From assembly GCF_902168435.1 (NCBI RefSeq), contig NZ_LR656166.1:62001-126000 (forward strand): 64,000 bases of DNA, given 5' to 3'. This document shows, in pieces, positions 1 through 64,000 of the stretch. This stretch comes from Bacillus marasmi. GTDB taxonomy: Bacteria > Bacillota > Bacilli > Bacillales > Cytobacillaceae. The notes below the pieces were generated by a model. That model was not told the DNA's origin. It saw only the letters and a program-made list of their open reading frames with translations, and searched no databases. The stretch's first letter is position 1; each line of letters begins with the position of its first letter. The translations under genes were made by a program, and so were the position numbers.

Positions 1-2
1 AT

Positions 3-1103
3 ATTGAACGTGCTATCATTGATAAAGGTTTCTCGGAAGGCTGGATTACACCGAGAATACCAGCGGTACGTACAGGTAAAAAAGTAGCCGTAATTGGATC
101 TGGTCCAGCGGGACTCGCTGCTGCAGATCAATTAAATCAAGCAGGTCATAGTGTCACCGTGTATGAAAAGGATGATCGCTTTGGCGGTTTACTCATGTAC
201 GGTATTCCAAATATGAAGCTCGATAAAGGTGTCGTTGAGCGCCGTGTTGATTTATTAGCACAGGAAGAAATTTCGTTTGCACCAAATGTTGAAGTGGGCA
301 AAGATATCACAGCCGCAGAACTTCAAGCACAATACGATGCAGTGATTTTGGCGATTGGTGCCCAAAAGCAACGTGACCTAGTTTTGGAAGGTCGTTCAGC
401 TGATGGTATCCATTTTGCGATGGATTACCTAACTCAAGCAACGAAGAGCTTATTAGGTACAAAATTGGAAGATGAACCATTTATCAGTGCAGAAGGCAAG
501 GACGTCATAGTCATTGGTGGTGGGGATACTGGTGCTGACTGTATGGCCACTGCGCTTCGCCAAGGCTGTAATAGTGTTGTCCAATTTGGTAAGCATCCTC
601 AGCTTCCAGGTTCTCGTAATGCAGATAACATGTGGCCTGAACAACCGCAAGTATTTACTATCGACTATGCCCATAAAGAGGCGGAAGCGGCATTCGGCGG
701 GGATCCTCGCCAATATTGTATCCAAACAAAGAAAATTGTCGCAGATGAATTTGGTCACGTAAAAGAATTGCATACGATTCAGATGGAAAAATCCTTTGAC
801 GAAAACGGTAAAGCAGTATTCACTGAGCTTCCTGGAACTGAAAAGGTTTGGCCTGCACAGCTCGTGTTAATTGCAATCGGCTTTGAAGGACCAGAACAGC
901 AATTGCTTTCTCAGTTTGAATTAGAAACTGTTAACAATAAAGTTAAAGCAGAATACGGTAAGTTTACGACAAATGTTGAAGGTGTTTTTGCTGCTGGTGA
1001 TGTTCGTCGTGGTCAAAGTTTAATTGTTTGGGCGATAAATGAAGGCCGAGAAGTAGCGCGCGAAGTTGATCGTTATTTAATGGGAAGTTCTAATTTACCT
1101 TAA
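3..1103 (+). CDS. gltD: Glutamate synthase small subunit (5' truncated by window edge)
   Basis: This is the NADPH-oxidising beta subunit of glutamate synthase. It passes electrons through FAD and Fe-S centres to the large subunit that makes glutamate from glutamine and 2-oxoglutarate. The reading frame is open from the first bases, so the N-terminal Fe-S part lies outside the window. Visible motifs are the FAD dinucleotide fold [13 protein letters not shown] near base 96, the second nucleotide fold [11 protein letters not shown] near base 500, and the C-terminal FAD motif [20 protein letters not shown] that is typical of GltD. No terminator is obvious behind it; a dispersed repeat begins 12 bases after the stop. 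Family assignment is secure. A GltD-like subunit of another oxidoreductase is the only alternative. Confidence 0.93.
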
Positions 1104-1115
1104 AACCATTTCTGA

Positions 1116-1560
1116 ACGAAGCTGGGATAGAACTAAATTGTCCGCTATTAAAACTGAATGATTTTCATGTAGGTATGAAAATGAATAAACGGAAAATTTC
1201 CGCTTATTGAATGTAAGGGAGGCTAATTGAGGTGAAATAAGAGGAGAATTTCCGCTTAACTACTCTCAAAAAGATAAAATCCAGTGATTTTTATGAAATA
1301 AGCGGAAAAACTCCTTTTATTCTTAGGAAAAAACCCATATTTCCCAAAATAAGCGGAATTCTTCCCCTTATATCAAGGTTATCAACATTTGGTTAACAGA
1401 TCCACATGAAAAAATTTGGCAGATCAATGTAATTCCCAGTCATTTCAGGGTAGTGGTATTGTAAAAAGAAAAAAACTCGAACTATTAGGAAATTCTAAGT
1501 AGAATTTCGCATAATAGTTCGTTTTTTTGTTTTGCTGATATACTCATTACCCAGCTTCGT
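1116..1560. repeat. Dispersed 445-bp repeat with inverted ends, copy 1
   Basis: The segment is bounded by a perfect 11-bp inverted repeat, ACGAAGCTGGG at 1116-1126 and CCCAGCTTCGT at 1550-1560. It matches a second segment at 21031-21470 along most of its length. Inside are several partial palindromes of the AAGCGGAA/TTCCGCTT type. Near the right end is a hairpin with arms CGAACTATTA and TAATAGTTCG followed by T7, which would act as a terminator for the upstream gltD. No open frame of note is present. It looks like a non-autonomous MITE-like or bcr-like intergenic repeat. It fills the 550-base gap between gltD and the next gene. Confidence 0.85.
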
Positions 1561-1657
1561 TTCTTTAGAATATATTTAATTATCGGGACAAGTATCCACT
1601 CCTCAATTCTTCCTATTTCATATAGTAATGTATAACGAGATTAGGAGGTGGATGGAT

Positions 1658-1921
1658 ATGGAAGAAAGACAATTCTTTGGTGGTTTCGGCGGCTCTGGGG
1701 GCTACGGTGGCTATCACCATGGACATGGAGGCTATTATCCAGGGCACGGCTATCACCATGGTCATGGTGGCTATTATCCAGGACATGGCTATCATCATGG
1801 ACACGGAGGCTACTATCCAGGACACGGCTATCACCATGGACATGGCAGCTATTATCCAGGTCATGGGCATCATGGACATGGATATTGGGGCTATAATCGA
1901 GATGGTCAAAAAGAATCCTAA
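1658..1921 (+). CDS. Small Gly/His/Tyr-rich repeat protein
   Basis: An 87-residue protein of unknown function. The ATG at 1658 is chosen because AGGAGG at 1643-1648 lies nine bases before it; in-frame ATGs at 1628 and 1652 are badly placed. After a short head (MEERQFFGGFGGSGGYG) it carries four 13-residue units of the form GYHHGHGGYYPGH, encoded at 1709-1864. The composition (about a quarter His, plus Gly, Tyr and Pro) suggests metal binding or a structural, possibly spore-coat or surface, role; that is inference only. There is no signal peptide or membrane segment. A terminator hairpin overlaps its last codons. The other frames here are open only because the DNA is repetitive. Confidence 0.75.
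   Translation: MEERQFFGGFGGSGGYGGYHHGHGGYYPGHGYHHGHGGYYPGHGYHHGHGGYYPGHGYHHGHGSYYPGHGHHGHGYWGYNRDGQKES
1709..1864 (+). repeat. Four 39-bp in-frame tandem repeats
   Basis: Four consecutive 39-bp units each encode GYHHGHGGYYPGH (the fourth has Ser for one Gly). Silent changes between units show they are kept at the protein level rather than being a fresh duplication. Confidence 0.85.
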
Positions 1922-1940
1922 TAGATTAGGTTCTTTTTTA
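1908..1940 (+). terminator. Rho-independent terminator of the Gly/His-rich gene
   Basis: AAAAAGAATCCTAA pairs with TTAGGTTCTTTTTT across a short loop and ends in a T-run. The left arm overlaps the last codons of the gene. Confidence 0.75.
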
Positions 1941-1950
1941 ACTTTTTATC

Positions 1951-2063
1951 AAAGCTACTATAGTAGCTTTTCAAAATGTTGATTCAATTATAGAAACCCT
2001 TGAAATGAATGCTACTATCTACCGTTTCGAATAGTAGAAGGTGGCATTCATTTTTATTTTTTT
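1951..2063. terminator. Perfect palindrome followed by a second hairpin with T-tract
   Basis: AAAGCTACTATAGTAGCTTT at 1951-1970 is a perfect 20-bp palindrome. A second inverted repeat (GAATGC at 2007-2012 with GCATTC at 2044-2049, and CTACTAT/ATAGTAG inside) runs into a T-rich tract. Together they give two further stem-loops between the Gly/His-rich gene and the crcB pair; the second looks like a terminator. Confidence 0.5.
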
Positions 2064-2147
2064 GGAAAAAAATTAACTTATAGTCAATGATTAATGTAAT
2101 CACTTATAATGGAGTAAGCAAAGAAACTCATACATATAGGTGGAATA

Positions 2148-2537
2148 ATGAAAATATTAATAGTGATGCTCGGTGGCTTTTTAGGTAGTATCAGTCGTTT
2201 TGGTTTAGGGGAGTGGTTGTCGACAACTAATGGCTTTCCAACTGGTACTTTTGTCATAAATATCCTTGGTTGTTTCGTGCTCGGTTGGCTTCTAACCCTT
2301 GCGACAATTAACAAGAATATTCCTGCAAATATTGTGTTGTTAACTGGTACTGGATTTCTCGGCTCATTTACTACTTTCTCTACTTTTTCAGTCGAAACGA
2401 TTTATTTAGTTGAATCTGGACATCGTTTGCTGGCAGTCCTTTATGTATTAGGTTCAATTCTAATTGGACTTTTGTGTTCCTTTTTAGGCTGGAAAACTGC
2501 CATCATGAGTAGCAGGGCAGGTGGTGAATCCAAATGA
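2148..2537 (+). CDS. crcB: Fluoride channel subunit CrcB/Fluc (first of pair)
   Basis: This 129-residue four-helix membrane protein exports fluoride as half of a Fluc dimer. Family marks are the N-terminal GGFLGSISRFGLGEW, the helix-2 NILGCFVLG with its conserved Asn, and the helix-3 TTFSTFSVE pore motif. Length is normal for the family (120-130). The ATG follows a GGTGG-type site. Its last codon overlaps the second crcB by four bases (ATGA at 2534-2537), the usual arrangement for hetero-dimeric pairs in Firmicutes. I looked for a fluoride riboswitch upstream and did not recognise one; only a TATAAT-like box at 2105-2110 stands out. Confidence 0.93.
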   Translation: MKILIVMLGGFLGSISRFGLGEWLSTTNGFPTGTFVINILGCFVLGWLLTLATINKNIPANIVLLTGTGFLGSFTTFSTFSVETIYLVESGHRLLAVLYVLGSILIGLLCSFLGWKTAIMSSRAGGESK

Positions 2538-2893
2538 TTTGGTTGATTGGTTTAGGTGGTTCCTTTGGGGCAGCACTTAGGTATTTTATCGGATTACAAT
2601 TCCAAAGTCGGCTAAAACTAAAGCGTCCATTTCCGCTTCATACATGGCTGATTAATATTAGCGGCTCATTTCTATTAGGTGTCCTGGCAAAACTCCATTT
2701 AGAGCATCAACTTTACGATTGGGTATGGTATTTTGCTGGAGTAGGATTTTGTGGGGCATTTACTACTTTTTCGACGTTTGGTTTTGAGACCGTAACTTTG
2801 ATTCAAAATCGTCATATTGGATTGGCTATCGTTTACGTTAGTACATCTATTATCTTGGGTGTCGGAGCAGCGCTGTTAGGTTACCTAATATAA
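2534..2893 (+). CDS. crcB: Fluoride channel subunit CrcB/Fluc (second of pair)
   Basis: A 119-residue partner of the preceding CrcB, translated from an ATG that overlaps its stop codon, so the two are translationally coupled and presumably inserted as an antiparallel heterodimer. It shows the same marks: GGSFGAALRYFIG at the N-terminus, NISGSFLLG in helix 2, TTFSTFGFE in helix 3, and four hydrophobic helices. The Phe-box Thr/Ser residues of the pore are kept in both copies, so both should line the fluoride path. A strong terminator follows directly, making this a two-gene operon. Confidence 0.93.
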   Translation: MIWLIGLGGSFGAALRYFIGLQFQSRLKLKRPFPLHTWLINISGSFLLGVLAKLHLEHQLYDWVWYFAGVGFCGAFTTFSTFGFETVTLIQNRHIGLAIVYVSTSIILGVGAALLGYLI

Positions 2894-2898
2894 AATAT

Positions 2899-2940
2899 AA
2901 AAGCTGGACACTTGATGAATTTTAGTGACCAGCTTTTTTA
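2899..2940 (+). terminator. Terminator of the crcB operon
   Basis: AAAGCTGG at 2900-2907 pairs with CCAGCTTT at 2929-2936, with further pairing inside, and runs into T6. Confidence 0.85.
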
Positions 2941-3005
2941 TAATCTTGGTTAGGAAATTATCAATTTTAACGCTGTGGATAAGTTTCACAACGTTAAACA
3001 CGTCC

Positions 3006-3230
3006 AGCGCAAGCGGCCTAGGGGCTCGGGATCACAAGCTTGTCAAGTGAATGGGCTAGGAGCGATGGTCTAAGCCAAATCCCTCCAGAGATTATCATCT
3101 CTTGCGTGATTCGTCTTACGCCCGTCGCTCCTGAACGAGCCACTTTCACCTTTCCTACAATCCCTTCCGGAAATCAGGATTTCCTGCAGGGCGGACCTTT
3201 TCTGTCGCCCCTGATCAAGGCGCTTGCGCT
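3006..3230. repeat. GC-rich 225-bp repeat element with 10-bp inverted ends
   Basis: AGCGCAAGCG at 3006-3015 and CGCTTGCGCT at 3221-3230 form perfect inverted ends around a stretch visibly richer in G+C than its surroundings. Short frames run through it but none has a ribosome binding site or a recognisable product. Its form (GCGCAAGCG termini, about 200 bp, at a gene end) matches small palindrome-ended repeats I associate with Bacillus genomes, though I cannot name the family. It sits immediately behind the dapH-like stop codon and occupies most of the gap between crcB and that gene. Confidence 0.6.
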
Positions 3231-3237
3231 TTTGTTC

Positions 3238-3861
3238 TTACCTTGGGAAAACTTCTCCTTCATCAACATTTTCAGAAACGATTGCTCCGGCACGGATGAC
3301 TGCTCCTTTTCCAATCGATACGCTTTCCATAATGACTGCATTTGGACCGACAATAACGTGATCACTAATGACTACAGGTGATGCGTCTGGAGAGGAGATA
3401 ACCCCTTTAATCACCACTCCGGCCCCAATGTGACAGCTCTTCCCTATTTGGGCCCCACCGCCAATGACAGCATTCATGTCAATCATCGTTTTTTCACCTA
3501 TCGTTGCACCAATATTGATACAGGCTCCCATCATAATGACAGCATCATCCTGAATCGTTACTCCCTCGCGAATAATGGCTCCAGGTTCAATTCTCGCATT
3601 GATATCCAACGTATCTAATAAATTAATCAATGAATTGCGCCGATCGTTTTCGATATGGTATTTTTCAACCACATCGGAATGAGCTTCAAGAACCCGCTTA
3701 ATCACTTCCCAGTCACCGATGACGACTCCACCTTCGCCCATATTGATGACTTCACACTCGCTCCCAAAATCGATTGCATTGAGACAACCTTGTATAAAGG
3801 CTTTCACCAATGTCTTTTTTTTCGATGAGTTTAATAAATTGACAATTTCGTTATTCTTCAT
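3238..3861 (-). CDS. dapH: DapH-like tetrahydrodipicolinate N-acetyltransferase, C-terminally shortened
   Basis: DapH acetylates tetrahydrodipicolinate in the acetyl branch of lysine and meso-diaminopimelate synthesis. The N-terminal domain and left-handed beta-helix hexapeptides ([54 protein letters not shown]) are clear from about residue 95 to 195. The protein stops at 207 residues with VDEGEVFPR, whereas DapH normally continues with a VVAGTPA-type strand and a C-terminal helix to about 236. The new stop lies eight bases from a GC-rich repeat, so insertion of that repeat probably removed the tail. It overlaps the upstream monooxygenase by 11 bases. No dapL is adjacent, so this may be a spare paralogue; activity is uncertain. 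Confidence 0.8.
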
Positions 3862-4885
3862 TTACATTCATCTCTTTCATAATTTCTGATACGAGTTCGT
3901 ACGAGCGTAGTCTTGCTCGATGATCGTAAATTTGTGCATTAACGATAATTTCATCTGCACCTGTTTCATTAAGAAAAGCTTGTAGTCTTGCTTTCACTGT
4001 TTCCCTACCGCCAATGATCGAAGTCGCTAACCGCTCATGAAGGAGATTTTTCTCAGCTTCAGTGGTGATTTCGTTCATATTTTTAATAGGTGGGGCAAGC
4101 TTTCCTGGAGAATTGCGAATCAGTTGAATAAATTGCTGTTGCATGGAACTGGCTAGAAAGTGGGCCTCTTCATCACTGCCTGCTGCAATAATATTTACAC
4201 CGACCATAGCATAGGGTGCTTCAAGAATTTCAGATGGTTGGAAGTTATTACGATATAATTCCAATGCAGGAATTGTATATTCTGGAGAGAAATGGCTGGC
4301 AAAGGAAAACGGTAATCCTAGCTGCCCAGCTAATCTAGCGCTATAACCGCTTGAACCTAATAGCCATATCGGAATATTTAATCCTTCACCAGGGATGGCT
4401 CTAACAACTGAACGGTTGTTAGCTCTGAAATAACCACGCAGTTCTGCTAATTGCTGTTTAAAATCATCATGCTGAAGGTTTCGTCTTAAAGCATGTGCCG
4501 TTAATTGATCTGTTCCAGGTGCACGTCCGATTCCTAGGTCAATACGACCAGGAAATAATGATTCTAGCGTTCCAAATTGTTCGGCAATGACAAGGCTTGC
4601 GTGGTTTGGCAGCATGATTCCTCCTGAACCCACTCGAATCGTGTCCGTACCATTCGCAACATGTCCTATTACAACAGCTGTAGCTGAGCTGGCAATGCCA
4701 GGCATATTGTGGTGCTCTGCTAGCCAATATCGATTATAACCCCATTTTTCTGCATGTTGGGCTAAATCCAATGTGTTTTTTAATGCATCTGAGGCCGTGC
4801 TTCCTTCTACAATTGGAGCGAGGTCCAAAACTGAAAAAGGTAGCGTTATATGTGACTTGTTATGTTGAGAAAATGATTGACCCAT
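3851..4885 (-). CDS. LLM-class (luciferase-like) flavin-dependent monooxygenase
   Basis: A 344-residue TIM-barrel oxidoreductase of the bacterial luciferase family, expected to use reduced FMN supplied by a separate reductase. Typical segments are [12 protein letters not shown] near the start, [48 protein letters not shown] and [27 protein letters not shown]. These match the MsnO8/YwcH-type single-subunit subgroup whose substrates are mostly unknown. I start it at ATG 4885 (MGQSFSQHN); a longer frame to a TTG at 4939 adds a lysine-rich head with no ribosome site. It heads a two-gene unit with the dapH-like gene, which overlaps its stop. Substrate cannot be inferred. Confidence 0.85.
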
Positions 4886-5031
4886 TGTTTTCAGCTTCTT
4901 TCTAGATGAAATAATAAATATAAGCTTTATTTTAACCAACAGGATGGTTCTAACAAAAAGAAATGCTCAAAACGCAATAGATAAAATTTGAAAATCTGTA
5001 AAATAAGTAGGAAAAATTCCAGCAGTTGTAA

Positions 5032-5060
5032 TTGACTCCTACGTAGTATTTATGTAATAT
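5032..5060 (+). promoter_or_regulatory. Sigma-A promoter of the 6S-like RNA
   Basis: TTGACT at 5032-5037 and TAATAT at 5055-5060 are separated by exactly 17 bases and predict transcription from about 5067. No coding frame follows, only a structured stretch ending in a terminator, which supports an RNA gene. Confidence 0.75.
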
Positions 5061-5066
5061 AAGACC

Positions 5067-5267
5067 ATAAGCTACGTTGTTCGTGACGATAATAAAGTTT
5101 TAACCTTTATACTTGGTTAGGGAGTTTAACATCGCTATCTAACCGACAAGCCTTCGTCTATATGACAAGGAGGACATGCGGATTAGGTATCTGAAAACAC
5201 CCACTTTGAGGAGTGGTGGTTTAAAACTTTCTTAATAAAGTTACGGCAAAGGTGGCTTGTAACTTAA
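5067..5267 (+). ncRNA. Probable 6S RNA
   Basis: A roughly 200-nt non-coding transcript between a consensus promoter and a terminator. Its two ends pair into a long rod: the segment around 5071-5110 (with AAGTTTTAACC) is complementary to the segment around 5218-5260 (with GGTTTAAAACTT). An apical hairpin CCTT-GTC/GAC-AAGG sits in the middle near 5153-5172, and the 3' side of the central region forms its own hairpin (CACCCACTTT/AGTGGTGG), as known for Bacillus 6S RNA during product-RNA release. Size, end-to-end pairing and the internal AAGCCTT...AAGG segment all fit 6S RNA, which sequesters sigma-A RNA polymerase in stationary phase. A covariance search would settle it. Confidence 0.68.
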
Positions 5268-5275
5268 TAAAATAT

Positions 5276-5310
5276 AAACCAGATTCCGGTTATAGGAATC
5301 TGGTTTTTTG
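5276..5310 (+). terminator. Terminator of the 6S-like RNA
   Basis: AAACCAGATTCC pairs with GGAATCTGGTTT and ends in T6. It also lies just beyond the stop of the convergent phosphoesterase gene. Confidence 0.85.
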
Positions 5311-5323
5311 TGTTTCCTGGTAT

Positions 5324-6658
5324 TTAGTTTTTCATTGCTCCAGTCCAGACCTCAAACCTTGGTTTAATAATGGTTTTTCCAGCATGGAATTCTCCAGGCT
5401 GATAAATGATGGTATAGGTGAGATTATTCCACGATGTGAAGCCTGTCTTGGAGGTTGTCTGATAATAAGCTGGACGCCATGTGCCGGTGTTTAGATAAAG
5501 CTGTTCTTTATCTTTATCAATGATGTTAATCGCTTTCTGGAGTGGCTGGTGTGTATGTCCGTATAGCAAGTATTGGTAATCCTTCGCTTCATTGTTAAAA
5601 TCCTTCACTGCGCCGTCAAGGTAATGATCGGTGGTAAACAAATTTCTTACATATTTAGATTTTTCCCATAGTGATAGCTGCCATTTGAAACTATTCATAT
5701 TAAAGGTTCTTAAAATTGAGATGAGCATTTGGACGATATCAGCTTGATCCATGGGATTCCACAATAAGTCGTTTTGCCTAATCCACCGCTTAACAAAATC
5801 AAGCTTTACAAACTCTTCACCAACCTCCTGAAACGCTAAATTGATTTTTTCCTTAACATCCTTGTCGTATTTCGTGCTGTGCTCAACTTGATAAAACAAC
5901 CAATGAATAATCGCGGTTAATGGACGAATATCAAATAGATTACGGAAATGATCACAAATTACTTGCTGATTTTCGGATGAAAGTTGGGTGCCATTTAGAT
6001 GTTTTTGGATTGAGATGGGTAGTTTTGAGGCGATTTCTGCGGCGATGACATCACCGATGGGTGTTTCATCATAAGAACCGGTGAAATTAAAGGAGTCATA
6101 TTCATGGCCATGCCGTGCAAAAACTCCATGCTGTTTATCTTTGAAAATAGAGGAAAACTTTTCATTTTTTGATAAATTATCTAAGCCAAGGCTATTAGTT
6201 ACACGGTCACGAAGGGATGCATATAGATTGCATAAGCGATCATGGTTTCCTGGAATATAAACAACTTCTGGTTTGATTGGAAACCCTAAGTCTTTCCAAT
6301 TTTTACAGGAAATAATGTCAATAATCTCTGAGTTTTCCTTAACGATATTATCGAATATTTCACATGCCAGCTTTTCGGTTTTATCTGAGGGATTTCCCCA
6401 TGGACGATCCTCGACCGTTATTGTGTCAACGATTTTTCCATCTTGTTTTTTGATAAACCAAGTTTCCGTCCGAACGAGATCGAATATATCTCCTAGTAGA
6501 ACAATTTTTAGGACTTTTGAATTAGAACTTCCACCGACGCCTGCATCCTGTGCTTGAATCGCAATTTCCTTAAAGATATCTCTAAAGGTTTCTACGCCTA
6601 AATAATGCTTACCTGCAGTTCCATCCATTAAATGTAAATCACTAATAAAAACAATCAT
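5324..6658 (-). CDS. Calcineurin-like metallophosphoesterase
   Basis: A 444-residue binuclear metallophosphoesterase. Metal-ligand motifs occur in the normal order: SDLHL at residues 6-10, LLGDIFDLV near 55, PGNHD near 137, RHGHEYD near 183 and YGHTH near 378. The core is larger than in small enzymes because of a helical insertion of about 170 residues between the GNHD and GHTH motifs. There is no signal peptide, so it is cytosolic. AAGGAGG lies seven bases before the ATG. The substrate (nucleotide, phospholipid head group or other phosphodiester) cannot be told. It is transcribed alone, converging on the 6S-like RNA. Confidence 0.85.
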   Translation of the reverse strand: MIVFISDLHLMDGTAGKHYLGVETFRDIFKEIAIQAQDAGVGGSSNSKVLKIVLLGDIFDLVRTETWFIKKQDGKIVDTITVEDRPWGNPSDKTEKLACEIFDNIVKENSEIIDIISCKNWKDLGFPIKPEVVYIPGNHDRLCNLYASLRDRVTNSLGLDNLSKNEKFSSIFKDKQHGVFARHGHEYDSFNFTGSYDETPIGDVIAAEIASKLPISIQKHLNGTQLSSENQQVICDHFRNLFDIRPLTAIIHWLFYQVEHSTKYDKDVKEKINLAFQEVGEEFVKLDFVKRWIRQNDLLWNPMDQADIVQMLISILRTFNMNSFKWQLSLWEKSKYVRNLFTTDHYLDGAVKDFNNEAKDYQYLLYGHTHQPLQKAINIIDKDKEQLYLNTGTWRPAYYQTTSKTGFTSWNNLTYTIIYQPGEFHAGKTIIKPRFEVWTGAMKN

Positions 6659-6979
6659 GAAATACCTCCTTTACGTAAAAATGGCATATAATAAAACTTT
6701 CTACCTAGTATATGAATGAGACTTTTGGTAAAGTATGCGATAGTTAAAAAATTAGGCAGCGTTAATGCACAGCGTTGTTTTTTGGCAAGTTGATTGGAGC
6801 GGAAATCAACATCCAAATTTTACACAGCTAAAATATAAAAATGACAGTGATGGAGAGAAAATGATATAGCAGCTAATTAAAAATATGAATACATATATTG
6901 TAACTTGACAAAAGTAAGCCGTATAATTGACTTTTATCGATGTTTTTTCGTTCGGTTGTATACGATTTGGGAGGTCCAC
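6659..6979 (+). promoter_or_regulatory. Divergent intergenic region, possible ansA promoter
   Basis: This 320-base gap separates the divergent phosphoesterase and asparaginase genes. The only signal I can support is TTGTAA at 6898-6903 with TATAAT at 6922-6927, 18 bases apart, which would start transcription about 45 bases before the asparaginase ATG. No other gene or structured element is evident. Confidence 0.4.
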
Positions 6980-7993
6980 ATGAAGAAGCTTTTATTAATT
7001 GCAACAGGCGGTACAATTGCTTCAATCGAAGGAGAGGAAGGGCTAGTCCCTGGGTTATCAGCTGAGGAACTGCTCCAATACTTTCAAGATACAGAAAAAA
7101 ATATAGATGTGTCCTGTAAAATATTAATGAATCGTGATAGCACGAATATGCAGCCTGAACACTGGGTTTCTATGGCTGAAACAATCACGCAAAATTATTC
7201 ACAATATGATGGGTTTATCATTACTCATGGTACGGATACGTTGGGCTATACTTCAGCGGGATTATCATATATGCTCCAGGGCTTAAGTAAGCCAGTTGTG
7301 ATTACCGGCTCACAGGTCCCGATTAGTTTTAAAAAAACAGATGCAAAGAAAAATCTGAATGATGCTGTTCGGTTTGCATGTGAAGATGTTGGGGGAGTGT
7401 TTGTAGTCTTTGATGGGCGCGTCATCATTGGCACGAGAGCAGTCAAAATGCGAACGAAGAGCTTTGACGCCTTCGAAAGTATCAATCATCCCTATGTTGC
7501 AACTATTTCTGAAAATAAAATTCAATACGTTTGGAAGCCTACTTCATCTTTAAAGGAATTAACGGTGAATACGAAACTATGCCCAGATGTTTTTTTGCTA
7601 AAGCTATATCCTGGCACAAAACCGGAAATTTTTGATTTTATTAAAGCGCATTATAAAGGAATCATAATCGAAAGCTTCGGTAATGGAGGAGTCCCGTTTG
7701 AGGAAAGAAGTCTCCTTCCGAAAATAAAAGATTTAACGGAAAGTGGCATCGCTGTTTTGATTTCAACTCAATGTCTGGAAGAAGGTCATGATCTTTACTT
7801 GTATGAGGTGGGACGAAAGGTTGCTCAATACAATGTGATTGTATCCGGTGATATGAATACAGAAGCGATTGTAGCAAAGCTTATGTGGGCACTTGGACAG
7901 ACCGAGGATCAACAAGAGATAAAATATATTATCGAAACACCAATTGCCAGGGACCTCTCAATTGATTGGGGGAAGGAAGATAAACATTCGTGA
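6980..7993 (+). CDS. ansA: L-asparaginase, type I-like cytosolic
   Basis: A 337-residue asparaginase that hydrolyses asparagine to aspartate and ammonia. Both catalytic threonine motifs are present: [11 protein letters not shown] (residues 4-14) and [13 protein letters not shown] (near 81-93), the latter with the Thr-Asp pair of the second triad. The ATG at 6980 follows GGGAGG by five bases; the frame stays open 75 bases upstream but without a ribosome site. With no signal peptide, the enzyme should be cytoplasmic, as in AnsA. It stands alone, without aspartase or transporter genes, and ends in its own terminator. Confidence 0.9.
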
Positions 7994-8019
7994 TGCTATT
8001 GGAAAAAATATATTATGTA

Positions 8020-8062
8020 CGGACTGTCCAAATCTGATTCAGTGGACAGTCCATTATTTTTT
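8020..8062 (+). terminator. Terminator of ansA
   Basis: GGACTGTCCA at 8021-8030 pairs with TGGACAGTCC at 8043-8052 and is followed by a T-rich tract. Confidence 0.85.
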
Positions 8063-8174
8063 AGGAAAATAGTAACATATTTACAGTTTTAAAATGGTTA
8101 ATCAATTATTGATAGACCTGAGGGATTAGGAAAGAATAAAATGGATATTGGGATAATATAAGGAGGGAATGGGA

Positions 8175-9287
8175 ATGAATAAAGTGCTGTTGAAAGAGGA
8201 ACATCAATTGCTTTTTAATGAAGCAAGGGAGTTTGTAACAGTTTGCTATCAAGAATTGGGTAAAACAGAGGAAAAAATCCAACTAAGATTAGTGGAAATA
8301 GAAAAACAAATACATAATCAAGGTTTTTATGAACATACATATGAAGAGCTAGAGCATGGCGCACGAATGGCATGGCGCAACAGTAATCGCTGTATCGGCA
8401 GATTATTCTGGGAAAGTTTACATATTATCGATAAACGCGAATTAGAAACAGAGGAAGAAATTCGGGATGCGATATTCGAACATATTGATTTTGCCACAAA
8501 TAATGGGAAAATCAGACCAGCGATTACGATTTTTAAGCCGAAGATGAACAATGAGGTTCAGGTTAAGCTTTGGAATCATCAAATCATTCGCTATGCTGGA
8601 TATGAAACTGATAAAGGTATTATCGGTGATTCGCATTCCTTACCCTTTACGAAGATGTGCCAAAAACTTGGCTGGGAAGGGGAGGGAACCCATTTTGATT
8701 TGCTACCATTAGTAATTCAAGTAAAGGACCATCAGCCTAAGTGGTATCCACTTCCAAAGGAGAAGGTATTGGAGGTTGACATTCATCATCCACAATATGA
8801 ATGGTTTGCCGATTTAGGCTTGAAATGGTATGGTGTCCCAATTGTTGCTCAGTTGCGATTAGAAATCGGTGGAATTCATTATACTGCAGCACCTTTTAAT
8901 GGCTGGTATATGGAAACAGAAATTGGTGCACGAAATTTCGCAGATGACTATCGATATAATATGTTGCCGAAGATTGCGACTTTGATGGGCTTGGATATTA
9001 ATACGAATACCTCATTATGGAAGGACCGCGCATTAGTAGAATTAAATCAAGCCATTATCCATTCCTATAAGGAAGCTGGAGTCAGTATGGTTGATCATCA
9101 TACAGCTGCACAGCAGTTTAAGCTGTTTGAGGAGAAGGAAGCAGCATGTGGCAGAGAGGTAACGGGAAATTGGGTCTGGCTGATTCCTCCGGTTTCACCT
9201 GCAACTACGCATATATTCCATAAACCTTTTAATAACCAATTAAATAAACCGAATTTCTTCTATCAAAATAGTTTATTTGAATATTAA
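8175..9287 (+). CDS. nos: Bacterial nitric oxide synthase, oxygenase domain
   Basis: A 370-residue haem-thiolate enzyme that converts L-arginine to citrulline and nitric oxide using electrons from unspecific reductases. The haem-ligand region [13 protein letters not shown] (residues 58-70) carries the axial Cys. Substrate and pterin-site segments follow, including [19 protein letters not shown] and the C-terminal tryptophan segment [18 protein letters not shown]. As in other Bacillus NOS there is no fused reductase and no N-terminal zinc hook. I start at ATG 8175 because AGGAGGG at 8161-8167 is correctly spaced there; the ATG at 8169 is too close. It is monocistronic. Nitric oxide in bacilli is linked to oxidative-stress and antibiotic tolerance. 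Confidence 0.95.
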
Positions 9288-9290
9288 AAT

Positions 9291-9325
9291 AAAAATCACC
9301 ATTCCACGCTGAATGGTGATTTTCT
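9291..9325 (+). terminator. Terminator of nos
   Basis: AAAATCACCATTC at 9292-9304 pairs with GAATGGTGATTTT at 9311-9323, closed by a short loop and a T-run. Confidence 0.85.
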
Positions 9326-9464
9326 TGTCATAAAATTGAAGATTTTACTGTCGATTATAAGTAGGTCGAAAGTCCTTTTTATATTTTGTTTGTAAATATA
9401 TTACAGTGGAACTAGAACAAATGTACAAATTTTCTGAAAATAAACAATATTTCTCTGAATGATA

Positions 9465-9492
9465 TTGACAAAAACCCACAAAAAGATATAAT
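9465..9492 (+). promoter_or_regulatory. Strong sigma-A promoter of the acetate transporter gene
   Basis: TTGACA at 9465-9470 and TATAAT at 9487-9492 match consensus in every base, 16 bases apart. The next start codon is 350 bases downstream, so the transcript would have a very long leader carrying two cre-like boxes. Confidence 0.75.
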
Positions 9493-9586
9493 TTGAAATA
9501 TCAAAAAATTCTAAAAAGGGAGATTTGCAGAAAATAGTAGTTTGCCGTTGTATTCAGCGATGACATGCTTTTGTTAAACAACAAAG

Positions 9587-9600
9587 AGTAAACGCTTTCT
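9587..9600. promoter_or_regulatory. cre-like box 1 (CcpA)
   Basis: AGTAAACGCTTTCT fits the core of the CcpA operator consensus TGWNANCGNTNWCA, missing only the first and last positions. It lies about 90 bases into the predicted leader, a place where CcpA could act as a roadblock. Confidence 0.55.
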
Positions 9601-9636
9601 TGTCTAACAAAAACATATCAAAAAAGATCAAAATAA

Positions 9637-9650
9637 CGAAAACGCTTTCT
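9637..9650. promoter_or_regulatory. cre-like box 2 (CcpA)
   Basis: CGAAAACGCTTTCT shares the ten bases AACGCTTTCT with box 1 and begins exactly 50 bases after it, about five helical turns. It also mismatches consensus only at the outermost positions. Acetate uptake genes are typical carbon-catabolite targets. Confidence 0.55.
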
Positions 9651-9852
9651 ATGCAAGCCCGCGGGGGAGGGAAGCTACTAGTATTAATTTGATACAGGTT
9701 GAATACTAAACATTTCATCAATGAATTGCCTGCAGATAGGGATATTGGCAGTTCTTGTATTACACACCATAAAGTAGATTCAAACTGTGAAAAAGTAGTT
9801 AACCTATCTGTTTTATCTATTATTTTTTATTTGAAGTAGGGGGAAGTAAGAA

Positions 9853-10497
9853 ATGGAAAACAATACACAAAACGTAAAAGTTCAGGTAGCAGATCCTTCT
9901 GCGCTTGGAATGTTCGGTCTTGCAATGGTAACGCTTGTCGCTTCATCACAAAAATTAGGGATTACTGAAGGTCTTTCATTCATTATTCCTTGGGCATTTT
10001 TCTTAGGTGGTATCGCACAATTATTCGCTTGTGTACAAGATGCTAAACACAATAACGTTTTTGGACAAACTGCTTTTGGTGCATATGGTCTTTTCTGGAT
10101 TGGTGTTGGAACTTCATGGTTAATTCAAATGGGCGTATTTGGTGAAGAACTTGCAGCTCAAGTCGATCCTAAGCAACTTGCATTTGCATTTATTGGCTAC
10201 TTATTTTTAAGTCTTTTCTTGACTGTTGGTGCTATGGAAACAAACATGGTTCTATTCTCAATCTTTGTATTAATTGATGTATTGTTTGTTGGACTTATTC
10301 TTTCAACTTTTGGTATCGCTCCAGAATTAGCACATGATGTAGCAGCTGTTTCTGAGTTATTAATTTCTTTAATTGGATTCTATGGTGCGGGTGCGAACGT
10401 ATTAAACAATCACTTTGGTCGCGTTGTATGCCCTGTAGGTAAGCCATTTGGAATCTTCAAACCACAAGCAAAAATGAAACTTGCGAAAAACGCTTAA
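9853..10497 (+). CDS. GPR1/FUN34/YaaH (SatP) family acetate transporter
   Basis: A 214-residue membrane protein with six hydrophobic helices, of the family of proton- or channel-type acetate and succinate carriers (E. coli SatP). The N-terminal family signature appears as ADPSALGMFGLAMVTL (compare NPxPLGL), and the conserved second-half segment GFYGAGANVLNNHFGR is present. A GGGGGA-type site precedes the ATG. Upstream lie a consensus promoter, a 350-base leader and two cre-like boxes, which fits glucose repression of acetate uptake. It pairs functionally with acsA at 61-63 kb. Acetate as the substrate is inferred from the family. Confidence 0.88.
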   Translation: MENNTQNVKVQVADPSALGMFGLAMVTLVASSQKLGITEGLSFIIPWAFFLGGIAQLFACVQDAKHNNVFGQTAFGAYGLFWIGVGTSWLIQMGVFGEELAAQVDPKQLAFAFIGYLFLSLFLTVGAMETNMVLFSIFVLIDVLFVGLILSTFGIAPELAHDVAAVSELLISLIGFYGAGANVLNNHFGRVVCPVGKPFGIFKPQAKMKLAKNA

Positions 10498-10510
10498 TAA
10501 CATTCATCCA

Positions 10511-10557
10511 AACCCGATTGACGGAAGGTATCAAAAATCCGTTAATCGGGTTTTTTC
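10511..10557 (+). terminator. Terminator of the acetate transporter gene
   Basis: AACCCGATT pairs with AATCGGGTT around an inner ACGGA/TCCGT stem and is followed by T6. Confidence 0.85.
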
Positions 10558-10569
10558 ATTTTGGGCTTA

Positions 10570-10785
10570 ATGTTAGCGGACAACCAAGCCCTTATTTATG
10601 CTAAATACAGGGACAACGAGGCGTTAGCGGACATAGAATCCGCTATTTGCCCAAAAAACGGTCCAATCACTAAAATTTCTACTAAATAAGGTCCCTAATG
10701 TCCGCAAAGCTTTGAAATACAGTATCTTTGTCACAAATAACGTACTCAGTGTCCGCTAAAATCAGACGAATCATTCGTTTTGGAC
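10570..10785. repeat. Intergenic 'GCGGACA' repeat cluster, locus 1
   Basis: AGCGGACA occurs twice on the left and TGTCCGC twice on the right, so the units have inverted ends. Shared words (AATAAGG, AAATACAG, CACAAATA) recur in the clusters at 43.3 and 47.9 kb. There is no open frame. It fills most of the 395-base gap before ykqA. Confidence 0.6.
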
Positions 10786-10893
10786 AAGCAATCCTTTTTT
10801 AAAAATAAGGTAGTTGAGATAATTCAATGGATTAAAAGAATAGTATAGGATAAAAGGAACGATAGCTCTTCCCAATAGAAAAGGAGTGGTTCG

Positions 10894-11766
10894 GTGGGAG
10901 CAGATGAGAAGTATCTTGTTTTTGTATATGGAACACTAAGGCGCCATGAATCCAACCATCATTTATTAAAAGAGGCGTGCTGCCTTGCCCAGCAAGCTTG
11001 GACGAAAGGCATCTTGTATGATACTGGTTTAGGATACCCAGCGTTGAAGGATTCGAATGATGGAGTTGTTTATGGTGAATTATACGAGATCGATTTTCAG
11101 CAACTTAAAGCGATTGATGAGCTTGAAGATTATCTGGGTCCTGGGCAAAACAATCTATACAACAGAGATAGTCAAACTGTTTCAACTGATAAGGGTGATT
11201 TTGAGGCGTTTGTATACAGCATCCATCCTGACCAAGAAGGTATCCTAAAGCAAATCATTCCGTTAGGGGACTGGACTATTTACAATAGCCTTAAACAGCA
11301 TCCAACTTTCCTTTATTTTGCTTATGGTAGCTGTATGGATGATGAGAGATTTGTCAGTGCTGGAGTTGATCGTTATTTTTTGAACATTGTTGGTTCAGGT
11401 GTTCTTGAAGGCTACACACTCGGCTACACGAGACGAGTATCAGATGGAGGTCGCGCTGATATCGTGGAATCAGGTGGAATCGTCGAAGGGGTATTGTACG
11501 AAGTAGCAGAACCAGGACTCGCTTATCTCTATCGCCGTGAAGGGGTAAAATACAAATCCTATCGTCCTGCGCTAATAGATGTCAAAGTGAATGGTCTCCT
11601 GTTGAAAAATGTATTGACATTTATTGTCGTAAACAAAAAACCTGATACAGCACCTCCACTTTGCTATGCCGAAGAAATCATTCGAGGTGGCACCCGCCAT
11701 CTCAGCCAAGAGTATGTCGAAAAGCTAAAACAGCAGCTAAAGGTCCAATTCAACATAGTCCTTTAA
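10894..11766 (+). CDS. Two-domain gamma-glutamylcyclotransferase-fold protein, YkqA-like
   Basis: A 290-residue protein made of two tandem GGCT/AIG2-fold domains. Domain 1 (about 1-130) has FVYGTLRRHE and the acidic AIDELEDYLG. Domain 2 (about 140-285) has YFAYGSCMDDERF and YRREGVKYKSY, whose Glu matches the catalytic position of the fold. B. subtilis YkqA has the same tandem layout. Such enzymes release 5-oxoproline from gamma-glutamyl amines or peptides. Start is GTG at 10894, seven bases after AAAGGAGTGG. Its neighbours give no pathway, so the true substrate stays open. Confidence 0.8.
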   Translation: MGADEKYLVFVYGTLRRHESNHHLLKEACCLAQQAWTKGILYDTGLGYPALKDSNDGVVYGELYEIDFQQLKAIDELEDYLGPGQNNLYNRDSQTVSTDKGDFEAFVYSIHPDQEGILKQIIPLGDWTIYNSLKQHPTFLYFAYGSCMDDERFVSAGVDRYFLNIVGSGVLEGYTLGYTRRVSDGGRADIVESGGIVEGVLYEVAEPGLAYLYRREGVKYKSYRPALIDVKVNGLLLKNVLTFIVVNKKPDTAPPLCYAEEIIRGGTRHLSQEYVEKLKQQLKVQFNIVL

Positions 11767-11904
11767 AAAAGTAATAATACTAAGTGACTATTAAAACACA
11801 AACGAAATAGGTAATAAGTATAATATTTTTAATATTGTTAAAAAATGGTTTACAACACTTATGTAGTTGTTTATAGTTAAGCCGAACATATTAAAAAATA
11901 AAAA

Positions 11905-12000
11905 CTAGGGGTGTCCAATAAGTTGGGCTGAGAGAGGAACACGGTGAAGTTCCTTAACCCTCAGGACCTGATCTGGTTCATACCAGCGTGGGGAAGTTAG
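11905..12000 (+). promoter_or_regulatory. TPP riboswitch (THI element)
   Basis: The leader contains the conserved GGGGTG near the 5' end, GGCTGAGAG (pyrimidine-sensing helix), ACCCTCAGGACCTGATCTGG and the 3' CGTGGGGA, with closing bases pairing at the two ends. A terminator follows at 12050-12079 just ahead of thiC. Binding of thiamine pyrophosphate should promote that terminator and switch thiC off. Confidence 0.95.
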
Positions 12001-12049
12001 CATTGATTAGTGGTGTCGATTTTGACATGACTGCTATTATACTAACATC

Positions 12050-13915
<1,866 letters not shown>

Positions 13916-13947
13916 ACCTAGATGGTGTGATTTTAGGGAGTGTAATA

Positions 13948-14757
13948 GTGAAGGAAAAAATACAAGAGACGCTTAGCCAAATTGAACAATCTTACGAGGT
14001 GAAAATCATCCTTGCCGTCGAATCTGGAAGCAGGTCCTGGGGCATTCCATCGGAATCTAGCGACTATGATGTTCGTTTTCTATATGTGCCTAGAAAAGAA
14101 TGGTATTTTTCAATCGAAGAAAAGCGTGATGTTATTGATTTTCCTGTAGACAATAGGATCGATTTGCATGGGTGGGAGCTTCGGAAGGCGCTTAGGCTAC
14201 TAAATAAAAACAATCCACATTTGCTGGAATGGCTTCATTCGTCGATCATCTATTTTCAGGATGAGCAATGCATATCCGCTCTGCGTGAGATTGCACAGTC
14301 TGCCTTTTCCTCCAAGTCAGCATTGTTTCATTATATCAATATGGCAAAACGCAATCATCTTGAATTTTTACAAGGACATGAGGTAAAGATTAAGAAGTAT
14401 TTTTATGTAATACGCCCAATTTTAGCCTGTTTATGGATTGAGAAACACAAGTGCTATCCACCGCTTGATTTCCAGGAATTAGTTCAAGGAACTTTAGCAT
14501 CTTGTGCGATTAAAGAGTCGATATTATCCTTAATTCAACAGAAAAGGGCTGGTGTTGAAAGCGGGACAACTATTCAATTTACAGAACTTCATCATTACAT
14601 GCAATTAGAAATCGAAAGAATTTCAAATTATGCTAAATCACTAGCTGAGGAGCACGTAAACCTTATTCCGCAGTTGGATGTTGTCTTTAGAGAGTTATTA
14701 CAATACGTCTGGGAACTAGATGAAGTTCGGACCGAAACACGGATTTCTCCGAGGTGA
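13948..14757 (+). CDS. YcgL-like nucleotidyltransferase-fold protein
   Basis: A 269-residue protein with an N-terminal nucleotidyltransferase signature, GSRSWGIPSESSDYDVRFLY (residues 26-45), that is, the GS motif and the DxD metal-binding pair. The C-terminal part is helical. It matches the YcgL family (COG3541), whose substrate is unknown; antitoxin-like or tRNA-related roles have been suggested for relatives. I use GTG 13948, seven bases after AGGGAG, rather than the GTG at 13927. It lies 32 bases behind thiC and could be co-transcribed with it, although a functional link is not evident. Confidence 0.78.
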   Translation: MKEKIQETLSQIEQSYEVKIILAVESGSRSWGIPSESSDYDVRFLYVPRKEWYFSIEEKRDVIDFPVDNRIDLHGWELRKALRLLNKNNPHLLEWLHSSIIYFQDEQCISALREIAQSAFSSKSALFHYINMAKRNHLEFLQGHEVKIKKYFYVIRPILACLWIEKHKCYPPLDFQELVQGTLASCAIKESILSLIQQKRAGVESGTTIQFTELHHYMQLEIERISNYAKSLAEEHVNLIPQLDVVFRELLQYVWELDEVRTETRISPR

Positions 14758-14764
14758 AAATAAA

Positions 14765-14793
14765 AAAGAGCAGCGACTTGCTGCTCTTTTGGC
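14765..14793. terminator. Bidirectional terminator
   Basis: AAAAGAGCAGC pairs with GCTGCTCTTTT. It serves the nucleotidyltransferase gene on the plus strand and the small minus-strand gene that ends at 14808. Confidence 0.85.
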
Positions 14794-14807
14794 ATGAATT
14801 GATGGGA

Positions 14808-14963
14808 TTATTTCTCAAGATTTAAATCAGTTGCAGGGATTGGAATAACTTTTCCACCAATTTGTACATGAATTGTATCGTTAAAGATGGCTTTGACAAA
14901 TCCTTTTAAAGTTACTGATGAATCTACTGAGATTTTCTTGTTGTTTTCTGGTTTTTTAGCCAT
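14808..14963 (-). CDS. Small conserved-looking 51-residue protein
   Basis: A short frame translates to a 51-residue protein beginning MAKKPENNKKISVDSSVTL and ending IPIPATDLNLEK. An AAAGGTG site lies about ten bases before the ATG. The alternation of charged and beta-branched residues in the second half (KGFVKAIFNDTIHVQIGGKV) suggests a small beta-rich fold. There is no membrane segment. Isolated position, good ribosome site and a shared terminator argue that it is real. I do not recognise the family. Confidence 0.6.
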   Translation of the reverse strand: MAKKPENNKKISVDSSVTLKGFVKAIFNDTIHVQIGGKVIPIPATDLNLEK

Positions 14964-15204
14964 ATTCTTCAACACCTTTCAGAGTTTATAAGATTAAAAA
15001 ATTGGAAAAATTATTAAGCTAAGTTTATAAAATAATTGTACTCAATGAATTGGACTTTTTGCAAAGAAAAAGTACTAATTATATTCATATTTTTAGCTGG
15101 TAATAAATATGATAATTTCCATCTTAGTTTTGGGTGAATTTTCATCTTGCATTTAAGGAAAGCCGATGATATATTAATTAGGCGATGAGCTAATTTGCAT
15201 AAGT

Positions 15205-15303
15205 CAATAGACATGCTGCAAGGCTAAACGTATGAATGTGGTCATACGGTCTATTGCCGCAAACGCATAAAAAAGCGTCTGTTTTCGAACAGGCGCTTTT
15301 TTT
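15205..15303 (+). promoter_or_regulatory. Structured leader plus terminator (possible cis-regulator)
   Basis: CAATAGAC (15205-15212) pairs with GTCTATTG (15249-15256). Inside it CGTATG (15229-15234) pairs with CATACG (15243-15248), so the two helices are continuous on the 3' side with a 16-base bulge on the 5' side. Twelve bases later a strong terminator (AAAAGCGTCTGTT/AACAGGCGCTTTT plus T's, 15268-15303) precedes the next gene by 88 bases. Aptamer-like fold, then terminator, then gene is a riboswitch-like order. I cannot match it to a known class, and a small RNA with its own terminator is equally possible. The rest of 14964-15390 shows nothing recognisable. Confidence 0.45.
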
Positions 15304-15390
15304 CATGGAGTAAATCAATAATTCGCACCACTAGGCGGTTTGTGAATACAATTTAAAGATACCTTAAACAACCGTTTAATGGAGGAGAGT

Positions 15391-15948
15391 ATGAAAAATC
15401 AACCTGGCAGTGGTGCTGCATGGGTTGCAGCGGTTGGAACAGTTATGTCTGCAGTTGGGAGTACCCCTTTTAAAAAGATAGATAAAGAACTACTAAGTGC
15501 GCTAAATTTATGGGGAAATGTTTTACAAGCAGCCGGAAATGCGATACAGGCTGATCAGGAACCGGAGATAACCCTTTCGAAAATAGGGAATCAAATTCAG
15601 GCTACTGGAAATGTTACGGTAGTTTCTGGAATGGTAATTGATTTTGAAAAAGAAACTCAAGAAAAATTAATTATTACAGGGAATTGGTTTCAAGCTACAG
15701 GTGGTCTTATGGCAGTAGCAGATGATATTGAAAACAATCCTCCAGGAGAACAGCTTGATCCAAATGTTGGTTTAGATATCATTGGGAATTTGCTTCAATC
15801 TATTGGAAATTCAATGCAAGCTATAGGTGGAATTGAAGAACTAAAAGGGAATGAACAAACTGGTGAATCTATCGATGTTCTTGGGAGTTGGATACAGGCA
15901 GTTGGCTCTGTCCTAACAGCGTTAGCAGCAACACCCCAAAAAGCTTAA
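15391..15948 (+). CDS. Repetitive glycine-rich protein of the DUF6944 type
   Basis: A 185-residue protein built from about seven imperfect repeats around G-N-x-(L/I)-Q-A-x-G-N, for example WGNVLQAAGNAIQAD, IGNQIQATGNVTVV, TGNWFQATGGLM, IGNLLQSIGNSMQAIGG and LGSWIQAVGSVLTAL. It resembles the Bacillus 'DUF6944 family repetitive protein', whose function is unknown. The repeats look like amphipathic helices that could associate with membranes. ATG 15391 is used because GGAGGAG lies just before it; the ATG at 15379 overlaps that site. A structured leader with a terminator lies upstream. Confidence 0.75.
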   Translation: MKNQPGSGAAWVAAVGTVMSAVGSTPFKKIDKELLSALNLWGNVLQAAGNAIQADQEPEITLSKIGNQIQATGNVTVVSGMVIDFEKETQEKLIITGNWFQATGGLMAVADDIENNPPGEQLDPNVGLDIIGNLLQSIGNSMQAIGGIEELKGNEQTGESIDVLGSWIQAVGSVLTALAATPQKA

Positions 15949-16032
15949 CAATATATCCATAATACTAAAGTTTTTTGTGTGTTTCTCCATTTATACTTAT
16001 ATTAAATCTATTCAATTGAGGAGAAACATCTA

Positions 16033-17136
16033 ATGAAAAACCTACAGCTCAGAATGCTTCTATTACTTACTACTCTCAGTATCGGTTTATTAGGCTGTTC
16101 TACTGAAAGTGATGTACCAGCCCCAACAAAAAACTCAAAACAACAATCAACAGAAACGCAAACTAAAACCATTAAACCAGAGGAGCTTTATGCGAGTTTA
16201 AAGAATCATTCACAAATGATGCCTCTAGGAGATATTCCGATTCCAGAAGATAATCCAATGACAGAGGAAGTGCTAAAATTAGGGCAAACCTTATTCTTTG
16301 ATCCGCGATTATCTGGAAACAATCAAGTAAGCTGTGCCACCTGTCATGACCCAAACATGGGGTATGGCGACGATCGTCCTACTTTTAAAGCGTATGATGG
16401 TAGCGATGGGGCGCGAAATAGTCCTACTGTAATAAATTCTGGATATTATTCTGTGAATTTTTGGGATGGGCGGGCCGCTTCTCTTGAGGAGCAAGCACTA
16501 GGGCCAATCGAAAATCCAAACGAAATGAACCAAAAACTATCCGACTTAGTTCCAGAGCTAAAAGTAGTTGAGGGCTATAAAACATTGTTTTTAGCAGCCT
16601 TTCCCGATGGGATAACAGAACAAAATATCGCAAAGGCTCTAGCTGCTTTCCAAAGACAAATTGTCGTGAAGGATACACCATATGACCGTTTCTTAGAAGG
16701 AGATATGAATGCGTTGACTCAAGAGGAGTTGCGTGGTCTTAAGCTATTTACCGGCAAAGCATTTTGCTTTACTTGTCACAATGGTGAAAATTTATCTGAT
16801 AATCAATATTACAATATTGGCTTGAACACGGAGGACAAAGGTCGTTTTGAAATCACGAAAGATGAGGCTGATATTGGTCGAATCAGAACTGCTAGTCTTT
16901 ATGGTATTACTCATACAGCACCGTATATGCATAATGGAAGCATTGCAACCTTAGAGGAAGTAATCGAGTTCTATGATCGTGGTGGTGATGGTCATCCTAA
17001 TACGAGCTTCTTCATGAAGCAATTTATGCAACCGCTCGGATTAACTAAAGCAGAAAAGGCGGACCTACTAGCTTTCTTAAAATCATTAGGGGGAGAGGTG
17101 CCTTTGTATGCAGCACCTGAACTTCCTGGTTTATAA
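16033..17136 (+). CDS. Di-haem cytochrome c peroxidase / MauG-family lipoprotein (copy 1)
   Basis: A 367-residue exported di-haem c-type protein. The leader ends in a lipobox (SIGLLGC, Cys at about residue 22), so it should be anchored on the outer face of the membrane. Two haem-binding CxxCH motifs are present: SCATCHDP near residue 100 and CFTCHNG near residue 245. The family segments ARNSPTVINSGYY, FWDGRAASLEEQALGPIENP, ALAAFQRQIV and HTAPYMHNGSIATLEEVIEFYDRGG are also present. Members reduce hydrogen peroxide or perform MauG-like oxidations. A close paralogue lies at 27.8 kb in the opposite orientation. Confidence 0.92.
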   Translation: MKNLQLRMLLLLTTLSIGLLGCSTESDVPAPTKNSKQQSTETQTKTIKPEELYASLKNHSQMMPLGDIPIPEDNPMTEEVLKLGQTLFFDPRLSGNNQVSCATCHDPNMGYGDDRPTFKAYDGSDGARNSPTVINSGYYSVNFWDGRAASLEEQALGPIENPNEMNQKLSDLVPELKVVEGYKTLFLAAFPDGITEQNIAKALAAFQRQIVVKDTPYDRFLEGDMNALTQEELRGLKLFTGKAFCFTCHNGENLSDNQYYNIGLNTEDKGRFEITKDEADIGRIRTASLYGITHTAPYMHNGSIATLEEVIEFYDRGGDGHPNTSFFMKQFMQPLGLTKAEKADLLAFLKSLGGEVPLYAAPELPGL

Positions 17137-17148
17137 TAGTAATCAAAA

Positions 17149-17179
17149 TGGAGCTGAGGAATATTCCTCAGCTCTTTTC
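17149..17179. terminator. Bidirectional terminator between peroxidase and SRAP genes
   Basis: GAGCTGAGGA and TCCTCAGCTC pair around ATAT, with T's on the right and A's on the left, serving both convergent genes. Confidence 0.85.
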
Positions 17180-17181
17180 CA

Positions 17182-17859
17182 TTAACAAATACTTTGAATC
17201 AATTCAATTGAGTTATTTTTGGGAGAATTAACAAGGGAGCTTACTTGATATGCCTCCATTAATTCAGGTTCCAGTGGCTTTAGTAGTTGGGTAAGCTGTG
17301 AAATGTCTCCAATTGTTGGGTCAAGCCAAATTTTCTCGTCATCAGGTTTTAGTATGACTGGCATTCTGTCATGAATATCCTTCATCAATTCATTTGGTGA
17401 GGTGGTAATGACGGTGCAAGTAAAAACCGACTTACCTTCAGGTGATTTCCAATGCTCCCACAATCCGGCCATCCCAAACAAATTATTGTTTTTTAACTTG
17501 ATCCTCATCGGTGTTTTTGACTTGTCATCATGTTTTTTCCACTCATAAAAGCTATCAGCAATGACGAGGCAACGTTTTTTTTGAAACGGAACCTTAAAGC
17601 TCGGTTTTTCCAAAAGCGTTTCAGATCTCGCATTGATCATTTTATAGCCAATCGCCATATCCTTTGCCCATGGTGGTATTAATCCCCAGCGTAAATAGCC
17701 CATTTTATTAATCGAGCCGTTATTAATAATCGCTAGAACTGACTGCGAAGGTGCTACGTTGTAGTTTGGAAGGTAGGTATCCTCATCCAGAAATTCCTCA
17801 ATATCGAATCGATTCAATATTTCCTCTAACGTAGCCGTTAATGTGAATCTACCGCACAT
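17182..17859 (-). CDS. SRAP-domain protein (HMCES/YedK family)
   Basis: A 225-residue protein that shields abasic sites in single-stranded DNA by forming a thiazolidine cross-link through Cys2. The start MCGRFTL supplies the essential Cys. NYNVAPSQ (residues 32-39), ADSFYEWKK (near 105-113) and DRMPVIL (near 162) supply the catalytic Asn, Glu and His-region residues. B. subtilis YoaM and YoqW are relatives; bacterial members are often tied to the SOS response. I see no clear LexA box in front. It is monocistronic. Confidence 0.92.
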   Translation of the reverse strand: MCGRFTLTATLEEILNRFDIEEFLDEDTYLPNYNVAPSQSVLAIINNGSINKMGYLRWGLIPPWAKDMAIGYKMINARSETLLEKPSFKVPFQKKRCLVIADSFYEWKKHDDKSKTPMRIKLKNNNLFGMAGLWEHWKSPEGKSVFTCTVITTSPNELMKDIHDRMPVILKPDDEKIWLDPTIGDISQLTQLLKPLEPELMEAYQVSSLVNSPKNNSIELIQSIC

Positions 17860-17985
17860 ACCATCACCTCTTTGTACTTATATTACCAGAATCGGTTGGG
17901 GTTCTTCAAAGGACCATATTTACTCCTTTGAAAGCATAAGCTAATAGTACTACCTGGATAGGGAATAGTGCAAAAGGAGTGTGCG

Positions 17986-19185
17986 ATGAAAAAAACATGG
18001 TTATTGGGGTTTGGGTTTTTTAGCATTAGTATTGGTTGGGCCTTGTATAACGGCTTTGTGCCTTTTTTTCTAGATGATTATTTAACTAGTACAGCGCTCA
18101 TAGGATTTCTAATGACGTTGGATAATTATGTAGCCTTGTTTCTGCAACCATATATTGGTCATATGAGCGACCGCACGAATACAAAGTTCGGTAAACGGAT
18201 GCCATTTTTATTAGTTGGAATTCCAGTTGCAGCTTTATTCTTTGCGCTAATTCCGTTTCATAGCCAACTTTTGACGTTAATCATTTTTATGGTCTGTATG
18301 AATTTATCGATGGCTATTTTTCGTTCGCCAACGATTGCGTTAATGCCAGACATAACCGTAGAGCATGATCGTGCAAAAGCCAATGGAATCATCAATTTTA
18401 TGGGTGGTTGCGGAGCTATTTTAGCCTTTAGCATCGGTTCATTCTTATTTAAGATGAATGAAACCCTTCCATTTTTGGCGGTTGCAGCCATTTTTTTAAT
18501 TGCATTATGGATTATTTTTAAAAATATTAATGAAAAACGAGATGCGATTGAATATACGGTCCAAACTACAACAAATAAAATTCCTTACATGAAAGAATTA
18601 AATCCTGCCACCATATTTTTACTTCTCGCCATCTTTTTTTGGTTCATAGCTATCCAAGGAATGGAGGCACTTTTCACACTTTATGGAGTCAAAGAGCTTG
18701 GTTTAACTGAAAGTTCCTCTGCATTCTCGTTAGCCTTTTTCTCGTTAAGTTTTGTCCTATCTTCGATTCCATGTGGACATTATGGGGCGAAGTATGGGAT
18801 GAAAAAAATGATTATGATTGGAATAGTTGGTTTAATAGGCGTTTTTCTAGTCTTGAATTGGGTGAAAACCGTTCTTGCGTTACGGTTAATATTATTAATC
18901 GGCGGGGTATTTTGGGCTTGTATTAACATAAATGCTTATCCATTTATCGTGAAGACAGGCAGTGAGCAAAGCTTTGGAACTAGAACGGGTCTATATTATT
19001 TAGTTTCATCTCTATCCGCAATCATTTCTCCGCCGATGCTTGGACTACTAATTGATTACTGGGGGTTTGGCATCTTATTTTTTGCAGCAGCAATCAGTAT
19101 GCTGATAGCCTTGGTATTTATGACAATAGTAAAATCAGATTCAGAAATGCCTCATCATACTAACTTTCTCAATATTGAAGGTTAG
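17986..19185 (+). CDS. MFS transporter, sugar-cation symporter-like
   Basis: A 399-residue permease with about twelve hydrophobic helices. The loop-2 signature YIGHMSDRTNTKFGKRMPFL resembles the GPH/SLC45-like sugar symporter branch, as does the repeat in the second half (GHYGAKYGMKKMI). Start is ATG 17986, seven bases after AAAGGAG; the frame opens upstream at a GTG with no site. There is no adjacent sugar-catabolic gene or regulator, so the substrate is unknown. A long hairpin follows. Confidence 0.82.
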   Translation: MKKTWLLGFGFFSISIGWALYNGFVPFFLDDYLTSTALIGFLMTLDNYVALFLQPYIGHMSDRTNTKFGKRMPFLLVGIPVAALFFALIPFHSQLLTLIIFMVCMNLSMAIFRSPTIALMPDITVEHDRAKANGIINFMGGCGAILAFSIGSFLFKMNETLPFLAVAAIFLIALWIIFKNINEKRDAIEYTVQTTTNKIPYMKELNPATIFLLLAIFFWFIAIQGMEALFTLYGVKELGLTESSSAFSLAFFSLSFVLSSIPCGHYGAKYGMKKMIMIGIVGLIGVFLVLNWVKTVLALRLILLIGGVFWACININAYPFIVKTGSEQSFGTRTGLYYLVSSLSAIISPPMLGLLIDYWGFGILFFAAAISMLIALVFMTIVKSDSEMPHHTNFLNIEG

Positions 19186-19232
19186 GGGATGACAGATGCA
19201 AGAAATTTTTTACCGAATTTATAGCATTTCAA

Positions 19233-19288
19233 ATTGCTTCAAAAAGAGTATCAATTCTTAAATAATTTGACATTCTTTTTGAAGCAAT
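19233..19288. terminator. Long perfect hairpin, terminator-like
   Basis: ATTGCTTCAAAAAGA at 19233-19247 and TCTTTTTGAAGCAAT at 19274-19288 are perfect 15-bp inverted repeats with a 26-base AT-rich centre. The U-run lies inside the 3' arm, so it may act as a terminator or as an mRNA 3'-end stabiliser. Confidence 0.55.
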
Positions 19289-19358
19289 GTAGCTTAATAA
19301 AACATAACAAAACGCCTAAAAGGAAATCATAATTGTACTTGTTTAAGGCGGTGAAGAG

Positions 19359-20075
19359 ATGGAGTTTTTGAAAGATACTCTGATTGTTTATGGAAGGATA
19401 GTCACTATACTCCCACTCTTATTATTAGTGACCCTTTTTATGGGGAAAAGATCCATTGGCGAATTACCCATATTTGATTTTTTGGTTATATTAACGCTTG
19501 GGTCTGTAGTAGGTGCAGATATTGCGGATCCTAAAATTGAACACATACATACAGCAACAGCAATTATTGGTATTGCAATACTTCAGAAAGTCATTTCATA
19601 TTTAAATCTTAGATTTAGAAAGATTGGAAATGCACTAACTTTTGAGCCAACTATTGTGATTATAGATGGTGTTTTAATGGTTAACAACTTACGAAAAATA
19701 CGTTATTCATTAGATAATATCCTTCAGATGCTTAGGGAGAAAGAGGTTTTTGATATCTCGATAATTAAGTTAGGAATTATAGAGGCAAACGGAAAGATTT
19801 CTGTATATAAACATGCAAATCAATCTCCAGTAATACGTGATGATTTGGGGTTGGAAATGAACAGGGATAATATGCCATATCCAATAATTATTGAAGGGGA
19901 AATTGACTATGAAACCCTAATCGAGCTAGGTACAAACGTATCATGGCTTATGGAACAACTCAACAATAAAGGAATAAACGATGTGGAAGAAATATTTTTT
20001 GCGTCATTGACTAAGGACCTAAAGCTTCATCTTTCTCCATTAAATGATGAAACACCACAGTATATAAAACATTAG
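19359..20075 (+). CDS. DUF421 membrane protein (YetF/YrbG family)
   Basis: A 238-residue protein with about three N-terminal membrane helices (residues 8-80) containing the family segment GKRSIGELPIFDFLVILTLG. The following cytosolic YetF-type domain has FEPTIVIIDGVLMVNNLRKI and LDNILQMLREKEVFDIS. In B. subtilis, YetF-family proteins are linked to spore germination and membrane functions but without a defined reaction. AAGGCGGTG lies six bases before the ATG. The C-terminal 60 residues are less conserved in my reading. It is transcribed alone and ends before a bidirectional terminator. Confidence 0.85.
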   Translation: MEFLKDTLIVYGRIVTILPLLLLVTLFMGKRSIGELPIFDFLVILTLGSVVGADIADPKIEHIHTATAIIGIAILQKVISYLNLRFRKIGNALTFEPTIVIIDGVLMVNNLRKIRYSLDNILQMLREKEVFDISIIKLGIIEANGKISVYKHANQSPVIRDDLGLEMNRDNMPYPIIIEGEIDYETLIELGTNVSWLMEQLNNKGINDVEEIFFASLTKDLKLHLSPLNDETPQYIKH

Positions 20076-20107
20076 AAGCTTTGCCAAATTAAAAGTTTAC
20101 TGTTTAC

Positions 20108-20140
20108 AAAAATGCACCGCAATAGAGCGGTGCATTTTAT
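20108..20140. terminator. Bidirectional terminator between DUF421 and map
   Basis: AAAATGCACCGC pairs with GCGGTGCATTTT, symmetrical with A and T runs on either side. Confidence 0.85.
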
Positions 20141-20185
20141 GTGGTATGTCTGCATAGACAGTGGAACTGGCTTGAATAGTTCCCT

Positions 20186-20944
<759 letters not shown>

Positions 20945-21030
20945 TTAGATTCATTTCATAGTATACCACTTTTTGTCTAAAACGTTTTTCCTGATTTATT
21001 TTTTAAATAATTCTTGATGTTCGCATAAAA

Positions 21031-21470
21031 AAAGAAGCTGGGACAGAACTAAATGATTCTATGTTAAAGTTCATAGGTGATTTTCAGGAAGGTATGAGAA
21101 AAAATAAGCGGAGAATTTCCCGTTATTGTATGTAAGGGGAGCTAATTGATTTGAAATAAGAGGAGAATTTCCGCTTAACTGCTCCCAAAAAGACAAAATA
21201 CAGTGATTTTTATGAAATAAGGGGAAAAACTCCTGTTATTTATAGGGAAATATGGGTATTACCCAAAATAAGCGGAATTCTTCCGCTTATTTTTAAACAC
21301 AAGTAAATCAACATTCGGGTTATCAGACTCCCGTGCAAAAAAAATTGCACACAGTTATTTCATGGTAGTGCCTATTTAAAAAAACCGAACTATTAGGAAA
21401 TTCTAAGTAAGAATGTCACAAAACAGTTCGGTTTTTTGTTTAGCTGAAATACTTATGTCCCAGCCTCTTT
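21031..21470. repeat. Dispersed 440-bp repeat with inverted ends, copy 2
   Basis: AAAGAAGCTGGGACA at the left and TGTCCCAGCCTCTTT at the right form a 15-bp inverted repeat with one mismatch. The interior follows copy 1 (1116-1560) base for base over long stretches, including the AAGCGGAA-type palindromes and the terminal hairpin CCGAACTATTA with a T-run. It ends ten bases from the stop of the next gene and fills the map-AI-2E gap. Confidence 0.85.
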
Positions 21471-21479
21471 TAGAAAACG

Positions 21480-22583
21480 TTATGAGTCTACGGGTACCGG
21501 TGGCTTTTTCCGAGAATTTAAAAACTTAACGATGTTTAAAACAATTGTTTTTACAACTGCATAGGTTGGAATGGCAAGTACCATCCCAAGGATACCGGCG
21601 AGGTTACCGGCTGCTAGTAATAATATAATAATTGTTGCTGGATGAGTATCCAAGCTTTTTCCAAGAATCAGCGGAGAAAGGACGTTGCCTTCAATCTGTT
21701 GCGCAATGACAATGACGAGTAGGACGAGCAAGGCCTTTGTCGGAGAGTCAAATAATGCAACGATAACCGCTGGCGTACCCCCAAGAATCGGTCCGACATA
21801 AGGAATAATATTCGTCACAGCGACAATTAAGGCTAGAATGAGCGCATATTTCAAATCAATAATCATATAACCGATAAACGACAGCGTTCCGACTGCAAGC
21901 GCAACGGTCACTTGGCCTTGAATATATGCGGATAAAGTTTCTCCCGTTTCCTTTAACACAACTAATCCTTCATCTCGGTATGATACAGGTAGAAATTTGG
22001 TCAAGCTTTCCGGAAATTTATGTCCATCCTTAAACATATAGAAGAGAAGGAAAGGCACAGTAACCAAAATGACAGTGATATTTGCGATAACGCCTACGAT
22101 GCTGGTAATACTTGTGGTAATACGATTCGGAAGAGTATTCGCAAATTGAATCAGCTTATCTTCAACTGTTTCAAGCAGGTCGCTTTGCTCATCGATCACC
22201 CATTGATATTGGCTAGAATGAGCCATGTCATCAAAGAAATCTAAAGTTTTGTCTGCATACCTCGGAAGATCATTTGCTAAAGCTGTAAACTGTTTTGACA
22301 CCGCAGGGACTAAGTTCCCGATAGCCAGTACTGTTAACCCAGTAAAAGCTAGATAAATAAACAGTATCGCAAGGATTTTCGGGACTTTTTTTCTAGTTAA
22401 GAAAGTAACTACAGGATTAAGAAGAAAATAAAGAAACCCTGTAATTAATATCGGGAAAAAGACGGTTGAAAAGAAAATTCCGATTGGTTGAAATAAAAAC
22501 GATATTTTCGTTGAAACAAATATAATGGTTAATATGAGCAGGATTTGGACTAACCAATACTGCAATTTATTTTTTGTCTGCAA
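21480..22583 (-). CDS. AI-2E/PerM family transporter
   Basis: A 367-residue membrane protein of the autoinducer-2 exporter superfamily (PF01594), with two N-terminal helix pairs, a soluble stretch (about residues 95-150) and a C-terminal helix bundle. Family marks are the SAYIQGQVTVALAVG segment, the LALIVAVTNIIPYVGPILGG motif and the final HPATIIILLLAAGNLAGILG helix. Members range from export of signals to sodium/proton antiport, so the name does not fix the substrate. The tail is lysine-rich. It is monocistronic; the dispersed repeat at its 3' end provides a terminator-like hairpin. Confidence 0.87.
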   Translation of the reverse strand: MQTKNKLQYWLVQILLILTIIFVSTKISFLFQPIGIFFSTVFFPILITGFLYFLLNPVVTFLTRKKVPKILAILFIYLAFTGLTVLAIGNLVPAVSKQFTALANDLPRYADKTLDFFDDMAHSSQYQWVIDEQSDLLETVEDKLIQFANTLPNRITTSITSIVGVIANITVILVTVPFLLFYMFKDGHKFPESLTKFLPVSYRDEGLVVLKETGETLSAYIQGQVTVALAVGTLSFIGYMIIDLKYALILALIVAVTNIIPYVGPILGGTPAVIVALFDSPTKALLVLLVIVIAQQIEGNVLSPLILGKSLDTHPATIIILLLAAGNLAGILGMVLAIPTYAVVKTIVLNIVKFLNSRKKPPVPVDS

Positions 22584-22755
22584 AGTATGTACCTCTGTTT
22601 CGTAAGATTATTACCATTAAGTATAACAAATCATAGAATTGTAGAAAATGAGTAATATTAGTCAAGATTTCGAATTGTTTTTTTGGTAAAATGAAGGTAG
22701 GCATTATTATGAATACTTGTTATTTTCTTATCCTCAATAAAAGGAGGCAAAATAA

Positions 22756-23070
22756 ATGAGTATCGGCATTGCTATGATTGGGTTAACTTATTTCTTTGTC
22801 CTCGTGATGGGGTATTTATATACGGTTTACAATAATGAAAATAAAGAAAAAAGCCAAATGATTATCAATAAGGCTTATCAATATGCCTATAGTATTCTTC
22901 TCTTTGGAATACTCATTGTGTTAGCGCTTGTATTTTTACCACATATTACTTTAGACCCGCTAACAACGAGCTATTTAATTCTTGCCTGTAAATTTGTTTC
23001 AGTGCTGACCCTTGCTGGATGTATATTTATTTTTAGTAAGAGAACGCAAAAGCGAAGAATTTCAAAATAA
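22756..23070 (+). CDS. Small three-helix membrane protein of unknown function
   Basis: A 104-residue protein with hydrophobic segments at about residues 4-24, 42-64 and 70-95, a charged loop (NNENKEKSQ) after the first and a basic tail (KRTQKRRISK) that should be cytosolic. AAAGGAGG lies eight bases ahead of the ATG, and a strong terminator follows, so it is very likely expressed. I do not recognise a family. Confidence 0.7.
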   Translation: MSIGIAMIGLTYFFVLVMGYLYTVYNNENKEKSQMIINKAYQYAYSILLFGILIVLALVFLPHITLDPLTTSYLILACKFVSVLTLAGCIFIFSKRTQKRRISK

Positions 23071-23078
23071 AATAATGA

Positions 23079-23127
23079 AAAAAACGAGTCAAGTCAACTT
23101 TTCAAAGATGATTTGGCTCGTTTTTTT
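23079..23127. terminator. Terminator between the small membrane protein and khtU
   Basis: AAAAAACGAGTCAA pairs with TTTGGCTCGTTTTTT and is flanked by A and T runs, serving both convergent genes. Confidence 0.8.
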
Positions 23128-23148
23128 GTTTATAAATTTACGGAGGTG

Positions 23149-24375
23149 TTATGCGCCTTCTTTTGTTTGTTTTACTTTTTTCTTTACATCCCATTTGAAG
23201 ATTTTATTGAGTAATAGATAAATAGCTTTTGATTCTTTTGTGAGTAGTGGGCCGATTATCGAAAGAACCAAAACGTAAACAGCTGTAAATGGTTTTAAGA
23301 CTGGCATTAATCCTGCCGTAATTCCGAGATTAGCAACGATGATTGAAAATTCCCCTCTGGAGACAATCGTCAAGCCGATATTGGAGGAGGCTTTGTGAGA
23401 TAATCCGGCCTTTCGACCAGATATGAGTCCAGCGACAAAATTTCCAACAACAGTGAGCACGACAGCACCTAAGGCAAGCCAGACTGCGCCACCTAAGCTA
23501 AATGGATCGATGCTAAGACCAAAACTAAAGAAAAACATTGCTCCGAAGAAATCACGAAATGGGACGACTAGCTTTTCGATTCGGTCCCGATGCTCAGTTT
23601 CAGAAAAGACTAATCCCAGTAGTAAGGCGCCAATCGCCTCAGCAACATGGATCATTTCTGAGAATCCCGATATGAAAAACAAAGCTGCAAAAATGACGAT
23701 AATAAAAATTTCATTGGATTTTATATTTAATAGTTTATTAAGTAGTGGTGCACCTTTTCTTGCAATGATAAAAAATAGAATCATATAGGCGAGGGAGATG
23801 AGAACGGATGTGATTGTGCCGACGATTGAGGCAGAACCATTTAATAAAAGTCCTGACATGACTGACAAAAATAATGCAAGGAAGATATCATCGAATAGGA
23901 TGATTCCTAAAATTAATTCCGTTTCTGCATTGGCAGTTCGCTTTAGATCAACCAACACTTTGGCGACAATGGCACTAGATGAAACACTGAGCAGTCCGGC
24001 AATGATTAATGTTTCCATAATTGGAAAACCTGTAATGAATCCATAAAGTAAACCTAGGAGAAAATTCATCGAGACGTATATACTTCCACCAATAACAATT
24101 GAACGGCCTGATCTCACTAATTTTCCAACTGAAAATTCTAGACCAAGATAGAAAAGTAAAAACAAAACCCCAATACGTCCAAAGAAATCAATAATCTCTG
24201 AGCTCTTAATAAAGGTGAGGTCGATAATTCCAATTTGGGGAGCGTGCGGTCCAACGGCCATTCCTAACAGGATGAGAAAGGGGATAATCGAAAATCTTAG
24301 TTTGCTAGCAAGAACCGCTGCCATCCCGACTAAGACAAGAGCTGTACCTACTTCAAATACTAAATGATTAGCCAT
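23149..24375 (-). CDS. khtU: K+/H+ antiporter membrane subunit KhtU-like (CPA2)
   Basis: A 408-residue CPA2-type antiporter with about twelve helices. Conserved stretches include FLLFYLGLEFSVGKLVRSG, SVSSSAIVAKVLVDL, LGIILFDDIFLALFLS (the paired Asp of the ion path) and FFFSFGLSIDPFSLGG. With KhtT it matches the B. subtilis potassium/proton exporter KhtTU. ATG 24375 is preceded by GGGTGA; a GTG at 24384 overlapping the khtT stop is the alternative start. The third B. subtilis gene, khtS, is missing; a tracked tyrosine recombinase gene occupies the upstream position. Confidence 0.88.
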   Translation of the reverse strand: MANHLVFEVGTALVLVGMAAVLASKLRFSIIPFLILLGMAVGPHAPQIGIIDLTFIKSSEIIDFFGRIGVLFLLFYLGLEFSVGKLVRSGRSIVIGGSIYVSMNFLLGLLYGFITGFPIMETLIIAGLLSVSSSAIVAKVLVDLKRTANAETELILGIILFDDIFLALFLSVMSGLLLNGSASIVGTITSVLISLAYMILFFIIARKGAPLLNKLLNIKSNEIFIIVIFAALFFISGFSEMIHVAEAIGALLLGLVFSETEHRDRIEKLVVPFRDFFGAMFFFSFGLSIDPFSLGGAVWLALGAVVLTVVGNFVAGLISGRKAGLSHKASSNIGLTIVSRGEFSIIVANLGITAGLMPVLKPFTAVYVLVLSIIGPLLTKESKAIYLLLNKIFKWDVKKKVKQTKEGA

Positions 24376-24380
24376 TCGCT

Positions 24381-24878
24381 TCACCCATCCCTTCGCGCAA
24401 GTAAATCTTTAATAATTACTTTGATTTGATTTCGATGACCAGAAACAACGAGTGTATCGCCTGCTTCGAGTAAAGTCTCAGGTCCAGGTGTATTAATTTT
24501 TTGATTGTTCTTTTTGATGATTGCGACAATCGTGATATGGTAATTTTCCCGAATCTTGAGGTCGCCGATGGATTGATTTACGGCTTTTGCTCCGTTTTGA
24601 ATTTTATACCACTCGATTACTAAATCATCAAATGCAATCTCAATCGTTTCCAATGCTTTAGGACTATAAGTCATACCGCCAATAATCCCTGCAATTTGTC
24701 TAGCCTCAGTGTCAGATAAAGTGGTGCTGGCAATTGCCTCCTCATGATCATTTTGATCGAAATAGTAAAGATCTCTTCGACCATCATCATGGATAATGAT
24801 AACCATCTTCTCTTGATTTTTTGTAATTACTTCGAATTTTTTTCCGATTCCTGGAAGTTCGATTTCACGAATTTTCAT
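24381..24878 (-). CDS. khtT: KhtT-like regulatory subunit with TrkA-C domain
   Basis: A 165-residue cytosolic partner of KhtU. The N-terminal half (KIREIELPGIGKKFEVIT...GRRDLYYFD) matches KhtT. The C-terminal half (about 85-160) is an RCK-C/TrkA-C ligand-binding domain with VAIIKKNNQKINTPGPETLL and GDTLVVSGHRNQI. In B. subtilis the corresponding domain binds c-di-AMP and pH changes to gate potassium efflux. The ATG follows AGGAGGAAC. Its stop lies six bases before the khtU start, so the pair is translationally linked. Confidence 0.88.
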   Translation of the reverse strand: MKIREIELPGIGKKFEVITKNQEKMVIIIHDDGRRDLYYFDQNDHEEAIASTTLSDTEARQIAGIIGGMTYSPKALETIEIAFDDLVIEWYKIQNGAKAVNQSIGDLKIRENYHITIVAIIKKNNQKINTPGPETLLEAGDTLVVSGHRNQIKVIIKDLLARRDG

Positions 24879-24923
24879 TTCAGTTCCTCCTATTCATGTT
24901 GGTCATGGATTAAGCGGATGAAA

Positions 24924-25481
24924 TCATAAGTTAACGTCAATTTCTGTTCGGATTTTTTCATCCTTTGAAATACCAAGGTATTTAAGCGTTTCGGAAGGTG
25001 TAGAATGATGAAATTGCTTTTGCAGGAGCGAAATCGCAATCCCTCGTTTATAGGCATGAAAGCCAAAAGTTTTACGCATTGAATTAGTCCCGATTTTTCC
25101 AGAAATCCCAGCTTCAACAGCAGCCTGGTGAATAATTCGATAGGCTTGTTGTCGTGAAATAGGCTCACCGGTCTTTGCTGATTTGAATAAAAAGTCGTCA
25201 TTATTCAAATGCTGGGAATGTACAAAATCAGTGATTGCTTTTTTGACTTTTTGATTTAAATAAATTTCTTGAGCCTTTTCTTTATAAGGGATTAGAATGA
25301 AATCTTTAACACAGCCATCATCCATTAAATCCCTCACAGATAGACTCAATAATTCATTAATCTTAAGCCCCGTATTAATTCCGAAAACAAACAGAACATA
25401 ATCTCTTTCTGAATGCCTCTTTAAATAGCGCTTCATTGCTTGGATTTCCTTGATATCTCTTAGAGCTTCAACGTATTCCAT
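24924..25481 (-). CDS. Solo tyrosine recombinase (catalytic domain only)
   Basis: A 185-residue phage-integrase-family protein lacking the N-terminal core-binding domain. The catalytic region is recognisable: box I TGLKINELLSLSV, box II NSMRKTFGFHAYKRG, and the end motif FHHSTPSETLKYLGI with His and the Tyr nucleophile. Two catalytic positions look changed: Lys for the first Arg (GLR to GLK) and Asn for the box-II His (HxxR to NxxR), while the second Arg, the last His and Tyr stay. Such short recombinases occur in many Bacillus chromosomes without a known element. AAGGGG lies before the ATG. A 40-bp palindrome stands directly upstream; khtT follows 45 bases downstream. Confidence 0.82.
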   Translation of the reverse strand: MEYVEALRDIKEIQAMKRYLKRHSERDYVLFVFGINTGLKINELLSLSVRDLMDDGCVKDFILIPYKEKAQEIYLNQKVKKAITDFVHSQHLNNDDFLFKSAKTGEPISRQQAYRIIHQAAVEAGISGKIGTNSMRKTFGFHAYKRGIAISLLQKQFHHSTPSETLKYLGISKDEKIRTEIDVNL

Positions 25482-25502
25482 TGTAATATATCCCCTTAAT
25501 TC

Positions 25503-25542
25503 ATGTTACACAATCATATTATAACATATGATTATGTAACAT
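25503..25542. promoter_or_regulatory. 40-bp palindrome upstream of the recombinase (lox-like or operator)
   Basis: ATGTTACACAATCATA (25503-25518) and TATGATTATGTAACAT (25527-25542) are inverted 16-bp arms with one mismatch, around the eight-base centre TTATAACA. Arm and spacer sizes are like a tyrosine-recombinase core site, and it sits 22-61 bases before the recombinase start. It could instead be an operator over that gene's promoter. Confidence 0.6.
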
Positions 25543-25667
25543 GTGAGTTATTTGTTAAGTATTTCACAATTATGCGAGAAAATTCATTCATTTGTGTTTG
25601 CTGATGGTAATCAAGATGCGTTATGATTTGATTATTATTATTTGACATTCAAAGGAGTCATTTTTAG

Positions 25668-27668
25668 GTGCGGATTTCAAAGGTTAAACCAGATATAGAT
25701 ACGATTTGTCATTATTTTGACGAACAGCATCAGTTCCATACAACAATATTGGTTTATTTTTTCCATCAACAGCAACAATTACGGGCGCAATTGATTTTTC
25801 CGTTTAACCGTAATGGGAATTTTACGATTGAAAAAATTGAAGTCTTCCATCATGAACAATGGAATGATAAGAAAGGCAATGTTGAACAGTATGGTAGCGC
25901 ATTAGCCAAACATGTCATGGTTATGCTTTTAGGGAATAATATTATTGCGGTGGAACAGATTGCTAAACAGAGTCTTGAAGAAAGCTTTCAGCAGTTCGTG
26001 CGATTATTAACCCAAAAATTAATTGATTTGTTAAAGGGTAAGCTGCGATTGGAATGTGAGATAAATTCGGATTTTTTATGCATTCTTACCCGTGTTTCGA
26101 TAAATGATGAGGTCGTGGTTGGAAAAATCGCTACTAATGTTCATTTTTCAAATCTAGTTCAAATAGAAGAGCTTGCAGAACAATTAGCAGCCAAATATGC
26201 TACTGAGATTCTCGTGAATGTTGACAAGTTTCAAGAAATCCAAGCTGAAATTGGTGAAGACCAAACGGTTTATGTTACCACGATTCCTTTGATCAATCCG
26301 GTATCTGAGGATGGAGCCCTTGCTATGTCACTTGAAGTCGGCATTCAGTCAATTGGTTATTGTAAAAAATGCAATAAGCAGCTTTCTAGTCCAATGGGTT
26401 CAAACATAAAAATTAATCCATTAAGAATAGAGAATCATCAGGATGATCTGTTGATTTTAACCGTTGGGAGTACCCTTCAATGTGACCAATGTGAGCGTTA
26501 TGTTAAAAAAGAAAAAATTACGATGTGGGAGCATCATTCTAATCAGCTTTTAGCCAAGAAGGATATCGAGAAATTAGTTGAGCTTGGGCAGATGAATAAG
26601 CATCAGTACATACAATCACTTTTAGAAGCTGCGGTTGAGCATTACGACTATTTCCATGTACGAGCCCAGCCTTTTTGGAATGCGTTTTCTTATCTTGCTA
26701 TAGCCAAATGGGAACAATTTTGCCGAGAATTAACTAGAATTGAGCTTTTGGAAGGACTAAGAGTCTTTTCAGACGATGTTCCTTCGGACGCTTCTAAGGA
26801 AAGCTTGTTGAGTCGAGTAGCTAAACTAGTGAAAACGGAGGCTGATAAACAATCATTTTGGCGGGCAGCCAATGAAAAAGTGATTGAACATTATTTGCGC
26901 ATTACGGTTTTTGGCTGGGAGCTTGATAAGGAAATTAGGATTATTGGTGATAAGCGGGCCGAGTTTATTTTTCAATATTTACCTTGTCCTGACCTACTTA
27001 AACCATTTATTGAGAAGTATTCAGCGTACTTTACTAATGGTGCTAGTGCAGAAGATAACAGGCTCCATAGCACACTTGAGAAACAGCAGTCGCAAATTCG
27101 TCAGCTGCAGCAGGAGAATGGGCAATTATCGGAAAAATTGGGCAGTGCCTACGCCCGTATTGATGAATTGGAAATTGCGGCATTTATGGTTGAACAGGAA
27201 AATAGAAATCAGTATGATTTGCGGAAAATTCACCAGTTGAAGGGGTTGATAGCTGAGCTTAAGGAAGAACTAGCAAGGCTGTCAGTTCATGAGCCAAATA
27301 ATGTAGCTATTATTGAAGAAGATGGAGTAGAGTTAACTGAGGTTTCTGAGGAAGAAAACATCATTTCACTTGAAAATGAGTTTAGCGGAAAAACTATCTT
27401 AATTTTAGGCGGATATCGTGCAAAAAAAATAACAGGGGAGATCCCATATGAGATCATTACTCATGATGCTCGCTTGTTAGACCCTGTGTTTTATGACATG
27501 TTAAAGTCTGCTGACATTATTGTTGTACTCACTCGCTTTATTTCGCACCGAGCGATGTGGGAGGCGAAGGAGTTTGCTATCCTCGAGGATAAGGAGATTT
27601 ACTATTCTTCGTTTACTAATTTTCAAAGGATTCTTCGTGAGATTGCAGGTAAGAAATTGGGTGGATAA
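25668..27668 (+). CDS. Large protein with CxxC pairs, coiled coil and C-terminal DUF2325 domain
   Basis: A 666-residue cytosolic protein. The first 220 residues are unrecognised. Residues about 230-275 hold two CxxC pairs (YCKKCNK and LQCDQCERY), suggesting a zinc ribbon. Residues about 455-545 are a Gln/Glu-rich coiled coil (KQQSQIRQLQQENGQLSEKL). The last 95 residues form a DUF2325 domain (KTILILGGYRAKKI, THDARLLDPVFYDML, ADIIVVLTRFISHRAMWEAK), a fold of unknown function with a nucleotide-sensor look. Start is GTG 25668 with AAAGGAG eleven bases before it. The neighbourhood gives no functional clue. Confidence 0.75.
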   Translation: MRISKVKPDIDTICHYFDEQHQFHTTILVYFFHQQQQLRAQLIFPFNRNGNFTIEKIEVFHHEQWNDKKGNVEQYGSALAKHVMVMLLGNNIIAVEQIAKQSLEESFQQFVRLLTQKLIDLLKGKLRLECEINSDFLCILTRVSINDEVVVGKIATNVHFSNLVQIEELAEQLAAKYATEILVNVDKFQEIQAEIGEDQTVYVTTIPLINPVSEDGALAMSLEVGIQSIGYCKKCNKQLSSPMGSNIKINPLRIENHQDDLLILTVGSTLQCDQCERYVKKEKITMWEHHSNQLLAKKDIEKLVELGQMNKHQYIQSLLEAAVEHYDYFHVRAQPFWNAFSYLAIAKWEQFCRELTRIELLEGLRVFSDDVPSDASKESLLSRVAKLVKTEADKQSFWRAANEKVIEHYLRITVFGWELDKEIRIIGDKRAEFIFQYLPCPDLLKPFIEKYSAYFTNGASAEDNRLHSTLEKQQSQIRQLQQENGQLSEKLGSAYARIDELEIAAFMVEQENRNQYDLRKIHQLKGLIAELKEELARLSVHEPNNVAIIEEDGVELTEVSEEENIISLENEFSGKTILILGGYRAKKITGEIPYEIITHDARLLDPVFYDMLKSADIIVVLTRFISHRAMWEAKEFAILEDKEIYYSSFTNFQRILREIAGKKLGG

Positions 27669-27687
27669 TTGAAATATCCAATAAAAT

Positions 27688-27746
27688 AGGGTTTTACGGT
27701 GTGATTCGGTCAAAAGCTCAAACCGAAAACTTCACCGCAAAACCCT
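27688..27746. terminator. Long nested hairpin between convergent genes
   Basis: AGGGTTTTACGGTG (27688-27701) and CACCGCAAAACCCT (27733-27746) pair with one mismatch; inside, TTCGGT pairs with ACCGAA. There is no clean T-tract, so it may be a weak bidirectional terminator. Confidence 0.55.
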
Positions 27747-27786
27747 TGATAAGCCTCAAGTTGCTGAAAATCATCAAGCAGAGTCA

Positions 27787-28833
27787 CTATGGGAGCTCAG
27801 GAGCCTCAAAAATCGGTGGCTCTCCACCGAGCACTTTAAGAAAAGCTAATAGATCGGCTTTTTCACCATCAGTCAACCCAATTGGTGACATAAAATTTTT
27901 TAAATAAAAGCTTTTATTACGATCCTCGTCCCCACCTTTATCATAATAATCGATCACATCTTCTAAGGTCGCGATACTACCATTATGCATATATGGGGCA
28001 GTGTGCGTGATGCCGTAAAGTCCAGATGTTCGGAATTTTCCCATATCACCGGCTTTTTTCGTTAAGGCATAAAGTCCCTCATCTTTTGATTCAAGTCCGA
28101 CATTATAAAAATTGTTATCGGTAAGGTTAGGACCATTATGACAGGTTGAGCACATTGCTTTTCCAGCAAATAAATCTAAGCCGCGCAATTCTTTCTGTGT
28201 TAAAGCTTCTGTATTTCCTTCCATGAACTGATCATACCGAGTATCTTCAACCACAATCTGTCTTTCGAAGGCAGCTAGAGCTTTTGCAATATTATCAATT
28301 GTAATCCCATCGGGAAATGCTGCCGAAAAAGCTATTTGATAACCTTCAATACCCTTTAACTCATCTACTAAAGCATTGAGGTTCTGATTCATCTCATTCG
28401 GATTTTCAATCGGACCAAGTGCCTGCTCTTCCAAGGATTTTGCACGACCATCCCAAAAATTTACTTTATAGTAGCCGGAATTAATAATTGTTGGACTGTT
28501 TCTAGCCCCATCTTCACCATTAATCATCTCAAACTTTGGTTTACCATCTCCATAGCCTTTTTCTGGCTCATGACACGTTGCACAGCTCCGATCATTGGCC
28601 CCGGAAAGACGCGAGTCAAAGAAAAGCTGGTTACCCAACTTTACAATTTCAGGAGACATTGGGTTATCTTCAGGGATTGGAATCTTACCTAAAGCAGTCA
28701 GAGAGCTATCATTTTTAAGAGTCTGGTAGAGTTTTACTGGGTCTATTTCTTCTTTTGACTCTTCTTTGTCAGAACAAGCTGAAAGAGTAAAGATCACGAA
28801 TACTAGTGCAAAAATCATACTTGCCTGTTTCAT
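27787..28833 (-). CDS. Di-haem cytochrome c peroxidase / MauG-family lipoprotein (copy 2)
   Basis: A 348-residue paralogue of the gene at 16.0 kb. The leader ends in LSAC, a lipobox, followed by a Lys/Glu-rich linker. CxxCH motifs are SCATCHEPEKGYG and CSTCHNGPNLT; family segments ARNSPTIINSGYYKVNFWDG, ALGPIENPNEMNQ and HTAPYMHNGSIATLEDVIDYYDKGG are nearly the same as in copy 1. Start is ATG 28833 (MKQASMIFAL); the frame runs seven codons further to a TTG that overlaps the likely GAGG ribosome site. The opposite orientation of the copies, 11 kb apart, allows recombinational inversion of the interval. Confidence 0.92.
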   Translation of the reverse strand: MKQASMIFALVFVIFTLSACSDKEESKEEIDPVKLYQTLKNDSSLTALGKIPIPEDNPMSPEIVKLGNQLFFDSRLSGANDRSCATCHEPEKGYGDGKPKFEMINGEDGARNSPTIINSGYYKVNFWDGRAKSLEEQALGPIENPNEMNQNLNALVDELKGIEGYQIAFSAAFPDGITIDNIAKALAAFERQIVVEDTRYDQFMEGNTEALTQKELRGLDLFAGKAMCSTCHNGPNLTDNNFYNVGLESKDEGLYALTKKAGDMGKFRTSGLYGITHTAPYMHNGSIATLEDVIDYYDKGGDEDRNKSFYLKNFMSPIGLTDGEKADLLAFLKVLGGEPPIFEAPELP

Positions 28834-29027
28834 AAAAACTAGCCTCGCTTTCAAAAAATATTGTCAAAACAAATATTTTCATAATATAATTATAATTTTA
28901 ATAATTAGAAAATTACACCAAGAATTTGACTAATTTATAAACAATGCAAAATATATTCTGAAAAAGTATTTGATACCCTTATTTTAATAAAGTTCACAGA
29001 AAAATTGAACATACTAAAAAATAGTAG

Positions 29028-29056
29028 TTGACAAAACATGCGTTTTTTAGCATTAT
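29028..29056 (+). promoter_or_regulatory. Promoter of the SsuABC-like operon
   Basis: TTGACA at 29028-29033 and CATTAT at 29051-29056 are 17 bases apart, about 50 bases before the first ATG. Confidence 0.6.
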
Positions 29057-29068
29057 TAAATTCATAAA

Positions 29069-29087
29069 ACCAATGAGTTTACTTGGT
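29069..29087. promoter_or_regulatory. Operator-like dyad ACCAA-N9-TTGGT
   Basis: A 5-9-5 inverted repeat lies just downstream of the predicted start of the ABC operon, where a repressor would block transcription. I cannot assign the regulator; a sulfur-responsive repressor such as CymR would be logical if the substrate is a sulfonate. Confidence 0.35.
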
Positions 29088-29108
29088 ATTACATTGAGGT
29101 GAGTAAAC

Positions 29109-29951
29109 ATGTATTTAACAATTGATGGAATTGAAAAGACTTTTATTAATGATAAAAAGGAAAAAGTAAAAGTACTTGATGGTATAAATTTAGAAGTTGA
29201 AAAAGGGAGCTTTGTTTCGATAGTAGGCCCATCAGGATGTGGGAAATCCACATTATTATACTTAATCGCAGGACTTGATCAGGCAGATAAAGGAGAAATT
29301 CGCATTTTGGACAAAAATGTAACAAAGCCTGGACCAGATCGTGTGGTTGTGTTTCAAGAGGCTGGTTTGTTTCCGTGGTTAACGGTTCTTGAAAATGTTA
29401 CATATGGTCTTAAACTTAAAAACTTGCCAAAAGATGAAGCAAAGGCCAAAGCACTTGAGGTACTTAAAATGGTTCATTTAAGTAAATATGTGAATTCCTA
29501 TCCGCATCAGCTTTCTGGGGGAATGAAACAACGGGTTGCAATTGCAAGAGCACTTGTAATGGAGCCAGATATTTTATTAATGGACGAACCATTTTCTGCA
29601 TTAGATGAACAAACTAGAATGGTACTTCACAAAGAGTTATTGGAAATTTGGCGGAAAACAAAGGTGACGATTTTCTTCGTAACTCATAACATTCGTGAAG
29701 CAGTGCTACTTTCAGAAAAGGTTGTCGTGTTTGCGACTCGCCCAGGAAAAATAAAAGAAACGGTTCATATTAGAACGATGCAGGATGGCATAATGCCTGA
29801 TAGTGTGACCTTAAATAAAGAGCAAAGAATCCTAACAATTTTACAGGAAGAAATAGAGAAGGTATTGAAGGAGGAGATGGGCGATGACTACAGCTTTAAG
29901 ACGGATCATATTCATCGCGGTGATAGCGATAATATGGGAAGTTACATCTAG
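29109..29951 (+). CDS. ABC transporter ATPase, SsuB/TauB/NrtD-like
   Basis: A 280-residue ATPase of the nitrate/sulfonate/taurine uptake family. Walker A is GPSGCGKST (residues 37-45), the signature LSGGMKQRVAIARAL near 138-152, Walker B ILLMDEPFSALDE near 157-169 and the switch His in FFVTHNIREAV. GAGGTGAG precedes the ATG. The coding region overlaps the permease start by 68 bases, ending in a short alternate tail, so the two are tightly coupled. Together with the next two genes it forms a complete importer. Confidence 0.88.
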   Translation: MYLTIDGIEKTFINDKKEKVKVLDGINLEVEKGSFVSIVGPSGCGKSTLLYLIAGLDQADKGEIRILDKNVTKPGPDRVVVFQEAGLFPWLTVLENVTYGLKLKNLPKDEAKAKALEVLKMVHLSKYVNSYPHQLSGGMKQRVAIARALVMEPDILLMDEPFSALDEQTRMVLHKELLEIWRKTKVTIFFVTHNIREAVLLSEKVVVFATRPGKIKETVHIRTMQDGIMPDSVTLNKEQRILTILQEEIEKVLKEEMGDDYSFKTDHIHRGDSDNMGSYI

Positions 29952-30639
29952 AACTTCCAGCCTACCAGATTTTATGTTTCCAAGCTTAACTCAAGTGTTT
30001 GAAACATTATATAACGGCCTCATTAGCGGACAAATCACCGCTGCGGTAGGAAAAAGTATCGGACGGATTTTAATTGGTTTTTCAATTGCTATTATCCTCG
30101 GACTTATTATGGGTTATTTTATTTGGCGCTATAAATTGGTCGAAGATACATTAGGGTTTCTTGTAACAGCACTCCAATCCATTCCAAGTATTGTCTGGTT
30201 CCCGCTTGCGATTATCTGGTTTGGACTAAATGATTTTTCAATCCTGTTTATCGTTACAATTGGTGCGACATGGACGATGACTACAAACGCAACAAGTGGT
30301 TTTAAAAATGTTCCGCCACTCTATCAGCGAGTAGCGAAGGTATATGGTTCTACAGGTTTTCATTTTATCAGAACTGTCATATTACCAGCATCAGTGCCGC
30401 AGCTCATTTCCGGACTACGAGTCGCATGGGCATTCTCATGGCGGGCATTGATGGCAGGTGAACTACTTGGCGGCGGTGGAGGTCTTGGTCAATTATTAGA
30501 AATGGGCCGTTCATTAGGACAGATGGATCTAGTCCTGTCGGTTATGTTTATCATCGCTATCATTGGTACATTGGTTGATAATGTTGTCTTTACCCGTTTA
30601 GAACGCAACGTTCAAACAAAATGGGGCGTAAAACGTTAA
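29884..30639 (+). CDS. ABC transporter permease, SsuC/TauC-like
   Basis: A 251-residue inner-membrane permease with about six helices. The cytosolic EAA-type coupling loop reads FKNVPPLYQRVAKVYGSTG..., followed by LPASVPQLISGLRVAWAFSWRALMAGEL, the standard SsuC/TauC signature. GGAGGAG lies eight bases before the ATG, within the end of the ATPase gene. It is one of three genes in an importer operon; a homodimer of this permease is expected. Confidence 0.88.
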   Translation: MTTALRRIIFIAVIAIIWEVTSRTSSLPDFMFPSLTQVFETLYNGLISGQITAAVGKSIGRILIGFSIAIILGLIMGYFIWRYKLVEDTLGFLVTALQSIPSIVWFPLAIIWFGLNDFSILFIVTIGATWTMTTNATSGFKNVPPLYQRVAKVYGSTGFHFIRTVILPASVPQLISGLRVAWAFSWRALMAGELLGGGGGLGQLLEMGRSLGQMDLVLSVMFIIAIIGTLVDNVVFTRLERNVQTKWGVKR

Positions 30640-30668
30640 TATTTTTATTTAAAAAAGGAGAAGAGACT

Positions 30669-31691
30669 ATGTTGAAAAAATCTTGGGTTTACGTTTTGAT
30701 TTCAGCACTATTAATTGGAGTATTAGCAGGTTGCGGTGCAGCCGATGAAACGAAAGAAAACAATGCAAGCAGTGACGGTGAAAAGAAAACCGTAAAAATT
30801 GGCTACTTTCCAAACTTAACGCATATTGCCACAATCGTAGCACTCGAAAAAGGCTATTTTAAAGAATCCTTTGGTGAAAATGTAACAATTGAAACAAAAA
30901 CGGTAACAAACGGTGGTTTATTTATGGAAGCAATGGCTACAAAAGCAATTGATGTCGGCACAGTCGGTCCTGGTCCGTTATTAAATTTCTATGTGAAAAA
31001 TAAAGAATATCATATTATTTCAGGAGCAGTTAATGGCGGGGCAGTGTTAGTAGCTAGAGACGGAGCAGGCATTAAAGAATTAAAAGACTTTGATGGTAAA
31101 AAAGTAGCGATTCCTGTTGTCGGAAGCACACAAGATGTTATGCTGAGAAAAGCGCTTAAGGATGCAGGTTTAAAAGCGAAAACTAGCGGAGGAACTGTTG
31201 ATTTATTTGCAGCAGCACCAGCGGATACCGCTACATTATTCGTACAAAAATCAGTTGATGGAGCAGCAACTCAAGAGCCTTGGGGCTATGTTTTAGAAAA
31301 CCAAGCTAACGGTAAATTAATTCTAGATTGGGACGAGTTTGCTTGGGGTAAAGAATCAACAAACACAGTTGTCGCAGCACGCAATGATTTCTTGAAAAAA
31401 ACGGATTTAACGAAATCCTATTTAGAAGCTCATAAAAAAGCAGTTGAATTTATCAAAGAAAATCCTGAAGAAGCACAAGAGGTTGTTATCGCGCATCTAA
31501 AAGAGTTAACGGGTAAAGAATTAAATAAAGATGAAGTTAAAGCAGCATTCTCTCGTCTTGAAGTGACGACTGAGGTGAACGAAAAGGTTATTCAAGAAAT
31601 GGCTGACATTAGTAAGGAAGCTGGATATATTCCAAGCAATAAAATTGATGGTATGATTGACCTAAGTATTTTAAAAGATGTTTCAAAATAA
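30669..31691 (+). CDS. Substrate-binding lipoprotein, SsuA/NMT1-like
   Basis: A 340-residue receptor anchored by a lipobox (LIGVLAGC, Cys at about residue 22). After a short acidic linker the NMT1/SsuA fold begins with KIGYFPNLTHIATIVALEKGYF and continues with FMEAMATKAIDVGTVGPGPLL and DGKKVAIPVVGSTQDVMLRKAL. Start is ATG 30669, eight bases after AAAGGAG; the upstream frame overlaps the permease. Family substrates include sulfonates, taurine, nitrate and pyrimidines; no monooxygenase (ssuD/tauD) or nitrate reductase lies next to it, so the ligand is undecided. A terminator follows. Confidence 0.88.
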   Translation: MLKKSWVYVLISALLIGVLAGCGAADETKENNASSDGEKKTVKIGYFPNLTHIATIVALEKGYFKESFGENVTIETKTVTNGGLFMEAMATKAIDVGTVGPGPLLNFYVKNKEYHIISGAVNGGAVLVARDGAGIKELKDFDGKKVAIPVVGSTQDVMLRKALKDAGLKAKTSGGTVDLFAAAPADTATLFVQKSVDGAATQEPWGYVLENQANGKLILDWDEFAWGKESTNTVVAARNDFLKKTDLTKSYLEAHKKAVEFIKENPEEAQEVVIAHLKELTGKELNKDEVKAAFSRLEVTTEVNEKVIQEMADISKEAGYIPSNKIDGMIDLSILKDVSK

Positions 31692-31707
31692 TAAATCGTT
31701 AAAACAG

Positions 31708-31738
31708 AAGGCTAAAGAGTGATTCTTTAGCCTTTTTC
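31708..31738 (+). terminator. Terminator of the SsuABC-like operon
   Basis: AAGGCTAAAGA pairs with TCTTTAGCCTT and is followed by T's. Confidence 0.85.
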
Positions 31739-31985
31739 CTTTTTGCCAGGAGAAATCTCTTGTTGAGTGTTGGCTTTGTATTTATTACGAAATTAAGAAC
31801 TAAAAAGGAAATGTTGTTAAAATTTTTTTGTAAGCGTTAAAATTTTATTGGAATATTATTATGTCTGTGTTATTCTACAACAAGTGAGAATGATATTTCG
31901 AAATAACATCTGGTATATCAATCTCGAAGGCTTCAAAAATTTTTTTAATCTATATGTAATCGTTTTCAATGGAGTGATGATGAAT

Positions 31986-32663
31986 ATGGAAGTCGACGAT
32001 AATACTCAAATTTTTGATCATGCTATTCGGACAGCAGATATGCTGGTAACAATGTTTGGCAGTAACTGTGAAGTGGTGGTTCATGATTTTAAAAACTTAA
32101 AAAAATCATTAATTCACATAGCGGGAAACGTTACAGGAAGAAAAATTGGTTCACCATCTACAGACTTAATACTATCTGAACTGAAGAAAAACCCAGCGGA
32201 CATTGAGGATATTCCTAATTATAAAACTCAATCCCAAAAAGGGAATATGATGAAATCATCTACTGTTTTTCTTCGGGATAGAAAACAGAGCGTTATTGGT
32301 GCGCTTTGCATTAATTACGACGTTACACAAATGATGTTATTTTCAGCAGATATGGAGCAATTCCTTTCGTTTGATAGTAATCATCATATGAAATCTGAGA
32401 ACTTCTATTCAACAGTTCAAGATGTCATTCAAGATATGGTCGACCAAGTATTATTAAAGTTTAAAAAGGCGCCAGCAACCTTGAGTCTAGACGAAAAGAT
32501 CGAATGTGTAGGAATGCTAGAGGAAAAAGGAGCTTTTTTAATAAAAGGTTCAACAGAATATCTAGCATCAGTTCTAGGAGTTTCCAAGTTTACAATCTAT
32601 AACTATCTCAATAAGATTAGGGCTCAGAACGAATATCACTTAGAAAACCAAGTAAAAACATAG
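31986..32663 (+). CDS. YheO/DauR-type transcriptional regulator
   Basis: A 225-residue regulator with an N-terminal PAS-like YheO domain (about 10-120; GSNCEVVVHDF, HIAGNVTGRKIGSPSTDLIL, SVIGALCINYDVT) and a C-terminal helix-turn-helix (about 175-215; LIKGSTEYLASVLGVSKFTIYNYLNKIRA). DauR-like members control amino-acid or dicarbonyl catabolism; E. coli DauR regulates D-arginine use. I use ATG 31986 after GGAGTG; ATGs at 31977 and 31980 are also possible, whereas the long upstream frame lacks a site. It lies just ahead of an EIIC-like gene and serine dehydratase genes, so it probably controls that cluster. Confidence 0.85.
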   Translation: MEVDDNTQIFDHAIRTADMLVTMFGSNCEVVVHDFKNLKKSLIHIAGNVTGRKIGSPSTDLILSELKKNPADIEDIPNYKTQSQKGNMMKSSTVFLRDRKQSVIGALCINYDVTQMMLFSADMEQFLSFDSNHHMKSENFYSTVQDVIQDMVDQVLLKFKKAPATLSLDEKIECVGMLEEKGAFLIKGSTEYLASVLGVSKFTIYNYLNKIRAQNEYHLENQVKT

Positions 32664-32702
32664 TTAAACAAAGAATTGTACTAACATACAGGGAGAGACA
32701 TC

Positions 32703-33749
32703 ATGGAGATTATTAAAGGTACCGCACTACTATTATTGGTTTTAGGATTATTTTCATTATTTAGCTATAAAGCACCAAAAGGAATGAAGGCAATGGCTGC
32801 TCTTGCGGGTGCCGCTTGTGCAGCTTTCCTCGTTGAAGCGTTTCAATTGTTTGTAGGTGGAGATTTATTAGGAATCAAATTTCTTGGAGAAGTAGGGACT
32901 GCCGCGGGTAGTATGGGCGGTGTTGCAGCAGCAGCTTTAGTTGCACTCGCAGTTGGAGTTTCTCCAGTATATGCATTATTACTTGGAGTGAGCTGTGCTG
33001 GACTTGGACTTCTACCAGGATTTATCGCAGGTTATTTAGTGGCATTTCTAGTGAAACTCATCGAAAAGAAAGTCCCAGGTGGACTTGACCTAATCGTTAT
33101 TATTATTTTCTGTGCCCCATTAGTACGTTTTATCGGGGAATTAATGGTACCAGTAGTAAATGCAACATTGCTTAATATCGGAGGAATTATTACCGAAACA
33201 GCTAATAGTAATCCAATCTTAATGGGAATCATTTTAGGTGGAGTTATTACTGTCGTAGCCACTGCACCGCTTAGCTCAATGGCGTTAACAGCCATGCTTG
33301 GTTTAACAGGTATGCCAATGGCGGTTGGTGCTTTGGCTGTATTCGGATCTTCCTTCATGAACTATGTTTTATTTGATCGTATGAAGTTTGGTGATAGAAG
33401 GACGACAATCTCTGTAGCGATTGAACCATTAACTCAAGCGCACATCATTTCAGCCAATCCGATTCCTGTTTATGTAACGAACTTTATTGGTGGAGCAGGT
33501 GCTGGTGTCGTGATTGCTTTATCAGGTTTGATAAATAACGCAACAGGTACGGCTACTCCGATTGCTGGATTAGCTGTAATGTACGGGTTTAACGACCCAA
33601 TGAAGGTAACACTTGTGGCTTTAGCATGTGCAGCAATTGGTTTAGCAAGTGGATTCTTAGGTTCTATTATCTTTAAAAACTATAAGATTAAAACGGTTGA
33701 TCAATTAAATCAGATTGAAAGCGAAAAAGAAGAATTATTAGCAAGTTAA
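32703..33749 (+). CDS. PTS EIIC type-2-like membrane protein, possible serine transporter
   Basis: A 348-residue, Gly/Ala-rich membrane protein with about ten helices, resembling the PTS_EIIC_2 family (PF13303). Conserved stretches include AAGSMGGVAAAALVALAVG, GFIAGYLVAFLVKLIEKKVP, IEPLTQAHIISANPIPVYVT and a GLAVMYGF segment. No IIA or IIB gene lies nearby, and the following genes encode L-serine dehydratase. I infer, without proof, that it imports serine or a related amino acid rather than a sugar. GGGAGAG precedes the ATG. It is separated from sdaAB by 166 bases holding a structured element. Confidence 0.8.
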   Translation: MEIIKGTALLLLVLGLFSLFSYKAPKGMKAMAALAGAACAAFLVEAFQLFVGGDLLGIKFLGEVGTAAGSMGGVAAAALVALAVGVSPVYALLLGVSCAGLGLLPGFIAGYLVAFLVKLIEKKVPGGLDLIVIIIFCAPLVRFIGELMVPVVNATLLNIGGIITETANSNPILMGIILGGVITVVATAPLSSMALTAMLGLTGMPMAVGALAVFGSSFMNYVLFDRMKFGDRRTTISVAIEPLTQAHIISANPIPVYVTNFIGGAGAGVVIALSGLINNATGTATPIAGLAVMYGFNDPMKVTLVALACAAIGLASGFLGSIIFKNYKIKTVDQLNQIESEKEELLAS

Positions 33750-33790
33750 TTTAGCGATTTCTCATAATATATTAAAAAATAACAAAACTG

Positions 33791-33859
33791 GGCAGTTGTC
33801 CAATCCTTACCATTTCGATTGTGATTCGATTCGAAAATCGTAAGGGGAGGGGAACTGCC
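33791..33859 (+). promoter_or_regulatory. Symmetric stem-loop in the sdaAB leader
   Basis: GGCAGTT (33791-33797) pairs with AACTGCC (33853-33859). After a seven-by-seven internal loop, CCTTAC pairs with GTAAGG and ATTT-CGA continues the stem to a small apical loop. There is no T-tract, so it is not a simple terminator. It may be an mRNA processing site, a protein-binding leader or an unrecognised sensor. Confidence 0.45.
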
Positions 33860-33915
33860 TGTCAATTTTGAAAAGTATGGGTTTATTACCCTTTCATATA
33901 TAAGGAGTGTTTGCG

Positions 33916-34578
33916 ATGATGAAATATCGGTCTGCTTTTGACATCATTGGTCCGGTGATGATTGGACCATCTAGTTCACATACAGCTGGTGCAGCTCGAA
34001 TTGGTCGAATTGCACGTACATTATTTGAAAAACAGCCGAATAAGGCGGTCATTTCATTATATGGTTCCTTTGCCAAAACATATAAAGGCCATGGGACAGA
34101 CTTAGCTCTAGTTGCTGGTCTATTAGATTTTGATACATTTGATGAAAGAATTCCAAACTCGTTAGAAATTGCAGAAATGGTTGGAATGGAAGTGGTTTTT
34201 CGGGAGGAAAAGGCCGTTCCTGAACATCCGAATACTGTGAAAATCAACCTATCTGATGATGATTCGGAAATTGAAATCATTGGGATTTCGATTGGTGGCG
34301 GAACGATTGAAATTACGGAAATTAATTCATTTAAGCTTAAATTATCTGGTGACCCAGCCATCCTCGTCATTCATCGTGATCGATATGGCATTGTAAGCTC
34401 TGTTACAACAGTTCTATCTCAATATAAAATAAACATCGGTCATATGGAAGTTTCTCGTAAAGAAAAAGGTGAAATGGCGATCATGGTGATTGAGGTTGAC
34501 CAAAAAATTGAGGATGACGTAATGAATGAGCTGAAAATGCTTGAAGACGTAAAGCGAGTCATCCGCATGGTCGAATAA
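33916..34578 (+). CDS. sdaAB: L-serine dehydratase, iron-sulfur type, beta subunit
   Basis: A 220-residue subunit of the Fe-S enzyme that deaminates L-serine to pyruvate and ammonia. The N-terminal domain starts YRSAFDIIGPVMIGPSSSHTAGAARIG, a hallmark of the family; SSSHT lines the active site. A C-terminal ACT domain (about 148-220, ILVIHRDRYGIVSSVTTVLS) should bind serine for regulation. ATG 33916 is used because AAGGAG ends eight bases before it. The alpha subunit follows 77 bases later. The EIIC-like gene and YheO-type regulator upstream suggest one serine-use unit. Confidence 0.93.
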   Translation: MMKYRSAFDIIGPVMIGPSSSHTAGAARIGRIARTLFEKQPNKAVISLYGSFAKTYKGHGTDLALVAGLLDFDTFDERIPNSLEIAEMVGMEVVFREEKAVPEHPNTVKINLSDDDSEIEIIGISIGGGTIEITEINSFKLKLSGDPAILVIHRDRYGIVSSVTTVLSQYKINIGHMEVSRKEKGEMAIMVIEVDQKIEDDVMNELKMLEDVKRVIRMVE

Positions 34579-34654
34579 CAACGAGGGAAACAACAAACAT
34601 CGATACTAGTTATCAAACTAGTTACACATAATCAAGGCATCAGGAGGACACATC

Positions 34655-35560
34655 ATGTTTCGAAATGTAGCAGAACTTGTTAAGTTAGCCCAATTAGATA
34701 GAGTGAAAATCGCTGAAATTATGATTAGGCAGGAAATTGAAATATCAGGACTTTCACGGGACGAAATTATTTCAAAGATGGATTTTAATTTAACCGTTAT
34801 GGAGGAAGCAGTCGAGCGAGGCTTAAAGGGAGTTCAATCAAGGACAGGCTTAACTGGCGGTGATGCCGTTTTACTGCAAAACTACATTAATAGTGGAAAA
34901 TCATTATCTGGAACGCTTTTATTGGATGCGGTCAGTAAAGCAGTCGCCACAAATGAAGTGAACGCTGCAATGGGGACAGTCTGCGCTACTCCGACAGCTG
35001 GGTCGGCTGGGGTCGTTCCAGGTACATTATTTGCGGTAAAGAATCAGTTGAATCCAACACGATATGAGATGATTGAATTTTTATTTACAGCAGCAGCATT
35101 CGGTTTTGTTGTCGCTAATAATGCTTCTATTTCAGGGGCAGCCGGGGGGTGTCAAGCAGAAGTAGGCTCGGCTGCCGGAATGGCCGCGGCTGCAATTGTT
35201 GAAATGGCAGGTGGCACACCGCAACAATCAGCAGAAGCAATGGCAATTACTTTAAAGAATATGCTTGGATTAGTATGTGATCCTGTTGCTGGCCTTGTAG
35301 AAGTGCCCTGCGTGAAGCGAAATGCCATGGGGGCTTCCAATGCATTGACAGCAGCCGATATGGCTTTAGCTGGAATCACCAGCAGAATCCCGTGTGATGA
35401 AGTCATCAGCGCGATGTATGAAATTGGTCAGTCAATGCCAGCGGCTTTAAGGGAAACCGCTGAAGGGGGACTTGCTGCAACTCCAACTGGACGTAAGCTT
35501 GAAGCAGAAATTTTTGGTACACCAAAACCAAGATTGGTTGATTACCTTGTGACGAATTGA
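34655..35560 (+). CDS. sdaAA: L-serine dehydratase, iron-sulfur type, alpha subunit
   Basis: A 301-residue subunit carrying the [4Fe-4S] ligands and completing the active site with SdaAB. Conserved segments are RTGLTGGDAVLLQNYI, MGTVCATPTAGSAGVVPG, SISGAAGGCQAEVGSA and GLVCDPVAGLVEVPCVKRNA; the cysteines in the last three fit cluster ligands. The C-terminus ends with the cysteine-poor PTGRKLEAEIFG tail common in Bacillus. AGGAGG precedes the ATG. A strong terminator closes the operon. Confidence 0.93.
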   Translation: MFRNVAELVKLAQLDRVKIAEIMIRQEIEISGLSRDEIISKMDFNLTVMEEAVERGLKGVQSRTGLTGGDAVLLQNYINSGKSLSGTLLLDAVSKAVATNEVNAAMGTVCATPTAGSAGVVPGTLFAVKNQLNPTRYEMIEFLFTAAAFGFVVANNASISGAAGGCQAEVGSAAGMAAAAIVEMAGGTPQQSAEAMAITLKNMLGLVCDPVAGLVEVPCVKRNAMGASNALTAADMALAGITSRIPCDEVISAMYEIGQSMPAALRETAEGGLAATPTGRKLEAEIFGTPKPRLVDYLVTN

Positions 35561-35573
35561 GAAGATTTTCATG

Positions 35574-35609
35574 GAGTGGATATTCTTATTGAATATCCAC
35601 TCTTTTTTA
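35574..35609 (+). terminator. Terminator of the sda operon
   Basis: GAGTGGATATTC and GAATATCCACTC pair perfectly around a five-base loop, followed by T6. Confidence 0.9.
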
Positions 35610-35742
35610 TTATGAAAAATAGTGAGTAAGTAGGGGATGCTATTTGGTATATTATCTTGCAGGATTAAAACATCTTTAAAAGTCGAAGCGACTCACTTCT
35701 TAAAAAACTTCTCATAATAAAAAACAAAAGGGGAGATTTATT

Positions 35743-36522
35743 TTGATACCTTCATTTTTTATAGCCCACGGAGCACCGTTGCTAGCAATCGAGAAGAATG
35801 ATTATACACAGTTTTTACAAAAGCTTGGAAAAATATTGCCACGTCCAAAGGCAATCGTGCTGTTTACGGCCCATTGGACATCAGGAACTCAAATGGTTAG
35901 TAATGTAGACGAGTATGAAACGATTCATGATTTTTATGGCTTTCCAGAAGAGATGTACAAAATCAAATATCCTGCCACCGGTGACGCAACGCTGGCGAAT
36001 GAAATTGAGGCGCTATTGTCTCGACACGGAATTCCTTGTGACATAGATTCGAAAAGGGGCCTCGATCATGGAGCATGGGTCGTGCTCAGTATGCTTTATC
36101 CTGATGGGGATATACCGGTCATATCCATGTCGGTTGCCCCTAATTTATCTCCTAGTGAGCAGTACAAAATCGGAAAATCGTTGGCTGACATAAGAGCAAA
36201 GGATGTTTTAGTTATTGCTAGTGGGGGTACCGTTCATAATTTACGCGCCGTACGATTTGGAGAGGAAAATCATATTGACGAGTGGGCTGAGGAGTTTGAA
36301 GATTGGCTTGAACAGCATGTAAAAGTGTGGGATTTACCTTCTTTATTTCAATACCAATCGCTAGCACCCCATGCACAGCATGCTGTCCCTCCGCACGGGG
36401 TGGAGCATTTTATCCCGCTTTTCTATGCGATGGGAGCAGCAGATTCTAATCGAAATGCAAAATTGTTACATCGGAGCTATCGCTATGGAAATCTTAGTCA
36501 TAGTGTTTGGCAATTTGGGTGA
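35743..36522 (+). CDS. DODA-type extradiol aromatic-ring dioxygenase (YgiD-like)
   Basis: A 259-residue LigB-superfamily enzyme. Metal and active-site segments are FFIAHGAPL (residues 5-13), FTAHWTSGTQM near 46, GLDHGAWVVLSMLYP near 107 and SGGTVHNL near 165. Bacterial relatives such as E. coli YgiD cleave 3,4-dihydroxyphenylalanine in vitro; the physiological substrate is usually unknown. Start is a TTG at 35743, seven bases after AGGGGAG. It is followed closely by a DinB-family gene, with which it may be co-transcribed. Confidence 0.88.
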   Translation: MIPSFFIAHGAPLLAIEKNDYTQFLQKLGKILPRPKAIVLFTAHWTSGTQMVSNVDEYETIHDFYGFPEEMYKIKYPATGDATLANEIEALLSRHGIPCDIDSKRGLDHGAWVVLSMLYPDGDIPVISMSVAPNLSPSEQYKIGKSLADIRAKDVLVIASGGTVHNLRAVRFGEENHIDEWAEEFEDWLEQHVKVWDLPSLFQYQSLAPHAQHAVPPHGVEHFIPLFYAMGAADSNRNAKLLHRSYRYGNLSHSVWQFG

Positions 36523-36596
36523 TGAAATCATAAGATTTTAAGTTTATACTATTCTTATAGGTTAAAGGTGATTTAACTGTGGGAGGAGAGAATAGT

Positions 36597-37115
36597 ATGA
36601 ATAATAAGATCGATTCAACTGAATATGGTCCGTATTTTGCCACTTACGTTAAACGTGTCCCTGAAGGTGAAATTATCGAAATTCTATCATCACAATTAAA
36701 GGAAACACTTAAACTGATTCAAGGGCTAAATGAAGATCAAGCCATGTATCGCTACCAGGTTGGAAAGTGGAGTGTGAAGGAAGTAATCGGTCATATGACG
36801 GATACGGAGAGAATCATGGCCTATCGTTTAATGTCTATTGCTCGTGGAGAAACAGCATCTCTTCCTGGTTTTGATGAGCAAAGTTATGTGGAACATGCCA
36901 ATTTTGATCAAATAACTTTAAATGAACTTGGTGAGAATTTTAAAACGGTTCGGGAATCGACGATACAGCTTTTAAAAACATTACCAGAAAGTGCTTGGCA
37001 CAATAGCGGGTCAGCCAACGGAACTCAGGTAACTGTTCGGGCCCTAGCATACATTATTGCCGGTCACGAAATTCATCATCGCAGCATTATTAATGAAAGA
37101 TATATTTCAGGGTGA
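36597..37115 (+). CDS. DinB/YfiT-like four-helix metalloprotein
   Basis: A 172-residue DinB-family protein with the usual three-histidine metal site: GKWSVKEVIGHMTDTERI near residue 55 and IIAGHEIHHRSIINE near residue 152. Family members include bacillithiol- or mycothiol-dependent transferases and many of unknown reaction. The ATG at 36597 follows GGGAGGAG; the GTG at 36579 overlaps that site. It lies 74 bases after the dioxygenase gene. Confidence 0.88.
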   Translation: MNNKIDSTEYGPYFATYVKRVPEGEIIEILSSQLKETLKLIQGLNEDQAMYRYQVGKWSVKEVIGHMTDTERIMAYRLMSIARGETASLPGFDEQSYVEHANFDQITLNELGENFKTVRESTIQLLKTLPESAWHNSGSANGTQVTVRALAYIIAGHEIHHRSIINERYISG

Positions 37116-37142
37116 ACAAGTAATATTTTTTATCAACTATGT

Positions 37143-37190
37143 AATGGTCTTGTATAGGCAAGTGAATATGCCTAACAAGACCATTTTTTC
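37143..37190. terminator. Terminator between dinB-like and cysL genes
   Basis: AATGGTCTTGT (37143-37153) pairs with ACAAGACCATT (37175-37185) and is followed by T's. The right arm includes the last codons of cysL, so it serves both convergent genes. Confidence 0.75.
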
Positions 37191-38059
37191 TTAAGCGCTT
37201 GGATAAAAATTTTTACGTTCTTTTTTTCTTCAAGGATGGGTGAGTATACATAGGATAGAGTCCGGTTAAAGCTTTGGTTATTAAGCTTCAAACTTTTTAA
37301 ATAGCCTTGCTGGAGATCCCTTTGAATAACGCTACCTGATAATAAAGAGATACCGAGACCGTTAATTAATGTTTCTTTTATTCCTTGGGTACTGCTAATC
37401 GTAAGCAACGACTTTACCTTTAATCCATTTGATCGAATCACATGGGAAAGATAATCACGTGTGCCAGAGCCTGATTCTCTTGTTAACCAAACTTGATTTT
37501 GCAAATCCTCAATGGTCACCTCAGATTTACTTGCTAAGTAATGTTGGTTTGACGTGACCAGGAATAATTCATCTTTCATAAATGGTTGAACATTCAAGCT
37601 GGATTCGTTCGTTTGCCCCTCAATCAATCCGATATCCACCTGATACGTTTTAACAAACTGCACAATTTCTTCTGTGTTGCCGATGATGACTCGAAGTTCA
37701 AGCTCAGGGTATGTGGTTTGGATATCAATTAATAACGATGGTAAAATGTACTCACCAATTGTGAAGCTTGCTCCAATTTTTAACTCACCTTTGATTGCAT
37801 GATGATGCTCCAAAATATCCTGCTTTGTTTGTTCGTAAATAGTAATCATTTGCTTGGCGCGATCGTATAATAGTTCCCCGGTTGGCGTGATTTTTAGTGC
37901 CTTTGGGGAACGTTGAACTAATTGAGTTTGAAATTCCTTCTCTAAATTTTTGATATGAAGGCTAACGCTTGGCTGAGACATCAGCAGTATTTCTGCTGTT
38001 TTCGTGAAATTTTTAATCTCCACGAGCGTTACAAATGTCTTTAATGCATCATAAAACAA
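37172..38059 (-). CDS. cysL: LysR-type regulator CysL-like
   Basis: A 295-residue LysR activator. The N-terminal winged helix (FVTLVEIKNFTKTAEILLMSQPSVSLHIKNLEKEFQ, first 60 residues) and the effector domain (GELKIGASFTIGEYILPSLL, VDIGLIEGQTNE, WLTRESGSGTRDYL) closely follow B. subtilis CysL (YwfK). That protein activates cysJI. Its divergent placement 300 bases from cysJ repeats the known regulator-target layout. No new feature marks it as unusual. The 3' end runs into the shared terminator. Confidence 0.92.
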   Translation of the reverse strand: MFYDALKTFVTLVEIKNFTKTAEILLMSQPSVSLHIKNLEKEFQTQLVQRSPKALKITPTGELLYDRAKQMITIYEQTKQDILEHHHAIKGELKIGASFTIGEYILPSLLIDIQTTYPELELRVIIGNTEEIVQFVKTYQVDIGLIEGQTNESSLNVQPFMKDELFLVTSNQHYLASKSEVTIEDLQNQVWLTRESGSGTRDYLSHVIRSNGLKVKSLLTISSTQGIKETLINGLGISLLSGSVIQRDLQQGYLKSLKLNNQSFNRTLSYVYSPILEEKKNVKIFIQALKKKWSC

Positions 38060-38358
38060 GATTATCCCACCTAACGATTAGTATTTTTAATGGTTTCGAT
38101 TAATTATATTTATTTTACTAATGTGAGTAATTACGGTAAAGTTTAAATCATGAAATTCTTAGAAAAATCATTAAAATACCGAAAATTTTATCGAAAGTTG
38201 TGTGTTTTTTACAATTTTTAATAAAACCTACTTGAAATATCGGAATAATATAGATAATATTAAATTATCAAATTATTTAACGATTCATCGATGACCGCGT
38301 AATGAAAACTTGAAAATGACACACGATAACGTTATATACCAATGTGAGGTGGATTTTT
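38060..38358 (+). promoter_or_regulatory. Divergent cysL-cysJ regulatory region
   Basis: About 300 AT-rich bases separate the divergent genes and must hold both promoters and the CysL operators. I could not single out a convincing -35/-10 pair or CysL box. The ribosome site GAGGTGG at 38346-38352 points to the TTG at 38359. Confidence 0.45.
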
Positions 38359-40206
38359 TTGCAATTGCAAGTATTGAACAGTCCGTTTAATCAGGAGCAG
38401 GCAGAGCTCCTAAATCGTATTCTGCCAACACTAACTGATTCTCAAAAGGTTTGGTTAAGTGGCTATTTAGCTGCATCCGTTAATACCACTGTTTCTGCAA
38501 CATCGGAAAATGTAATGGTGGGAGCAGCTCAAGTAAAATCAGAAACAGTAGCCGCACCAGTTTCAAAAGAAGTGACCGTTCTATTCGGTTCTCAAACTGG
38601 TAATGCACAGCGGGTGGCTGAAAAAGCTGGTAAGACTCTAGAAAGCCAAGGTTTTAAAGTCACTGTTTCATCTATGGCTGATATTAAACCAAACAATTTA
38701 AAGAAGGTTAAAAACCTATTAGTTGTAGTAAGTACGAACGGAGAAGGTGAACCACCAGATAACGCTCTTTCCTTTCACGAATTCCTTCATGGGAAGCGTG
38801 CTCCAAAATTAGATGACCTTCAGTTCTCGGTTTTAGCACTTGGTGATAGTTCGTATGAATTCTTCTGTCAAACTGGAAAAGAGTTCGATGTTCGACTTGC
38901 TGAGCTTGGCGGTACACGCCTATACCCACGGTTTGATTGCGATCTTGATTTTGAAGGACCAGCAGCCGAGTGGCTACAAGGTGTTATTGGCAGTCTAAGT
39001 GAAGTAAAGGGAGAAGTTGCTCCTCAAGCTCAAACAACGGCTACAGCTCCAGTTGGAGCAGCGTCTGGAACAACTGAAAGTGCGTATTCACGTACCAACC
39101 CTTTTTATGCGGAAGTCTTAGAAAACTTGAACTTGAATGGGCGCGGATCTGATAAGGAAACTCGTCATTTAGAGCTTTCATTGGAAGGTTCCGGTCTAAC
39201 ATATCAACCTGGAGATAGCCTAGGTGTTTACCCTGAAAATAATCCAGAGTTGGTTCAAGCCCTACTTGAAGAATTAAAATGGAACCCAGAAGAAACAGTG
39301 TCTATTAATAAGAATGGTGATGTTTCTACACTAAAAGAAGCATTTACGAAGCATGTGGAAATTACATTGTTAAATAAATCTCTTCTATTAAAAGCTTCTG
39401 AATTAACCGCTAATGAGGATTTAAAACGCTTATTAGCAAGTGATAAAGAGACCATTAATGCCTATACAAGCGGTCGTGATTTGCTTGATTTAGTTCGTGA
39501 TTTCGGACCTTGGAATATTTCGGCACAGGATTTCGTTTCAATTTTAAGAAAATTGCCTCCTCGTCTATATTCGATTTCTAGCAGTATTGCAGCAAATCCG
39601 GATGAAGTACATTTGACAATTGGAGCAGTTCGCTATGAAGCTCATGGTCGTGAGCGCAAAGGTGTATGTTCGACCTTAATCGCTGATCGTCTAGAGCCAG
39701 GAGATAAATTACCAATCTTTATTCAGCAAAATCCAAACTTTAAGCTTCCAGCAAATCCAACTGCACCTATCATTATGGTTGGTCCAGGAACAGGAGTTGC
39801 CCCATTCCGATCCTTCATGCAGGAGCGTGAAGAAACAGGAGCAGAAGGAAAATCATGGATGATTTTTGGAGATCGTCATTTCGTTACCGACTTCCTTTAC
39901 CAAACAGAATGGCAAAAATGGGTTAAGGACGGTGTGTTAACAAAAATGGACGTAGCATTTTCTCGAGATACAGCTGAGAAAGTATATGTTCAACATCGCT
40001 TGATAGAAAATAGCAGCGAAGTATTTGCTTGGCTCGAAGAGGGAGCTCATGTGTATGTATGTGGCGACAAAGATCATATGGCACGAGACGTACAAAACAC
40101 ACTGATCGACATTATTGAAGCTGAAGGCGGTTTGAGCCGTGAAAAAGCTGAAGAGTACCTAGCTGACATGAAAAAACAAAAACGATATCAACGTGACGTA
40201 TATTGA
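38359..40206 (+). CDS. cysJ: Sulfite reductase flavoprotein subunit (alpha)
   Basis: A 615-residue NADPH-flavin reductase that feeds electrons to CysI. The flavodoxin domain (about 70-215) has LFGSQTGNAQRVAEKAG; the FAD part has RLYSISSSIAANPDEVHL and GVCSTLIADRL; the NADPH part has MVGPGTGVAPFRSFMQERE and YVCGDKDHMARDV. The start is TTG 38359, giving LQLQVLNSPFNQEQAELLNR, which lines up with the B. subtilis start MQLQVMNSPFNQ; the longer frame to 38344 would swallow the ribosome site. A 40-residue Ala/Val-rich linker follows the N-terminal helix. CysL should activate it. Confidence 0.95.
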   Translation: MQLQVLNSPFNQEQAELLNRILPTLTDSQKVWLSGYLAASVNTTVSATSENVMVGAAQVKSETVAAPVSKEVTVLFGSQTGNAQRVAEKAGKTLESQGFKVTVSSMADIKPNNLKKVKNLLVVVSTNGEGEPPDNALSFHEFLHGKRAPKLDDLQFSVLALGDSSYEFFCQTGKEFDVRLAELGGTRLYPRFDCDLDFEGPAAEWLQGVIGSLSEVKGEVAPQAQTTATAPVGAASGTTESAYSRTNPFYAEVLENLNLNGRGSDKETRHLELSLEGSGLTYQPGDSLGVYPENNPELVQALLEELKWNPEETVSINKNGDVSTLKEAFTKHVEITLLNKSLLLKASELTANEDLKRLLASDKETINAYTSGRDLLDLVRDFGPWNISAQDFVSILRKLPPRLYSISSSIAANPDEVHLTIGAVRYEAHGRERKGVCSTLIADRLEPGDKLPIFIQQNPNFKLPANPTAPIIMVGPGTGVAPFRSFMQEREETGAEGKSWMIFGDRHFVTDFLYQTEWQKWVKDGVLTKMDVAFSRDTAEKVYVQHRLIENSSEVFAWLEEGAHVYVCGDKDHMARDVQNTLIDIIEAEGGLSREKAEEYLADMKKQKRYQRDVY

Positions 40207-40233
40207 TTTTTGTCTGGAAGGAGTAATAACGAG

Positions 40234-41952
40234 ATGGTTAATAAAGTATTAAAAGCGCCAGATGGCCCCCCTAGTGATGTTGAGGGTATAAAAGATAGAA
40301 GTAATTATTTGCGTGGAACCCTTAAGGAAGTGATGCTTGACCGTTTAAGCGCTGGGATTCCTGAGGATGATAACCGCTTAATGAAGCATCATGGTAGTTA
40401 TTTACAAGATGACCGTGATGTGCGCAACGAACGTGCGAAGCAAAAGCTCGAACCTGCTTATCAATTCATGCTTCGTGTCCGTTTACCAGGAGGCGTTGCA
40501 ACTCCTAATCAATGGTTGGTAATGGATGAGCTTGCTGAAAAATACGGGAATGGAACCTTGAAGCTAACAACACGTGAAACATTTCAAATGCACGGAATCT
40601 TAAAATGGAACATGAAAAGCACGATTCAAGAGATTAACGGTGCCCTAATGGATACGATTGCTGCTTGCGGTGACGTAAACCGTAATGTGATGTGTGCCTC
40701 AAATCCGTATCAATCTGAAATTCATGCTGAGGTGTACGAATGGTCTAAAAAGTTGTCAAATGATTTACTACCTCGTACAAGAGCTTATCATGAGATTTGG
40801 CTTGATGAAGAAAAAGTTGCAGGTACACCTGAGATTGAAGAAGTAGAGCCAATGTATGGACCGCTTTACTTACCACGTAAATTTAAAATTGGAATCGCGG
40901 TTCCACCTTCTAATGATATCGATGTCTTTTCACAAGATTTAGGATTCATTGCAATCGTTGAAGACGGAAAGCTAGTTGGTTTTAACGTAAGTATCGGCGG
41001 CGGTATGGGAATGACCCACGGTGATACCGCAACATACCCGCAGTTAGGAAAAGTAATCGGGTTTGTTAAGCCTAATCAACTTTATGACGTAGCGGAAAAA
41101 ACAATCACGATTCAACGTGACTATGGTAATCGTTCTGTTCGTAAAAATGCCCGCTTTAAATATACGGTCGATCGTTTAGGTCTTGAGAATGTGAAAGCAG
41201 AATTAGAACACCGCCTTGGCTGGAGTCTTGAAGAAGCAAGGTCGTTCCAATTTGATTCTAACGGTGATCGTTATGGTTGGGTGAAGGGTATTCAAGGAAA
41301 ATGGCATTTTACATTATTTATTCAAGGCGGTCGTGTCGCAGATTTTGAAGATTACAAGTTAAAAACTGGTTTACGTGAAATTGCGAAGGTACATACAGGT
41401 GACTTCCATTTGACCTCTAATCAAAATGTGATTATTGCTAATGTATCAAGCCAGAAAAAGAAGAAAATTAACGAGTTAATCGAAAAGTTTGGCTTAACAG
41501 ATGGTAAGCATTATTCTGCACTGCGCCGCAGCTCAATCGCTTGCGTATCATTACCGACTTGCGGATTGGCAATGGCTGAAGCAGAACGTTATTTACCAAC
41601 ATTAATTGATAAAATTGAAGAAATCGTTGATGAAAACGGTTTGAACGATAAAGAAATTACGATTCGTATGACAGGTTGCCCAAATGGCTGCGCCCGTCAC
41701 GCACTAGGTGAAATTGGCTTCATCGGTAAAGGACCAGGAAAATACAATATGTATCTTGGTGCAGCCCATGATGGAAGCCGCCTCAGCAAAATGTACCGTG
41801 AGAACATCGGTGAAGCTGAGATTCTAAGCGAATTACGCCAAATTTTACCTCGCTATGCGAAGGAACGCCAAGAAGGCGAGCATTTTGGTGATTTTGTCAT
41901 CCGTGCTGAAATCGTCAAAGCAACAACAGATGGTACGAATTTTCATGATTAA
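40234..41952 (+). CDS. cysI: Sulfite reductase haemoprotein subunit (beta)
   Basis: A 572-residue sirohaem/[4Fe-4S] enzyme that reduces sulfite to sulfide with six electrons from CysJ. The cluster ligands lie in [15 protein letters not shown] and [14 protein letters not shown]. The N-terminal [17 protein letters not shown] matches B. subtilis CysI and fixes the start at ATG 40234, nine bases after GGAAGGAG. It lies 27 bases behind cysJ in the same operon. The C-terminus [11 protein letters not shown] is the standard one. Confidence 0.96.
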
Positions 41953-41972
41953 TAATGTTTGAAGAAGAAGTG

Positions 41973-42005
41973 TCTCAGCCTTTAATATGGCTGGGGCATT
42001 TTTGT
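41973..42005 (+). terminator. Probable terminator of cysJI
   Basis: CTCAGCC and GGCTGGGG pair across a short AT loop (one G-T pair), followed by a T-rich stretch. Confidence 0.6.
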
Positions 42006-42012
42006 TTTAGCC

Positions 42013-42340
42013 GATGTCATATGAAACAAAACTTCAAGTGAAAATAGGAGAAATGTGTCATAGAGGACTTCAATGAAACAATGCCCAAGGAAAAATAGGA
42101 GAAGTGTGTCATAGGAGACTTCATTGAAACAAAATTCCAAGAAAAATAAGGAGAAATGTGTCATGGGAGACTTCAATGAAACAAATCAACGAGAAAAATA
42201 AGGAGAAGTGTGTCATAGAGGACTTCAATGAAACAAAACTCCAAGAAAAATAAGGAGAAGTGTGTCATGGGAGACTTCAATGAAACAAATCAACGAGAAA
42301 AATAAGGAGAAATGTGTCATGGAGGCCACTGATGCGACAA
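42013..42340. repeat. 52-bp minisatellite array A (six to seven units)
   Basis: TGTGTC recurs at 42054, 42105, 42157, 42209, 42261 and 42313, a period of 51 then 52 bases. Each unit reads roughly GGAGAARTGTGTCATRGRGGACTTC followed by AATGAAACAAA and an A-rich tail; a degenerate first unit starts at 42013. Units alternate between variants (TAGAGGAC and TGGGAGAC). The period is not a multiple of three and frames in it are broken, so it is not coding. It fills the gap between cysI and the SDR gene. Confidence 0.9.
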
Positions 42341-42465
42341 ATTTTCGGAAAAAGAAAATGTAGTTTAGCATGAAGAGTTCGATGATACATAAAAAGGGTT
42401 TTATTGTAGAACAATACCATATGCCATGTGAATATTGGTTGATTTTTACAATAGGGGTTGTAGCG

Positions 42466-43251
42466 ATGGAATTAAATCTTAAAGGGAAAAATGCGTTGGT
42501 GATTGCGTCGAGTCAAGGATTGGGAAAAGCAGTTGCTGAAGCGCTAGTGGTTGAAGGGGCAAATGTTGTCATCACCAGCCGCGATGAGGTCAAACTCCAA
42601 CAGGTTCAGGAGGAATTAACAAGGGTAAATAAAGGACATGTCGTGTTTTTTAAGGCGGATATTACAAAGCAGGAGGATATCCAAAGCTTAGTAAGATTTA
42701 CGGTGGAAACGTTTGGGAGCATTGATATCCTCGTGAATAATGCCGGCGGACCACCAGGTGGAAAATTTGAGGAAATTACTGACGACCAATGGCAAGGTGC
42801 ATTTGAATTAAATTTATTAAGCTATATTCGATTGATTCGTGAAGTATTGCCTGAAATGAAGCAGCAAGGAGGCAGAATTATTAATATCGCATCGACCTCA
42901 ATTAAACAGCCGATACCAGGCTTGATTCTCTCAAACACATTCAGATTGGGGATTGTCGGTCTCACGAAAACATTAGCTGTTGAATTAGCACCGTACAACA
43001 TTCTTATTAATACGGTTGCACCTGGGCGAATTTCAACTGCAAGAACCCAGCATTTAGATCGATTGAACGCTGAACGGCAAGGCATCACACTTGAAGAGGC
43101 CACTGCACAATCGAAGAGGACGATCCCGCTTGGTAGGTATGGTACACCAGAGGAATTTGCAAAAGTGGTTACTTTCCTCGTTTCCGACGCGAGCACGTAT
43201 ATGACGGGCAGCTCGTTCATGGTTGATGGTGGGATGGTAACAGCGATTTAA
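42466..43251 (+). CDS. SDR-family protein with atypical active site (BKR-like)
   Basis: A 261-residue short-chain dehydrogenase-like protein. The cofactor loop is VIASSQGLGKAVAEAL (the first Gly of TGxxxGxG replaced), and NNAGGPPGG is conserved. At the catalytic place, where YxxxK is expected, it reads LSNTFRLG, so both Tyr and Lys seem absent; Ser of the triad region (IASTSIKQP) remains. A known SDR subgroup resembling ketoacyl-ACP reductase has the same deviations. Start is ATG 42466; the upstream frame lacks a ribosome site. The C-terminus (YMTGSSFMVDGGMVTAI) is normal. The reaction is unknown. Confidence 0.83.
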   Translation: MELNLKGKNALVIASSQGLGKAVAEALVVEGANVVITSRDEVKLQQVQEELTRVNKGHVVFFKADITKQEDIQSLVRFTVETFGSIDILVNNAGGPPGGKFEEITDDQWQGAFELNLLSYIRLIREVLPEMKQQGGRIINIASTSIKQPIPGLILSNTFRLGIVGLTKTLAVELAPYNILINTVAPGRISTARTQHLDRLNAERQGITLEEATAQSKRTIPLGRYGTPEEFAKVVTFLVSDASTYMTGSSFMVDGGMVTAI

Positions 43252-43310
43252 GTTAGGGATTCGAGAGGACACAGAATACCTTAATTGTTTGAAAAATCCT
43301 TTATTTTGAT

Positions 43311-43650
43311 GATTTGCGGACACCAGGGACCTTAATTAGTCGTAATCATGAAAATTTGACGGGACTTTGGGCAAATAGAGGATTCAATGTCCGCATCCCC
43401 CTCGAAAATACAGTAATTCGCACAAATAAGGGATTGGATGTCCGCTAAATATTGTTCATCGAATTAAGCGGACACCAAGTACCCTAATCGCAACAAAAAT
43501 CCTGTATCTTGGAGATTTGCGGACACCAGAGACCTTATTTAGTCAAAATCATGAAAGTTTGACAGGAGTTTGGCAAATAGAGGATTCAATGTCCGCATCC
43601 CCCTCGAAAATACTGGTATTTGCACAAATAAGGGATTGAATGTCCGCTAA
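43311..43650. repeat. Two 138-bp direct repeats with inverted ends ('GCGGACA' family, locus 2)
   Basis: The segments 43311-43448 and 43513-43650 match over their full length. Each starts with GATTTGCGGACACCAG and ends with TGTCCGCTAA, so each is palindrome-ended. A further AGCGGACA lies between them. Similar words occur at 10.6 and 47.9 kb. There is no reading frame. Together they fill the 412-base gap before the histidine phosphatase. Confidence 0.8.
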
Positions 43651-43663
43651 TGAAAACAATAGA

Positions 43664-44299
43664 TTAATAGAGTAATTTGCTGCCAGTTTCGCGGAATGAA
43701 GTGTCTGCTAACATATCAAGATTGGACTGCCCAGCATAGTGGCTAACGACTGAAACACTGCAGTTCTCAAGTTTTGGATATTGACTTAGCTTGTAGGCTT
43801 GCATTAAGTAATTACCAATCGTGACGCCATGAGAAAATATGAGAATATTTCCACCATCATCATGGTGGCGTGTGATTACATCATCAATGGCGGCTTTTGT
43901 TCGAGCAAAGACCTCCATAAAAGTTTCACCTTGTGGAGCTGCGAGATGTAAATCTTCCAAGCTAAATATGCGTTTTAGGAGTTCGCCGTCGTCGCCCTTA
44001 ATCTCTGGAATGACTTGACTTTCAAAAACACCAAAGCACATTTCTTTTAGGCGGGGGTCGGTTGTGAGTGGAATGTCTCTTGTATCTATTACATGTTTCG
44101 CCGTGCTGATTACCCGAGGGCTGTCACTTGCGTAGGCTGCTTTAAAATGAATATGCTCAAGCCCGCGTCCAACTGCTTTTGCCTGCATGATTCCATTTTC
44201 AGTTAATGGAGAGTCGGCGTGACCTTGTAATCGTTTTTCTACATTAAATTTCGTTTGACCATGACGAACAAAATAAAGTTTAACCGGCTTCTTTGGCAA
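43664..44299 (-). CDS. Histidine phosphatase family protein
   Basis: A 211-residue phosphoglycerate-mutase-fold phosphatase. The catalytic motif is LYFVRHGQTKFNVEKRLQGH (His at residue 12), with the second His in NILIFSHGVTIG and conserved Arg in YASDSPRVISTA. Bacillus relatives (PhoE/YhfR type) act on small phosphate esters with broad specificity. Start is a TTG at 44299, seven bases after AGAGGTG; an out-of-frame ATG lies at 44303. Alone on its strand. Confidence 0.85.
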   Translation of the reverse strand: MPKKPVKLYFVRHGQTKFNVEKRLQGHADSPLTENGIMQAKAVGRGLEHIHFKAAYASDSPRVISTAKHVIDTRDIPLTTDPRLKEMCFGVFESQVIPEIKGDDGELLKRIFSLEDLHLAAPQGETFMEVFARTKAAIDDVITRHHDDGGNILIFSHGVTIGNYLMQAYKLSQYPKLENCSVSVVSHYAGQSNLDMLADTSFRETGSKLLY

Positions 44300-44486
44300 A
44301 CATGAACACCTCTTTATTTTTAAAAAATATAAAGTCTATTATAATATGAAAAATTATTCTGTTCCACCATTTGAGATTTTTACGGAAAATATGCACAATA
44401 AATGAACAGAAAGTACAAACATTAGGCTATTTATCCAATCACGGACATTGTCCTATGAATATCTTTAAATAAGGAGGCGATGCCAT

Positions 44487-45920
44487 ATGAGTGTGAGAAA
44501 AGTGAAGCTTTCACAACTCCAACAAGAGGGTAAGGAGTATTTGCGAAAACAAAGGCTTCTTAGAGAAAGCCAACAGAAAAAAGAGAATCAGATAAATGAA
44601 GATGAGCAGCAAGTATCATCAATTCAGGAACCGTTAGCGGAGGAGCAACCACAAACAACGATACAGGAGCAAACAATACAAAACGTTCAGAGCAGTCCAC
44701 TACCACCCAATCAACAGCAACTTGTGCAAAACGTTCAGAGCAGTCCACCACCACCAAAACAACAGCAGCTTGTGCAAAACGTTCAAAGCAGTCCACCACC
44801 ACCAAAACAACAGCAGATTGTCCGAAACATCCAAAGCAAACAAGCGGAAATAATCCAGGAGCATGTTGTCCAAAGTAAGCCGACAGCTCCCGAGCAGGAG
44901 TCGGTAGCACAAAGTCAACCTAACCAAACAAAGCAACAAATCCCACCTGTTCAACAAACAACGCCAGCATCGCGAACTCAATCAAGGGTTACCGGAAATA
45001 AAATTCAAAGAAAAGTAACAAATCAAAAAGAAATATTTCATAATCAGCAGCCTCAGGAGCCTAATCCGATTTCCATCAAGAAAAGTGAACCTGCTCCACC
45101 GAAACAACAACTCATCACAAATCCACAGCTCATCACAAAACAGCAGCTTATCACAAATCAATCAGCACCAGTCACACCGAATGAACCAGTTGTGCATGAA
45201 CAACCAATACCTGCAAGTGAAGAAGAGTTGTCTAACTCTACAAATCAGCCGGTGCTAGCAAGTAAAACGACGATTTATGAGAATTATATATTGCCGGTTG
45301 AGGAAGAAATATCTGAAGAACAATTGCAGGTTGAAGAGGAAAATAGCCTGCTTAAAAAAGATTTACATGAATTGAATGAGGCGGGTAGTGTTATTTATAA
45401 AATACCCGTATTTTTCAGTCATCAAGATCTAAAAACGATCGGTCCGCCTGATGCTTCACCGCTTTCAGAAAACCAGCAATTTGTTATCCGGATGTTTAAG
45501 GAAATAAAAAATGTCATTCTTTTCCCAAGAACATTGCCAAATACAGAACAATTTCCTGATGCGAGAATCGATCATATTCGGACAATTGTTCAGGAGAGCT
45601 ATGGTACTGTCGCTGTGCTTGTTGAACCAACAGAAACAACATTTGGAGAACCATATAATCCATATTCTCAATTTGAACCGGCAATGGCGTACAACAACAA
45701 TCACCCTTTACTATTAGTTATTCAGGATAGCATGTCACAAAAAGCTGGTGGAGTGTGGGGGAGCACGCGTACAGTTGTACCATTCAGTCCGCTTGTTTGG
45801 CATTCTAAGTCAATGAGTGTGGATGAGTTCTTTGAGAGTTTAAAATGGAAGGAAGCGCTATTTAACTGGGCAAGTCAAGTCCGCAATCACTATTTTACCC
45901 AAACAGGTCAAAAAAGATAA
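44487..45920 (+). CDS. Pro/Gln-rich protein with a possible TIR/deoxyribosyltransferase-like C-terminal domain
   Basis: A 477-residue protein of unknown family. Residues 1-35 are basic and helical; about 40-290 are a disordered Pro/Gln/Glu linker with three exact 16-residue repeats. The C-terminal 170 residues are ordered: strand IPVFFSH (306-312), a helix with NQQFVIRMFKEIKN, ILFPRTLP, DARIDHIRTIV (358-368), GTVAVLVEP, then SQFEPAMAYNNNHPLLLVI with Glu397. The order strand, helix, 'DxI..I', 'VAVL', 'FExAxAYxxxxPLL' mirrors nucleoside deoxyribosyltransferase and TIR-like folds, where that Glu is catalytic. This is pattern inference. AAGGAGGCG precedes the ATG; a SIMPL gene follows. Confidence 0.7.
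   Translation: MSVRKVKLSQLQQEGKEYLRKQRLLRESQQKKENQINEDEQQVSSIQEPLAEEQPQTTIQEQTIQNVQSSPLPPNQQQLVQNVQSSPPPPKQQQLVQNVQSSPPPPKQQQIVRNIQSKQAEIIQEHVVQSKPTAPEQESVAQSQPNQTKQQIPPVQQTTPASRTQSRVTGNKIQRKVTNQKEIFHNQQPQEPNPISIKKSEPAPPKQQLITNPQLITKQQLITNQSAPVTPNEPVVHEQPIPASEEELSNSTNQPVLASKTTIYENYILPVEEEISEEQLQVEEENSLLKKDLHELNEAGSVIYKIPVFFSHQDLKTIGPPDASPLSENQQFVIRMFKEIKNVILFPRTLPNTEQFPDARIDHIRTIVQESYGTVAVLVEPTETTFGEPYNPYSQFEPAMAYNNNHPLLLVIQDSMSQKAGGVWGSTRTVVPFSPLVWHSKSMSVDEFFESLKWKEALFNWASQVRNHYFTQTGQKR
44680..44823 (+). repeat. Three 48-bp in-frame repeats in the Pro/Gln linker
   Basis: Units start at 44680, 44728 and 44776 and encode QNVQSSPxPPxQQQLV; a degenerate fourth follows. Near-identity at DNA level suggests recent expansion and possible length variation between strains. 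Confidence 0.85.
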
Positions 45921-45947
45921 ATGGGAAATCTTATTAATAAAAAAAAT

Positions 45948-45985
45948 ACAAGCTAACCGGTCATAATACTGGTTAGCTTATTGTT
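45948..45985 (+). terminator. Terminator after the Pro/Gln-rich gene
   Basis: AAGCTAACC at 45950-45958 pairs with GGTTAGCTT at 45971-45979, with an A-run before and a weak T-run after. Confidence 0.7.
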
Positions 45986-46053
45986 GCTCTGGTTGGAACG
46001 ATGGACACCCGAGGTTCATAAACTAGTGTCATAAGCAAAAAAGGGTGATTACG

Positions 46054-46776
46054 ATGCATCAAAACAATCATTATTTTGATACGGGAATAAGAGATCATGG
46101 ATACAAGCAGCAAGAAACAAACTCAAAAAAAAGTGGCCACTATCAAATGACGGTTCGTGGGAATGGTGAAGTTGCAGTCAGGCCAGATCAAGCAAAATTA
46201 ACCGTTGGAGTCGTGACGGAAAATCAAAATCTCGAAGATGCCCAGAGAGAAAATGCATTGTTGTCAAATCGGGTTATTCAGGCAATTAAACAGCACGGGA
46301 TTGAGGACCGTTTTATTAAAACTAGTCATTATTCGATTCAGCCACTATATGATTATGTCGGTGGAAAATCAGTATTTCGAACTTATCAAGTCGATCATCA
46401 AATCGAGGTGACGGTGAGAGATATACGTAAAGTTGGGTTAATTTATGAAGTTGCGATTAAGAACGGTGCAAACCGAGGCGGAAACGTTCAATTTATTGTT
46501 TCTAATCCGGACATCTATTATCGACAAGCGTTAAGAAAGGCCGTCCTAAATGCATCGGAAAAGGCAGAAGAAATTGCAAGAACGATTGGAGCAGTAATAA
46601 ACAAGCTACCAATTCGCGTTGTTGAAGAACTGGAGCAGCCAAATCGACCCATTCCATTTTCTACATATAAATTAGCTGCAGCAACAGTCCAGGAAGCACC
46701 ACCGATTCAACAAGGCGAATTCACAATTGATGCACAGGTGACGAGTACGTATCAATATCTACATCGCTATGCTTGA
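46054..46776 (+). CDS. SIMPL domain (DUF541) protein
   Basis: A 240-residue protein with the SIMPL domain from about residue 30: MTVRGNGEVAVRPDQAKLTVGVVTE, TSHYSIQPLYDYVGGKSVFRTYQV and AVLNASEKAEEIARTIGAVI. Family members (BP26-like) form oligomeric channels or rings and are often exported, yet no signal peptide is visible here, only a polar His/Asn-rich head. ATG 46054 is preferred, after AAGGGTGAT; GTG 46045 overlaps that site. Function is unknown. Confidence 0.85.
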   Translation: MHQNNHYFDTGIRDHGYKQQETNSKKSGHYQMTVRGNGEVAVRPDQAKLTVGVVTENQNLEDAQRENALLSNRVIQAIKQHGIEDRFIKTSHYSIQPLYDYVGGKSVFRTYQVDHQIEVTVRDIRKVGLIYEVAIKNGANRGGNVQFIVSNPDIYYRQALRKAVLNASEKAEEIARTIGAVINKLPIRVVEELEQPNRPIPFSTYKLAAATVQEAPPIQQGEFTIDAQVTSTYQYLHRYA

Positions 46777-46805
46777 TTGTTGTTAAGCATTAGCGATGTT
46801 TTTTA
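46761..46805 (+). terminator. Terminator of the SIMPL gene
   Basis: ACATCGCTATGCTT pairs with AAGCATTAGCGATGT and is followed by T's; the left arm is within the final codons. Confidence 0.8.
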
Positions 46806-46956
46806 CATAATGCATGCTTTTTGAAGATTTCAAAATGTTTCAAATTAATCCAACTAATTAAGGCGGATAAACCGGATTTGTTTGAAAATTTTTCACATAA
46901 AGGATTCCCAAGCCCAATTTTTTTGTATATAATAAACATATTAAAATAATAGTATC

Positions 46957-47086
46957 TATCTTCGGGGCAGGGTGTAATTCCCGACCGACGGTGTTGAGAA
47001 GAAATTCTCTAAGCCCGTGAGCCTTTTTAAGGCAGGATTTGGTGAGATTCCAAAGCCGACAGTAAAGTCTGGATGGGAGAAGATGG
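46957..47086 (+). promoter_or_regulatory. FMN riboswitch (RFN element)
   Basis: All RFN landmarks occur in order: ATCTTCGGGGCAGGGTG, TTCCCGACCGACGGT, AGCCCGTGAGC, GATTTGGTGAGATTCC, GCCGACAGT and the closing GGATGGGAGAAGAT. The outer arms ATCTTC and GAAGAT pair. A terminator follows at 47149-47178 and then ribU, so FMN should shut off riboflavin uptake. Confidence 0.96.
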
Positions 47087-47148
47087 AGGTTTAGTGGCGT
47101 TTATACAGTTTTAGACGTTTATTAAGCATACCTTCAAAATGAATTCTC

Positions 47149-47178
47149 CCTCAAGTTGATGCAACTTGAGGTTTTTTA
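47149..47178 (+). terminator. Riboswitch-controlled terminator before ribU
   Basis: CCTCAAGTTG and CAACTTGAGG pair with a three-base loop followed by T6; expression platform of the FMN riboswitch. Confidence 0.85.
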
Positions 47179-47253
47179 ATGGAATGAAAGTTTGGTAGCT
47201 TAATAACTAAATTCTCCCTTCTAGGAATGATAGATCCTTGTTGGAGGAGAAAA

Positions 47254-47841
47254 ATGATGAAGAAAAACAAAGTAAGAGGATTAGTTTCAATTGCCATGCT
47301 GAGCAGTATCGCGTACATTTTAATGTTCCTAAATTTTCCGGTACCACCTTTTCCAGCATTTTTGAAAATTGATTTTAGTGATGTTCCTGCGTTGATTGGA
47401 GCAATCGTCCTTGGTCCTATGGCCGGCGTCTTAATCGAATTAATGAAAAACGTATTGGATTATTTTATTAAAGGTAGTGAAACCGGCGTTCCTGTTGGTC
47501 ATATTGCTAATTTCTTAGCCGGAATTTTATATATTTTACCAACTTATTATGTTTATAATAAGCTAAAGTCGAAAAAGGGCATGACAGTTGCGCTCGTACT
47601 AGGAACAACGATTATGGCAGTTGTGATGAGTGTCTTAAACTATTTAATTATTTTACCAGCTTACACATTCTTCCTTAACATGCCAGCAATGAGTGGCCCA
47701 GAAGTGAAAGAGTATATCGTGGCCGGAATTCTGCCATTTAACTTAATTAAAGGCGTTGCGATGTCCGTTCTATTCATGATTCTCTTTACAAAGTTAGGAA
47801 CTTGGTTGAACAAGCAAGCAGCAAGCTTCCGTTTGAACTAA
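47254..47841 (+). CDS. ribU: Riboflavin ECF transporter S component RibU
   Basis: A 195-residue membrane protein with about six helices that binds riboflavin and works with the general ECF energising module encoded elsewhere. Family segments are IAYILMFLNFPVPPFPAFLKIDFSDVPALIG, GVLIELMKNVLDYFI and GVPVGHIANFLAG. ATG 47254 follows GGAGGAG; the frame extends upstream into the leader but without support. Control by the FMN riboswitch upstream confirms the substrate. Length fits B. subtilis RibU (190). Confidence 0.95.
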   Translation: MMKKNKVRGLVSIAMLSSIAYILMFLNFPVPPFPAFLKIDFSDVPALIGAIVLGPMAGVLIELMKNVLDYFIKGSETGVPVGHIANFLAGILYILPTYYVYNKLKSKKGMTVALVLGTTIMAVVMSVLNYLIILPAYTFFLNMPAMSGPEVKEYIVAGILPFNLIKGVAMSVLFMILFTKLGTWLNKQAASFRLN

Positions 47842-47852
47842 AATAAAAAAGA

Positions 47853-47896
47853 ACGAGGCTGTCCCTAAGTTTAAACTTTTGGGACAGCCTCTTTTA
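47853..47896 (+). terminator. Terminator of ribU
   Basis: GAGGCTGTCCC pairs with GGGACAGCCTC around an AT-rich loop and is followed by T's. Confidence 0.88.
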
Positions 47897-47904
47897 TGTT
47901 TTTT

Positions 47905-48090
47905 TCCGGACACTGAGTCCACTATTAAGATAAAAAAGGCCGATTTGAACATATTTCCGGACATTGAGAATGTTATTTGTTATAAAAATCATGATAATAA
48001 CGATCATCAAGCTAAATTAGGGATTACATGTCCGATAAGATAAGAAAATCGTAATTTTTAACAAAATAGCGGTATGTATGTCCACCTAAT
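47905..48090. repeat. 'CGGACA' repeat remnant, locus 3
   Basis: CCGGACACTGAG and CCGGACATTGAG on the left, with AATTAGGGATTACATGTCCG on the right, repeat the inverted-end pattern of the clusters at 10.6 and 43.3 kb in a more diverged form. No frame is present. Confidence 0.5.
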
Positions 48091-48107
48091 CACGCCTCTG
48101 ATTCACC

Positions 48108-49679
48108 CTATTCCACAAGAATATGCTCCATGCCTTTTCCAATCTCTATCGGCTTTCCGATGCTATCATCTGCGGTAGCTTTGTATATTTCTACAAAATC
48201 AGCACGGTTTTTCCCTCCAAATACCTTTATTCCGGGTCCAGCATTAAGAAAATTCCTCATCACAATCTGATTCAATACGATATTTCTAGCTCGATACTGA
48301 ATCGCACATAGCGGGTTTCCCTGAAAATCAGAGGTTGAGTCACCTACAATCGACATCCTATTAATTACCACATTTCGATAAGCGGAAATAACTAATGCTC
48401 GAGGTGTAGAATCTTTATATAAATGGGAATAGCATGGTGCAATTGACACAAGCTGTGTCGCGAGAATATTAAATGCCGATTTTGATTGGGCATCATCATG
48501 CTTGTGATGTCCTATATGCCTAAAATTGTATGAACGGTTATCATGAACTGAAATATGCCCGACAATTTGCACATTAGATGCAGCCGAGGAGTTTCCATGA
48601 GCTTTGATTTCCACTCCACCAAAACAACGAGCAGTAGAGTTGTGAACGAGTAAAACATTTCGGGAACCATCATCAATTTCTATACCGTTTGAGTTGGAAA
48701 AGCCCTTCTGATGAGCGCGGCCGCTAGGGTCACACATATGACAATGTGAAATGTATAGGTAATCACTATGATGTGTGGTGATTCCATCGTCACCAAATCC
48801 ATATCCGGTTAAACCGTCAAGCCAAACGTAGCTGCTGCTGCCACGAGCGCGATAGCCATCGCCACCGTAATTATACTTAGTGGCTGAAATATCAAAGCAA
48901 TGCAAACCAGGATTGATAGCCTCTACATCCTTGACCCAGCCATAGGTGACATTCGCGAAAGTGAGGCAGCTTGAAGCATTGCCGCCTGAGTTTGTTTTTT
49001 CGCTAGAATCAAGTCTTTCAACATTCCAATCCAAACTCATACAGCCAACATAGATATGATGATTCCCAAGCCATTGCTGCGTATTCGTAATGAGCTGCGT
49101 TGCTTTTGGGGAAGAATCGTGTAGCTTTATGGTCGTCACACCTTTACCAGCACCAACCAATATCGTCCAGGAGGGAAGCTGTATGCTTTTCACGCTGAAA
49201 ATTCCTTCTGGTACGATTACTTTTACTCGTCCTTTTCCAATTGCTTTTTTAAAAGCAGCTGTATTATCCGTTTTACCATCACCAATTGCGCCAAAATCAA
49301 CTACATTCACTTCTGCTTCGATTTTTCCTAATAAAGTTTGATACTCAGAATTCAAAGTATCCATCCAATCGGGAACGATTCTTCCTCGTTTGTCAATTTT
49401 GGTAGAAGTTCGTTCAAGAACAGCAGAAGGCTTAGCGTTAAGACGCCACAATCCCTCAGTGATTCGTTGTTTAATTGGAAGCGCGAATTCCGGTGATGGG
49501 GGGCTTTTCACTGGGGAAATAGAAACATTTTGGGAAGTAATTTTAGCGAAGAATTCTTCCGTTTCACACAAAGCTGTATCTAAATCAGAACAGTGATTAA
49601 AATATTGGCTAATAAGCTGTTCGTTATTTTCGGGGTTATGAGTTTTTGTTAACATTAACCCCTCATTCTCTTTAGGCAT
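48108..49679 (-). CDS. Parallel beta-helix protein, pectate lyase 3 / tailspike-like
   Basis: A 523-residue protein. From about residue 100 the classic start of the Pectate_lyase_3 family appears: VNVVDFGAIGDGKTDNTAAFKKAIG, then VKVIVPEGIFSVKSIQLPSWTILVGAGKGVTTIKL. Beta-helix rungs follow with Asn/His-rich turns (YGFGDDGITTHHSDYLYISHCHM, SNSNGIEIDDGSRNVLL). Such folds act as polysaccharide lyases, hydrolases or tailspikes. There is no signal peptide. The start at 49679 overlaps the stop of the DUF1992 gene (TAATG); an ATG at 49655 behind GAGGGG is an alternative. No phage genes lie nearby, so a phage origin is not supported. Confidence 0.82.
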   Translation of the reverse strand: MPKENEGLMLTKTHNPENNEQLISQYFNHCSDLDTALCETEEFFAKITSQNVSISPVKSPPSPEFALPIKQRITEGLWRLNAKPSAVLERTSTKIDKRGRIVPDWMDTLNSEYQTLLGKIEAEVNVVDFGAIGDGKTDNTAAFKKAIGKGRVKVIVPEGIFSVKSIQLPSWTILVGAGKGVTTIKLHDSSPKATQLITNTQQWLGNHHIYVGCMSLDWNVERLDSSEKTNSGGNASSCLTFANVTYGWVKDVEAINPGLHCFDISATKYNYGGDGYRARGSSSYVWLDGLTGYGFGDDGITTHHSDYLYISHCHMCDPSGRAHQKGFSNSNGIEIDDGSRNVLLVHNSTARCFGGVEIKAHGNSSAASNVQIVGHISVHDNRSYNFRHIGHHKHDDAQSKSAFNILATQLVSIAPCYSHLYKDSTPRALVISAYRNVVINRMSIVGDSTSDFQGNPLCAIQYRARNIVLNQIVMRNFLNAGPGIKVFGGKNRADFVEIYKATADDSIGKPIEIGKGMEHILVE

Positions 49680-50065
49680 TATTTTTCTTCCTTCTTTTTA
49701 AATCGTTCTAATACTCGCTCTTTATAGTAGGCAGATGCAGGGCTAGCCATCGTTCTCCGCTTTTTTAGCAAGGCATCAAGGCGCAATTGTTTTTCGCTTT
49801 TTTCTTGTTTAAGCCGGTCTCTGTCCGCATCGTCCTGACTGGCATCAATAAGCTGATCGATGGTCATCAGTTCTTGTCTCAATGCATCATATTCCTCAAT
49901 CATATTTGCATTTTTTAAAAGTGAATAAGCCATCCGAAGCTCTTCTGGAATATGGGAATGATCATCCAATTTCAAAGGTTTACCTATACCGGGCAGATTG
50001 TCAAATTCCCCATTTTCCATAGCGCGGCGAATTTTATCTTGTGCAATTATTGAAAACATATCCAT
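49679..50065 (-). CDS. DUF1992 (DnaJ-homologue subfamily C28-like) protein
   Basis: A 128-residue protein with the whole DUF1992 domain in its first 75 residues: MFSIIAQDKIRRAMENGEFDNLPGIGKPL and HIPEELRMAYSLLKNANM. The rest is a charged coiled coil (DRDRLKQEKSEKQLRLDALLKKRR) with a Lys/Glu tail. The function is not established despite the DnaJ name; no J domain is present. AAGGAG lies ahead of the ATG. Its stop overlaps the next start, so the beta-helix gene is coupled to it. Confidence 0.85.
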   Translation of the reverse strand: MDMFSIIAQDKIRRAMENGEFDNLPGIGKPLKLDDHSHIPEELRMAYSLLKNANMIEEYDALRQELMTIDQLIDASQDDADRDRLKQEKSEKQLRLDALLKKRRTMASPASAYYKERVLERFKKKEEK

Positions 50066-50232
50066 AAATCACCAACTCCTTCCTATAGTATAACGATTCT
50101 GAGTATTTTTTGCTCCATTGATGAGGGGATTACCTATTAAAATATCCGATAATGGTTAAATTGATTAATATTGATTCGCTCATCGAGCTTGATAAGAACC
50201 GATTTGAAAAATGCCATTACATGGAGGTTACT

Positions 50233-50751
50233 ATGAATGAAGTAGAAATGATTTTAACTATTATCGTCATAAATATTACATACGTTTCCCTTTTTACAAT
50301 ACGTCTTTTGTTTGTCATGAAGGGACAGAATATTTTAGCTTCGATCATCAGTGTTTTTGAAGTTGCCATTTATCTTATTGGGTTGAACATCGTTTTGGAT
50401 AATATCGATAAAATACAGAACTTAGTTGCCTATTGCCTTGGTTGGGGGAGCGGTGTATATCTTGGAAGTAAGATTGAGCAGTGGCTAGCATTGGGTTACG
50501 TGACGATACAAATTGTTATAGATAAAAATGATGTTGAGGTTCCATTTATATTAAGGGAAAAGGGATTTGGTGTCACGAGCTGGGAAGCTGAGGGTAGAGA
50601 TGGAAATCGCTTGGTGATGCAAGTATTGGCTAAGCGAAGCAATGAAAAGAGATTACTAAAGATTATTGAAAATAGGGTACCAAAAGCATTCGTCGTCTCG
50701 TATGAACCAAGATATTTCCGAGGTGGATTCTGGACAAAAAAATTACTGTAA
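50233..50751 (+). CDS. UPF0316/YebE-type membrane protein with DUF2179 domain
   Basis: A 172-residue protein. Three hydrophobic helices (about residues 5-25, 35-55 and 60-80) include YVSLFTIRLLFVMKGQ and GWGSGVYLGSKIEQWLALG. A C-terminal cytosolic DUF2179 domain (KGFGVTSWEAEGRDGNRLVMQVLAKR) follows. GGAGG lies just before ATG 50233; the frame is open 81 bases upstream but that part lacks a site and is not conserved in style. Function is unknown; DUF2179 is thought to bind small ligands. Confidence 0.87.
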   Translation: MNEVEMILTIIVINITYVSLFTIRLLFVMKGQNILASIISVFEVAIYLIGLNIVLDNIDKIQNLVAYCLGWGSGVYLGSKIEQWLALGYVTIQIVIDKNDVEVPFILREKGFGVTSWEAEGRDGNRLVMQVLAKRSNEKRLLKIIENRVPKAFVVSYEPRYFRGGFWTKKLL

Positions 50752-50791
50752 GTGCAAAAACTTACCCTGATTAATGTGGAGATAAAAATGA

Positions 50792-50827
50792 TAAGGTGGT
50801 CTTTATCCAATCGACCGCCTTTTTTTA
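50792..50827 (+). terminator. Terminator of the UPF0316 gene
   Basis: AAGGTGGTC pairs with GACCGCCTT (one G-T pair), then T7. Confidence 0.85.
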
Positions 50828-50901
50828 GAGGAAATGAGGCAAATATATCGTCTATCGGTTATGGTATTATGTTGATGTAACTTATGATGGGGGAGAACAA
50901 G

Positions 50902-51603
50902 ATGTATAAAATTGCCTTAGTTGAAGATGATCCCGAATTAAGATTAATCATCTCTAAAATGTTGCTGCGATATCAATATGAGGTGGTTGTGATAAAGGAA
51001 TTCAATAACGTAGTCGAGCAGCTAATCGAAATTAGTCCAGATGTGATTCTTCTCGATATTAATCTACCGTATTTAGACGGTTTTCATGTTTGCAGAGCAA
51101 TGAGGAAGAAAAGCAGTGTCCCAATTATTATAACGTCAGCTCGAAGTACCGATGCGGATCAAATACTAGGAGTGGAGTTAGGGGCAGATGATTATGTGGT
51201 TAAGCCCTTTAGCGTTGAAGTGCTTCAGTCAAAAATCAAAGCCTGTATCCGTAGAGCCTATGGCAGCTTTCAGACAGAAAAAACCAATCAAATTATCGGT
51301 GATTTTCAGCTAGATTTTAATACGTTTACTGTAACGTATCAGAACAAGCGAAATGAACTGACGAAAAATGAGTTTAAGATATTAAAGTATTTATCGGAAA
51401 GACCGAGTGTCATTGTGCCACGTGAAGATTTATTAACTGAGCTGTGGGATGATGTCGCGTTCGTTGATAACAATACCCTTAATGTTAACATTTCTAGAAT
51501 AAAAACGAAGCTGGCTGTCATCGGCCTTAATGAAGCTATTCACACAAAGAGGGGCTATGGTTATCAATTTGTCCCGTATTGGTTGGAGCTCCAAAATGAA
51601 TAG
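50902..51603 (+). CDS. Response regulator, BceR-like (OmpR family)
   Basis: A 233-residue regulator. The receiver has the acidic pair VEDDPEL, the phospho-acceptor Asp in VILLDINLPYLDGF (near residue 52), Thr/Ser in ITSARS and Lys in VVKPFS. The C-terminal winged helix (about 130-230) ends with IHTKRGYGYQFV. ATG 50902 follows GGGGGAG. The kinase gene overlaps its stop by eight bases, and a BceAB-type transporter follows, giving the standard antimicrobial-peptide sensing order. Confidence 0.93.
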   Translation: MYKIALVEDDPELRLIISKMLLRYQYEVVVIKEFNNVVEQLIEISPDVILLDINLPYLDGFHVCRAMRKKSSVPIIITSARSTDADQILGVELGADDYVVKPFSVEVLQSKIKACIRRAYGSFQTEKTNQIIGDFQLDFNTFTVTYQNKRNELTKNEFKILKYLSERPSVIVPREDLLTELWDDVAFVDNNTLNVNISRIKTKLAVIGLNEAIHTKRGYGYQFVPYWLELQNE

Positions 51604-52630
51604 ACGGATTTTCGTTGATTTTTTGAAGGATCAATTATTCTTTACACTAACATACTATGGTGGTGCTTCGCTTGTTATCGTTTTTTATACACTAGAAATA
51701 GGCGAAAAGCTGGAATACTTCTATCCGATTTTACTGGTAAGTTTCGTTTATCTTTTATTTATTTGTGAGCGGGCAGTTCGATATTGGCGATATTGCCACT
51801 TATTAGACAGTTTCCAAGCTGGAATTGGCGATAGAAAGCCTCGTGTTAATACCTTAACAAATGAACAACAGCGAGCGTTTGCCACGATTAGCAGATTAGA
51901 AAAAGAGGCCTTAACTAGTCTTAATGGGCTTGAGATGCAAAATGACCATAGACATAAGGTGATCTCACAAATTATCCATAATATTAAAACGCCGACATCA
52001 GTGATTGATTTACTAATCCAAAATAGTAAACAGGATGGTCAACTAACGATCGAGGTGCTTGAAAAAATAAATAAGGAAAATCGCCTAATTAATGAAAACC
52101 TCAATAGTGTACTAAGCTACTTACGTCTAGATTATTTTCAACAGGATTTTTCGATTGAGGAAACAAATCTAGTAAAAGAGCTCCGCGAAATGATTAATAA
52201 AAAGAAGGATCAGTTCATTCAAAATGGTGTATTTCCGAAGCTATGCGTTTCCGAGAAAAATGTATCAATTTTAACAGATAAAAAATGGAACAGATTACTA
52301 ATTGAACAAATCATTTCGAATGCGATAAAGTACACAGCCATACAAGAAAGTGAAAGAATCGTTAAGTTTCGGATTTGCCAAGAAGAGAATACGATTCAAT
52401 TAATCATTGAAGACAATGGTATAGGCATTTCACCTTATGAAATAAAAAGGGTATTTGAGCCATTTTTTACAGGTGAGAACGGTCGGAAGACGCGAAATGC
52501 CACCGGAATCGGTTTATTTATCGCAAAAAAAATCGCCGATTCGCTTCACCATAAGTTGTCGATATCCTCGATACAGGGAATGGGCACCACCGTGGCGATT
52601 ACATACCCAATGAAACATCATGATAACTAG
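51596..52630 (+). CDS. Intramembrane-sensing histidine kinase, BceS-like
   Basis: A 344-residue kinase with two close membrane helices (about residues 12-35 and 42-60) and almost no extracellular loop, typical of BceS-type kinases that sense through their ABC transporter. The phospho-acceptor box is SQIIHNIKTPTSVIDL (His near 121); N, G1 and G2 boxes are IISNAIKYT, DNGIGISPYEIKRVFEPFFTG and TGIGLFIAKKIA. ATG 51596 overlaps the end of the regulator gene. The longer upstream frame lies inside that gene and is spurious. Confidence 0.93.
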   Translation: MNRRIFVDFLKDQLFFTLTYYGGASLVIVFYTLEIGEKLEYFYPILLVSFVYLLFICERAVRYWRYCHLLDSFQAGIGDRKPRVNTLTNEQQRAFATISRLEKEALTSLNGLEMQNDHRHKVISQIIHNIKTPTSVIDLLIQNSKQDGQLTIEVLEKINKENRLINENLNSVLSYLRLDYFQQDFSIEETNLVKELREMINKKKDQFIQNGVFPKLCVSEKNVSILTDKKWNRLLIEQIISNAIKYTAIQESERIVKFRICQEENTIQLIIEDNGIGISPYEIKRVFEPFFTGENGRKTRNATGIGLFIAKKIADSLHHKLSISSIQGMGTTVAITYPMKHHDN

Positions 52631-52649
52631 TAAAAGACAATAGTTTTCC

Positions 52650-52663
52650 TTACAAAATTGTAA
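52650..52663. promoter_or_regulatory. BceR-type operator
   Basis: TTACAAAATTGTAA is a perfect palindrome of the TNACA-N4-TGTAA form known for BceR-like regulators. It sits just upstream of the transporter promoter; a half-site-like TTACTGTAA follows at 52666. Confidence 0.75.
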
Positions 52664-52684
52664 TGTTACTGTAAGTTAGCGTAA

Positions 52685-52713
52685 TTGTAACATCGTTCTT
52701 GCCTTACTATAAT
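52685..52713 (+). promoter_or_regulatory. Promoter of the BceAB-like operon
   Basis: TTGTAA at 52685-52690 and TATAAT at 52708-52713, 17 bases apart. The weak -35 beside a BceR-type palindrome fits an activator-dependent promoter. Confidence 0.7.
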
Positions 52714-52746
52714 AGCCTTACATTCAGAAACGTGTAGGAGGTAACC

Positions 52747-53511
52747 ATGAGTATCATTAAGGCAAGTAACATCAAAAAAGTATACGGCGGCGGTAAGGAT
52801 TTTGCCGAAACAATCGCCTTACATAATATTAATCTTGAACTTGAAGCAGGGGAGTTCACGGCGATTATGGGACCATCGGGGAGCGGGAAATCCTCATTGT
52901 TGAAAATATTAAGTGGTTTTGATCAAGCTACATCAGGAGATATTTTTATCGATGGGAAAAGTCTTGGTAGGATGACAGGGGACGAACTGTCCATATTTCG
53001 ACGTTCGCATATAGGTTATATTTTTCAAGAATTCAATCTGCTCGACAGCTTAACCATCCAAGAAAATATCATGCTACCGATGATCTTAAATCGGGAAAAG
53101 AACGCTGTGATGAACAAAAAGGCCGAACAATTGATGGAGCTCTTAAACATTACTAGTTTGAAAAATAAATATCCCTATCAGGTGTCAGGAGGACAGCAAC
53201 AACGCACCGCAGTTTGCCGAGCGTTGATCAATGACACTTCAGTCATTTTTGCTGACGAGCCAACCGGGAACTTGGATTCAAAATCCTCAAAGGCTGTTTT
53301 AGAATGCTTGAAAAAGACGAGCGAACAACTTGGTACGACAATATTGTTGGTCACTCATGACCCGTTTGCTGCGAGCTACAGTGATAAAGTTTTGTTTTTA
53401 AAGGACGGTGTCATCCGGACACAACTTTACAAAAAGGAATCACAAGATTTGTTTGCTAAGCAGATTCTCGATCATTTGGCGCTGCTGGAGGAAGATGATT
53501 ATGACCTATAA
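52747..53511 (+). CDS. ABC transporter ATPase, BceA-like
   Basis: A 254-residue ATPase of the peptide-resistance type. Walker A GPSGSGKSS (near residue 39), Q-loop FQEFNLLDSL, signature VSGGQQQRTAVCRAL and Walker B VIFADEPTGNLDSK are present. AGGAGG precedes the ATG. Its stop overlaps the permease start by eleven bases. With the permease it removes or inactivates bacitracin-, nisin- or lantibiotic-like peptides and signals their presence to the kinase. The specific peptide cannot be told. Confidence 0.93.
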   Translation: MSIIKASNIKKVYGGGKDFAETIALHNINLELEAGEFTAIMGPSGSGKSSLLKILSGFDQATSGDIFIDGKSLGRMTGDELSIFRRSHIGYIFQEFNLLDSLTIQENIMLPMILNREKNAVMNKKAEQLMELLNITSLKNKYPYQVSGGQQQRTAVCRALINDTSVIFADEPTGNLDSKSSKAVLECLKKTSEQLGTTILLVTHDPFAASYSDKVLFLKDGVIRTQLYKKESQDLFAKQILDHLALLEEDDYDL

Positions 53512-55492
53512 TCAATTCATCTTCAAATCGATGCTGTTTAATTATCGAAAATACTTAGGCTATTTTTTCTGTGTCACTTTTTCGATGACCGTATTTTTCC
53601 TGTTTTCAGCGATTTGGTTTGTCCCTGATTTTTCAGAGCAAGCTTCATCCGGGACAAGACAAATTGTCCAAATTGGTGGTATTATTTCGGTTATTTTTTC
53701 GTTGTTTTTAATTACTTATTCTTATCAACACTTTTTCAAAAGTCGCACAAAGGAAGTGGGGATATTGCTCTCGTACGGCATGCTCCATCGCGACTTAAAG
53801 CAAATGATAACATTAGAGAATACGGTAGTTTTTCTTTTATCATTGATATTTGCTTATATTTGTGGCGGGATTTTTTCGAGGCTATTTTTCATTTTAACTA
53901 CAGCGATATTAGGTCTTGATGAGATTAGCTTTTCACTCACCTACAAGAGCTTTGTTTATACAGCGCTCATGTTTCTACCTCTTTATTTGCTTATTGTCTT
54001 GATGACGATAGTAAAAATCAAGAAGGTTAGTCTGACGTCGTTGCTCAAAGAAAGTCAAGTCGTGGAAATGAAGCAAAAAGGGAACAAGCTTATAGCAGTT
54101 ATTGGCTTTGTGATTATGGTAGGTTCATTAGTGTTTTTGTATGATTACACTAGTGATTTTGCTAATGTGGCCTCAATGAAGAAGGCCATTTTAGTGTCGC
54201 TCCTGTTTTGCGTTTTCGGAATGTATCTTTTCCTCAGTCATTTAATCAGTCTTTTATACCGTTATTGGAATAATCGTAAGTCAGTATTTCTGCGAAATAT
54301 TTTGCCTTTGTCTGAATTTGCCAATCGGTTTTCGCAAAATCGTTCGATTATGTTTATGGTCAGTATGCTTTGTATGGGTATTGTGTTTTTTTCGACGCTC
54401 TCCTACACGCTTTATCAGCAAAGCCCTGCTCTTGCCGATGAGGAACAATGGTTTGATGTGATTGTTAAGGATATTGAGGCTGTTGGATTAACAAATATGA
54501 TGGATATTGAAAAAATTACAAAGAAATCGATGGTAAAGCCTTCGGAAAAACATAAATTACACGTGGTTTATGTGGAAGCGCCAGAGATAAACCATACATC
54601 ATGGCGCACGAATAAAACAGTAATGACAAGTTCGGTTTCAGAATTTAATAAGATATTTTCTGCTCGCTTTAAAGTTGCGACTGGCGCAGCCATTGTTGTC
54701 GATTTTAATCAATCGGGTGAAGGGGATATCAAGTATTTTAGCAAAAATATTACCTTAATAAGTGATGATGAAGCTTATCAGTTTGTGCATCAAAAAACGG
54801 TGCAAAAAAAGCTGTTTGATCGCTACGTCTTTGCCCAGCCCGTCTTAGTAATCTTAAACGATGAGGATTATAAGGATTTATCCGCTACTGTCACACCTGC
54901 TTCAGTTGGTAGTATTGAAATGTTTAAGTTTAACAATTGGCACCAAAGTGGTGATTTTGTTGCAGGCTTGCAGGAGGAAATGGAAGCCGCACAGTCTAAG
55001 TTGACTGATAGTGAGAAGCTTGCTGTTAAATCGATTACGGAGCAACAGATTATGCCGTTTGCTGTTCATTCGAAGTATGATCGATATGTTCATATGAAAC
55101 AGGTTGCCGGCTTTGCTCTATTTATCATGTCTTTTATCAGTGTGTTATTCTTGTTGACCGTTTGCGTTGTGCTTTACTTCAAGATTTTTACGGATCAAGA
55201 AGGGGACATTCGCAAAGTTCAACTGCTGCACACGATCGGTATTACGACCGGAGAAGTTAAGAGCTACTTGTATAGTAAAATTAAACTTGTGATGGTCCTG
55301 CCAACCATGCTTGGGGGCTTGATGGGCTTAGTGTTAACAGTAGCCATCAATATGCAAAATGTAACAGAGATGGAAATGGCAAATAGTACGATTTTTTCCA
55401 ATGGCTTAAAGATTTGTGCGTTATTATTGCTTTTTTTCGTCGTATATTATCAATGGCTAAAATTGAAATATCGCCGCGCTATTGTAGGATAG
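53501..55492 (+). CDS. ABC transporter permease, BceB-like
   Basis: A 663-residue permease with about ten helices. A large extracellular domain of some 210 residues lies between helices 7 and 8 (about 310-520), the hallmark of BceB-type transporters and the part that fixes peptide specificity. FtsX-like segments are FFKSRTKEVGILLSYGMLHRDLK near residue 75 and KVQLLHTIGITTGEVKSYL near 575. GGAGGAAG lies seven bases before ATG 53501. A longer frame inside bceA is an artefact. Confidence 0.92.
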   Translation: MTYNQFIFKSMLFNYRKYLGYFFCVTFSMTVFFLFSAIWFVPDFSEQASSGTRQIVQIGGIISVIFSLFLITYSYQHFFKSRTKEVGILLSYGMLHRDLKQMITLENTVVFLLSLIFAYICGGIFSRLFFILTTAILGLDEISFSLTYKSFVYTALMFLPLYLLIVLMTIVKIKKVSLTSLLKESQVVEMKQKGNKLIAVIGFVIMVGSLVFLYDYTSDFANVASMKKAILVSLLFCVFGMYLFLSHLISLLYRYWNNRKSVFLRNILPLSEFANRFSQNRSIMFMVSMLCMGIVFFSTLSYTLYQQSPALADEEQWFDVIVKDIEAVGLTNMMDIEKITKKSMVKPSEKHKLHVVYVEAPEINHTSWRTNKTVMTSSVSEFNKIFSARFKVATGAAIVVDFNQSGEGDIKYFSKNITLISDDEAYQFVHQKTVQKKLFDRYVFAQPVLVILNDEDYKDLSATVTPASVGSIEMFKFNNWHQSGDFVAGLQEEMEAAQSKLTDSEKLAVKSITEQQIMPFAVHSKYDRYVHMKQVAGFALFIMSFISVLFLLTVCVVLYFKIFTDQEGDIRKVQLLHTIGITTGEVKSYLYSKIKLVMVLPTMLGGLMGLVLTVAINMQNVTEMEMANSTIFSNGLKICALLLLFFVVYYQWLKLKYRRAIVG

Positions 55493-55504
55493 AAGTGGAG
55501 CTTA

Positions 55505-55538
55505 GAGCTTAGGACTAAAAACGGTCCTAAGCTTTTTC
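55505..55538 (+). terminator. Terminator of the bceAB-like operon
   Basis: AGCTTAGGAC pairs with GTCCTAAGCT and ends in T5. Confidence 0.85.
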
Positions 55539-55613
55539 GTTACTTCGTGTATTAAAAATATGATGGAGGAAAATTTAAAAGGGTTAAGATTCGTGTCGAA
55601 AGGGTTTGAAGTG

Positions 55614-56570
55614 ATGAGAATTCGGTTTGGCTATGTAGCAAATGCCTTAGGTTTATGGGACGCTAGTCCTTCGAAATCATTAACCTTTGCAAGATATTCC
55701 ACACTTTCTGAGGATGAACGATTAAATAAACTACATGAGGTCACAAAGGATAATCTTGAGCACACAAAGCGGATTCTCCATTATAACATTGCACACGAAA
55801 TCCAATTGTATCGATTCTCAAGCTCGCTCGTGCCTTTAGCGACTCATCCCGAAGTAGCTTGGGATTTTGTGACGCCATTTAAGGCAGAGTGGGCGGAGCT
55901 CGGAAGGCTTGTTACGGAATTTGGGATTCGTCCAAGCTTTCATCCTAATCAGTTTACTCTTTTTACCAGTCCTCGTCATGATGTGACGAATAACGCTATA
56001 AAGGATATGGAGTTTCATTTTCGAATGCTTGAAGCAATGGGTGTTGTCGATCATGCCGTAATCAATATCCATATAGGTGGAGCTTATGGTGATAAAAATG
56101 AGACATTATTGCGTTTTCATCAAAATATTGCCGGGCTACCAAAACAGATTAAACAGATCACATCACTTGAAAATGATGATAAAACGTATAATGTAAAGGA
56201 AACATTAGTGGCATGCGAACAGGAAGGGATGCGGATGGTGCTTGACTATCATCACCATCTCGCAAATCTTTCCGAAGAGGAGCTTGATGCTTCTTTATTG
56301 GAGAGGATATTTATGACATGGCAACGGTCAGGACTTGTGCCTAAAGTGCATATTTCTTCACCTAAGTCAGAATCCGCGTTCCGGTCACATGCGGATTTTG
56401 TGGATTTGGAATTTGTGCTACCTTTTTTGAAAACGGCTAAAGCGCTAAATCAAGATTTTGACATTATGATTGAAGCGAAGCAGAAGAATCTAGCGATGCA
56501 CAAACTTGTTGAAGATATTTCATCGATTCGGGGCGTGAAAAGGATTGGTAGCTCAGAGGTGGAATGGTAG
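55614..56570 (+). CDS. uvsE: UV damage endonuclease UvsE (copy 1)
   Basis: A 318-residue TIM-barrel nuclease that nicks DNA 5' of UV photoproducts and some abasic sites. The N-terminus MRIRFGYVANALGLWDASPSK fixes the family. Metal-ligand segments are RPSFHPNQFTLF, INIHIGGAYGDK, TSLENDDKTY, VLDYHHHL, KVHISSPK and IMIEAKQKN. ATG 55614 gives the usual start; the frame opens 54 bases earlier at another ATG. A second, diverged uvsE lies convergently 550 bases away. Spore-formers carry UvsE for UV tolerance. Confidence 0.93.
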   Translation: MRIRFGYVANALGLWDASPSKSLTFARYSTLSEDERLNKLHEVTKDNLEHTKRILHYNIAHEIQLYRFSSSLVPLATHPEVAWDFVTPFKAEWAELGRLVTEFGIRPSFHPNQFTLFTSPRHDVTNNAIKDMEFHFRMLEAMGVVDHAVINIHIGGAYGDKNETLLRFHQNIAGLPKQIKQITSLENDDKTYNVKETLVACEQEGMRMVLDYHHHLANLSEEELDASLLERIFMTWQRSGLVPKVHISSPKSESAFRSHADFVDLEFVLPFLKTAKALNQDFDIMIEAKQKNLAMHKLVEDISSIRGVKRIGSSEVEW

Positions 56571-56606
56571 GTCTATGTAAAAATTCAAATACAAATTTCT
56601 AGTTGG

Positions 56607-57025
56607 TTGCTATTCATTACCCTAGCGGGGGTTTTTGTCCTTTAGATGGTGTGAATAGCGCCTAATCATTACTCTAGTGGGGATTTTTGTCCTCTAGCTG
56701 GTGTGAATAGCACATAATCAATACCCTAGAATAGATTTATGTCGTCTAGCTGGTGTGAATAGCACTTAATCATTACTCTAAGTAAGTTTTTTGTCCTCTA
56801 GCTGGTGTGAATAGCGCCTAATCATTACTCTAGTGGGGATTTTTGTCCTCTAGCTGGTGTGAATAGCACTTAATCATTACTCTAAGTAAGTTTTTTGTCC
56901 TCTAGCTGGTGTGAATAGCACTTAATCATTACTCTAAGTAAGTTTTTTGTCCTCTAGCTGGTGTGAATAGCACTTAATCATTACTCTAGAATAGATTTAT
57001 GTCGTCTAGCTGGTGTGAATAGCAC
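56607..57025. repeat. 52-bp minisatellite array B (eight units)
   Basis: GGTGTGAATAGC recurs at 56648, 56700, 56752, 56804, 56856, 56908, 56960 and 57012, exactly 52 bases apart each time. The unit runs through CTAATCATTACTCTA, a variable middle (GTGGGGA, AGTAAG or GAATAGA) and TTTGTCCTCTAGCT. No frame persists. It lies between the two convergent uvsE genes and fills most of that gap. Confidence 0.93.
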
Positions 57026-57028
57026 AAA

Positions 57029-57077
57029 TTTTGTTGCTTTACAACAAAACCTAGTGCTCAAAAAGTGGCACTAGGTA
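57029..57077. terminator. Twin hairpins after array B
   Basis: TTTTGTTG and CAACAAAA pair, then ACCTAGTGC (57049-57057) pairs with GCACTAGGT (57068-57076). They could end transcripts from both convergent uvsE genes. Confidence 0.55.
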
Positions 57078-57125
57078 AATCCAAATACACCATTAGAATA
57101 TGACTATGTAAAAAAACTCCATTCT

Positions 57126-58091
57126 CTACTTCAACCTAAACGTACTCCCATCCAAAATTTCCACATCATCACGTTCTTTCAATTGCTCCATTAAGACGAA
57201 TAGAGCTTCATCCTTTTTTTTCGCTTCAATCATACAATCAATTTGTGGGACGCTACCTGATATTTCTTTTAAAAAATGAAAAAACATCTCGATATCAACA
57301 TAATCGGAATGATGGCGGAATTCCTGCTCACTTTTCGGACTGGAGATATGCATTTTGATTGGAAGAGGAGAATCCCTCCAAGTACCAACGACTCGATCCC
57401 AATTATTAACCCAATCAGGTTCACGATGATAGGCGAGATGGTGATGATAATCAAACACTAATGGAATTTCCAGCTTTTCGCATAAATACAAGCTATCCTC
57501 TAAACTAAACGAGGTGTCATCGTTCTCGAGCATGATCATTTTTTGGATTGAGCGAGGGACATCCATCCAGTTATCAACAAATCGTTCTAACGACATTTCG
57601 GTTTCTTTATAATTCCCACCAACATGCATCACGCATCGGTGGCTAGTGTCGATTTTCATTGCTTTTAATAAGCGATAATGCAGCTTTAAGGTTTCAATCG
57701 AATTTTTGAAAATATGCTCTTGAGGCGAATTGATTAGAACAAAGTGGTCGGGATGGAAATCAACTCTCATATCATGTTTCTTAACAAATGCCCCTAATTC
57801 CAAAAGTGCTTCACGCAGGGGTTTAAGATAGTCCCAATCCAATAGTTCTTCATGATTGGCAAGCGGAATGAGCCGGGAAGTTAATCGATAAAAATGAATC
57901 TCTGAAGCTGCGTTGTGCTTTAATAGGCGCAAAGTATTTTGTAGATTCGATATAGTAATTCGTTCCAGCTTGCGAAGAGCAGCAGGCCGGTCATCGATTT
58001 TTTGAAATTGGGTAAAAGTCATGGTTTGCGATGGAGAGGCGTTCTTCACTTCCATACTCATAGCCACATAGCCGAGCCGTACTATTGTCAT
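57126..58091 (-). CDS. uvsE: UvsE-like UV damage endonuclease (copy 2)
   Basis: A 321-residue paralogue of copy 1, clearly diverged. It starts MTIVRLGYVAMSMEVKNASPSQ and keeps RVDFHPDHFVLI, CVMHVGGNYK, MLENDDTSF, VFDYHHHLAYH, MHISSPKSEQEFRHHSDYVD and DCMIEAKKKD, so the metal site looks complete. It probably repairs an overlapping set of lesions. GAGG precedes the ATG. A 12-bp stem hairpin separates it from the DUF3231 gene upstream. Confidence 0.9.
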   Translation of the reverse strand: MTIVRLGYVAMSMEVKNASPSQTMTFTQFQKIDDRPAALRKLERITISNLQNTLRLLKHNAASEIHFYRLTSRLIPLANHEELLDWDYLKPLREALLELGAFVKKHDMRVDFHPDHFVLINSPQEHIFKNSIETLKLHYRLLKAMKIDTSHRCVMHVGGNYKETEMSLERFVDNWMDVPRSIQKMIMLENDDTSFSLEDSLYLCEKLEIPLVFDYHHHLAYHREPDWVNNWDRVVGTWRDSPLPIKMHISSPKSEQEFRHHSDYVDIEMFFHFLKEISGSVPQIDCMIEAKKKDEALFVLMEQLKERDDVEILDGSTFRLK

Positions 58092-58109
58092 TTTTTTACC
58101 TCAGTTCAA

Positions 58110-58144
58110 CAGCATGAGCAGTCTTTAAGGAGCTGCTCATGCTG
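58110..58144. terminator. Strong 12-bp stem hairpin
   Basis: CAGCATGAGCAG and CTGCTCATGCTG pair perfectly with an eleven-base loop. It follows the DUF3231 stop on the minus strand and lies directly before uvsE copy 2. It lacks a T-tract, so its role as terminator is uncertain. Confidence 0.5.
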
Positions 58145-58151
58145 AATTAAT

Positions 58152-58664
58152 TTAGCAATTTTCTGTTTTAAAGTGATGAAGCGGGGGTGGAATTAACCAA
58201 CCTTTTTCTTTGTTAAGCCGGAGAGCCTTCGCACCAATTGCAGCTTTTTGAACATGGAACTGACCAAACATTAAGGCAATGTCTTCACGTATTGCTTGGC
58301 CAATTATTGCGCTACAGGCGACCAATCCTGAGGCGATATCTCCAGATAATTTAGCGGCAATTTCATTGTCAAGGAAACGCGCACCGACTGGAATATCTTC
58401 AAGACATGCTTCAGGTCGTTCAGGTGGTGTAGGTGGAAGCCCGATTCCATTTGCTTTTAATAATTCCTCCACTTGTTTTCTTTCCTGCTCGCATTGTTGG
58501 ATCGATTCTTCAAGTAACTTTTTCAGGTCTATGTCACCTGCATGATTAATCATCGTTTGATAAGCTGCCTTCATGCCATTACCAACATGTAAAAATGACC
58601 AGAGGCTAAACACTTCGCCATAGTGCATCGGTTCGTCTTTTGGATTTCCGCTTAAAATTCCCAT
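58152..58664 (-). CDS. DUF3231-type helical-bundle protein
   Basis: A 170-residue protein starting MGILSGNPKDEPMHYGEVFSLW. It is mostly helical, with an acidic/basic helix (LLEESIQQCEQERKQVEELL) and a Pro-rich turn (GLPPTPPERP). It matches the DUF3231 group common in Bacillus and resembles ferritin-like bundles; function is unknown. AGGAGG lies six bases before ATG 58664; the longer frame would start inside or before that site. Confidence 0.8.
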   Translation of the reverse strand: MGILSGNPKDEPMHYGEVFSLWSFLHVGNGMKAAYQTMINHAGDIDLKKLLEESIQQCEQERKQVEELLKANGIGLPPTPPERPEACLEDIPVGARFLDNEIAAKLSGDIASGLVACSAIIGQAIREDIALMFGQFHVQKAAIGAKALRLNKEKGWLIPPPLHHFKTENC

Positions 58665-58878
58665 TGTCATCCTCCTCATGAAATTCATTTTTTGTGCCAC
58701 CTTTCTTAAAACGCACAAAGATAGCATGTCCATTTCTAAAATTGGCATGCCCAATATAGTTAAGACATCAAACTGTTTCGTTGAATGAAATATTTCTCAC
58801 GTGGTAAAGTGTATTATGTGGGGTTTTTACCAAAAAAATATGGTTTACTCGGAGTATTGAGAGGAAGGGTGGAAAGGC

Positions 58879-59433
58879 ATGAAGTATGTAGCACTGGTTG
58901 GAAGTCTAAGAAGAGGCTCATATAATTTACAGTTAACGAAAACCATTCAGGATCGTTATCGTGGAAACTTTGATTTAGAGATTCTCGATATCGGAGTTTT
59001 ACCGCATTATGATCAAGATGTAGAAAATGATGCACCAGAAATCGTAAAAACATTTAAGAATAAAGTATTTGAAGCTGATGGGGTAATAATTGTGACCCCA
59101 GAGTATAATTGGTCGATACCTGGTGTGCTGAAGAACGCAATGGATTGGTTATCACGTGTCGATAAGGTACTCGTAAATAAACCGGTAATGATTGCAGGGG
59201 TTTCAGTTGGGATATTAGGAACTATTCGAGCCCAGCTTCATTTACGGCAAGTATTAGCAAGTCCTGGATTACAAGCCAAAGTTTTGCCAGCAGCTGGGAA
59301 TGAAGTACTGGTGAATTTGGCCTCAGGTAAATTTGACGAAACTAAAGAACTGTTAACTGATGAAGGGACTTTACAGCATCTAGATGGTGTCGTAAAACGA
59401 TTTATTGAATTTGTAGGAGAAGGTTTTAAATAA
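58879..59433 (+). CDS. NADPH-dependent FMN reductase
   Basis: A 184-residue flavodoxin-fold reductase of the azobenzene/quinone reductase type (B. subtilis YhdA-like). The FMN phosphate loop is GSLRRGSYNLQL (residues 8-19) and the isoalloxazine loop TPEYNWSIPGVLKNAMDWLSR (near 76), the family's defining motif. It may supply reduced flavin, for instance to the LLM monooxygenase at 4 kb, or detoxify quinones; this is speculation. AGGAAGGGTGG precedes the ATG. Confidence 0.9.
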   Translation: MKYVALVGSLRRGSYNLQLTKTIQDRYRGNFDLEILDIGVLPHYDQDVENDAPEIVKTFKNKVFEADGVIIVTPEYNWSIPGVLKNAMDWLSRVDKVLVNKPVMIAGVSVGILGTIRAQLHLRQVLASPGLQAKVLPAAGNEVLVNLASGKFDETKELLTDEGTLQHLDGVVKRFIEFVGEGFK

Positions 59434-59512
59434 AAACATTATTTTGACAAAATAAAATTGTGTACATATATCTGATTTTACTGTATTCTAAAAATTATTA
59501 ATATAATATATG

Positions 59513-59757
59513 CACACGATGATGGGTTATAAGTAGTCTTTTAATTTATGTTTCAGAGAGCTAGTGGCTGGTGTGAACTAGTACAGATGTAAAGATGAAT
59601 TTCGGACCTGGAGTATCTTTTTCGACCTAAGATTCGGGTAGGGAAAGACGGGTTGTCTCGATATTGACAAATGAAGTGGAGAATTAATTCTCAATTAGGG
59701 TGGTACCGCGATTAATTAAGTCGTCCCTACGTTTAGGCGTAGCGACGACTTTTTTTA
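59513..59757 (+). promoter_or_regulatory. T-box leader, probably Phe-specific
   Basis: The T-box AGGGTGGTACCGCG lies at about 59696 and is followed by a terminator (AGTCGTC...GACGACT, T7) at 59727-59757. Stem I features AGAGAGCTAGTGG and GTGTGAACTAG are present. The specifier region reads GAATTTCGGACCTGGAG: with the usual spacing after GAA the codon is TTT or TTC, both Phe. Promoter boxes TTGACA at 59444 and TATAAT at 59502 lie upstream. It should allow transport-gene expression when uncharged tRNA-Phe builds up. Confidence 0.85.
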
Positions 59758-59847
59758 TTGTCAATTCTATATACATTTTAGTGGAATCAACTTGGGATAA
59801 CTAAATTATTGATTAAATGTGGGTTGATTTTGGAAGGAGCTTATAGT

Positions 59848-61188
59848 TTGAAAAACACTGAACAATGGTCATCGAAGATTGGATTTATTATGGCAGCAGC
59901 AGGCTCAGCGATTGGATTGGGAGCAATCTGGAAGTTCCCATACATCGCAGGTATCAGTGGAGGAGGGGCATTCTTTTTTGTTTTTGTATTATTTACCATA
60001 TTTTTAGGTCTTCCGCTTCTCATCGCTGAGTTTGTCGTTGGACGGAAAACACAGAAAAATGCCGTAGAAGCATATCAAGAACTTGCCCCAGGGACAAAGT
60101 GGCATTTGATAGGTTATTTAGGAATCATAACATGTTTTATTTTACTTTCGTTTTACAGTGTGATTGGTGGATGGATTATTAGCTATATTTGGAAAACAGT
60201 AACTGGACAGCTTAATGGTTTGTCACAAGAGCAATTTGGTGAATTATTCGGTACCACAATCCAAGACCCATTTGGGGTATTAATTGTGCAAGGGCTTTTT
60301 ATGTTCATAACCATTTTTGTTGTCGCCAAGGGAGTCCAAAAAGGTATCGAAAAAACAAGCGAAATCATGATGCCAATCCTGTTTATCCTGTTTATAGCAT
60401 TGATTATTCGTTCCTTAACTTTAGATGGGGCTATGGCTGGAGTCAGTTTTTTATTCAAGCCTGATTTTGGTCAAATAACGCCGGAAACGATTTTGTTTGC
60501 ATTAGGACAATCATTCTTTGCCTTAAGTGTCGGTGTATCTGTAATGGTTACTTACAGCTCTTATTTGTCAAAGCAGGAAAGCTTGTTACGTTCAGCAGTG
60601 TCAATTGTCGGTTTGAACTTATTTATTATTCTTTTAGCAGGCTTGGCCATTTTTCCTGCAGTGTTTTCTTTTGGTTTGAAACCAGATGCTGGGCCAGTTT
60701 TACTGTTTAATGTATTGCCGGTAGTATTTAATCAAATGCCTCTTGGAATGGTTTTCTTTGTTGCATTCTTAGTGTTATTTTTATTTGCAGCGCTCACTTC
60801 AGCGTTCTCGATGCTGGAGATAATCGTGTCCGTGATTGCAAAAGGGGATGTGCAGAAACGTGCTAAGTGGGCTTGGATTATCGGAATCGCGATTTTCCTT
60901 TTTGGAATACCATCAGCTTTGTCCTTTGGCGTATTAAGTGATGTCTCAATTTTTGGAAAATCAATATTTGATGCAGCCGATTATTTAGTTAGTAATGTGT
61001 TAATGCCGATTGGTGCGTTGTTGATTTCGATTTTTGTACCTAGGAAAATTAAGAAATCATCCTTGTATACTGAGCTTTCACTAGGTGGTGGCTTTCCGCT
61101 AGGACTGTTTAATATTTGGTATTTTTTAATTCGCTATATTGCACCAATTGCGATCTTAATTGTAAGTTACCATGTCATACGCGGATAA
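59848..61188 (+). CDS. Neurotransmitter:sodium symporter family amino-acid transporter
   Basis: A 446-residue NSS (SLC6-type, MhsT/LeuT-like) transporter with about eleven helices. Helix 1 carries [17 protein letters not shown], with the unwound sodium and substrate site; helix 6 region is [22 protein letters not shown]. The start is TTG 59848 after GGAAGGAG; the longer frame to 59809 overlaps that site. The Phe-type T-box upstream points to phenylalanine or aromatic amino acids as cargo. Confidence 0.9.
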
Positions 61189-61211
61189 ACGTTTTTTGAA
61201 AAATATTAATG

Positions 61212-61258
61212 AAAAAAGCGCCTCATTCTCAAAAATAGGAGAAATGAGGCGCTTTATT
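61212..61258. terminator. Bidirectional terminator between the NSS gene and acsA
   Basis: AAAGCGCCTCATT pairs with AATGAGGCGCTTT with A and T runs at the two sides. Confidence 0.88.
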
Positions 61259-61265
61259 GTAACAA

Positions 61266-62987
61266 TTAATCTTCCATTGTCGATAAGTCGCCAGTTGGAA
61301 GTCCAAGCTCCCAAGCTTTCAATACGCGACGCATGATTTTTCCGGAACGAGTTTTTGGAATAGACTCACGGATTTCGAATAAACGTGGTGCAGCGTGTGC
61401 AGCAAGTTTTGTTTTAACAAAATTACGGATTTCAGTTAGCAATTCTTCACTTTCAACATAACCTTCTCGTAAAGTGATAAACGCTTTAATAATTTCACCA
61501 CGAACTGGGTCAGGTACGCCAATTACGCCGGCTTCTGCAACAGCAGGGTGTTCAACTAGCTTGCTTTCAACCTCAAATGGTCCGACACGTTCGCCGGAAG
61601 TGTTGATAACATCATCGACACGACCTTCGAACCAGAAATAGCCATCCTCATCCTTATATGCAGAATCTCCAGAAATAAACCAACCATTAAGGAAATATTG
61701 CTCATAACGCTCTGGATTATTCCAAACAGTACGAACCATTGCAGGCCATGTTGGTTTAATCGCAAGGTTACCCATATGATTTGGAGGAAGTTCATTTCCG
61801 TGATCATCGATGATGCTAAGGTTAATACCTGGTAGTGGTTTACCCATTGACCCTGGACGGATTGGGTTGCAGCGGAAATTCGCACAAATGGAAGAACCTG
61901 TTTCAGTCATCCACCAGTTGTCATGTATGCGTAAGTTCAATGTTTCAAGTCCCCAACGAATAACTTCAGGGTTTAATGGTTCTCCAGCAGATAATACATG
62001 ACGAAGCTTCGAGATATCGTATTTTTTCGGCAGTTCATTACCACCGCTCATAAGCAAACGGAAAGCAGTAGGGGCACTAAACCAAACAGTTACGCCATAC
62101 TTTTCTAAAGTTTGGAACCATTCATCAGCATCAAAACGTCCACCCCTGAGAACGTTTGTAACACCGTTTAACCATGGTGACCACATTCCTGCAGATGTTC
62201 CAGTTACCCAGCCAGGGTCAGCAGTACACCAGTAAACATCATTTTCCTTTAAATCATAAACATATTTTCCTGCTAAGTATTGGTGAACCATTGCATCATG
62301 AACCTGAAGAACACCTTTAGGTTTTCCAGTTGAACCTGAAGTGTAAATTAAAAGCATTCCATCTTCGCGGTCAACCCACTCGATTACATATTCATCTGAG
62401 CTTGTAATTAAATCTTGGAAGAGGATTTGATTATCAGCTGTTTTTTCTTCTGCACCTACTAAAATGATGTGCTCAAGTTCCGGTAACTCAGCAACAGGAA
62501 TACGCTTTAATAATTCAGGTGTTGTAACAACAGCTTTCGCACCGCTATCTAAAAGACGATCTTTAACTGCTTCCTCCATAAATGCTTCGAACATTGGACC
62601 AGCGATAGCACCGATTCTGATAATTCCAAGCATTGCTACATATAACTCAGGGCTTCGTGGCATGAAAATAAAGACACGATCACCTTTTTCGACACCATTT
62701 GAACGCAAACCATTGGCAAATCTACATGAAAGCGTTCTCAAATCTTTAAAGGTATATTCTTCATTACGACTGTTATCACTATAAATGAATGCTTTTTTAT
62801 CGCCATTTCCTTCATCGACATGACGATCAATTGCTTCATATATCATATTAACTTTGCCAGTTTGAGACCAAGTGAACTGTTGCTCAACATTTTTCCAGTC
62901 CATCTCTTTAACTGTCTGATCATAATTTTGTAAGTTTGCATTTGGGTCAATTGTTTCGATTCCTACTACGCCTAAAGTTCTTTCCAT
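61266..62987 (-). CDS. acsA: Acetyl-CoA synthetase
   Basis: A 573-residue AMP-forming ligase that activates acetate to acetyl-CoA, close to B. subtilis AcsA in length. The phosphate loop LLIYTSGSTGKPKG, adenine segment WWMTETGS, core 5 GWFISGDSAY and the C-terminal lysine region PKTRSGKIMRR (the site of acetylation control in this family) are all present. AGGGGG lies before the ATG. A perfect cre box falls inside the coding region. The acuABC operon, divergent from acsA in B. subtilis, is replaced here by an azoreductase gene. Confidence 0.95.
   Translation of the reverse strand: MERTLGVVGIETIDPNANLQNYDQTVKEMDWKNVEQQFTWSQTGKVNMIYEAIDRHVDEGNGDKKAFIYSDNSRNEEYTFKDLRTLSCRFANGLRSNGVEKGDRVFIFMPRSPELYVAMLGIIRIGAIAGPMFEAFMEEAVKDRLLDSGAKAVVTTPELLKRIPVAELPELEHIILVGAEEKTADNQILFQDLITSSDEYVIEWVDREDGMLLIYTSGSTGKPKGVLQVHDAMVHQYLAGKYVYDLKENDVYWCTADPGWVTGTSAGMWSPWLNGVTNVLRGGRFDADEWFQTLEKYGVTVWFSAPTAFRLLMSGGNELPKKYDISKLRHVLSAGEPLNPEVIRWGLETLNLRIHDNWWMTETGSSICANFRCNPIRPGSMGKPLPGINLSIIDDHGNELPPNHMGNLAIKPTWPAMVRTVWNNPERYEQYFLNGWFISGDSAYKDEDGYFWFEGRVDDVINTSGERVGPFEVESKLVEHPAVAEAGVIGVPDPVRGEIIKAFITLREGYVESEELLTEIRNFVKTKLAAHAAPRLFEIRESIPKTRSGKIMRRVLKAWELGLPTGDLSTMED
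62727..62740. promoter_or_regulatory. Perfect cre box inside acsA
   Basis: TGAAAGCGTTCTCA matches TGWNANCGNTNWCA at every fixed position, about 250 bases into the coding region. Position within a transcribed part fits CcpA roadblock repression during growth on glucose. Confidence 0.6.
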
Positions 62988-63280
62988 TAATTATCCCCCT
63001 AAAAATAAAAATATAAATTATGTTATAAAACAGATTATAATGTAAAACAGTATACTATAACAACAATTATTTTTAAATTTTCAAAAAATTTTTTATTTTT
63101 TGTCGAGGGAAGACTCTTCCATCAATGTAAGGGCTTCCAAAAATGTTAATGAAAAACGTAGACATAAAGTCATTTTAAAATCATGAATCAGACGTGTTTG
63201 GGCAATTTATGAAAGTACGTGATTTAATAAAATAAACAAAGTTCCACGTACCAAATTGACCTAATCGGAGGGATTCTTTT
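62988..63280 (-). promoter_or_regulatory. Divergent acsA-azoR region
   Basis: On the minus strand TGTTAT (63062-63057) and TATAAT (63039-63034) are 17 bases apart and suit an acsA promoter. On the plus side, GTACGTG (63215-63221) and CACGTAC (63245-63251) are inverted repeats just before azoR and could be an operator. The rest is AT-rich with nothing recognisable. Confidence 0.4.
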
Positions 63281-63922
63281 ATGAAAATTCTTGTCGTAAA
63301 AGGTAACAACCGTCCAGCATCTGAAGGTATATCAAGCAGAATGTATGAAACGTTCATGGAGACATTGAATAAAGCTAAAGGATTAGATGTAACGACCTAC
63401 GATGTGTTTGCAGAGGATATGCCCTATTTAGGTCAAGATTTATTTACTGCCATGGGAAAACAACAAAGCGGTGGAGAATTGTCCGATATTGAACAAAGGA
63501 TCTTAAAAGCAAAACAAAAGGCAATGGATGCATTGTCAGCGGCCGATATTGTTGTGTTTGCCTTCCCATTGTGGAATTTGACGATTCCTGCAAAGCTGCA
63601 AACGTTCATTGACTATGTATATGCTGCTGGATTTGCATTTAAATATGACGCAGAGGGGAATCTCATTTCCTTAATGACAGATAAAAAGGCAATATTCTTA
63701 AATGCTCGTGGTGGGATTTATTCAACACCTGATACGGCGCCGATGGAAATGGCTGTGAATTATATGCGCAACGTATTTGGTGGTGTTTTTGGAATGGAAA
63801 TAATCGATGAAGTCATCATCGAGGGTCATAATGCAATGCCGGATAAAGCTCAAGAAATAATCGAAAACGGTTTGAAGCGAGTGACAGAGGTTGCCAACCA
63901 GCTTGCGTTACAACCTGTCTAA
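63281..63922 (+). CDS. azoR: FMN-dependent NADH-azoreductase
   Basis: A 213-residue flavodoxin-fold quinone/azo reductase (AzoR1/AzoR2 type). The N-terminal FMN loop is KGNNRPASEGISSRMYETF, the isoalloxazine loop AFPLWNLTIPAKLQTFIDYVYAAGFAF, and the third loop ARGGIYS. In B. subtilis these enzymes protect against quinones and diamide and are repressed by YodB or MhqR. An inverted repeat upstream might be such an operator. CGGAGGG precedes the ATG. Confidence 0.93.
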   Translation: MKILVVKGNNRPASEGISSRMYETFMETLNKAKGLDVTTYDVFAEDMPYLGQDLFTAMGKQQSGGELSDIEQRILKAKQKAMDALSAADIVVFAFPLWNLTIPAKLQTFIDYVYAAGFAFKYDAEGNLISLMTDKKAIFLNARGGIYSTPDTAPMEMAVNYMRNVFGGVFGMEIIDEVIIEGHNAMPDKAQEIIENGLKRVTEVANQLALQPV

Positions 63923-63935
63923 ATTATAAGCGAAA

Positions 63936-63982
63936 AGAAAGCGTTCATGGAGTGCAATTGTACCTATGAATGCTTTTTTTTT
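63936..63982 (+). terminator. Terminator of azoR
   Basis: AAAGCGTTCAT pairs with ATGAATGCTTT (one mismatch-tolerant G-T) and is followed by T8. Confidence 0.8.
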
Positions 63983-64000
63983 CATGATAAACATTACATA

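Follow-up and report, generated by a model that had tools for sequence, protein, structure and literature searches.

REP sequences and the BIMEs that they form are extragenic imperfect palindromes, often clustered. Where RAYT mobilises them, a rayt gene is bordered by that palindrome, a GTAG or CGTC tag adjoins it, and every genome with the repeat has a RAYT gene; E. coli BIMEs bind gyrase, IHF or Pol I. In the accessible part of PMC2817692, BIMEs are described as alternating REP orientation and as interacting with IHF and DNA gyrase, the preservation of the REP palindrome is taken to suggest complementary mutations, and in Stenotrophomonas clusters certain parts, apparently the inter-REP sequences, differ substantially in length. 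A class related to REP/BIME is placed at the 3' ends of transcription units by the title of a reference in PMC12306157. The arrays described here are likewise clustered extragenic imperfect palindromes, but their units run head to tail at a near-fixed 51-53 bp, their arms are array-specific, and no 52-bp array adjoins the RAYT-like genes of the same genome.

Other known systems resemble the arrays in part. CRISPRs, which have cas genes next to them, also alternate a palindromic repeat, here of 27 bp, with a spacer of similar size. However, CRISPR spacers are unique and the repeats identical, whereas the array spacers copy one another (within-array variation about 0.10, that is, about 10%) and the repeat centre is variable. 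In the preliminary description, arrays A and B were said to have no spacers of the CRISPR kind. The stem-loop repeats bcr1, Bant-1 and Bhal-1 of Bacillus genomes differ in forming families of 72-167 bp (accessible part of PMC2267715), and the word "tandem" is absent from the text of that paper. Type III toxin-antitoxin loci of the ToxI kind have repeats upstream of a toxin gene; the neighbours of A and B are cysI, a short-chain dehydrogenase gene and two uvsE genes, with no toxin gene among them. The parS sites of ParB have halves adjacent to each other. The A-type half-sites TGTTTCAT / ATGAAACA, which we take to look like parS halves, instead lie about 9-11 bp apart, and most other arrays are unlike parS; the resemblance is probably coincidence. 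We did not find 52-bp Bacillaceae arrays in the literature searched, which is weak evidence of novelty, as subscription journals were poorly covered.

Arrays A and B

Arrays A and B lie in a 64,000-nucleotide stretch of Bacillus marasmi DNA, hereafter the window (Table 1). Both are intergenic and crossed by no open frame, as first described, and the 52-bp repetition claimed for them is borne out by two methods. Tandem Repeats Finder (TRF) placed A at 42021-42324 (period 52, score 401, 83% matches over 5.9 copies) and B at 56632-57025 (period 52, score 571, 87% matches over 7.6 copies). Between successive anchors, the first step in A measured 51 and the other four 52, and all seven steps in B measured 52.

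Table 1. Features of the two arrays and their surroundings, in window coordinates
Feature	Position	Strand	Details
cysJ, in front of cysI	38344..40206		TIGR01931, 869 bits
cysI, upstream of array A	40210..41952	+	TIGR02041, 934 bits
Terminator-like hairpin with T-run, cysI/array A gap	41970..42007	+	
Array A	42013..42340	+	six anchored units, period 52, one step 51
27-bp dyad in one A unit	42054..42080	.	half-sites TGTGTCATA / TGTTTCATT, 7/9 matched
Short-chain dehydrogenase gene, downstream of array A	42370..43251	+	
uvsE (UV damage endonuclease), left of array B	55560..56570	+	TIGR00629, 352 bits
Array B	56607..57025	+	eight anchored units, period 52
Weak 27-bp dyad in one B unit	56688..56714	.	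TGTCCTCTA / TGTGCTATT, 6/9 matched
Terminator-like hairpin next to array B, belonging to the convergent uvsE paralogue	57049..57076	-	
Second uvsE paralogue, convergent, right of array B	57126..58091	-	TIGR00629, 243 bits

The two arrays had been called unrelated. B indeed fits only weakly the dyad plan described below (further weak dyads begin at 56844, 56896, 56948 and 57000, with 5/9 matched), but A (further dyads from 42105, 42157, 42209, 42261 and 42313, with 6-7/9 matched) shares that plan and a loose half-site motif with many other arrays. An octamer had been proposed as a link between A and B. The octamer, GTCCTCTA, is the only one common to both and occurs five times in B, but its reverse complement occurs in A twice, not in several units. 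At least one octamer is shared by 73% of column-shuffled A/B pairs, and given this frequency we attribute the match to chance. Carriage by mobile elements was also considered; L064, a B-type array and the one array tried, had no match in plasmids or phages.

A scattered set with a common period

The common period of A and B is not due to chance, because of the 43 non-coding tandem arrays with periods of at least 18 in an 800-kb sample of the genome outside the window, 26 have a period of 52 or 53. The spread of periods is thus not broad. These 800 kb contain 28 arrays of 50-53 bp, comprising 245 units and 12,773 bp; extrapolation to the whole genome gives about 160 arrays and 1,400 units, or about 1.6% of its length. 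A and B, presented earlier as a pair, are both real, but they are two members of a large scattered set. Genes here are our own ORF calls, of at least 100 codons for this census and for the location count below.

The period is imperfectly fixed: 50, 51 and 53 are also seen, as is a single 47 in G001. Higher-order periods of 104 and 156 were detected, indicating block duplication. Where half-sites change within an array, phase is retained, exactly at 52 in L034, at 156 (3 x 52) in L008 and at 103 and 104 in L007. An extra dyad at position 1629 of L008 is spurious; the dyads on either side of it are in phase, 156 bp apart.

A 27-bp dyad in most units

Most units follow one plan, in which a 9-bp half-site, a 9-bp centre and a second 9-bp half-site (18 bp from the first, centre to centre) are followed by a spacer of 25-26 bp. 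Across 55 array consensuses, the mean best match of the span-27 dyad was 6.78/9, compared to 5.31/9 after shuffling. Odd dyad spans stood out and even spans were at chance level, while 10 of the 55 lacked a clear dyad (best span-27 match of 5 or less). Half-sites are unlike between arrays, yet they fit the loose motif KGnMnYnWW, with G at position 2 in 76% compared to 20% in shuffles under identical selection (45 of the 55 consensuses, those with at least 6 matches, with no unit minimum). Dyads with G at position 2 were given a bonus, or were the only ones accepted, in the matched/mismatched, oriented-wobble, edge, A/B-coordinate and phase analyses, but not in the span-27 test, the half-site preference or the 24-array variation. 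Together with the choice of the best-matching dyad in each array, this tilts the results somewhat towards low half-site variation.

Variation among the units of an array is distributed unevenly. In 24 arrays with clear dyads (228 units; arrays with fewer than 4 units or dyads below 7/9 excluded), variation was 0.029 in half-sites, 0.087 in centres and 0.104 in spacers, values that are somewhat favourable to the half-sites since each array is represented by its best-matching dyad. Half-sites were about 3.5 times less variable than spacers, and less variable in 23 of the 24 arrays, which are not independent (four share TGAACTCAT, and L093 and L095 are orthologous). For two of the 24, L045 and L016, the dyad that was taken is probably not the right one. 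Under the same exclusions, complementary and non-complementary positions outside the 27 bp varied almost equally (0.092 and 0.107), and protection ends sharply at the 27-bp edge.

These patterns bear on whether the arrays could be neutral minisatellites, produced when replication slips by an inherent step of about 52 bp and persisting behind genes, where the DNA is unconstrained. Copy number is unequal between relatives, convergent gaps may be tolerant, and arrays of 20-21 and 40-42 bp are found in similar places, all of which would fit such an origin. However, neutral slippage is not expected to leave two nine-position conserved blocks amid variable DNA, a half-site preference common to arrays, or a 27-bp odd-span dyad that is present in several genera, and we regard it as highly improbable.

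Pairing between the arms

The main rival to the protein-binding model set out below is a selfish hairpin satellite, in which a structure-recognising enzyme amplifies units with pairing arms. The enzyme could be HUH/RAYT-like, or the amplification could come from replication or repair acting on single-stranded DNA hairpins. Any paired arms would suffice, so that the geometry is common while the letters differ, unpaired units would be lost, and gene 3' ends would merely tolerate such DNA. Consistent with this, conservation tracks complementarity: half-site positions matched between the arms varied by 0.026 compared to 0.096 at mismatched positions and 0.101 in spacers (arrays with fewer than 4 units or dyads below 6/9 excluded), with matched below mismatched at 8 of the 9 positions, although the contrast is inflated, as a position that varies is also more apt to count as a mismatch in the consensus. 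Of 70 single changes at mismatched positions, 38 restore a pair. Contiguous pairing inward from the half-sites is conserved (4 changes in 196, in arrays of at least 4 units with dyads of at least 7/9), one block of L034 has C in both half-sites where the next has G in both, and the periods of 104 and 156 fit duplicated blocks. Against these findings stand the base preferences common to arrays, the scarcity of compensatory double changes within arrays (1, versus 73 single changes) and the pairing outward beyond the 27 bp, where conservation was looked for and not found. The satellite model alone also does not explain 52 bp. We consider it unlikely.

Location at gene ends

In a systematic count of 29 arrays, A and B included, 13 lie in convergent gaps, compared to 4.1 expected from intergenic length (p 7e-5), and 1 lies in a divergent gap, compared to 6.0 expected (p 0.02). 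The median distance to a gene 3' end is 76 bp for the 28 arrays having one. A broader tally, which takes in arrays retrieved by similarity and counts neighbours separately, gives 22 of 39 in convergent gaps.

One interpretation of this location is that the arrays are RNA elements, transcribed by read-through from the gene upstream, or in antisense, into strings of hairpins that affect how stable mRNA 3' ends are or that act in Rho control or antisense termination. The sense-strand spacer is purine-rich in 13 arrays in tandem context (0.63, compared to 0.51 in array-free tandem intergenic DNA), as would suit such elements, and inspection by eye shows that a run of T follows the antisense-strand dyad in some units. 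Tests for wobble pairing gave no signal for an RNA hairpin: G-T and A-C numbered 23 and 20 in the 24 clear-dyad arrays, and 9 and 10 when arrays were oriented by the neighbouring gene (arrays with fewer than 4 units or dyads below 6/9 excluded). Mismatches between the arms, counted as for the half-site preference, comprise 29 transitions and 51 transversions, and none of the five Rfam matches in the window at gathering score is at A or B. Terminator-like hairpins between gene and array are no commoner than at control gene ends (16/36 versus 90/188), which argues equally against a placement just past terminators. We consider an RNA role improbable.

We tentatively favour a reading that is possible rather than probable, namely that the arrays are chromosomal elements comparable to E. 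coli BIMEs, in which dyad sites for a putative dimeric DNA-binding protein are stacked near gene 3' ends. We favour it because of the period, the span-27 dyad, the G at position 2, the low half-site variation and the sharp 27-bp edge, together with the lack of wobble excess, the phase kept across half-site changes and the location in convergent gaps and at 3' ends. Each unit, dyad plus spacer, would be the site of one dimer. Consecutive dimers would lie five helical turns apart on one DNA face, a phasing suggested by the spacing of the units, in which 51, 52 and 53 all occur, and they might bind cooperatively or wrap the DNA. Arrays would gain and lose units, and between convergent genes they may have a part in topology or insulation. 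The preliminary description, in proposing either a role in protein binding or chromosome structure or a common mechanism of copying, had pointed to the right family of explanations, given the genome-wide period, the dyad in most units and the gene 3' ends.

Some observations do not suit the binding model. Half-sites are nearly fixed within an array and differ between arrays, which is not what one protein with one motif predicts; the protein would have to tolerate differing half-sites or have co-evolving relatives that match them. The matched/mismatched contrast and the inward pairing suit a hairpin equally well, and the dyad is lacking in some arrays and weak in B, with a period that is not perfectly fixed.

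Arrays in relatives and RAYT genes

Arrays of 51-53 bp are also found in several related genera. One array is common to N. drentensis JC05, where it has 6.9 copies, and Bacillus sp. ISL-18, where it has 5.3. The cysI and uvsE genes of other species also have arrays behind them, with different units, and conservation of the unit between relatives thus holds for the first case and not for the second. We speculate, while considering it unlikely, that these arrays form a new Bacillaceae class in which the architecture (27-bp dyad, five-turn period and gene-end position) is inherited and the recognition sequence drifts from one array to another. The half-sites of an array would then have to match one another and not any fixed motif. 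If so, a factor that reads structure or symmetry, or a set of fast-diverging binding proteins, would organise convergent gene ends. It is unusual for period, dyad and position to be retained through such sequence turnover, and the system can be tested directly. It points either to a factor that organises the chromosome or insulates transcription, or to a selfish repeat of strict geometry. The arrays could also act as strain-typing markers.

An origin from RAYT genes is not supported. The two Y1_Tnp genes of this genome (C27 and C4), presumably RAYT-like by their size and neighbouring palindromes, are both adjoined by palindromes that differ from the arrays, and TRF found no tandem array beside them, which also weighs against a hairpin satellite. 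So does C. firmus DS1, whose genome contains a short 53-bp array (2.3 copies) and gave no Y1_Tnp match. Y1_Tnp was present in 17 of the 20 genome records searched (G004 and G151 are the same in the results and probably one genome), and 1 of the 18 stretches around Y1_Tnp genes of other genomes contained a 52-bp array (L187, 2.2 copies).

Arrays A and B are members of a genome-wide set

Both arrays are real, repeat every 52 bp and are non-coding, as judged by TRF, by anchor spacing (51, 52, 52, 52 and 52 bp in array A; 52 bp seven times in array B) and by the absence of an open frame through either. Array A is preceded by cysJI and followed by a short-chain dehydrogenase gene, and array B is flanked by two convergent uvsE genes, a paralogue pair with the same arrangement, by match coordinates, in the same-genus genomes G002 and G004. 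Elsewhere in the window, 39- and 48-bp tandem repeats have open frames and are probably protein-coding.

The preliminary description treated A and B as a pair sharing an octamer, present in B and reversed in several units of A. The octamer does occur five times in B, but only twice in A, reverse-complemented, and at least one octamer is common to 73% of column-shuffled array pairs. Searches of the B. marasmi genome (4.64 Mb, 46 contigs) with A and B recovered more arrays, which fall into several unit families and almost all have period 52. A count with less bias came from 40 stretches, each of 20 kb, sampled at regular steps from contigs C13, C16, C21, C23, C25 and C27, chosen among those named by earlier array searches. 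With the window, this sample (864 kb) contains 45 non-coding arrays of period 18 bp or more. Of these, 22 have a period of 52 bp, six of 53 and one each of 50 and 51; the others have periods of 20–21 (six), 40–41 (three) and 32, 38, 118, 123, 126 and 204 bp (one each). Even with the window left out, 26 of 43 arrays have a period of 52–53 bp, making A and B members of a larger set rather than a pair. The 28 arrays of 50–53 bp in these 800 kb (12,773 bp, 245 units) extrapolate to about 160 in the genome, a density that may be somewhat high because the contigs came from array-search matches.

Features and their coordinates
Feature	Location	Positions
Array A (TRF, period 52)	window	42021-42324
Array B (TRF, period 52)	window	56632-57025
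Convergent uvsE pair	window	55560-58091
39- and 48-bp repeats, open frames	window	1709-1860; 44679-44838
6S RNA (Rfam)	window	5066-5262
TPP riboswitch (Rfam)	window	11897-12011
BsrF sRNA (Rfam)	window	15182-15297
FMN riboswitch (Rfam)	window	46954-47088
T-box leader (Rfam)	window	59510-59731
47-bp array	L091	8074-8403
Shared 52-bp array	L093; L095	7720-8010; 7630-8000
cysI-survey arrays	L092, L093, L095, L096, L100, L115, L147, L151, L166, L168, L171	
RAYT-like genes/palindromes and 38-39-bp arrays	L180; L181; L188; L197	3600-4660; 4130-5120; 4584-4773; 255-389
20-21/40-42-bp arrays	L038; L040; L047; L056	6966-7079; 16166-16318; 10019-10112 and 16742-17031; 13880-13949
20-21/40-42-bp arrays	L068; L069	8126-8218; 13944-14018
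20-21/40-42-bp arrays	L147; L166; L168	
123/126-bp arrays	L037; L063	16617-16988; 16335-16709

Constraint within the units tracks dyad symmetry

Across 55 consensus units of period 50–54, inverted-repeat strength exceeded that of shuffles at odd spans and not at even spans. It was strongest at spans of 27 and 29 (6.78 and 6.75 of 9 versus about 5.3 shuffled; mirror values 41 and 43), which indicates a plan of a 27-bp dyad plus a 25-bp spacer (26 in the 53-bp class). Examples with a 9-bp centre are GGTAACCAT-9-ATGGTGCCC, TGAACTCAT-9-ATGAGTTCA, GGTCACTAA-9-GTAGTGACC and TGTATCTCA-9-TGGGATACA. The 45 consensuses with at least six matches have half-sites that fit KGnMnYnWW; a G occupies position 2 in 76%. 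The other 10 have five or fewer matches, and array B is a weak case (TGTCCTCTA / TGTGCTATT, 27-bp dyad, 5–6 matches).

In 24 arrays (228 units), variation was 0.029 in half-sites, 0.087 in the centre and 0.104 in the spacer, and two low-variation blocks of nine positions each stand out in the position profile. Half-sites varied less than spacers in 23 of the 24 arrays (p = 4e-7), a comparison with some bias from picking the best-matching dyad and with arrays that are not all independent. Mismatched half-site positions varied about as much as spacer (0.096 and 0.101), matched ones at 0.026. Complementary positions immediately beyond the dyad are unprotected (0.092 versus 0.107), and contiguous inward ones are protected (4 changes in 196). 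Paired-position changes comprised 23 G-T, 20 A-C, 30 transversions and one compensatory double; oriented by the neighbouring gene, 9 were G-T and 10 A-C. Together, the matched/mismatched contrast, the unprotected outside and the similar G-T and A-C counts indicate a constraint that goes with symmetry, ends at a fixed outer boundary and bears no RNA wobble signature. A role as RNA hairpins is improbable. The main rival is a selfish hairpin satellite, which we consider rather unlikely; in its favor, half-sites differ from array to array and conservation goes along with complementarity. Neutral slippage as the source of the arrays is more doubtful still.

Arrays switch letters while keeping phase. 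In one extracted stretch (L034), 12 dyads of GGTAACCAT/GGGCACCAT type are followed, exactly 52 bp on, by seven of GGTAACGAT/GGGCACGAT type, with position 7 altered in both half-sites and additional changes in a few units. Another (L007) has TGTTTCATG, TGAACTCAT and TGTCCGTAT blocks within one array, with junction steps of 103 and 104, and in L008 a dyad of A type (at 1507) is separated from the first TGAACTCAT dyad (at 1663) by 156 bp, or three periods.

We tentatively favor the view that the arrays are BIME-like stacks of dyad sites at five-turn spacing, on each of which a putative dimeric DNA-binding protein would sit. The period, mostly 51–53 bp, is what suggests helical phasing. REP/BIME elements are the nearest known kind; a literature search covering few subscription journals found no description of such arrays.

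Genomic location and relatives

The systematic sample, with A and B counted in, has 29 arrays: 13 in convergent gene gaps (4.1 expected from intergenic length, p = 7e-5), 15 in tandem gaps and one in a divergent gap (6.0 expected, p = 0.02). The 28 arrays flanked by a gene 3' end lie a median of 76 bp from the nearest one. Terminator-like hairpins between gene and array are not enriched (16/36 versus 90/188), and the spacers of 13 tandem-context arrays are purine-rich on the sense strand (0.63 versus 0.51).

The non-coding periods found among relatives are 19, 21, 47, 51, 52 and 90 in same-genus G001 (400 kb); 19, 20, 21, 24, 51 and 52 in N. drentensis JC05 (400 kb); 20 (two), 21 (two), 41, 52, 60 and 145 in Cytobacillus oceanisediminis (200 kb); and 20, 34, 52 (two) and 103 in Mesobacillus campisalis (100 kb). 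Peribacillus deserti (100 kb) had 21 (two) and 40, Alkalihalophilus pseudofirmus (200 kb) had 19 and 21, and B. spizizenii (200 kb) had no non-coding tandem arrays. Periods 60, 90 and 145 appear to come from coding or tRNA repeats. The 47-bp array of G001 (7 copies, 69% matches) contains GGTAAC and is off the 52-bp norm. A B-type array query against 151 genomes found 52-bp arrays in two further genera of the family (G020, G074) and no match at E 1e-5 in the remainder, including the four same-genus genomes.

A survey of 80 named cysI loci (1.63 Mb) yielded eleven arrays of 51–53 or 40–41 bp, six of them open in one or more of the six frames. Five lie directly 3' of cysI, the place of array A, with differing units: DNRA2 (53), M. 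campisalis (52), Bacillus sp. 03113 (41), C. oceanisediminis (41) and P. deserti (40). At the place of array B, 3' of uvsE, 51–53-bp arrays occur in six of the best 30 loci from 44 matching genomes among 61: the own genome (52), DNRA2, G001 and G023 (51 each), G033 (52 bp, 20.6 copies) and G028 (53 bp, 15.3 copies). Three of these 30 loci have 20, 21 and 42 bp, one has a 21-bp array about 600 bp off, and twenty have none. One 52-bp array is common to N. drentensis (6.9 copies) and Bacillus sp. ISL-18 (5.3 copies) and missing at that place in two N. cucumis genomes and Bacillus sp. USDA818B3_A; it enters the upstream gene's 3' end, where its first unit appears to give the stop codon.

Other repeat classes

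A RAYT link was not supported, as both own-genome RAYT-like genes carry other palindromes (GGGGACTGTCCCC; GGTGCCTGTCACC); in other genomes, 38–39-bp arrays with a similar palindrome lie near such genes. A second non-coding class has periods of 20–21 or 40–42 bp, about two and four helical turns; several members have an ATAA motif and some lie directly behind genes. Two further arrays, also non-coding, have unit lengths of 123 and 126 bp and three copies each; they have CTCGAGGTCTTAAG in common, or nearly so.
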